Source: a virus. From it: a stretch of 20,893 nt of DNA. The position numbers and the translations under genes are program-made. The notes below the pieces were generated by a model. The model made no database searches. It had not been told where the DNA came from and saw only the letters and a program-made list of their open reading frames with translations. The stretch spans positions 1 to 20,893 of the IMG/VR virus record IMGVR_UViG_3300031658_000180; one strand, given 5' to 3'. Shown here one piece after another: positions 1 to 20,893 of the stretch. Within the stretch, counting starts at the first letter, position 1; every line of letters begins with the position of its first letter.

Positions 1-978
1 AAAGTAAGGCATGTTACGAAGCTGTCTAAGCTGAGACTTGTTCATCTTGTGACGATGAATTATAAACTCACACTCGTCTACATTAGTAGCTCCGGGGTCA
101 GGATAAAAATCCCAACAACTAACAAATTCAATTCTAGGGACTCTAACCTCTAAAGGGTTATAGCTTCTTTCCCCGTCTTCAGCGGTATCCCACTTGTGAA
201 GTTTCTTGTTAAAGTTAAATGGTCCTTTTACAATCCCTGTGCCAAGCAGAGCAGATTCTAAAAGAGCATTTCTAATTTCGGATGAGCCTTTTGATTCATC
301 AATTTGGTCATGGATTAATTTCTCCATGCGTCTTGCAGCCTTTTGAGCTGGAGACATTTCTAATATTGTAGGTACTGGGCTGAACCCTTCTACTAACTGG
401 TCTGATACTTTATCTTCAAGGCTGTCTTCAAACAAACCATTGCCAAAGGAAGCTCCGGGTCTCAGGACTTTTCCGTCCCCTTCGTATCCTACATCGTAAG
501 GATTGTCTAACGCATTACCGTCTATGTCTCCTTCTCCATCTAAAACTCCACCACCTATTGTACTTTCAATACCGGGTGCACCGTTCTGAGTATCAAGATG
601 AGCACTTGCTAGTTCTCCTTCAGGCACTTTAGTTTCGCTAATACCAATTGGAAACTTACCTGACCCAAATATTACATCTACTAATTGCCCAAAGGCAGCC
701 AGTACTTTTGTTTTTGTAATCTTTACAAAGATACGAGACTTCTCTGAGTCTCTAAACTTAACGGACTTGTTGTAAAGTCCTCTGTAGTTCTCGTAGGCTT
801 TTAACCAACGAGTCTCGTCAGTCTTTCTAGCGTCTTGGGCTTGTTGAAATCTACCTTTGATAATACCAACAAGATTAGTCTGTTGGTCAAACTCTAGATC
901 AAGACTTTTACCAGCTTCACCTTCTACTTCTTCATAGATACTATTAGCGTTTAAAAATGTATTGTCCTTGTCTGCCAT
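1..978 (-). CDS. Portal protein, N-terminal part (runs off window)
   Basis: This frame is open for 326 codons to the window edge, so the C-terminus is missing. The portal forms the dodecameric ring at the capsid vertex through which DNA is packaged and to which the tail attaches. The call rests on position (5 bases after the terminase stop, same strand), on the acidic N-terminus followed by a basic helical stretch with repeated Trp/Tyr (LKAYENYRGLYN), and on the segment WDFYPDPGATN near residues 289-299. I associate that segment, followed by DECEFIIHRH, with portal proteins of marine podoviruses. A Gly/Asp-rich region at about residues 120-185 looks flexible. The ATG at 978 is the only sensible start given the terminase stop. 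No residue is diagnostic on its own, so the call depends on recognition of the family plus synteny. Confidence 0.85.
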   Translation of the reverse strand, partial: MADKDNTFLNANSIYEEVEGEAGKSLDLEFDQQTNLVGIIKGRFQQAQDARKTDETRWLKAYENYRGLYNKSVKFRDSEKSRIFVKITKTKVLAAFGQLVDVIFGSGKFPIGISETKVPEGELASAHLDTQNGAPGIESTIGGGVLDGEGDIDGNALDNPYDVGYEGDGKVLRPGASFGNGLFEDSLEDKVSDQLVEGFSPVPTILEMSPAQKAARRMEKLIHDQIDESKGSSEIRNALLESALLGTGIVKGPFNFNKKLHKWDTAEDGERSYNPLEVRVPRIEFVSCWDFYPDPGATNVDECEFIIHRHKMNKSQLRQLRNMPYF

Positions 979-983
979 AAAAT

Positions 984-2642
984 CTAATATCCAAATGTTG
1001 AATCAGATGGTTGATGGATGTCTCGTTTCAATCCCCTCAGCCTATCGAATGTACTTCTCATTCTTGGTCTACTCATTATCATATAACGCAATGCATCATA
1101 CGCATGATCTGAAGCATGTGTGTCTACATCTTCAGGATTGGTTTTAGATAGCGGTATGCTTTGTAACTCCCTAATTAAATTAGGACAGTTATTAAATATT
1201 TGCAACCTAGGTCTACCGTTCTCTTTAACCTTTAGGAACTCATGTATTTGGATTTTACCTTGGACCCTATTCTTATCAGCGGGTCTAAGCTTGTGTCCTT
1301 GCCGTACTAAGGCTTCTCCAACAGTGGGACCAGTTGTTCCTGTCCTTGCCCATGCTGCTGTGTCTAATACACCAGAGACCGAGTAAGGGTCTTCTAGCTC
1401 CATACTAGTTATTATAGCACCTAATTCCTCTCCTGTCAAGCCTTTTCTGTATAATTCTCGATATATTATCAAAGTTCCATCGTTTTGGTCCATAATACCC
1501 CATAAACAACAGGACTCTGCAGCATAACCATAGTCAACTGCCTTAACTCTTTCCCAATGCATAGGCAGTTCAAAAGGCGTAATGACATGATTAAGTGGGT
1601 CAAACTCTACAAAGGCTGCTCCTTCTGCTACATCCCAGTTGCCTTCAAGCAATTGTCTACGTTGAATTGGAGGTAGAGATTTAAGCATCTGTTCATAAAC
1701 ACCATCCTTTGCAAGGTAGGGATTATCTTCAAGCTTGGCGGGAATAAACTTCCTTGTGAGTCCGTCCATGCCCAGAAAGCTTGTGTTATGTTCTGATGGT
1801 TGTATGTATCTTTTCTTAACCCAGTGCGAACCAACACCACCGGGATTGGCGGTACAGCGAAGGTATGTTTGTATTGTAGGGTCTGTTGTTCTCAGACGAG
1901 AAGCTAAATAGTTCCAAGCAAACTCTGTAGGTAGATGGGTTATTTCATCAAACCCTATCCAACTATAGGCTTGTCCTTGATAGCGATACACATCTGCGTC
2001 TCTTTCTAGGAAACCAAACTCAACCTTAGCACCGCTTGGGAAGTTCCAAAGCTTTTCAACTTCTCTGAACTTAGCACCGGGGAAAGCTTGTGGGTATAGT
2101 TCTCTAGACTTATCAATCATCTCTCTTAGTTCTGGCATAGAACGTCTAAGGATTAAAGCTCTGTGTGCTTTCTTGTGACAGTTACGAAGTGGGTCTACAA
2201 TCATGGCATATGATTTACCACCCCCGGCTGCTCCACCGTACAACACATCTTTCTCACCCGCAGCAAGGAAGTCTGTTTGTGGACCTTCGTTAGCGTGGAA
2301 TAAGACTGTGTGGTTGTCTAAGTTTTCTTTGACAGCTTTAGGGAGGGCGTCAAGCTCACCTTCTGTGATAGGACCTTCTACAGTCTTATCAAGTTTTTGA
2401 ATTGTTTCTTTTTGTTTTTTAAAAGATTGTCGAGCGTTGTTAAGCTTTTGCTCAAGCTTTTCGATGTTACGTTGTTTACGACCTACTGTAGACCGAGCAG
2501 CCTTAATAGCTTTCTCGGTTGTGGTCTGTGGTCTACCGGCTTTCTTCTTAGGTGTTCCGTCTTTCTTTAAGACAAAATTACCTTCATCATTTTGCAAGTA
2601 GAGATGGGGATTCGTTTCCCAGTCTCTCGTTTCGTTTTCCAT
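984..2642 (-). CDS. terL: Terminase large subunit (TerL), 552 aa
   Basis: This is the ATP-driven packaging motor and headful or site-specific nuclease. The Walker A motif GGAAGGGKS is at residues 136-144. The Walker B motif, ending WIGFDE, has D232/E233 as magnesium ligand and catalytic glutamate. A coupling-motif-like TANPGG is near 264-269. The C-terminal RNase H-like nuclease has candidate metal ligands D370 (VKAVDYGY), D427 (GVLDTAAWA) and D512/D516 (SDHAYDAL). The N-terminal 110 residues are unusual: KKKAGRP (about 32-38) resembles an AT-hook, and residues 45-88 are Lys/Glu-rich and predicted coiled coil. The start at 2642 overlaps the upstream gene by 56 bases, which suggests coupled translation; the Shine-Dalgarno signal is weak. 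The family is certain; the role of the N-terminal extension is unknown. Confidence 0.95.
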   Translation of the reverse strand: MENETRDWETNPHLYLQNDEGNFVLKKDGTPKKKAGRPQTTTEKAIKAARSTVGRKQRNIEKLEQKLNNARQSFKKQKETIQKLDKTVEGPITEGELDALPKAVKENLDNHTVLFHANEGPQTDFLAAGEKDVLYGGAAGGGKSYAMIVDPLRNCHKKAHRALILRRSMPELREMIDKSRELYPQAFPGAKFREVEKLWNFPSGAKVEFGFLERDADVYRYQGQAYSWIGFDEITHLPTEFAWNYLASRLRTTDPTIQTYLRCTANPGGVGSHWVKKRYIQPSEHNTSFLGMDGLTRKFIPAKLEDNPYLAKDGVYEQMLKSLPPIQRRQLLEGNWDVAEGAAFVEFDPLNHVITPFELPMHWERVKAVDYGYAAESCCLWGIMDQNDGTLIIYRELYRKGLTGEELGAIITSMELEDPYSVSGVLDTAAWARTGTTGPTVGEALVRQGHKLRPADKNRVQGKIQIHEFLKVKENGRPRLQIFNNCPNLIRELQSIPLSKTNPEDVDTHASDHAYDALRYMIMSRPRMRSTFDRLRGLKRDIHQPSDSTFGY

Positions 2643-2883
2643 ATTTTTTATCTACGTGTTTCTTTAGACCGGGCGTTGATATTCTTCTATCTGTTTTGTA
2701 CTCTAACCAATCACATGCCGCCTGAAGGGATACTTCTTCGTTGACGATCATGTTCTCAGCAACCTGTAAAGCATTTAGTTCCTCTTCTAAAGGTCTAAGA
2801 AACCCTGTCACCTCATCAAACTCATACCCGAATGGTATGGTAGAGGTGGTTCGTTTAATGTATCCTTCTGGAACTAACCTCAT
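2587..2883 (-). CDS. Unknown 98-aa helical protein before terL
   Basis: I do not firmly recognise this protein. It is mostly charged helix. The sequence IPFGYEFDEVTGFLRPLEEE, followed by helices, a Trp-Leu (DWLEYKT) and RRISTPGLKK, resembles the hinge and DNA-binding 'Recombinase' region of large serine recombinases. There is no catalytic domain, so any such relation would be a small stand-alone DNA-binding module. Next to terL, it could help the terminase recognise DNA, but a better terS candidate lies at 3662-4087. The ATG at 2883 lies 1 base past the stop of the 45-codon gene upstream and has no clear Shine-Dalgarno, so translational coupling is likely. Its 3' end overlaps terL by 56 bases. 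Confidence 0.75.
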   Translation of the reverse strand: MRLVPEGYIKRTTSTIPFGYEFDEVTGFLRPLEEELNALQVAENMIVNEEVSLQAACDWLEYKTDRRISTPGLKKHVDKKYGKRNERLGNESPSLLAK

Positions 2884-2884
2884 T

Positions 2885-3022
2885 TTAGAATATCCAGATT
2901 AAAATAAGTGTTGTTATAACACCACAGCCAAAACAACACCCCCACAACTGCAGGTCTGTTAGGTTGTAAAGATAAGTAATGTTATTTACTCTTTTTTCTA
3001 GTTGGTTTTTTAGCCACTGCAT
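2885..3022 (-). CDS. 45-aa single-span membrane protein
   Basis: This short gene lies mostly out of frame within the 3' end of the basic-protein gene (2982-3149). It begins at an ATG preceded by GAGGAA at 6-base spacing, which is one of the better ribosome sites in this block. The product starts MQWLKNQLEKRVNN, an amphipathic charged N-terminus, and ends in a strongly hydrophobic segment (about residues 26-45) that includes WGCCFGCG and then a run of Ile, Leu, Val and Thr. This predicts a C-terminal transmembrane helix with three cysteines near the membrane face. The stop abuts the next gene's start (1-base gap), giving a tight translational chain. It could be a holin, a spanin-like component or another lysis accessory, but nothing in the sequence proves this. 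Confidence 0.65.
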   Translation of the reverse strand: MQWLKNQLEKRVNNITYLYNLTDLQLWGCCFGCGVITTLILIWIF

Positions 3023-3149
3023 TTGATTTCCTCGTTATAACTCGTTTAGGAGTTGGTTTTGTTTTAGTTTTGACAGGGGTTAAAGTTTTCTTAAAAAGCT
3101 TTCTGTAAGCCTTTGCTACTTTATCCATCCATGTGTTAATTCCGTACAT
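2982..3149 (-). CDS. 55-aa very basic protein
   Basis: This small protein is unrecognised. I place the start at 3149 (MYGINTWMDKVAKAYRKLF) because it follows the previous gene's stop by one base and has GGAGGA 11-12 bases upstream; an in-frame start farther upstream (3254) would lie inside the neighbouring gene. The N-terminal 20 residues could form an amphipathic helix. The remainder is dominated by Lys, Arg, Thr and Pro (KTKTKPTPKR, ending RKKSK), a disordered polycation that could bind nucleic acid. Its last 41 bases are shared with the out-of-frame 45-codon membrane gene. It sits in the late, packaging-proximal block, so a capsid- or DNA-associated role is possible but inferred. Confidence 0.7.
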   Translation of the reverse strand: MYGINTWMDKVAKAYRKLFKKTLTPVKTKTKPTPKRVITRKSNAVAKKPTRKKSK

Positions 3150-3150
3150 A

Positions 3151-3333
3151 CTATTTAGTATCCTCCTTTTTTTTATCGCCAAAGATTCTTTCCCAGTTGT
3201 CTCTATAATCATCTGTATAGAATCCGGGTCTAGGATTGGCTCCTTTACTACCATGGGTTTTCTTATAAACAGGAGACTTAAACATCATAGGTTTCTCGTC
3301 ACTGCCTAGCTGTTGTCCTTTGCCTTTACTCAA
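3151..3333 (-). CDS. 60-aa hypothetical protein, TTG start
   Basis: This protein is unrecognised. It begins at a TTG (3333-3331) that overlaps the upstream TGA stop in a TTGA arrangement, with GAGGAGAAG about 11 bases before it. The product is Lys/Gly/Asp-rich, with MSKGKGQQLG at the N-terminus and PGFYTDDYRDNWERIFGDKK toward the C-terminus. It looks soluble and has no cysteine or hydrophobic segment. An ATG exists at about codon 16 (MMFKSP), but the N-terminal residues look natural and the stop-start overlap favours the TTG. It is one of a chain of overlapping short genes between the small and large terminase genes. Confidence 0.7.
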   Translation of the reverse strand: MSKGKGQQLGSDEKPMMFKSPVYKKTHGSKGANPRPGFYTDDYRDNWERIFGDKKKEDTK

Positions 3334-3536
3334 TGTACTATCTTCTCCTCATTTATTCCTACCGTGTTCATGTGTTCGCCATCACTATCATCAATATAAA
3401 TACTGTCTAACACCCCCACAACAACCAAACCATTGTGAGTTGCTGCTTGTTCCGCTCTCTCGACTGTTGAAGCAATAATATTAGGTCCTGCAAATGTTGT
3501 GCCATATGCGTCTATCTCAGTTAAGAATATTTTCAT
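3330..3536 (-). CDS. 68-aa hypothetical protein
   Basis: This protein is unrecognised. I choose the ATG at 3536 (MKIFLTEIDAYG) because it follows the preceding short gene's TAA by one base, and the residues upstream of it in this frame (from a GTG at 3617) overlap that gene and look non-native. The product has alternating strand-like and helical segments: KIFLTEID, an alanine-rich helix ERAEQAATHNG, a hydrophobic strand LVVVGVLDSIYI, and an acidic DDSDGEH. This suggests a small soluble alpha/beta fold. It ends by overlapping the next gene's TTG start. The ribosome site (GGGAAC) is weak, so coupling is likely. Confidence 0.7.
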   Translation of the reverse strand: MKIFLTEIDAYGTTFAGPNIIASTVERAEQAATHNGLVVVGVLDSIYIDDSDGEHMNTVGINEEKIVH

Positions 3537-3537
3537 A

Positions 3538-3660
3538 TTATGTTCCCGTAGATGTTGATGTTCCTGTAGAAGTATTTCCATGTACAGTAGTCCAAACCTC
3601 TCCAGTAGGAGCTTCACAAGGAATATAGTTTAAAACTATCAATAGTATTAATAACTCCAT
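3538..3660 (-). CDS. 40-aa protein with hydrophobic N-terminus and Thr/Ser tail
   Basis: This very short frame begins with the ATG at 3660, one base after the terS stop, with GAAGAG inside the terS end as a plausible ribosome site. The product opens with a hydrophobic stretch (MELLILLIVLNYIPC), which is signal-peptide- or anchor-like although it lacks positive charge, and ends with a low-complexity tail of Thr, Ser and Gly (NTSTGTSTSTGT). It fills the otherwise unexplained gap between terS and the 68-aa gene with stop-start junctions of one base on both sides, which supports it being real. Function is unknown; membrane or periplasmic exposure is the only suggestion the sequence makes. Confidence 0.55.
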   Translation of the reverse strand: MELLILLIVLNYIPCEAPTGEVWTTVHGNTSTGTSTSTGT

Positions 3661-3661
3661 A

Positions 3662-4087
3662 TTAAGATAGCTCTTCGTAGTCTGCATCTTCTGCTACTAT
3701 ATCAATCGCCTTCTTCTCTGGGAGAATAAATATACCCCCTCCGGCACTGTGATTGACTTCCATCCTCTCTGTCTTAGCAACCCCTACTCTATCTAGGATG
3801 GTCTGTGCTGCTTGTAGCTTATAGTTAGCTTGAGAGATAGGCTTATCTGATCTCATCACCTCTATAATCTTAAAGGCTGCTAAAGGAGCTTCCCTTGCAA
3901 GAACATTTGAGGCTAAATCGACTACTTCTTCCTTTAAGGATTGTAATACTTGATAGTGATTGCCAGAGTATCCTGCAAGTTCCGCTGACTTTTTAAAGTC
4001 TCCTTGTGTTTCCACGAGGTGACCTAAGAATGATTCTTGTTTCTCTGTGAGAGTTCGATCTTTCTTCTCAGTTAGGTAGTTGCTCAT
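3662..4087 (-). CDS. terS: Terminase small subunit-like (TerS), 141 aa
   Basis: This is probably the DNA-recognition subunit of the terminase. Residues 15-50 (LTEKQESFLGHLVETQGDFKKSAELAGY) have the pattern of the helix-turn-helix of phage small terminases, in which a 'TEKQ..F' opener is followed by a helix pair that docks DNA. The middle (about 60-110) is long helix containing AREAPLAAFKIIEVM and ILDRVGVAKTER, typical of the oligomerisation core. The C-terminus is acidic (ending AEDADYEELS), as expected for a TerL-interacting tail. It is the first gene of the leftward block, beginning where I predict the transcript to start, so it may be translated from a leaderless mRNA. The fold assignment is good; the exact family is inferred. 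Confidence 0.7.
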   Translation of the reverse strand: MSNYLTEKKDRTLTEKQESFLGHLVETQGDFKKSAELAGYSGNHYQVLQSLKEEVVDLASNVLAREAPLAAFKIIEVMRSDKPISQANYKLQAAQTILDRVGVAKTERMEVNHSAGGGIFILPEKKAIDIVAEDADYEELS

Positions 4088-4093
4088 GTACCT

Positions 4094-4122
4094 ATTATAG
4101 TGTTACTTCTAGAATTTGTCAA
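4094..4122 (-). promoter_or_regulatory. Strong sigma70 promoter for the packaging block
   Basis: On the minus strand, TTGACA (4122-4117) and TATAAT (4099-4094) are separated by 17 bases, a perfect consensus in all 12 positions. The predicted start of transcription falls at about 4087, which is the A of the terS ATG. The palindrome TTCTAGAA (4107-4114) lies between the two hexamers and could be an operator for holding this presumably late block off early in infection. The same palindrome recurs at 4469-4476. Confidence 0.8.
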
Positions 4123-4159
4123 GCTTTTGTAACCTTTTTAAATTAATTTCATAAAAGAC

Positions 4160-4188
4160 TTGACAAAAGTGAAAATAATGTGTACAAT
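4160..4188 (+). promoter_or_regulatory. Strong sigma70 promoter toward the early region
   Basis: TTGACA (4160-4165) and TACAAT (4183-4188) are 17 bases apart. The promoter lies back to back with the minus-strand promoter; the two -35 boxes are 37 bases apart. The first plus-strand gene starts at 4811, so this promoter would produce a leader of about 615 bases running through all the palindromes and the DnaA boxes. That fits either an origin-activating transcript or a regulatory leader. Confidence 0.75.
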
Positions 4189-4228
4189 AGAATTGTAAGG
4201 TTCCCCCGGTTATAGATACAATATAACC
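4183..4228. repeat. Two inverted repeats overlapping and following the rightward promoter
   Basis: TACAAT-AGA-ATTGTA (4183-4197) is a perfect 6-bp inverted repeat whose left arm is the -10 hexamer. GGTTATA-(7)-TATAACC (4208-4228) is a perfect 7-bp inverted repeat just past the start of transcription. Both are well placed to be repressor operators. No repressor gene is identified in the window. Confidence 0.6.
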
Positions 4229-4361
4229 CCCCATTATCCCCCATTAAAGTTATCCTATTTAGCATATCATATGTTATAAAACTTTGTAAAGTTAGGGAGC
4301 TGGTTAATGTTCTAAATCTCCTAGAAATGTGTAACATCTATATATATGGGGGGTGGGGGGT
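4226..4361. repeat. C-tract / G-tract long-range inverted repeat
   Basis: The left arm 4226-4244 (ACCCCCCA, ttat, CCCCCAT) can pair with the right arm 4346-4361 (ATGGGGGG, T, GGGGGGT), leaving a 4-base bulge and enclosing about 100 bases. The right arm alone has two runs of six G and could also form G-quadruplex-like structure. Such G/C tracts are rare in this AT-rich sequence. Confidence 0.5.
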
Positions 4362-4393
4362 ATGGTGCTCCTGCCCTCCCCATAAGCAACTGA

Positions 4394-4511
4394 TGTCCCG
4401 TTTAAACACATTACTCTATAACTTCATAACGGGACAATTGTCTCCCTTATTAAAGTAGTTCTATAACGTTCTAGAATTGAATCTCCGTTTTGAAGTTATA
4501 GCATGATGCTA
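4394..4511. repeat. Cluster of palindromes in the non-coding hub
   Basis: Four symmetric elements lie here: TGTCCCGTT (4394-4402) pairs perfectly with AACGGGACA (4428-4436); GACAATTGTC (4433-4442) is a perfect palindrome; the 18-bp element 4459-4476 centred on AACGTT is symmetric in 16 of 18 positions and contains TTCTAGAA; and TAGCATGATGCTA (4499-4511) is a perfect 6+1+6 inverted repeat. A GTTTAAAC site overlaps the first (4400-4407). Together they suggest several DNA-binding sites. No coding frame is credible from 4088 to 4810. Confidence 0.55.
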
Positions 4512-4682
4512 GTTTATGCGTGTAGAAATGAAGCGTATTAAAGTTATATTTATAATTTATCACTCTGTAACGGCTTTATTACTTGAACTACCCTTAGAAC
4601 ACTCTCACCGCTTCACTACTGCATTCTCTAACATTCCCTAGCCTTAGTACCTCTTTTTCCTTAGCTCGATTCTAGCATATAG

Positions 4683-4724
4683 TTATCCACAGGTTATGCA
4701 CAGGTAAATATAATTAAAATAAAT
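4683..4724 (+). other. Candidate replication origin: two DnaA boxes and an AT-rich tract
   Basis: TTATCCACA (4683-4691) is the strict consensus DnaA box. TTATGCACA (4694-4702) matches TTATNCACA in direct orientation exactly 11 bases later, so both lie on the same face of the helix. They are followed at once by an almost pure AT stretch (4704-4724) suitable for unwinding. The position, in the non-coding hub between divergent gene blocks, is typical of an origin. Whether host DnaA really acts here is inferred. Confidence 0.55.
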
Positions 4725-4810
4725 GGGTGATTCGCTTGTGTATTCTGAAAATGAGAGTAAGATTATCATATTAACAACCCGCCTATGCGGACAACCTAAA
4801 AGGTGAAAAT

Positions 4811-5440
4811 ATGAAGAATGAGAATAACAACAAAATCGCTGAAGTTTGGTTAGACAAATTATCAGCCCGTTTAAACCCTCTCTTTAAAGAGTCAGGTAAT
4901 ATAATTCCTGAAGATGTTAAGTTGCATTGTGGCTGGACTTCAAAGGGTTCAGGAAGAGCATCGGCAAAGCATCAGGTACTGGGTGAATGTTTCAGCCGTT
5001 CTTGCAGTGCCAAGGGCGTAAATGAAATCTTTATCTCACCCGTTAGAGCTGATTCGCTAAGGGTGGCTGATGTGTTAGTACATGAGCTATGTCACGCCAT
5101 TGACGATTGTCAGGACGGGCACGGTTCAAAGTTCAGAAGCATTGCAACGGGTGTTGGGCTTACTGGTAAAATGACTGCAACAGTGGCGAGTCCTGAACTA
5201 GAAGAGAAACTCAAAGCCATCATTGCGGACATTGGAGAGTATCCACAAAGCGAGCTTAAAGCACCTGAGAAAAAGCAATCAACGAGAATGCTCAAGATGA
5301 TTTGTGAAAATGAATGCGGGGCTAGTTGCTACCAATCAGCCAAGCAGTCAGAAGAGAACCCTATGTTATGCTCTAACTGTTCAGAGCTACAAGAAGACGA
5401 GCTAGGGTACACAGTGCAAACCTACATGGTGCAAGCATAA
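4811..5440 (+). CDS. SprT-like zinc metalloprotease, 209 aa
   Basis: This is the first gene of the rightward block and by far its largest early product. The zinc-binding motif HELCH is at residues 91-95 (VLVHELCHAIDD), with the third ligand most likely H104 in DGHGSKF. That arrangement is characteristic of SprT/SPRTN-type proteases, which act on DNA-bound proteins. The C-terminal part has five cysteines (C165, C169, C173, C187, C190) that may form a zinc ribbon, as in several SprT proteins. Start: ATG 4811 with AAGGTG about 6 bases upstream. One GTTTAAAC site lies in codons 20-22. In phage, such a protease might strip host proteins from DNA, but that role is inferred. A GGGGTG/CACCCC hairpin with a GTTTAAAC loop follows the stop (about 5453-5470). 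Confidence 0.85.
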   Translation: MKNENNNKIAEVWLDKLSARLNPLFKESGNIIPEDVKLHCGWTSKGSGRASAKHQVLGECFSRSCSAKGVNEIFISPVRADSLRVADVLVHELCHAIDDCQDGHGSKFRSIATGVGLTGKMTATVASPELEEKLKAIIADIGEYPQSELKAPEKKQSTRMLKMICENECGASCYQSAKQSEENPMLCSNCSELQEDELGYTVQTYMVQA

Positions 5441-5491
5441 CAACAATTAACGGGGTGTTTAAACGCACCCCACAACTGGAGGATTAAGATA

Positions 5492-5560
5492 ATGGAAACT
5501 TTAACAGATACACTATCAGACTTAGATATATTTGACGGGGAAGAGATAGAGCTAGGATAA
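5492..5560 (+). CDS. 22-aa acidic microprotein
   Basis: This mini-gene starts at ATG 5492 behind a strong ribosome site (GGAGG, about 11 bases upstream) and reads METLTDTLSD then LDIFDGEEIELG. It is strongly acidic and has no basic residue. It sits alone between the SprT-like gene and a hairpin leader. The good ribosome site and the clean amino-acid pattern support translation. A leader-peptide role for the hairpin at 5570-5604, ten bases after the stop, is another reading. Confidence 0.45.
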   Translation: METLTDTLSDLDIFDGEEIELG

Positions 5561-5569
5561 GACAGCTCA

Positions 5570-5604
5570 CCAGTAACAAGCTCCTTAATTGGGGCTTCTA
5601 CTGG
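5570..5604 (+). promoter_or_regulatory. Hairpin leader A with TTAATT loop
   Basis: CCAGTA pairs with TACTGG (outer stem), and AAGCTCC pairs with GGGGCTT (inner stem, one G-U) around the loop TTAATT. It is followed by a segment ending ACCTTTAGGAGGTTA that supplies the ribosome site of the next gene. A related hairpin and the identical ribosome-site segment occur at 6148-6216. No U-run follows, so this is not a standard terminator. Confidence 0.5.
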
Positions 5605-5638
5605 TAGAAACTATAACAAACCTTTAGGAGGTTACAAA

Positions 5639-5827
5639 ATGAGTAGAAAAGATTATATAAAAATAGCTGAGTTGATTAGCCATATAGCAGATACTAAAAC
5701 AATGGCAGTTGATGGCGGTACTTTAGTTGTAAAGCTAGCCATTCTTTTCAGAGAAGACAACCCTAAGTTTAACAGGGATAAATTCTTTGAGGCTTGTATG
5801 GTAAACGTTGAAGAGGTCACACAATGA
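5639..5827 (+). CDS. 62-aa hypothetical early protein
   Basis: This protein is unrecognised. The ATG at 5639 follows AGGAGG at 8-9 bases, one of the strongest ribosome sites in the window. The product starts MSRKDYIKIAELISHIADTK and is predicted helical throughout, with a central hydrophobic helix segment GGTLVVKLAILF and an acidic end (VEEVTQ). It ends in an ATGA overlap with the next gene, so the two are translationally coupled and probably act together. Small helical early proteins like this are often inhibitors of host functions in lytic phages; nothing here identifies a target. Confidence 0.8.
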   Translation: MSRKDYIKIAELISHIADTKTMAVDGGTLVVKLAILFREDNPKFNRDKFFEACMVNVEEVTQ

Positions 5828-6138
5828 TAAGAGAAATAACACAGTGGGATTTTGTAAACGCTTTCAGTAGTTCAGATAATTATAAAGATAGTTTCTCTTA
5901 TGAGGGACTGATTGAACTCTTTGAATTCTTTGAGCAGTTGGACAATGATTCTGAAACGCCTATCAATTTTGATATGGTAGAGATTGCTTGTACTTATGCA
6001 GAGTATGATAACCTTGCAGAGTTTCAAGATAACTACACTGACGGGAAGGAGATGTTTCCCACAGTCGAAAGTATAGGCTATGTTAGTACAGTGTTAGAGA
6101 TACCTAATACAGAGAGGTTTATTATAGAGCAATTCTAA
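5824..6138 (+). CDS. 104-aa acidic hypothetical protein
   Basis: This acidic protein (many Glu/Asp, few Lys) is coupled to the 62-aa gene by an ATGA overlap. Its features are SYEGLIELFEFFEQLD, then INFDMVEIACTYAEYDNLAEFQDNY. The second pattern, a hydrophobic strand, Cys-Thr-Tyr, and then an 'EY..L.EF...Y' helix, is one I associate with a widespread but uncharacterised phage early-protein family. The acidic surface would fit a DNA-mimic or protein-inhibitor role, but this is speculation. The stop lies just before hairpin leader B. Confidence 0.8.
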   Translation: MIREITQWDFVNAFSSSDNYKDSFSYEGLIELFEFFEQLDNDSETPINFDMVEIACTYAEYDNLAEFQDNYTDGKEMFPTVESIGYVSTVLEIPNTERFIIEQF

Positions 6139-6147
6139 AACCTTACC

Positions 6148-6216
6148 CCGTTTAAACGCCTTCTTAATTGAGGGCTTTGGCGGTATAAACTATTAAACCT
6201 TTAGGAGGTTATGAGA
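6148..6216 (+). promoter_or_regulatory. Hairpin leader B with TTAATT loop and shared ribosome site
   Basis: GCCTTC (6158-6163) pairs with GAGGGC (6170-6175) around the loop TTAATT, and CCG (6148-6150) can close against CGG (6181-6183). A GTTTAAAC site (6150-6157) is built into the left side. ACCTTTAGGAGGTTA follows, identical to leader A. The two leaders look like copies of one regulatory element. Confidence 0.45.
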
Positions 6217-6387
6217 ATGAAGACAACAAAAATATTTGGTATACAATACAGGGGATGGAGTGAAGAACTGAACTTATTTAAGCAGGACTTAGCAAGGATG
6301 CAGGGGCTTGAGTGGTTCAGTTGGTTTATATTAAAACCTATGCTAGTGGTTAGCTGTATAATGTTTGCTATCTTTGGAGGTGTTTAA
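6217..6387 (+). CDS. 56-aa small membrane protein
   Basis: The ATG at 6217 is chosen over the one at 6211 because GGAGG (6204-6208) gives 8-base spacing to the former and only 2 to the latter. The N-terminal part (MKTTKIFGIQYRGWSEELNLFKQDLARMQ) is soluble and mixed-charge. The C-terminal 20 residues (WFILKPMLVVSC then IMFAIFGGV) form a probable transmembrane helix. The TAA stop lies inside a GTTTAAAC palindrome, five bases before the next ATG. The Trp-rich juxtamembrane part (LEWFSWF) is typical of inner-membrane phage proteins. Function is unknown; superinfection exclusion or membrane disruption are possibilities. Confidence 0.7.
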   Translation: MKTTKIFGIQYRGWSEELNLFKQDLARMQGLEWFSWFILKPMLVVSCIMFAIFGGV

Positions 6388-6392
6388 ACATC

Positions 6393-6575
6393 ATGGAAAA
6401 TATAATAGTAAAAGATTTGATAACGCTTGGTAGTCTTTTTGAAAACTTATTCAATCAGACAGGCATAGGTAGGGATAAAAATTATATGTATATGTACAGT
6501 GATACAAGCACGGGCATGGATTACTTTAAGAATTCAATCACAAGAAAATATATAAAAGTTAAGGAGGCTGTTTAA
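6393..6575 (+). CDS. 60-aa hypothetical protein
   Basis: This protein is unrecognised. It begins at ATG 6393, with GGAGG 12 bases upstream inside the previous gene's last codons, so coupling is likely. The product is helical at the N-terminus (MENIIVKDLITLGSLFENLF) and then Tyr/Met-rich (NYMYMYSDTSTGMDYF), ending with a basic ITRKYIKVKEAV. It contains no cysteine and no clear membrane segment. Its TAA stop is also embedded in a GTTTAAAC site (6570-6577), immediately followed by the ATG of a 23-aa membrane microprotein. Confidence 0.65.
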   Translation: MENIIVKDLITLGSLFENLFNQTGIGRDKNYMYMYSDTSTGMDYFKNSITRKYIKVKEAV

Positions 6576-6577
6576 AC

Positions 6578-6649
6578 ATGTTGGCTACTACTATCACTAT
6601 AATTTATATTATAATTGGAATAGGGACAGGTGTCTGGTTTTCAAGGTAG
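6578..6649 (+). CDS. 23-aa transmembrane microprotein
   Basis: This mini-gene starts at ATG 6578 directly after GTTTAAAC, with GGAGG (6563-6567) 10 bases upstream. The product, MLATTITIIY followed by IIIGIGTGVWFSR, is almost entirely hydrophobic until the final Phe-Ser-Arg, so it is a single membrane span with a positive C-terminal anchor. The ribosome site and the stop-start arrangement repeat those of the gene before it. No family is recognisable at this size. Confidence 0.6.
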   Translation: MLATTITIIYIIIGIGTGVWFSR

Positions 6650-6678
6650 AAATTACTCTAAAACCCTGATAGCTTCTA

Positions 6679-6704
6679 AGCCTTTGGTCATGTGGTCAAG
6701 GGCT
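6679..6704 (+). other. Hairpin AGCCTTTG / CAAGGGCT
   Basis: AGCCTTTG (6679-6686) pairs with CAAGGGCT (6697-6704) with one G-U around a 10-base loop, 30 bases after the microprotein stop. It is not followed by a U-run. The stretch 6650-6786 otherwise holds no gene, only two tandem GTTTAAACGAG copies (6762 and 6776). Confidence 0.4.
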
Positions 6705-6786
6705 GAAGTCGTTTAAATATTTACAAGCTCACAGTGAGGACGACAGGAGACGAGAGAGGGTGTTTAAACGAGGTTGTTTAAACGAG

Positions 6787-6903
6787 CTTGACAACCTTAA
6801 CAATTTATGGTAAGGAAAAATAATCCTTGACAACCTTGACAAATTATGATAGGAAAAATTAGGGCTTGACATTCAAACTAATTCATGTATATTAGAAACA
6901 TAA
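6787..6903 (+). repeat. Three tandem 39-bp repeats beginning CTTGACA
   Basis: CTTGACA begins at 6787, 6826 and 6865, an exact 39-base period. Units 1 and 2 are closely similar (CTTGACAACCTT, ACAA, TTATG, then GGAAAAAT). Unit 3 keeps the head but diverges into a functional-looking promoter. Each head also looks like a -35 box, but in units 1 and 2 no -10 box stands at the right distance, so these copies may be binding sites rather than promoters. Confidence 0.65.
6866..6893 (+). promoter_or_regulatory. Sigma70-like promoter P1 of a duplicated cassette
   Basis: TTGACA (6866-6871) and TATATT (6888-6893) are 16 bases apart, followed by a short leader with GGAGAT before the ATG at 6924. The whole promoter-to-start cassette is repeated at 7085-7146, with the block ATTCATGTATA conserved around the -10. 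Confidence 0.65.
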
Positions 6904-6923
6904 ACAAATGGAGATAAAGAAAA

Positions 6924-7082
6924 ATGAAGACACAGATAAAAAGAATTAGGGCTTATACATTTGACAAGAACGGATACCCTATTAATAGTAGGGGCAAAAT
7001 AATTTTAACGAGTAAGATTACTGCTTCGTTTAAACAGTCCGCCAACAACGAAGGTTCACGGGTTACTTGGTTGACAAAATAA
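6924..7082 (+). CDS. 52-aa basic hypothetical protein
   Basis: This small basic protein begins MKTQIKRIRAYTFDKNGYPI and ends GSRVTWLTK; it has about 11 Lys/Arg and two acidic residues. Alternating polar and hydrophobic residues suggest a small beta-strand fold. The start has GGAG at 10-base spacing and stands directly downstream of promoter P1. A GTTTAAAC site is read here as Ser-Phe-Lys-Gln (7027-7038). Its stop codon lies 3 bases before the -35 of the second promoter copy. Function is unknown; nucleic-acid binding is possible from the charge. Confidence 0.6.
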   Translation: MKTQIKRIRAYTFDKNGYPINSRGKIILTSKITASFKQSANNEGSRVTWLTK

Positions 7083-7085
7083 TGC

Positions 7086-7113
7086 TTGACATCTTAGAAG
7101 ATTCATGTATAGT
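7086..7113 (+). promoter_or_regulatory. Sigma70-like promoter P2 of the duplicated cassette
   Basis: TTGACA (7086-7091) and TATAGT (7108-7113) are 16 bases apart, followed by AACAATAAACAAAAAGGAGAT before the ATG at 7144. Bases 7085-7146 align with 6865-6926 across the -35, -10, leader and ribosome site. Confidence 0.65.
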
Positions 7114-7143
7114 AAAACAATAAACAAAAAGGAGATAAGAATT

Positions 7144-7593
7144 ATGAAAGGATTATTACAAACGATAGTGGGTGAGGCAGTTAAGAAGGGATACTACTAC
7201 GCCATTGATTGCGACAGTGGATACGGGTTTACTGACAAGCATTTTTTCCAACACCCTACACAGGATATGTCATTGCTTTGCAATCAGAAACCTGAGGACG
7301 AATACATAGGTGTTGATAACCTTGACGAATGTCATATCTTTTTCTTTACCAAAGAACAAGCAGAGCGTTTAAACAATGCGGTAGGTAAGGTTAGCTCTGA
7401 CCGTGAGATATGGGAGAGCGAGGAAGAGGAGGAGAAGGGGCGATACTTTGATGGGTGGATACTGTGGTCGAACTGGAATGACGGGGTGGAGAGAGTGTGC
7501 GATTATACCTGTAAGTTAGACGAACTGATAGGGCTTAGTAAGATAAGCGACAAGTGGGAAGCAAAAGTTGAAGCGTTTAAACACGCTCTATAA
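7144..7593 (+). CDS. 149-aa hypothetical protein with poly-Glu stretch
   Basis: This protein is unrecognised. The ATG at 7144 is preferred to one at 7105 because 7105 lies inside the P2 promoter and GGAGAT stands 8 bases before 7144. The product is acidic. It opens MKGLLQTIVGEAVKKGYYYA, has many aromatics (GYYYA, HIFFFTKEQAERL, WILWSNWNDG), a run of five Glu at about residues 99-103, and four or five scattered cysteines. The AEQAxRL-type helix followed by an acidic and then Trp-rich region suggests a compact soluble fold. GTTTAAAC occurs twice (7367, read RLN; 7575, read FK). It is probably an early host-directed protein, by context only. Confidence 0.75.
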   Translation: MKGLLQTIVGEAVKKGYYYAIDCDSGYGFTDKHFFQHPTQDMSLLCNQKPEDEYIGVDNLDECHIFFFTKEQAERLNNAVGKVSSDREIWESEEEEEKGRYFDGWILWSNWNDGVERVCDYTCKLDELIGLSKISDKWEAKVEAFKHAL

Positions 7594-7605
7594 AGGAGAA
7601 TGAAA

Positions 7606-7842
7606 ATGAGTAAAGCAAAGTTTATAAATGCAATCTTTGGGATGAGTGTAGAGTTTGATCTTGAAGAGCTAAACATAGATTGGGAAGAGGTAGAGGACTA
7701 CTACATCAAATGGATGGTGCTTCATGTGAGCTTTAAAGATGGCTCAAATCAGGACTATAAACCCACAAACGAGGGTGAGTTAGATGCTAAGTGGGCAGTA
7801 GAAGAAACTATATATGATGATGAATACAGAGAATATCTTTAA
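7606..7842 (+). CDS. 78-aa acidic hypothetical protein
   Basis: This protein is unrecognised. AAAGGAG (7592-7598) sits 7 bases before the ATG at 7606 and only one before an in-frame ATG at 7600, so 7606 is chosen. The product, MSKAKFINAIFGMSVEFDLE and onward, is rich in Glu/Asp and Trp/Tyr (NIDWEEVEDYYIKWMVLHVSF), with strand-like alternation, and ends DDEYREYL. The acidic, aromatic composition resembles its neighbour at 7144. It is co-transcribed from P2 and ends just before the TGTCACA iteron array. Confidence 0.75.
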   Translation: MSKAKFINAIFGMSVEFDLEELNIDWEEVEDYYIKWMVLHVSFKDGSNQDYKPTNEGELDAKWAVEETIYDDEYREYL

Positions 7843-7855
7843 AAGTTTACAAGAT

Positions 7856-7899
7856 TGTCACACTTCTGTCACACCATTGTCACAGTAGTATGATATGAT
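7856..7899 (+). promoter_or_regulatory. Three TGTCACA iterons and overlapping weak promoter
   Basis: TGTCACA stands at 7856, 7867 and 7878, exactly 11 bases apart (one face of the helix). A -10-like TATGAT follows at 7889-7894, for which CTGTCA (7866-7871, within repeat 2) is a 17-base-spaced -35. A second TATGAT is at 7894-7899. Overlap of iterons and promoter suggests repression. The same iteron reappears at 8487 and 8498. Confidence 0.6.
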
Positions 7900-7904
7900 A
7901 AGTT

Positions 7905-7997
7905 TTGTAGTTAGGAGTGAGCCTTTATAAAATCCCACTGAGTGTAGCGTTAAGGCTAAAAGTAAATGAGTACTATACCACCATGCACTAACTACAA
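7905..7997 (+). ncRNA. Structured 5' leader or small RNA
   Basis: TTGTAGTTAG (7905-7914) is the exact complement of CTAACTACAA (7988-7997). Nested inside, AGCCTT (7920-7925) pairs with AAGGCT (7952-7957). The outer stem begins right where transcription from the promoter above should start. A 13-codon frame (ATG 7966 to TAG 8007, containing Pro-Pro) overlaps the right arm but has a poor ribosome site. The region 7843-8051 has no convincing gene; it looks like a regulatory leader for 8052. Confidence 0.45.
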
Positions 7998-8051
7998 CAG
8001 TTGCTAGACCTGTAAAACTAGCACCATTAATTTTAAAAAAAGGAGAATGAT

Positions 8052-8267
8052 ATGAGTAGAATGTATGATAACTTTTGCGAGACAGTAGACAGTATCTATA
8101 TCGCAATCAATGAGAGTGGGTTAAGTGAGGGACTGTTTAAACAACTTCATAAGGAGCAAGGTGCTGACACCACTGCGTATGTAGTGAAGCAACAGTTTGT
8201 TACCTTACCTATGTTTTTTAACGAAGCACTAGACCACGTAACCAAGGAGATAATCAATGAGCACTGA
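8052..8267 (+). CDS. 71-aa helical hypothetical protein
   Basis: This protein is unrecognised. The ATG at 8052 is preceded by AAAAAGGAGAATGAT with GGAG 8 bases upstream. The product is predicted all-helical (MSRMYDNFCETVDSIYIAINESG, then SEGLFKQLHKEQGAD, then PMFFNEALDHVTKEIINEH), mildly acidic, with one Cys. A GTTTAAAC site encodes the LFKQ. It overlaps the following gene by 11 bases. It is expressed behind the structured leader and iterons at 7856-7997, so it is likely a regulated early product. Confidence 0.75.
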   Translation: MSRMYDNFCETVDSIYIAINESGLSEGLFKQLHKEQGADTTAYVVKQQFVTLPMFFNEALDHVTKEIINEH

Positions 8268-8484
8268 AGTAAACAGCACACTCATGGATAACATGAGAGA
8301 CAATGTACATGAGCTATGGGTGCTAGAAGGTAGACCTGATTTAGAGGACGACTGCCTTCAGTATTGTTATGATAATATTGGTAGACCCGTACCTATAACC
8401 ATGATAGAGTTCCTATCTAAACACTGTGGTCAAGCCATGTCGAGTGAAGACTATGAACATATGTCAAAGAAAGAAGAGACATGA
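8257..8484 (+). CDS. 75-aa acidic hypothetical protein
   Basis: This protein is unrecognised. It starts at ATG 8257 inside the previous gene with AAGGAG about 8 bases upstream. The product MSTEVNSTLMDNMRDNVHEL and onward is acidic and helical, with three cysteines (ddClqyCyd and skhCgq). It contains no complete metal-site pattern, although Cys-Leu-Gln-Tyr-Cys and His-Cys could bind metal. It closes the two-gene unit behind the iteron-controlled leader; the second iteron pair begins 3 bases past its stop. Confidence 0.75.
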   Translation: MSTEVNSTLMDNMRDNVHELWVLEGRPDLEDDCLQYCYDNIGRPVPITMIEFLSKHCGQAMSSEDYEHMSKKEET

Positions 8485-8486
8485 TC

Positions 8487-8537
8487 TGTCACATGGTTGT
8501 CACACGATTTGACTTTTGATTTTTTTTATGATACAAT
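8487..8537 (+). promoter_or_regulatory. Two TGTCACA iterons upstream of a sigma70 promoter
   Basis: TGTCACA at 8487 and 8498 repeats the 11-base phasing of the 7856 array. TTGACT (8509-8514) and TACAAT (8532-8537) follow with 17-base spacing. Here the iterons lie upstream of the -35, a position suited to activation. A very AT-rich leader (8540-8600) then leads to the GGGAG ribosome site of the 31-aa gene. Confidence 0.65.
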
Positions 8538-8612
8538 CGGTTAAAACTAACAAAGCAAATAACAAAATAAATATTAATTATTATTTTAATTATTTTAAAA
8601 GGGAGAAAATGT

Positions 8613-8708
8613 ATGGATGATTATATAGAAAATATTATAGATGATTATTATAAAGATGCACCTATGATAGATACAACAGAAGATAGTTGGGAGGTTTATG
8701 ATGATTAG
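8613..8708 (+). CDS. 31-aa strongly acidic microprotein
   Basis: This mini-gene begins at ATG 8613 behind GGGAG (8601-8605) at 7 bases. The product reads MDDYIENIIDDYYKDAPMID then TTEDSWEVYDD, with 12 acidic and one basic residue plus five tyrosines or tryptophans. An upstream ATG (8609) hits a stop after three codons. It overlaps the next gene by 8 bases. The extreme acidity plus aromatics is reminiscent of DNA-mimic or nucleoid-protein inhibitors, but the size permits no family assignment. Confidence 0.55.
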   Translation: MDDYIENIIDDYYKDAPMIDTTEDSWEVYDD

Positions 8709-8946
8709 TTACAAGGAACATAAGGTAACAGAAAAGGTTTATGCCAAGCACCAAGTATCAGATTACATGATGAAGTTGTTTGACTCACCTGAGCATCATA
8801 TGGATGGGGACTTTACAAAGGCTACACCCAAAGAACAATCAGAAATACTTAGGCAGGTTAGTCTGTTTGAGGATAGGATTCATAAACTATTAGGGGTATC
8901 GTTTAAACAAATCGTAAGCTCTAGTAATTTTACTAAAGCAATTTAA
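8701..8946 (+). CDS. 81-aa hypothetical protein
   Basis: This protein is unrecognised. GGAGG (8690-8694) lies 6 bases before ATG 8701 and 3 before ATG 8698; the former is preferred. The product MISYKEHKVTEKVYAKHQVS and onward is helical with balanced charge and several histidines (PEHHMDGD). A C-terminal helix QSEILRQVSLFEDRIHKLLGVSFKQIV carries the Phe-Lys-Gln encoded by GTTTAAAC at 8901. It is co-transcribed with the acidic 31-aa gene and overlaps its end, so the two are probably made in fixed ratio. Confidence 0.75.
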   Translation: MISYKEHKVTEKVYAKHQVSDYMMKLFDSPEHHMDGDFTKATPKEQSEILRQVSLFEDRIHKLLGVSFKQIVSSSNFTKAI

Positions 8947-8957
8947 CAGGAGTTAAT

Positions 8958-9197
8958 ATGATAGAGATAATATTTATACTTGGGGGGTTAGTTGCATTGG
9001 TTGCATCTTTCTTTGTGTACATAGCCTTGTTAGCTAAGGGGAAGATTCAACCACACATACCGCCACGCTACATGAGCAGGGATACTAGGCAACGAGGAAA
9101 CTTTTGGGATACAGAGACTCAGAAGTTTTACAAGTGGCATCAGATAGAAGAACTAAAAAAAATTAGAGAGGTAAGAAATGACACAATATCTAAATGA
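8958..9197 (+). CDS. 79-aa N-terminally anchored membrane protein
   Basis: The first 27 residues (MIEIIFILGGLVALVASFFV then YIALLAKGK) form one transmembrane helix followed by positive charge, so the remaining 50 residues are expected in the cytoplasm. That part is basic and aromatic (PPRYMSRDTRQRGNFWDTE, then KFYKWHQIEELKKIREVR). The ribosome site CAGGAG is about 6 bases upstream of ATG 8958. The 3' end overlaps the next gene by 20 bases. Tethering something to the inner membrane, or interfering with DNA entry, are context-based guesses only. Confidence 0.75.
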   Translation: MIEIIFILGGLVALVASFFVYIALLAKGKIQPHIPPRYMSRDTRQRGNFWDTETQKFYKWHQIEELKKIREVRNDTISK

Positions 9198-9375
9198 AAT
9201 TTTAACAGGTAAGGAACGAGTGAGTGATGAAGAACTTGACAAGGTTGTCACATCTTTATACATGCACAAGACTGAAGACGAGGACTATAACTTAACAACC
9301 TTTGCAAGTGGTAGAACTGTTAAAGAATTTGCAGACAAGCGTAAGAAAGATGAGGTATCTTATGGAGAGGGTTGA
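9178..9375 (+). CDS. 65-aa hypothetical protein
   Basis: This protein is unrecognised. ATG 9178 has GAGAGG upstream and begins within the previous gene. The product MTQYLNEILTGKERVSDEEL and onward is highly charged and helical, with a mixed acidic middle (HKTEDEDYN) and a Lys/Asp C-terminus (FADKRKKDEVSYGEG). No cysteine, membrane helix or known motif is visible. One TGTCACA occurs in the coding sequence (9248), outside the phased arrays and probably by chance. It overlaps the next gene by 14 bases. Confidence 0.7.
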   Translation: MTQYLNEILTGKERVSDEELDKVVTSLYMHKTEDEDYNLTTFASGRTVKEFADKRKKDEVSYGEG

Positions 9376-9550
9376 GGTTGCAGTGGTCGGGCTTTTCTTA
9401 GCGTTGTGGACGTTGATGTCCTTACAAATGCTAACAGCAGCGGAGAAACCACAAGGCATTAGACAATACGAGGTGTGTCGAGATAAACTTTTCACGCCTT
9501 ACCCTGAAGAAGTAAACCAACGAGTATGGAGGAAGTGTATCAATGGCTAA
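9362..9550 (+). CDS. 62-aa exported or membrane-anchored protein
   Basis: I choose ATG 9362 (GATGAGG 6 bases upstream); ATG 9350 is an alternative adding four residues. Residues 6-25 (VAVVGLFLALWTLMSLQMLT) form a signal-anchor or signal peptide, with a possible signal peptidase site after TAA (about residue 27). The predicted exported part has two cysteines (C39, C59) that could form a disulfide, and runs EKPQGIRQYEVCRDKLFTPY to WRKCING. A periplasmic two-Cys mini-domain after a single hydrophobic segment recalls superinfection-exclusion or spanin-type proteins, but the identity is not established. It overlaps the next gene by 8 bases. Confidence 0.65.
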   Translation: MERVEVAVVGLFLALWTLMSLQMLTAAEKPQGIRQYEVCRDKLFTPYPEEVNQRVWRKCING

Positions 9551-9698
9551 AGCAAGAACTAAAACATTAAAGGCTTACATGTCTGCTACCCAAGGCAAGG
9601 GTAAGAAGACAAGTCAAGGTGAGGGTAACGTTAGCACTGCTACCATGAATAAAAATAAACGCAAGTCGTTTAAACAATATAGAGGACAAGGTAAATGA
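9543..9698 (+). CDS. 51-aa highly basic protein
   Basis: ATG 9543 follows GGAGGAAG at suitable spacing. The product, MAKARTKTLKAYMSATQGKG onward to KRKSFKQYRGQGK, contains about 15 Lys/Arg and one Glu, with many Gly, Ser, Thr and Gln, so it is likely disordered and nucleic-acid binding. GTTTAAAC at 9668 encodes Phe-Lys within SFKQ. It ends in an ATGA overlap with the acidic 85-aa gene. A basic protein coupled to an acidic one could be a binding pair, which is an inference. Confidence 0.65.
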   Translation: MAKARTKTLKAYMSATQGKGKKTSQGEGNVSTATMNKNKRKSFKQYRGQGK

Positions 9699-9952
9699 TA
9701 AAAGAAGATAATTTTTTAGCAGAAATGTTTCACGATTTAGATAATGATGGTTCGTTAAATATTAGTGGAGAATATATGGCAGTAGAAGATTATGACACAA
9801 GAATAACTACCCCTAGTTTATCAGTATACTTTACGGAAGGAGAGAGGATTTGTATGCGTCCATATAAAGAGGCTAAAAAATATAACTTACCTATCTACTG
9901 GTCATTTAATGAACGAGAGGACAAGGAAAATAGCACACTAGTTAATGTGTAA
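9695..9952 (+). CDS. 85-aa acidic hypothetical protein
   Basis: This protein is unrecognised. It is coupled by ATGA overlap to the basic 51-aa gene, with GAGGACAAGG upstream. It contains DLDNDGSLNISGEY (residues 14-27), which resembles a calcium-binding EF-hand loop (Asp at 1, 3 and 5, Gly at 6, Leu at 8). The required Glu at position 12 is displaced by one, so binding is doubtful. The rest has strand-like segments (SLSVYFTEGERICMRPYKEA, LPIYWSFNERED). An AT-only inverted repeat (TAAAAAAT / ATTTTTTA) overlaps the stop region but is not a convincing terminator. Confidence 0.7.
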   Translation: MIKEDNFLAEMFHDLDNDGSLNISGEYMAVEDYDTRITTPSLSVYFTEGERICMRPYKEAKKYNLPIYWSFNEREDKENSTLVNV

Positions 9953-9979
9953 AAAATAGCCTTTAATTTTTTAAAACTG

Positions 9980-10008
9980 TTTACATCTTAGCATTAGTGT
10001 GGTATAAT
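9980..10008 (+). promoter_or_regulatory. Extended -10 promoter giving a leaderless start
   Basis: TTTACA (9980-9985) and TATAAT (10003-10008) are 17 bases apart, with TG one base before the -10 (extended -10). Transcription should start at 10015-10016, and the ATG of the next gene is at 10016. Confidence 0.75.
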
Positions 10009-10015
10009 ACAGCCC

Positions 10016-10219
10016 ATGTATTTAGAAGAAAGAGAACAATATCACACAGAGATTCTAACTCGTGAAGAGTATAGAAAATTTGGAGAGTACATGACAGCAC
10101 ACTACCCAAGTGTAGGGCATGTGGTTGAGAAACTAGACGAGACCTTTAGGGTACGTTTAGATAATACACCACTAACATTTTGGGAAGAGATATTAGAATC
10201 AATTAGAGTAGATGACTAA
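10016..10219 (+). CDS. 67-aa hypothetical protein, probably leaderless
   Basis: This protein is unrecognised. The only reasonable start, ATG 10016, has no Shine-Dalgarno (the preceding bases are ATACAGCCC) and coincides with the expected transcription start, so a leaderless mRNA is predicted. The product MYLEEREQYHTEILTREEYR and onward is charged and helical. It includes GEYMTAHYPSVGHVVEKLDETFRVRLDN and ends in an acidic SIRVDD. It looks like a small soluble helix-strand protein. It stands alone between two promoters, with a structured RNA element downstream. Confidence 0.75.
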   Translation: MYLEEREQYHTEILTREEYRKFGEYMTAHYPSVGHVVEKLDETFRVRLDNTPLTFWEEILESIRVDD

Positions 10220-10227
10220 GCATACTA

Positions 10228-10334
10228 TAGGGTAGCCCTCAACAGAACTTCCTTTAACTCTTAGTATTCGACACTGAAGTCGAGCAAGTTTTCGGTGCTT
10301 TGTGCAGAAAGAACCGACCCATTTAAACACCCTA
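10228..10334 (+). ncRNA. Candidate multi-branched RNA element
   Basis: This 196-base gap between genes holds three nested elements. TAGGGT (10228-10233) can pair with ACCCTA (10329-10334). TCGAC/GTCGA (10268-10283) forms a hairpin with a 6-base loop. TCGGT-G-CTTT / AAAG-A-ACCGA (10292-10317) forms a 9-bp hairpin with one mismatch. This could be a small RNA, a processing site or a 3' structure of the preceding transcript. No U-run is present, and no tRNA features fit. Confidence 0.35.
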
Positions 10335-10354
10335 CAAATTAACTAAAATAATAC

Positions 10355-10383
10355 TTGCATTATATATCAACCTATGTTATAAT
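10355..10383 (+). promoter_or_regulatory. Extended -10 promoter of the replication module
   Basis: TTGCAT (10355-10360) and TATAAT (10378-10383) are 17 bases apart, with TGT directly before the -10 (extended -10). Transcription should start near 10390, leaving a leader of about 26 bases with AAAGGAGG before the SSB start. No further promoter of this quality is seen to the end of the window, so the replication and RNR genes may form one long operon. Confidence 0.75.
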
Positions 10384-10415
10384 GTACAGACTTATTACAA
10401 CAAAGGAGGAAACTT

Positions 10416-10826
10416 ATGTATGAGTATATAGAAGGTAAGGCAATGTGGGCTAATGTTAGTACACCGAACACCAAGTTCGGAGACCCTAAATATCAGATCA
10501 CTGTTCTTACAGATCAGGAGACAGCCGATAGATTAGAATCTGTTGGGCTAACACAAGTGAAAGATAGAGCAGGTCAACCTAAGTATGATGAACCAGCATT
10601 TTCTTTTAGTAGAAAGGTTGAGGTTGCGGGCAGAGTTAATGCCGCACCTTTACTTGTAGATGTTGATGGTAACAAATTAGATGTTGCTGTTGGTAATGGT
10701 TCTGAAGTTAAGGTAAAGATTAAGCCTTACACAGGAAAGTACGGTACGTTCGCTGAGTTAGTAGCTGTTAAAGTTAGTAACTTGATTGAGTATATTGAAG
10801 CTGATACTGATAACGAGGAGTTTTAA
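10416..10826 (+). CDS. Single-stranded DNA-binding protein (gp2.5-like), 136 aa
   Basis: This would coat single-stranded DNA at the fork and assist annealing and replisome assembly. The N-terminal part (MYEYIEGKAMWANVSTPNTK, then FGDPKYQITVLTD) and the segment VKVKIKPYTGKYGTFAELVAVKV have the beta-rich OB-fold pattern of phage SSBs. The C-terminus is acidic and ends in Phe (IEADTDNEEF), the hallmark by which T7 gp2.5 contacts polymerase and helicase. Position supports the call: it is the first gene of the replication operon, directly upstream of helicase and polymerase. Start: ATG 10416 with AAAGGAGG at ideal spacing. At 136 residues it is much smaller than gp2.5 (232), so it is an analogue or reduced relative rather than a clear orthologue. 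Confidence 0.75.
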   Translation: MYEYIEGKAMWANVSTPNTKFGDPKYQITVLTDQETADRLESVGLTQVKDRAGQPKYDEPAFSFSRKVEVAGRVNAAPLLVDVDGNKLDVAVGNGSEVKVKIKPYTGKYGTFAELVAVKVSNLIEYIEADTDNEEF

Positions 10827-10828
10827 TA

Positions 10829-11131
10829 GTGGTTATCACTATCAAGAATGAAGAAGGCGAAACAAACTTCGACATCGACAATATCACTGATGATGGAGTG
10901 AAGAAAGAAGCTACCATTATAGTACAGAAGGTAGGTAACTTACAAGTTATCATTGAAGCCTTGGACTTTGCAAGTCGTGCTCATCGAGGTAACTTAGAAG
11001 AGCTACTCAAAGGTAGAGAGGAAGCCATCATCGAAACAGAACGTGCCAGAAATGATAAAGGGCAGTTCGTTGGTGATGACCCCGACACTATTGAGAATGA
11101 ATCAAAGGTAGAGATAGACGATAACGACTAA
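10829..11131 (+). CDS. 100-aa hypothetical protein in the replication operon, GTG start
   Basis: This protein is unrecognised. It starts at GTG 10829, two bases after the SSB stop, with GAGGAG about 8 bases upstream. The N-terminal half (VITIKNEEGETNFDID, then KEATIIVQKVGNLQVIIEAL) is beta-alpha in character. The C-terminal half is helix followed by a strongly acidic tail (ESKVEIDDND). KGQFVGDDPD near residue 77 is Gly/Asp-rich. Tight linkage to SSB and helicase suggests a replication accessory, for example an SSB partner. The acidic tail here lacks the terminal Phe of its neighbours. Confidence 0.75.
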   Translation: MVITIKNEEGETNFDIDNITDDGVKKEATIIVQKVGNLQVIIEALDFASRAHRGNLEELLKGREEAIIETERARNDKGQFVGDDPDTIENESKVEIDDND

Positions 11132-11149
11132 CCATTAGTGAGGGCTAAT

Positions 11150-12829
11150 ATGGAAAACAAAACTTGGCATAAGTTAAAACAACCTTGTCCACTTTGCACC
11201 AGTAGTGATGCTGTAGGAATCAACGAAGATGGTTCAGCAAAGTGTTTCAGTTGTGGAGAATTTATGCCTAATTATAATAATTCATGTGAAGGAAAAGATA
11301 TGGAACAAACAACAACAGTAAATCAAACAGTGTTTAAACAACCTGATACTATAGACACAGGTACTTTCTCTGCTCTAACTGATAGGCGAATCTCTCAAGA
11401 GACAGCTAAGAAGTATAGCGTTAAGGTAGCTCACGATCTACAGGGCAAGGTAGTTAAACACATGTACCCTTATTATAATGGACTTGAACTTTCTGCTACT
11501 AAAGTTAGAAATGTAGTTAGCAAAGACTTCTTTGTTAATGGTTCTTATAATGACACAGGTTTGTTTGGTCAACAGTTGTTTAAAGGTGGCAAGTATGTCA
11601 CCGTAACCGAAGGGGAGTGTGATGCTATGGCGGCTTACGAACTACTAGGTAGTAAGTGGGCAGTCGTATCCATTAAGCGTGGTGCACAGGGGGCAGTCCG
11701 AGACATCAAAGATAGTCTAGAATTCTTTGATGACTTTGAAAACGTTATCATATCTTTTGATAGTGATAAGGCGGGACAGGAAGCGGCTATTAAAGTTGCG
11801 AGGCTGTTTAAACCCGGCAAGGCTAGGATACTCACGCTTCCCAATGGCTTCAAAGACCCTAATGATATGCTTCGTGACAACAAGCACAAGGATTTTGTTG
11901 AGGCGTGGTGGGCTAGTAAAGTCTACACACCTTCAGGCGTTATCAATGTATCGGAACAGCGTGAGAAGTTTCATAACCGTGAGAGAAAACCAAGTGTCCC
12001 CTATCCTTATGAAGGACTAAACAAAAAGCTGTATGGCTTAAGACAGGGAGAGTTGGTTACTTTAACAGGTGGTACAGGACTCGGTAAGTCTAGTGTGACC
12101 AGAGAATTAGAACATCATCTCATTAAGAATACTACAGACAACGTAGGCATTATTGCATTAGAAGAAGATTGGAGACGAACCATTGATGGTATCCTTTCCA
12201 TTGAAGCTAACGCGAGACTCTATGTTGATGAAGAACGTGAGAAGTTTTCTAAAGAAGAACTTGATAATATGTTTGACATACTATATGATGGTGATAATAA
12301 AAACAGAGTATGGGTTCACTCACACTTTGGCACTAATGATATTGATGACATCTTTACCAAGCTACGCTTTATGATTATCGGATGCGACTGTAGGTGGGTG
12401 GTCATTGACCATCTACACATGCTAGTCAGTGCCGTACACGATGGTGATGAAAGACGAGCTATTGATGCGATTATGACTAGGCTAAGAAGTCTAGTTGAAG
12501 AGACGGGTGCGGGGATTATTCTTGTGTCACACTTAAGACGTGTCGATGGTAACAAGGGACATGAGAACGGAATCGAAGTAAGTCTTTCTCATCTACGTGG
12601 CTCTAACAGTATCGGACAACTGTCTGATTGTGTGATTGCTCTTGAAAGGAATCAGCAGTCTGATGACCCTGAGGAAGCTAGGACTACAAGACTTCGTGTA
12701 CTTAAATCAAGATACACGGGTGATGTAGGGCTTGCGGCTAGAGTTGTCTATGATAAAGATACAGGTAGATTAACAGAACTAACAGACGAGGACATTGAGT
12801 TTGACCCGTCTGCTGATGAGGCATTTTAA
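11150..12829 (+). CDS. Helicase-primase (T7 gp4-like), 559 aa
   Basis: This bifunctional replisome engine makes RNA primers and unwinds DNA. The zinc-binding domain has C13, C16, C32, C35. The TOPRIM primase core has VTVTEGECD (E154) and ISFDSDKAG (D204, D206). The hexameric RecA-like helicase has Walker A GGTGLGKS (K313), the catalytic ALEED (E338/E339), Walker B WVVIDHLHML (D420), the sensor VSHLRR (H461), SHLRGSNSIGQLSD, ALERNQQ, and an arginine-finger candidate R521 in RVLKSRYTGD. All align with T7 gp4, and the length is close to its 566 residues. The tail is acidic and ends in Phe (SADEAF), as in gp4, where it docks the polymerase. Start: ATG 11150 with GAGGG 5 bases upstream; a GTG at 11138 is an alternative. 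Two GTTTAAAC sites lie within (11332, 11806). Confidence 0.97.
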   Translation: MENKTWHKLKQPCPLCTSSDAVGINEDGSAKCFSCGEFMPNYNNSCEGKDMEQTTTVNQTVFKQPDTIDTGTFSALTDRRISQETAKKYSVKVAHDLQGKVVKHMYPYYNGLELSATKVRNVVSKDFFVNGSYNDTGLFGQQLFKGGKYVTVTEGECDAMAAYELLGSKWAVVSIKRGAQGAVRDIKDSLEFFDDFENVIISFDSDKAGQEAAIKVARLFKPGKARILTLPNGFKDPNDMLRDNKHKDFVEAWWASKVYTPSGVINVSEQREKFHNRERKPSVPYPYEGLNKKLYGLRQGELVTLTGGTGLGKSSVTRELEHHLIKNTTDNVGIIALEEDWRRTIDGILSIEANARLYVDEEREKFSKEELDNMFDILYDGDNKNRVWVHSHFGTNDIDDIFTKLRFMIIGCDCRWVVIDHLHMLVSAVHDGDERRAIDAIMTRLRSLVEETGAGIILVSHLRRVDGNKGHENGIEVSLSHLRGSNSIGQLSDCVIALERNQQSDDPEEARTTRLRVLKSRYTGDVGLAARVVYDKDTGRLTELTDEDIEFDPSADEAF

Positions 12830-12830
12830 T

Positions 12831-14564
12831 ATGGACTTAGTATTTGATATAGAAACAGACGACCTTCAGGCTACACTGGTACATTGTATTGTAGCTCAAG
12901 ACGCATCCTCAGGGGAGATATTTAAATTTCCTCCTCATAAATTAGCAGAGGGTTATCAGTTTCTTACTACAGCAGACCGCCTCATAGGACATAACGTCAT
13001 TGGCTTTGACATACCACTGGTAGAAAAGTTTGGTGGTGTTGATCTTAGTAAGATAGAAGTTATAGATACCCTCGTGTTATCTAGGCTGTTTAATCCCACT
13101 AGAGATGGTGGTCACAGTTTAGAGAGCTGGGGATTCAGGCTTGGTCTTGCTAAGATAGTCTTTGAAGATTACCTGAACTATTCATCAGAGATGCTAGAGT
13201 ATTGTGTTCGTGATGTGCAAGTGAACACACTTGTATACAACGCACTGCGTCAAGAGTCCAAGGGCTTTAGTAAATCTTGTATTGAGATAGAGCAATCAGT
13301 GGCTAAGATTGTCAAGCAACAAGAAGTTAGTGGTTTTAAGTTTGACATGAAGGCTGCTCTAACTTTGTTAGCAGAGCTTAGAGAAAAGAAACAGCTCATT
13401 GAAGACGAGGTACACAATACGTTTAAACCTAAGTGGGTTGATACTAAGTTAGTTACCCCCTACATTAGGACGACAGACGGTAAGCTATCTAAGCGGGGTC
13501 TTTCTGACGATGAATACGCAAGGTGTTTAAACACTCTTAACCACGAGCCGTTCATGCGACAGACACTACAAGATTTTAATCTAGGTAGTCGTAAGCAGAT
13601 TGGAGAATACCTCATAGACTTTGGTTGGAAGCCTGATAGGTTTACTCCGACAGGTCAGCCTATTGTAGATGAGAAAACTCTGTCAGCAATTACGCACATC
13701 CATGAAGCTAAACTTATAGCAGACTTTCTTTTATTACAGAAACGTATTGCTCAAGTTGACTCATGGGTAGATGCAGTTAAAGAAGATGGTAGAGTACACG
13801 GCTTTGTGATACCTAATGGTACTATCACCGGTAGGATGGCACATAGAAAGCCTAACATGGCTCAAGTCCCTTCTGTTCACAGCCCCTATGGTATAGAATG
13901 TAGAGCCTGTTGGATAGTGGATGAAGGGAATGTTTTACTAGGCGTTGATGCTAGTGGACTAGAGCTACGAATGTTAGCACACTATATGGACGATGAAAAT
14001 TATATAAAGGAGATATTAGATGGAGATATACACACGGCTAATCAAAACGCTGCAAAACTTAAATCAAGAAATCAGGCTAAGACATTCATCTATGCACTCA
14101 TGTACGGAGCGGGAGATGAAAAGCTTGGCAAAGTGGTCGAAGGAAATACAGCAGATGGTAAACGAGCTAGAGAATATTTCTTCGATAATAACCCTGCATT
14201 TAAGTCTCTTAGAGACAGAGTTACGCGGGCAGCCGCCAAGAAATACCTTAAGGGGTTAGATGGTAGGAAGTTGTACATTAGAAATACACATGCCGCACTT
14301 AATACTTTGCTTCAAGGAGCGGGTGCTATTGTTATGAAGAAAGCTTTAGGTATATTAGATGACCTACTTAGACTCAACACTATTGATTATAAGTTTGTTG
14401 CTAACATACACGATGAGTGGCAGATAGAAGTCAAGGAGTCTCAAGCAGAATTTACAGGGGAGCTTGCTGTTACTAGTATAGTAAAAGCAGGTGAGTATTT
14501 TAATCTTCGCTGTCCTATGGATGGTGAATACAAAGTAGGGAGGAACTGGAGTGAAACACATTAA
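12831..14564 (+). CDS. DNA polymerase, family A (T7 gp5-like), 577 aa
   Basis: This is the replicative polymerase with proofreading. Exonuclease motifs: FDIETD (D6, E8), LIGHNVIGFD (H54, D60) and YCVRDV (Y124, D128). Polymerase motifs: A, VDASGLELR (D373); B (O-helix), RNQAKTFIYALMYGAG (K417, Y421); C, NIHDEW (D528, E529). Y421 occupies the position of E. coli Pol I Phe762, a Tyr as in T7. The protein is about 125 residues shorter than T7 gp5 (704). Much of this lies between exonuclease motif III and motif A (245 versus about 301 residues), so the thioredoxin-binding loop is probably absent or reduced. Start: ATG 12831, one base after the helicase stop; an open frame continues 12 codons upstream but overlaps the helicase. 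The last 26 bases are the first copy of a direct repeat. Confidence 0.97.
   Translation: MDLVFDIETDDLQATLVHCIVAQDASSGEIFKFPPHKLAEGYQFLTTADRLIGHNVIGFDIPLVEKFGGVDLSKIEVIDTLVLSRLFNPTRDGGHSLESWGFRLGLAKIVFEDYLNYSSEMLEYCVRDVQVNTLVYNALRQESKGFSKSCIEIEQSVAKIVKQQEVSGFKFDMKAALTLLAELREKKQLIEDEVHNTFKPKWVDTKLVTPYIRTTDGKLSKRGLSDDEYARCLNTLNHEPFMRQTLQDFNLGSRKQIGEYLIDFGWKPDRFTPTGQPIVDEKTLSAITHIHEAKLIADFLLLQKRIAQVDSWVDAVKEDGRVHGFVIPNGTITGRMAHRKPNMAQVPSVHSPYGIECRACWIVDEGNVLLGVDASGLELRMLAHYMDDENYIKEILDGDIHTANQNAAKLKSRNQAKTFIYALMYGAGDEKLGKVVEGNTADGKRAREYFFDNNPAFKSLRDRVTRAAAKKYLKGLDGRKLYIRNTHAALNTLLQGAGAIVMKKALGILDDLLRLNTIDYKFVANIHDEWQIEVKESQAEFTGELAVTSIVKAGEYFNLRCPMDGEYKVGRNWSETH
14539..14564 (+). repeat. 26-bp direct repeat, copy 1
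   Basis: This copy is identical over 26 bases to 15138-15163 (offset 599 bases); identity stops at both ends. It contains a GGAGG ribosome site, a GTG start and the codons for Lys-His-Ile, and in the polymerase frame it encodes the last residues and stop (NWSETH). Confidence 0.95.
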
Positions 14565-15153
14565 AGAAAAAGAATATAACTGGAGTTTCGCTAGAAGAAA
14601 TTCAAAAGGAGAAGCTGTATTTAGGCACAGTACAGATGAAACTGTAGAGGATGTAATTATTTTTTTAAGAAGTAAAGATATTGAATATAAATTAACAAGA
14701 GGAGCTGGGTCAACTATGTTTTTGGTGTATTTTAACTATCAAAAATATTGTTACTTTTCTACCACTGGAAGATGGGCACCGTGGAATGAGGATGGTTATC
14801 CTGATAGACACTACAAATCTAAAGGGATAGAAGATTTTTATACTAGATTTTTATTAGCCGATAAACCTATATTTAAAAACGAAACAGAAACCAAAAAAGA
14901 AATAAAGAAAATTCTTGAAGATGAACAGATAGAATACAAAATAAAAAAAGACACGATTACTTTAACTACTAAAGCTATACCTAGAAAAGATGGTAGAGGT
15001 AATAGAAGAAGATATACATATGATTATATTATAGGAACGGGTAAATGGAGAAGTATGAATGTTGATGGTAGCTATAATGAAATATACTATCAAGCAAGTA
15101 GCATAGAAAACTTTATTACAAAATTTTTTAGACCAAAGGAGGAACTGGAGTGA
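14551..15153 (+). CDS. 200-aa protein with an internally duplicated unknown domain
   Basis: I do not recognise this family. The protein contains two tandem copies of a domain of about 75 residues. Copy 1 (about 30-102) runs from EDVIIFLRSKDIEYKL to TTGRWAPWNEDGYPDRHY..SKGIEDFYTRFL. Copy 2 (about 112-193) runs from KKEIKKILEDEQIEYKI to GTGKWRSMNVDGSYNEIYYQASSIENFITKFF. The shared core is IEYK, then TG(R/K)W...N.DG.Y, then IE.F.T.F. The gene is AT-rich and Lys-rich relative to its neighbours. It starts at a GTG inside direct-repeat copy 1 with GGAGG upstream, and its last residues (KEELE) and stop are read from copy 2 in another frame. That architecture points to an inserted 599-bp unit. No nuclease motif is visible. 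Confidence 0.8.
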   Translation: MKHIKEKEYNWSFARRNSKGEAVFRHSTDETVEDVIIFLRSKDIEYKLTRGAGSTMFLVYFNYQKYCYFSTTGRWAPWNEDGYPDRHYKSKGIEDFYTRFLLADKPIFKNETETKKEIKKILEDEQIEYKIKKDTITLTTKAIPRKDGRGNRRRYTYDYIIGTGKWRSMNVDGSYNEIYYQASSIENFITKFFRPKEELE

Positions 15154-15163
15154 AACACATTAA
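15138..15163 (+). repeat. 26-bp direct repeat, copy 2
   Basis: This is the second exact copy of 14539-14564. It supplies the end of the 200-aa gene and the ribosome site, GTG and Met-Lys-His-Ile start of the nuclease gene downstream. A diverged third copy (GAGGACT and TGAAACACAT) lies at 15591-15611. Confidence 0.95.
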
Positions 15164-15626
15164 TAGTTCGGATAACTTTAAAAAAGATTTACAGCGTGGT
15201 CGGAACATTGAAAACTTTATACTCGGTAGAGTAAGGGAAAAGTATCCTTGCTCTGTCCTGATAGACGGGAAGTTTAAACCTTATGATTTGTTTGTTCCAG
15301 AGACAAATAAAACAATAGAAATAAAAGGAGACTACAGAAGTTGTGAAACTGGTAACATCCTTATAGAGTTGATGATGTTTGATGTTCCTTCTGCGTTACT
15401 AACAACCAAGGCAGACTACTGGATTATCTTTACGGGACAAGAGCTGTTGTGGACTACACCAATAAAGATAGTCGAATGTATAACTGTTAATAATATATCT
15501 TCTCGTACCTTAACTGGTCAAGGAGATTCTGCATCGAAGGTTGCATGTCTAATACCCATAGAAACATTTAAAAAATATTGCTTTAAAATTGAGGACTCAA
15601 ATGAAACACATGAAGAAAAGTTGTAA
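15150..15626 (+). CDS. PD-(D/E)XK-like endonuclease, 158 aa
   Basis: The core YDLFVPETNKTIEIKGDYR (residues 45-63) matches the PD-(D/E)XK pattern with D46, E57 and K59 as probable catalytic residues. An upstream helix (LQRGRNIENFILGRV, E21) supplies the usual fourth position. Later segments (ADYWIIFTGQELLW) continue the alpha/beta fold. It resembles small phage or restriction-type nucleases and Holliday-junction-resolvase-like proteins, but the exact substrate is unclear. The start is the GTG in repeat copy 2 (GTGA overlap with the gene before). The C-terminus (NETHEEKL) is read through a diverged repeat copy in the same frame in which the polymerase ends SETH, so this gene may itself be an old insertion. 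One GTTTAAAC at 15272. Confidence 0.75.
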   Translation: MKHINSSDNFKKDLQRGRNIENFILGRVREKYPCSVLIDGKFKPYDLFVPETNKTIEIKGDYRSCETGNILIELMMFDVPSALLTTKADYWIIFTGQELLWTTPIKIVECITVNNISSRTLTGQGDSASKVACLIPIETFKKYCFKIEDSNETHEEKL

Positions 15627-16131
15627 CACGTGTGGTGTGTTGTTAGACGAAGCTAACTGGAATCCTTCGTGGAAAGAAACAGATAGGACTCAATGTAAAT
15701 CTTGTAACAACCCTAACCGTACTGAACATAACCCAAATAGAATGTTTGTTAATGGTAAGTACATACCTAAGTCTCATCAACTGTACAAAGCCGGTAACTT
15801 TAAAACGTTTTCAGATGCCGCCTTTGAATCCTTAGCTGGATATGCTACTACCCCTGAAGGAGAAGTCTACATCATTGTTAACCCAGCGTGGAAAGGATGG
15901 ATTAAAATAGGCATGGCTATCGAGGCTGAGGACAGACTTAGAGGCTATCAAACTTCTAGTCCGCTAAGAGACTTTAAATTAAAGTTTAAGAAATACTTTG
16001 ATAATAGACGCAAGGCAGAGCAACAGGCTCATACATTATGTGCTAAGAAAGCAACCAAGCGCAAAGGAGAATGGTTTAAGATAGACCTAAAGATAGCTAA
16101 AGATATTATTAATAACATGGAGATCGTTTAA
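15601..16131 (+). CDS. Zinc-finger GIY-YIG-like nuclease (T5orf172/MUG113 type), 176 aa
   Basis: Residues 8-35 hold two CxxC pairs (C8/C11 and C32/C35), an N-terminal zinc module. Residues 87-160 follow the T5orf172-type GIY-YIG pattern: GEVYIIVNPAWKGWIKIGMA as the paired strands with KIG, then R112 in DRLRGYQTSSP, then a helix with His (AEQQAHTLC) and the glutamate in KGEWFKI (E157). Such proteins are often mobile or homing-type phage nucleases. I choose ATG 15601 (TGAGGA 6 bases upstream) over a TTG at 15589. It overlaps the previous gene by 26 bases and, like the two genes before it, begins Met-Lys-His. Its TAA lies in GTTTAAAC (16126), followed by ATG. Confidence 0.75.
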   Translation: MKHMKKSCNTCGVLLDEANWNPSWKETDRTQCKSCNNPNRTEHNPNRMFVNGKYIPKSHQLYKAGNFKTFSDAAFESLAGYATTPEGEVYIIVNPAWKGWIKIGMAIEAEDRLRGYQTSSPLRDFKLKFKKYFDNRRKAEQQAHTLCAKKATKRKGEWFKIDLKIAKDIINNMEIV

Positions 16132-16133
16132 AC

Positions 16134-17006
16134 ATGACTAAATCAAAGAAAACACTTGACACATTGGTCGGAGACATCTATAATAAGATAGGTGTACTTG
16201 CTGATGGTGAGCACATGGAACTAGACGAAGCCGCTATAGATAAGTTCGGTGAGTCTATGAAAGAAGTTCTTTACAGCTGGTCACACCCTGCACCACGAGG
16301 TAACACTACCTTACGTATGTCTAACATTGGTAGGAAAGAAAGACAACTCTGGTACGACATGAAGACTGAAGGTACTCCAGAAAGGATGCCACCATCTTTG
16401 TTCATTAAGTTCTTATACGGGCACTTGCTTGAGGAAGTTGTGTTGCTGTTAGTTAAACTAGCAGGACACGAGGTAACAGGAGAGCAGAAAGAAGTAGTGG
16501 TATCTGGAATCAAAGGACACATGGACTGCATCATTGATGGAGAGGTTGTCGATATTAAGACAGCATCTGGCTTTGCCTTTAAGAAATTTAAAGACGGTAC
16601 CTTAGCAGAGAACGATGCGTTTGGTTACATGGCACAGTTAGCTGGGTATGAAGAAGCAGAGGGCACAAGTAACGGAGGATTCCTAGCATTGAACAAAGAG
16701 TCAGGAGAGTTAGCTTTATACCAACCAGATAATTTTGATAAGCCTAACATCAAAAAGAAAATCAGTAGTATTAAAAAAGCTGTCAAGCTTTCTACTCCTC
16801 CTGATAGGTGTTACACTACTATACCTGATGGTAAGTCTGGTAACATGCAGCTTGCAAAAGGATGTGTATATTGTAGACATAAGTTTGAATGTCACAAAGA
16901 TGCTAACGAGGGTAAAGGTTTAAGAGTATTTAAATATTCAAATGGATATAGGTATCTAACACAGGTACCTAAAGCCCCTAATGTTATCGAGGTAACACAA
17001 TTATGA
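16134..17006 (+). CDS. RecB/Cas4-like PD-(D/E)XK exonuclease, 290 aa
   Basis: This probably degrades DNA ends or processes recombination intermediates, replacing T7 gp6. Motifs: YGHLLEE (H97, E100), GHMDCII (D131), EVVDIKT (D140, K142) and YMAQLAGYEEA (Q168, Y172). These are the four signature blocks of the RecB/Cas4/lambda-exonuclease branch. Near the C-terminus, C226 plus C244-x2-C247-x5-C253 form a cysteine cluster resembling the iron-sulfur site of Cas4 and AddB, though the first cysteine is not at the N-terminus as in Cas4. It begins two bases after the GIY-YIG-like gene's stop and overlaps the next gene by four bases. The nuclease class is secure; polarity and the iron-sulfur cluster are inferred. 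Confidence 0.85.
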   Translation: MTKSKKTLDTLVGDIYNKIGVLADGEHMELDEAAIDKFGESMKEVLYSWSHPAPRGNTTLRMSNIGRKERQLWYDMKTEGTPERMPPSLFIKFLYGHLLEEVVLLLVKLAGHEVTGEQKEVVVSGIKGHMDCIIDGEVVDIKTASGFAFKKFKDGTLAENDAFGYMAQLAGYEEAEGTSNGGFLALNKESGELALYQPDNFDKPNIKKKISSIKKAVKLSTPPDRCYTTIPDGKSGNMQLAKGCVYCRHKFECHKDANEGKGLRVFKYSNGYRYLTQVPKAPNVIEVTQL

Positions 17007-17251
17007 GCGGTAAGAGAGCAAAACAAGTAAGAAGAAGAGGTAGAGAACTACTGATTGAGTGGATTAGAACTATGGTTCCTGAAGAGGGAGAGCAGACTCC
17101 TATAGATAAGAGTAACATAGATAATTTTCTACCACAACAGACACACTTCTTTGCAGGTGGACAGCTTAGACAGAGTGCTTATACTTTAAAATGGTTTTAC
17201 AAGAAAGTAAAACGTAACCCGAATGTAACACTGGAGAACATCAATGCCTAA
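17003..17251 (+). CDS. 82-aa basic hypothetical protein
   Basis: This protein is unrecognised, although small proteins of this kind commonly sit between exonuclease and endonuclease genes in T7-like marine phages. It begins MSGKRAKQVRRRGRELLIEW in an ATGA overlap with the exonuclease gene. It is basic and helical at both ends, with a central DKSNIDNFLPQQTHFFAGGQ and a C-terminal SAYTLKWFYKKVKRNPNVTL. It has no cysteine or membrane segment. The coupling at both ends (8-base overlap with endonuclease I) and the charge suggest a DNA-associated accessory. Confidence 0.8.
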   Translation: MSGKRAKQVRRRGRELLIEWIRTMVPEEGEQTPIDKSNIDNFLPQQTHFFAGGQLRQSAYTLKWFYKKVKRNPNVTLENINA

Positions 17252-17681
17252 GAGAGTCCCTCGTAAACCGAGACCAAAGAAGACAAATGTTCCAAAAGGA
17301 TATGACAGTAAATGGGAGTATGATATTCATCAAACCATTCTTAAAGATTGGAAACATCATTATGAATCTATTAAGTACATCATTAAGAAAGAGTATGAAG
17401 TAGATTTTGCAAAAACTATAGGGGACAAGACAATCCTCCTCGAAGCTAAGGGCAGGTTCTGGGACTACGCTGAGTACAGTAAGTATCTGTGGGTAAGGAA
17501 AGCTTTACCTGCTAATATGGAACTAGTGTTCCTATTTCAGAAGCCATACGCCCCTATGCCAGCCGCTAAGAAAAGATTAGATGGTACCAAGCGTACTCAC
17601 GCAGAATGGGCAGAAGCAAATGATTTTAGATGGTACAGTGAAGATACTTTGCCGGACACTTGGAGAACTAATGGATTATAA
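17244..17681 (+). CDS. Endonuclease I / Holliday junction resolvase (T7 gp3-like), 145 aa
   Basis: This resolves branched DNA before packaging and helps degrade host DNA. The T7 gp3 catalytic set is present: E25 (YDSKWEYDI), D54 (YEVDFAK), E67 and K69 (LLEAKGRFWD). Downstream segments KYLWVRKALPANMELVFLF and RTHAEWAEANDFRW match the order and spacing of T7 endonuclease I, and the length equals the T7 protein (149). The N-terminus is strongly basic (PKRVPRKPRPKK). The stop (17679-17681) overlaps a seven-codon remnant reading MDYKFNE that begins at 17671 and belongs to the duplicated start of the gene beyond the HNH insertion. Confidence 0.92.
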   Translation: MPKRVPRKPRPKKTNVPKGYDSKWEYDIHQTILKDWKHHYESIKYIIKKEYEVDFAKTIGDKTILLEAKGRFWDYAEYSKYLWVRKALPANMELVFLFQKPYAPMPAAKKRLDGTKRTHAEWAEANDFRWYSEDTLPDTWRTNGL

Positions 17682-17691
17682 ATTTAATGAA
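17671..17691 (+). repeat. Direct repeat flanking the HNH gene, copy 1
   Basis: This copy matches 18079-18099 at 19 of 21 bases; TATAAATTTAATGAA is identical (17677-17691 and 18085-18099). It reads MDYKFNE and then a stop, with GGAG (17662-17665) in front, so it looks like the decapitated start of the gene now at 18079. Confidence 0.85.
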
Positions 17692-18082
17692 TAAAAACAA
17701 TAGAAAAGATTATCATAAAGAATATGGTAAAAAGTGGTATCAAGATAATAAAGAAAAAAGAGATACTCAAAAAAAAGAATATAATAAAATTAATAAAGAA
17801 AAAATAAAACTACATAAACAAGAGTACGAGTTAAAAAGAAAATATGGTATAACTTTAAAAGAAAGAAATATTTTATTACAAAAACAAAACAATAAATGTA
17901 AAATTTGTTCTTTAAAGTTTAATGAAAATATCTTTAAATTAAAAGCTTGTGTAGACCACTGCCACGACACTGAGAAAGTCAGAGGTTTGTTATGTCGTAC
18001 TTGTAATGCAGGACTCGGTTATTTTAAAGATAACATAGAAGAATTAACAAAGGCTATTAACTATTTAAAGGAAACAAAATGA
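17687..18082 (+). CDS. HNH endonuclease (endonuclease VII type), probable homing insertion, 131 aa
   Basis: The C-terminal half is a clear His-Me-finger nuclease of the T4 endonuclease VII type: CKIC (C71, C74), ACVDHCHDT (D90, H91, H93), RGLLCRTCNAGLG (C103, C106, N107), then the helix NIEELTKAINYLKE. The N-terminal 55 residues are a Lys/Glu/Tyr-rich helix, probably DNA binding. The first 250 bases are extremely A-rich, unlike the neighbours, suggesting recent acquisition. The ATG (17687) lacks a ribosome site and lies inside the seven-codon remnant frame (17671-17694), so it may depend on translational reinitiation. It is flanked by direct repeats of the next gene's start. It resembles free-standing homing endonucleases, but a resolvase role is not excluded. 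Confidence 0.88.
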   Translation: MNKNNRKDYHKEYGKKWYQDNKEKRDTQKKEYNKINKEKIKLHKQEYELKRKYGITLKERNILLQKQNNKCKICSLKFNENIFKLKACVDHCHDTEKVRGLLCRTCNAGLGYFKDNIEELTKAINYLKETK

Positions 18083-18099
18083 ACTATAAATTTAATGAA
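18079..18099 (+). repeat. Direct repeat flanking the HNH gene, copy 2
   Basis: This second copy is in frame as the first seven codons (MNYKFNE) of the DUF3310-like gene. The distance to copy 1 is 408 bases. Confidence 0.85.
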
Positions 18100-18372
18100 G
18101 ATCAATTACTATCTGAGCTTAAGGCTTATGTAGATGCCACATACAGCGAACATTATGCCTCTGATAAGTACCAAGCAACAGATGTTATCATTGATGCTGG
18201 ACACGGTGAAGGATTCTGTATGGGTAATATTATGAAGTACGCTAAACGCTATGGAAATAAAGACGGACATAACAGAAAAGACTTGCTAAAAATACTACAC
18301 TATGGTATAATAATGCTTGATATACATGATGATAGAGACAAGTTTTTTAAAACAGGAGAGAGTAAGTGGTAG
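18079..18372 (+). CDS. DUF3310-like protein, 97 aa
   Basis: The segment GEGFCMGNIMKYAKRYGNKD then GHNRKDLLKILHYGIIML (about residues 43-80) follows the DUF3310 pattern: a Phe-x-x-Gly-Asn strand-turn, Lys-Tyr-x-x-Arg, then Asp-Leu-x-Lys and a hydrophobic helix. This small family is common in tailed phages; its job is not settled (in T7 such a domain occurs within the gp1.7 nucleotide kinase). A link to nucleotide metabolism would fit its place directly before nrdA, but the catalytic parts of gp1.7 are not evident. ATG 18079 overlaps the HNH stop (ATGA). Its first codons are duplicated upstream at 17671. The stop overlaps the GTG start of nrdA by 7 bases. Confidence 0.65.
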   Translation: MNYKFNEDQLLSELKAYVDATYSEHYASDKYQATDVIIDAGHGEGFCMGNIMKYAKRYGNKDGHNRKDLLKILHYGIIMLDIHDDRDKFFKTGESKW

Positions 18373-20273
18373 AAGATAAAGTAGGTATCAAAGAATGCCT
18401 AGGGATAAAAATTAATTATAGTAACGAAAGAAACTTAGATAAGTTTAGTCTTGATACACTTAAGGATAGATACTTATGGAAGGATAAAACACATAATGAA
18501 ACACACGCACAAGAAGCCTTCGCAAGAGCATCCGTCTTCGGAGCAACCTACAAAGGTGTCACAGATTTTGAATTGGCTCAAAGACTTTATCACTACAGCT
18601 CCTCATGTTGGTTCATGTTTAGCACTCCTATACTTAGTAACGGGGGAACAAGCCGTGGTCTTCCTATTAGCTGTTTCCTCAATTATGTTCCTGACAGCAG
18701 GGGTGGTTTATCAGACCATTATGACGAGAACATTTGGTTGGCAAGTTCAGGTGGAGGTATTGGTGGATATTGGGGAGACGTTAGGAGTAACGGTGTATCT
18801 ACTGCTCATGGCAGTAAGTCTACTGGTTCTATCCCTTTCATGCATGTCGTAGATTCTCAGATGTTAGCCTTCAACCAAGGCACAACAAGACGAGGTTCTT
18901 ATGCGGCATACATGGACATAAGTCATCCAGAGATTGAAGAGTTTATTAACATCCGGAAAGAATCAGGTGGGGATATTAACCGTAAGTCTTTAAACTTACA
19001 CAACGGTGTTAACATCACCAATGAATTCTTACAGGCTGTTGAAGCCGATTCAGAGTGGAGACTTATAGACCCTAAAAGTAAGGAAGCTCTTAAGGTTGTT
19101 AGTGCTAGAGACTTATGGTGGCAAATCATTAACGCTAGAGCAGAGACAGGAGAGCCTTACATGATTAACATTGACACATGTAACGCGGCTCTACCTAAAG
19201 AACAGAAAGCTTTAGGCTTAGAGATTAAGCAGAGCAACCTGTGCTCAGAGATAACACTACCTACTAACGAAGAACGAACAGCCGTGTGTTGTTTATCTAG
19301 CGTAAATTTAGAATACTTTGACGAGTGGTCAGAGAACCCTATGTTCATTAGAGATTTAATAACCATGCTCGACAATGTTTTACAACATTACATTGACAAC
19401 GCTGTTGATACAGACAACTTAGGAGAATACAATGCAAACTTTAAAAGGTTTCAAAAACATATCAAGCCCGGTAAAGAAGGCTTTCTTAAATCTGCCTACT
19501 CGGCTTACAGAGAGCGTTCACTTGGTCTCGGTGCGATGGGATTCCATTCGTATCTCCAATCACGCAGCCTTCCTTTTGAGGGTATCTATGCTACGGGGTT
19601 TAATCACAAAGCGTTTAAACACATTAAAACACACGCTACCAGAGCATCTGAAAGACTTGCAGACGAGCGTGGAGAAGCTCCTGATGTCAGTGGTAGTGGG
19701 CGTAGGAATGCTCACCTTCTCGCTGTTGCTCCTAATGCCTCTTCTAGTATTATTTGTGGCGGGACATCTCCTTCTATTGAGCCGTACAGGGCTAATGTTT
19801 ATACGCACAAGACTCTCTCCGGTTCTTTCCAAGTTAAGAACAGACACTTAGAAAGCTTATTAGCTGCTAAGAAACTAAACAAAGATGAGCTTAAAGAAGT
19901 TTGGAAAGACATAGCCGGACATGAAGGTTCAGTGCAACACCTATCTATTCTTACTGATGAAGAGAAAGAAATATTTAAAACTGCCAATGAGCTTGACCAG
20001 ATATGGATTATAGAACATGCTTCTAAACGTCAAGAGTTTATTTGTCAGGCTCAGTCAGTTAATTTATTCTTTACAATTCCTACAGCTACTGAGAAACAAG
20101 AAATACACGATGACTACATGCAGTATGTAAGTGATGTACATTGGTATGGGATGCATAAGCTAAAGTCTTTGTATTACTTTAGAACTAATGCTGCTCGTAA
20201 CGCAGAGAATGTTAACATTAAAGTTCAGCGTATTAAATTAGATGACGCTGAGTGCATAGCTTGTGAGGGATAA
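18366..20273 (+). CDS. nrdA: Ribonucleotide reductase class I, alpha subunit, 635 aa
   Basis: This catalyses reduction of ribonucleotides to dNTP precursors for replication. Active-site residues are present: C103 (PISCFLN), the radical cysteine C293 with N291 and E295 (NLCSE), C308 or C309 as the partner cysteine, PNASSS at about 456-461, the electron-transfer pair Y603/Y604 (SLYYFRT), and the C-terminal redox pair C630/C633 (CIACEG). At 635 residues it is about 125 shorter than E. coli NrdA (761). The N-terminus begins close to the catalytic region, so the ATP-cone that mediates dATP feedback inhibition appears to be absent. Start: GTG 18366 with GGAG 7 bases upstream, overlapping the DUF3310-like gene. 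GTTTAAAC at 19613. Confidence 0.96.
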   Translation: MVEDKVGIKECLGIKINYSNERNLDKFSLDTLKDRYLWKDKTHNETHAQEAFARASVFGATYKGVTDFELAQRLYHYSSSCWFMFSTPILSNGGTSRGLPISCFLNYVPDSRGGLSDHYDENIWLASSGGGIGGYWGDVRSNGVSTAHGSKSTGSIPFMHVVDSQMLAFNQGTTRRGSYAAYMDISHPEIEEFINIRKESGGDINRKSLNLHNGVNITNEFLQAVEADSEWRLIDPKSKEALKVVSARDLWWQIINARAETGEPYMINIDTCNAALPKEQKALGLEIKQSNLCSEITLPTNEERTAVCCLSSVNLEYFDEWSENPMFIRDLITMLDNVLQHYIDNAVDTDNLGEYNANFKRFQKHIKPGKEGFLKSAYSAYRERSLGLGAMGFHSYLQSRSLPFEGIYATGFNHKAFKHIKTHATRASERLADERGEAPDVSGSGRRNAHLLAVAPNASSSIICGGTSPSIEPYRANVYTHKTLSGSFQVKNRHLESLLAAKKLNKDELKEVWKDIAGHEGSVQHLSILTDEEKEIFKTANELDQIWIIEHASKRQEFICQAQSVNLFFTIPTATEKQEIHDDYMQYVSDVHWYGMHKLKSLYYFRTNAARNAENVNIKVQRIKLDDAECIACEG

Positions 20274-20274
20274 T

Positions 20275-20427
20275 ATGAAATGTTGGCACTGTAATACAGA
20301 TTTAATATGGGGTGGAGACATCGACCTCGAAGAAGAAGATGATGGGTACGTTATGGAAACTAATTTAAGCTGTCCTAAGTGCCACGCAGAAGTCTTAGTT
20401 TACTTACCTAACTTGGATACACTATGA
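20275..20427 (+). CDS. 50-aa zinc-ribbon protein
   Basis: The product starts MKCWHCNTDLIWGGDIDLEE and contains a second pair, SCPKCHAEVLVYLP, so CxxC at residues 3-6 and again near 33-36. That is a classic small zinc ribbon. Between them lies an acidic Glu/Asp run. It starts one base after the nrdA stop and overlaps the next gene by ATGA, inside the nrdA-nrdB unit. Glutaredoxin or thioredoxin genes often occupy this place, but the second CxxC and the lack of a redoxin fold argue for a metal-binding protein. Partner unknown. Confidence 0.75.
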   Translation: MKCWHCNTDLIWGGDIDLEEEDDGYVMETNLSCPKCHAEVLVYLPNLDTL

Positions 20428-20624
20428 AACAAGAAGCGTTTACACATATCTTTACATCAGAGTTTAAAGGATTCACTAGTAGAATGTGGGTTGATTACCT
20501 AGATGAAACTAACAGCCTTGTATCAACAACAGATGATTATGCTGGGTATGTCATCAACAACTTTAAATATTTAATTAGAAAATACAACGACCAGCACGGT
20601 CAATCACACTTAAACGAGAAATAA
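20424..20624 (+). CDS. 66-aa hypothetical protein between nrdA and nrdB
   Basis: This protein is unrecognised. It begins with an ATGA overlap and reads MKQEAFTHIFTSEFKGFTSR onward to AGYVINNFKYLIRKYNDQHG. It is aromatic-rich, with balanced charge and no cysteine. The helical end, DYAGYVINNFKYLIRKYNDQ, is amphipathic. It ends two bases before nrdB. Its position suggests a role near ribonucleotide reduction or simply co-expression with it. Confidence 0.7.
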   Translation: MKQEAFTHIFTSEFKGFTSRMWVDYLDETNSLVSTTDDYAGYVINNFKYLIRKYNDQHGQSHLNEK

Positions 20625-20626
20625 CT

Positions 20627-20893
20627 ATGAGCCTATTAGACACACGAGAACATTACAAACCCTTTGACAATCCTTGGATGTTTGATTACTATGTTCTACA
20701 GAATCAAATGCATTGGATGCCTGAGTCTGTGCCCCTTCATACCGATGTAAAAGATTGGCAGGAGATGAACCCTAACGAGAAGAACTTACTAACACAAATC
20801 TTTAGATTGTTTACTCAGTCAGATGTAGATGTTGGAGCAGGGTATGTTGATAGATACATGCGTATCTTTAGAAAGCCTGAAGCTAGGATGATG
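20627..20893 (+). CDS. nrdB: Ribonucleotide reductase class I, beta subunit, N-terminal part
   Basis: The first 89 codons run off the window. The beta subunit holds the di-metal centre and the radical. The start MSLLDTREHYKPFDNPWMFDYYV and the segment WQEMNPNEKNLLTQIFRLFT then QSDVDVGAGYVDRYMRIF match phage NrdB proteins. The aspartate in TQSDV (about residue 66) is the likely first metal ligand, corresponding to Asp84 in E. coli. The later ligands and the radical tyrosine are outside the window, so its metal and radical subtype cannot be judged. Its pairing with nrdA on the same transcript supports the call. Confidence 0.9.
   Translation, partial: MSLLDTREHYKPFDNPWMFDYYVLQNQMHWMPESVPLHTDVKDWQEMNPNEKNLLTQIFRLFTQSDVDVGAGYVDRYMRIFRKPEARMM

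Follow-up and report, generated by a model that had tools for sequence, protein, structure and literature searches.

A dispersed 8-bp palindrome travels with a SprT-like metalloprotease gene across unrelated phages and plasmids

Why would a viral genome keep many exact copies of one 8-bp palindrome, and what might read them? The question is posed by IMG/VR record IMGVR_UViG_3300031658_000180, whose 20,893 nucleotides form the window analysed here. An initial annotation, made without database searches, counted 21 copies of GTTTAAAC and proposed that they serve an unknown phage or host DNA-binding factor. Here, we follow the palindrome through related and unrelated mobile elements and find that it is coupled to one gene, which encodes a SprT-like zinc metalloprotease.

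Results

Enrichment and conservation of the palindrome

All 21 copies of GTTTAAAC, including every one for which the initial annotation had given a coordinate, were re-found in the window, as was the layout it described, with 14 copies at 4400-9675, seven at 11332-19620 and none in the leftward block at 1-4300. The proposed flank extension also holds, with Y at position -1 in 20 of the 21 copies and R at +1 in 17. Dinucleotide shuffles gave a mean of 0.60 copies and never more than 3 in 100 trials, in keeping with the chance level of about 0.6 first estimated. A Markov model predicting about 20 copies from tri- and tetranucleotides would have overturned the claim; the expectations are 0.7 (dinucleotide), 0.9 (trinucleotide) and 1.5 (tetranucleotide), rising to 3.1 (pentanucleotide) and 5.6 (hexanucleotide) in models that include the palindrome's own words. 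Chance and base composition are thereby ruled out as the source of the 21 copies. No other 8-mer in the window is as frequent, and the runner-up 8-bp palindrome has 6 copies. One-mismatch neighbours occur 0-2 times each, so the word is all-or-none. Flank conservation stops at about one base, and on that ground an origin as a family of repeats or as a mobile element is rejected. These counts apply to the 20.9-kb fragment that makes up the record, not to the remainder of the genome.

Features of the window (no strand is assigned to the palindromic sites):
4400..4407, GTTTAAAC, intergenic, with the leftward packaging block on one side and the SprT gene on the other
4869..4876, GTTTAAAC, within the SprT gene, close to its start
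5457..5464, GTTTAAAC, immediately past the SprT stop codon, where a hairpin at 5450-5473 has its loop region
6150..6157, GTTTAAAC, intergenic
6382..6389, GTTTAAAC, spanning a stop codon, immediately ahead of the next ATG
6570..6577, GTTTAAAC, spanning a stop codon
6762..6769, GTTTAAAC, intergenic, upstream of a TTGACA-rich promoter-like stretch at 6788-6893
6776..6783, GTTTAAAC, 6 bp past the copy at 6762..6769
7028..7035, GTTTAAAC, coding
7367..7374, GTTTAAAC, coding, kept in L010
7575..7582, GTTTAAAC, coding, kept in L010
8135..8142, GTTTAAAC, coding, kept in L010
8901..8908, GTTTAAAC, coding, kept in L010 and L016, missing in L009
9668..9675, GTTTAAAC, coding, kept in L010 and L016, missing in L009 and L015
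11332..11339, GTTTAAAC, primase-helicase gene
11806..11813, GTTTAAAC, primase-helicase gene
13421..13428, GTTTAAAC, DNA polymerase gene
13525..13532, GTTTAAAC, DNA polymerase gene, also in the distant motif-positive relatives L049, L053, L058, L060 and L063
15272..15279, GTTTAAAC, coding
16126..16133, GTTTAAAC, spanning a stop codon, immediately ahead of the ATG of a Cas4-type exonuclease
19613..19620, GTTTAAAC, ribonucleotide reductase gene, kept in L011
4811..5440, + strand, SprT-like zinc metalloprotease of 209 aa, first rightward gene and candidate partner of the sites
5081..5095, + strand, HELCH active-site motif, residues 91-95 of the SprT domain (from alignment)
5120-5122, + strand, H104, candidate third zinc ligand of the SprT-like protein (from alignment)
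5270..5296, + strand, KKQSTRMLK, residues 154-162, carrying the Q-x-T-R signature ahead of the zinc ribbon at the C-terminus, suggested to read the sites

The sites are not enriched between genes (5 intergenic copies versus 4.2 expected), and they are clustered rather than evenly spaced, as they also are in records G002 and G003. That selection acts on the DNA had been inferred from their positions, and related records now bear this out: alignable sites are kept in 13 of 13 cases in L318, as against 12-25% for other 8-mers in the same record, and in 13 of 14 and 10 of 10 cases in L317 and L010, respectively. Protein-level constraint is rejected because the exact 8-mers are kept in different reading frames and in intergenic DNA; the copies are maintained by selection on DNA. 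None of 23 sites is kept in L009, L015, L080 and L081, whose records lack a SprT-like gene, and nine relatives of the window found by a polymerase search have neither the gene nor motif enrichment in their records. The expectation that close relatives would share the enrichment is therefore met only in part, by some relatives and not by those whose records are without the gene.

Coupling to a SprT-like gene

We observed the coupling of motif and gene from both directions. Among 120 contigs chosen solely for having two GTTTAAAC copies within 30 bp, the dense contigs have in common a homologue of the window SprT-like protein. In an unbiased test of blastp families, the family represented by the L201 SprT protein was found in 18/41 dense and 0/64 sparse loci (P=2.5e-9). 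Two motif-chosen loci without the gene, L166 and L178, have one elsewhere in their records (G004 and G019, the latter at E=3.6e-48). No SprT-like gene was seen in dense contigs L179, L156 and L190 or in record G018 (25 sites in 17.9 kb), all of which are fragments. Conversely, in 69 loci chosen solely by SprT protein similarity, GTTTAAAC or its single-letter variant GTTTACAC was the first-ranked 8-mer in 20 and among the top 25 over-represented 8-mers in 46; composition-matched random word pairs gave a mean of 0.06 and a maximum of 15 across these loci. The SprT gene is also the sole one of 28 window genes present in all 20 motif-positive panel genomes.

This pairing is not confined to one lineage. 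The 41 motif-positive elements fall into 21 gene-sharing groups, and the pairing recurs in eight or more unrelated phage groups as well as on a Magnetospira plasmid, in hosts that include Escherichia, Serratia, Dinoroseobacter, Arthrobacter, Microbacterium, Streptomyces and Magnetospira. Full genomes carry GTTTACAC far above expectation in Streptomyces phage Microdon (43 versus 0.05), Powerpuff (27 versus 0.13) and Zeta1847 (22 versus 0.08), and GTTTAAAC in Dinoroseobacter phage R26L (20 versus 0.02); GTTTAAAC is likewise enriched in record G004 (41 versus 1.2) and on the Magnetospira plasmid MGMAQ_p (18 versus 0.4). Escherichia coli phage Bas97 has six sites, one of them just upstream of its SprT-like gene, and plasmid pRSMS3 and an S. 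yanoikuyae plasmid have only 2 and 4 sites. GTTTAMAC was not found in several SprT-like clades (Armstrong/Gack, MW2/PSA20/Epa5 and chromosomal Polynucleobacter). We found no description of the SprT-motif pairing in the literature, in a search that did not cover subscription literature or preprints.

The window protein scores 27.1 bits against the Pfam SprT-like domain (curated cut-off 25.6) and matches phrog_6361 (E=1.9e-35). Its AlphaFold model (pLDDT 82.7) has SPRTN (6mdx/6mdw) as its best PDB fold match, with a probability of 0.85, a weak E value of 0.017 and a TM score of only 0.32-0.37 over the whole chain. H91, E92, H95 and H104 are shared by 111 of the 112 non-identical proteins in the family alignment; the odd one out, L095, has lost the active site and still has 19 sites in 12 kb. 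Motif variants track the SprT protein tree, requiring 18 changes as against 52.4 when shuffled, on a FastTree phylogeny with many weak forks. They also track the Q-x-T-R signature by the zinc ribbon (signature against GTTTAMAC enrichment, 71/4 versus 12/19, Fisher P=1.6e-9, uncorrected for kinship), and the signature R is replaced by F or Y in CTTTAAAG-type family members. Other enriched words in SprT-carrying phages are CTTTAAAG in L357, L360 and L217 and, in L217, GTACTAGT, whose copies are local tandem repeats; these words are possible specificity variants.

Taken together, these results make it very probable that the SprT-like protein is the partner of the GTTTAAAC sites, with binding inferred and not demonstrated. 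The proposal of a site family for an unknown DNA-binding factor is thus supported and narrowed to this protein, and its variants invoking a host factor or modification enzyme are disfavoured because the motif follows the gene across hosts and because the sites are missing from relatives of the window with no SprT-like gene in their records.

Sites around the gene and at promoters

The sites are concentrated around the SprT gene. At least one lies within 150 bp upstream of it in 28 of 73 loci, versus 7.0 expected (P=2e-9). The sites peak again at its 3' end, family-wide at 500-700 bp past the SprT N-terminus. In one phage group, sites also overlap promoters: 8/22 in Zeta1847 (random 0.25), 5/27 in Powerpuff (random 0.25) and 4/17 in Emotion (random 0.19). 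Little or no such overlap is seen in Microdon, Yang and 4A. The overlapping group consists of Arthrobacter and Microbacterium phages, one of which is temperate and without a known repressor. No consistent orientation of GTTTACAC was seen, the strand split being 21/22 in Microdon and 16/6 in Zeta1847.

Discussion

We propose that the SprT-like metalloprotease encoded by the phage itself, of the phrog_6361 type, recognises GTTTAAAC. By inference, the protein would probably sit as a dimer on the palindrome, and the basic Q-x-T-R segment by the C-terminal zinc ribbon could read the GTTT/GTGT half-sites. It may bind at the promoter of its own gene, at further promoters and at sites scattered within genes, and thereby regulate its own expression while controlling or silencing transcription of the entire element; repression, like binding, is deduced rather than observed. 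The zinc-protease domain could then serve as a built-in switch, cleaving either itself or a bound protein as conditions change, which is again an inference. We place the probability that the SprT-like protein is an autoregulated, sequence-specific DNA-binding protease controlling element transcription at roughly 0.55, whereas the regulatory reading of the pairing as such stands at even odds in our judgement. Retention of HExxH in 111/112 members counts against that reading, as it goes beyond the need of a plain repressor. Also weighing against the proposal are the lack of intergenic enrichment in the window, the little or no promoter overlap in Microdon and 4A, the SprT-like clades without GTTTAMAC, the dense fragments with no SprT-like gene, and the CI-like repressor annotated in Bas97.

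Powerpuff forms stable homoimmune lysogens and has no identifiable repressor (PMC8758107); the repressor that is missing from the cluster AZ/EH temperate phages may be the SprT-like protein. No integrase was detected in the dense elements G002-G005 and R26L in a search limited to tyrosine integrases (AZ phages use serine integrases), an indication that the general role is something other than lysogenic immunity. A general immunity-repressor reading is weakened by these dense phages and by the plasmids.

The conserved active site invites a different idea, namely that the dispersed sites address the protease to its own DNA, where it clears host proteins; these may be silencers, restriction or defence proteins, or crosslinked or stalled proteins. 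With scattered sites, no DNA stretch would lie far from a tethered protease. The same HExxH retention speaks for it, as do the weak fold match to SPRTN, a DNA-protein crosslink repair protease (E=0.017), the place of the SprT-like gene as first rightward gene of the window, and the spread of the pairing over conjugative plasmids as well as phages, some temperate and some with no tyrosine integrase detected. Sites are, moreover, over-even genome-wide in R26L (CV 0.36 versus 0.93, 0/5000 simulations as even), Yang (0.44, 0/5000), Microdon (0.53, 0/5000), Powerpuff (0.53, P=0.0006) and MGMAQ_p (0.61, P=0.02). However, sites at promoters and upstream of the protease's own gene would be unneeded for clearing, those in the window, G002 and G003 are clustered, and L095 keeps 19 sites in 12 kb without an active site. 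We hold this account to be a serious but unlikely candidate. A broader, tentative suggestion, to which we give slightly more credence, is that mobile-element SprT metalloproteases are targeted to sites on their own element, making proteolysis of DNA-bound proteins sequence-addressed; the targets may be silencers made by the host, proteins of defence systems or a regulator encoded by the element itself.

Even spacing in several genomes would also fit a role of the protein and its sites in partitioning or organising the DNA of these phages and plasmids, in a ParB/parS-like or nucleoid-like manner. On pRSMS3, ParA comes directly after the SprT-like gene, and then a hypothetical gene and the replication initiator; on MGMAQ_p, ParA lies ~1.2 kb downstream of the SprT-like gene. 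We find this improbable: parS sites are normally few and clustered, pRSMS3 and the S. yanoikuyae plasmid have only 2 and 4 sites, and most of these phages do not need partition. An 8-bp palindrome used all-or-none is what a host factor or a methylation/restriction system might leave, with the SprT-like gene as a passenger, but the hosts range from Escherichia to Magnetospira, the nine relatives' records without the gene show no enrichment, and the variants of the motif track the SprT phylogeny and a sequence signature within the protein itself; we give this explanation very little weight. A restriction-modification check, confined to window genes and thus leaving room for a methylase or endonuclease outside them, found none but SprT in all 20 panel genomes, and a check for a HIP1-type host motif, made without knowledge of the window's hosts, found no enrichment in close relatives' records without SprT. 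Finally, another co-inherited phage gene, such as one for a small HTH protein, could encode the true binder. A LexA-HTH-like family of 85 aa occurs in 22/41 dense and 0/64 sparse contigs, and genes annotated as encoding DNA-binding proteins lie close to SprT in AZ/EH phages. Yet the LexA-HTH gene, which belongs to a freshwater lineage, is present in only 3/41 motif-positive elements across lineages and was rejected as the binder on that ground, and SprT alone of the 28 window genes is found in 20/20 panel genomes, in a screen that left non-window genes out. We regard a different binder as very unlikely.

More broadly, the pairing links a widely annotated phage gene of unknown function with one particular DNA word, in unrelated phages and in plasmids. 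A sequence-addressed protease, if real, would be the first of the SprT/Spartan type and would give mobile elements a novel means of controlling or protecting their DNA; a plain repressor would be only a new variant of dispersed operator systems.

Comparison with known systems

As a highly iterated octameric palindrome selected as DNA, GTTTAAAC resembles HIP1 (GCGATCGC) of cyanobacteria. HIP1 is a host-genome feature tied to a methylase, whereas GTTTAAAC follows a mobile-element gene across hosts. ParB-parS systems share palindromic sites for an element-encoded protein (binding being inferred here), and the SprT-like gene lies beside or near ParA on sphingomonad plasmids; by contrast, the SprT-like protein has no ParB fold, and its sites are few (2-4) or element-wide (18) rather than clustered. 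The ESAS of cluster K mycobacteriophages such as Adephagia are repeated inverted repeats at promoters whose regulator is unidentified, and Adephagia also encodes a SprT protein (PMC11373665). The ESAS sequence is longer than and unlike GTTTAAAC, and the kinship of the Adephagia protein to the window family has not been compared.

The many short dispersed sites paired with one phage protein recall the stoperators/operators of the L5/Bxb1 repressor in cluster A mycobacteriophages, as do copies both at promoters and inside genes and the homoimmunity link in AZ phages. Cluster A stoperators are 13-bp, asymmetric sites, and their repressor is a helix-turn-helix protein. Two hallmarks of such a system are present: many dispersed copies of one site per phage genome, and operator copies over promoters (in Zeta1847, Powerpuff and Emotion). 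Two others, an asymmetric, oriented site and an HTH immunity repressor, are not, as GTTTAAAC is an 8-bp palindrome in a palindromic or near-palindromic, inconsistently oriented site family, and the candidate is a zinc metalloprotease with a SprT fold and a zinc ribbon. Unlike stoperators, the SprT-site pairing extends to plasmids.

The window protein itself belongs with SprT/SPRTN (Spartan) by both its Pfam domain score above cut-off and its HExxH with a third His, and it shares the C-terminal zinc ribbon. To our knowledge, characterized SprT/SPRTN members act on DNA-bound proteins without sequence specificity. The window family, for which DNA-dependent protease activity is inferred, differs in that it travels with a specific dispersed site.

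Abundance and conservation of the palindrome

The initial annotation counted 21 copies of the palindrome GTTTAAAC in the window, and that number is exact. Its claim of enrichment over chance holds as well, with 0.60 copies expected from dinucleotide shuffles of the window and 0.7 to 5.6 from Markov models of order 1 to 5, the higher-order expectations including sub-words of the motif itself. GTTTAAAC is the commonest 8-mer overall and the commonest 8-bp palindrome, and its single-mismatch neighbors occur 0 to 2 times each. This abundance contrasts with the 6-bp palindromes, 28 of whose 64 possible forms are absent from the 20.9-kb window (1-20893), which suggests restriction-site avoidance.

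Only a subset of the relatives compared, contigs with a related DNA polymerase, retains the sites in place. All 13 alignable window sites are identical in L318, against 25% conservation of other 8-mers and 12% of G/C-flanked A/T 8-mers, bearing out the proposal that selection acts on the DNA; L317 retains 13 of 14 and L010 10 of 10. Four relatives without a SprT-like gene in the sequence examined (L009, L015, L080 and L081) retain 0 of 23, though other 8-mers are conserved there at 21-29%. The closest cultured relatives by polymerase (50% identity), pelagiphages HTVC103P and HTVC115P, contain zero and one GTTTAAAC, respectively, in their first 50 kb, where no SprT-like gene was found.

Association with a SprT-like gene

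We conclude, with a probability of roughly 0.9 and without binding data, that the SprT-like protein pairs with GTTTAMAC sites, a pattern covering GTTTAAAC and its one-base variant GTTTACAC. A search of viral contigs for pairs of GTTTAAAC lying within 30 bp gave 120 loci, many from phages otherwise dissimilar to the window; the feature common to the window and the dense (motif-rich) loci is a SprT-like gene. A blind all-against-all comparison placed the SprT family in 18 of the 41 dense loci and in none of the 64 sparse ones. Several other families, with equal or higher scores, appear to be part of what a single freshwater lineage carries; the only family checked, that of a LexA-HTH protein, is restricted to that lineage. 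This small LexA-HTH-like protein (L087:3128-3385 and homologs), from freshwater phages dense in GTTTAAAC, occurs in 22 of 41 dense loci. Most relatives, like the window itself, are fragmentary. For two motif-only loci without the gene, it lies elsewhere in the record (G004, G019); it was not found in the dense fragments L179, L156, L190 and G018.

Cultured phages were also chosen solely for a SprT-like gene, and the motif was then counted. Bas97, KA2-1, MQ-4, Mano, Persinger, R5C and R26L are rich in GTTTAAAC, and GTTTACAC is the most over-represented 8-mer in Powerpuff (27 versus 0.13 expected), Microdon (43 versus 0.05), Emotion, Zeta1847, Yang and 4A. Among 69 loci taken from genome and viral collections by SprT similarity only, GTTTAAAC or GTTTACAC ranks first in 20 and in the top 25 in 46, versus a mean of 0.06 loci for composition-matched word pairs; this baseline rests on word permutation and SprT-less relatives, not on a census of all phages. 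GTTTAMAC was not seen in some SprT-like clades. SprT alone among the window’s 28 genes is present in all 20 motif-positive panel genomes, and motif-positive elements form 21 groups, many based on partial loci, with fewer than five proteins in common between groups.

The gene is also carried by 70 plasmid records, mostly from sphingomonads. GTTTAAAC is the top 8-bp palindrome in Magnetospira plasmid MGMAQ_p (18 versus 0.4 expected) and in two Sphingobium plasmids (2 and 4 copies, 0.05 expected each). On plasmid pRSMS3, the SprT-like gene is directly followed by ParA, a hypothetical gene and a replication initiator.

Positions of the sites

Among the 73 loci that carry four or more sites, a site falls in the 150 bp preceding the conserved SprT N-terminus in 28 (7.0 expected, P=2e-9); sites peak a second time immediately past the gene. 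The mutually related phages Bas97, KA2-1, MQ-4, Mano and Persinger have only 4-7 sites per genome, one of which, by coordinate arithmetic, precedes the annotated start of SprT by ~22 bp in every case. Sites in the AZ/EH phages overlap promoter-like sequences, lying immediately 3' of the -10 in Powerpuff and Emotion (TTGCGC-N17-TAGACT-GTTTACAC) and between -35 and -10 in Zeta1847. Two window features adjoin sites:

5450-5473, leftward reading: hairpin GTGGGGTGCGTTTAAACACCCC, with a site in the loop region, directly 3' of the SprT stop codon
6788-7113, following closely on the paired sites 6762/6776: recurring TTGACA modules whose second hexamers resemble TATATT/TATAGT

From its sequence, the latter stretch resembles a group of early promoters. 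Intergenic sites number 10 in MGMAQ_p (4.0 expected), 8 in Yang (1.5), 5 in Zeta1847 (1.8) and 5 in the window (4.2). Around the genomes of R26L, Yang, Microdon and Powerpuff, sites are spaced significantly more evenly than at random; they are clustered in the window and in records G002 and G003.

The protein and possible variants

AlphaFold models the SprT domain of the window protein (209 aa) confidently and its C-terminal ribbon less so; the protein’s best PDB matches, of modest significance, are 6mdx and 6mdw (SPRTN). HExxH and the third His are retained in 111 of 112 non-identical family members; L095 has lost them, yet carries 19 sites in 12 kb. Motif labels, whose thresholds we chose, require 18 changes on a FastTree of 133 sequences, and shuffled labels require 52.4. 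GTTTAMAC is associated with a Q-x-T-R signature that precedes the ribbon (71/4 versus 12/19, P=1.6e-9, uncorrected for phylogeny); the signature is missing from several motif-less clades, and the Bas97 group retains GTTTAAAC without a clear signature.

One clade on bacterial assembly contigs (Polynucleobacter L301, L303, L305-L307, L309 and L313, plus L312) has neither GTTTAMAC sites nor the signature, and may be a branch that was domesticated or that has a different target. In SprT-carrying phages L357, L360, L217, L218 and L214, CTTTAAAG (context GCTTTAAAGC) is over-represented instead of GTTTAMAC, and F or Y replaces the signature arginine, a possible specificity variant; L217 also holds six GTACTAGTAC palindromes in a tandem cluster within 120 bp (483-600). 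L363, next to a GTTTACAC clade, has six copies of GTGTACAC (0.12 expected), in which the GTGT half-site forms a full palindrome. Two further SprT-positive contigs carry other words: L381 an unrelated iterated word, GTCATAAC/GGTTATGA (~15 copies versus 0.5), and L348 AGTACTAC (17 versus 0.5) and TAGTACTA (12 versus 0.24).

What the pairing may do

The sites might distribute a SprT-like protease along the DNA, which it would clear. We hold this only tentatively; even site spacing, conserved catalytic residues and the presence of the gene on plasmids and in elements without detected tyrosine integrases favor it or at least leave it open. A role in partition or organization seems improbable.

That the pairing serves regulation is, in the absence of binding or expression data, about an even bet. 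Regulation and a DNA-distributed protease would be compatible if the protease were the switch of a DNA-bound regulator. Transcriptional control is the function we favor, because sites overlap promoters and bracket the protein’s own gene, and because Powerpuff is homoimmune without an identifiable repressor (PMC8758107).
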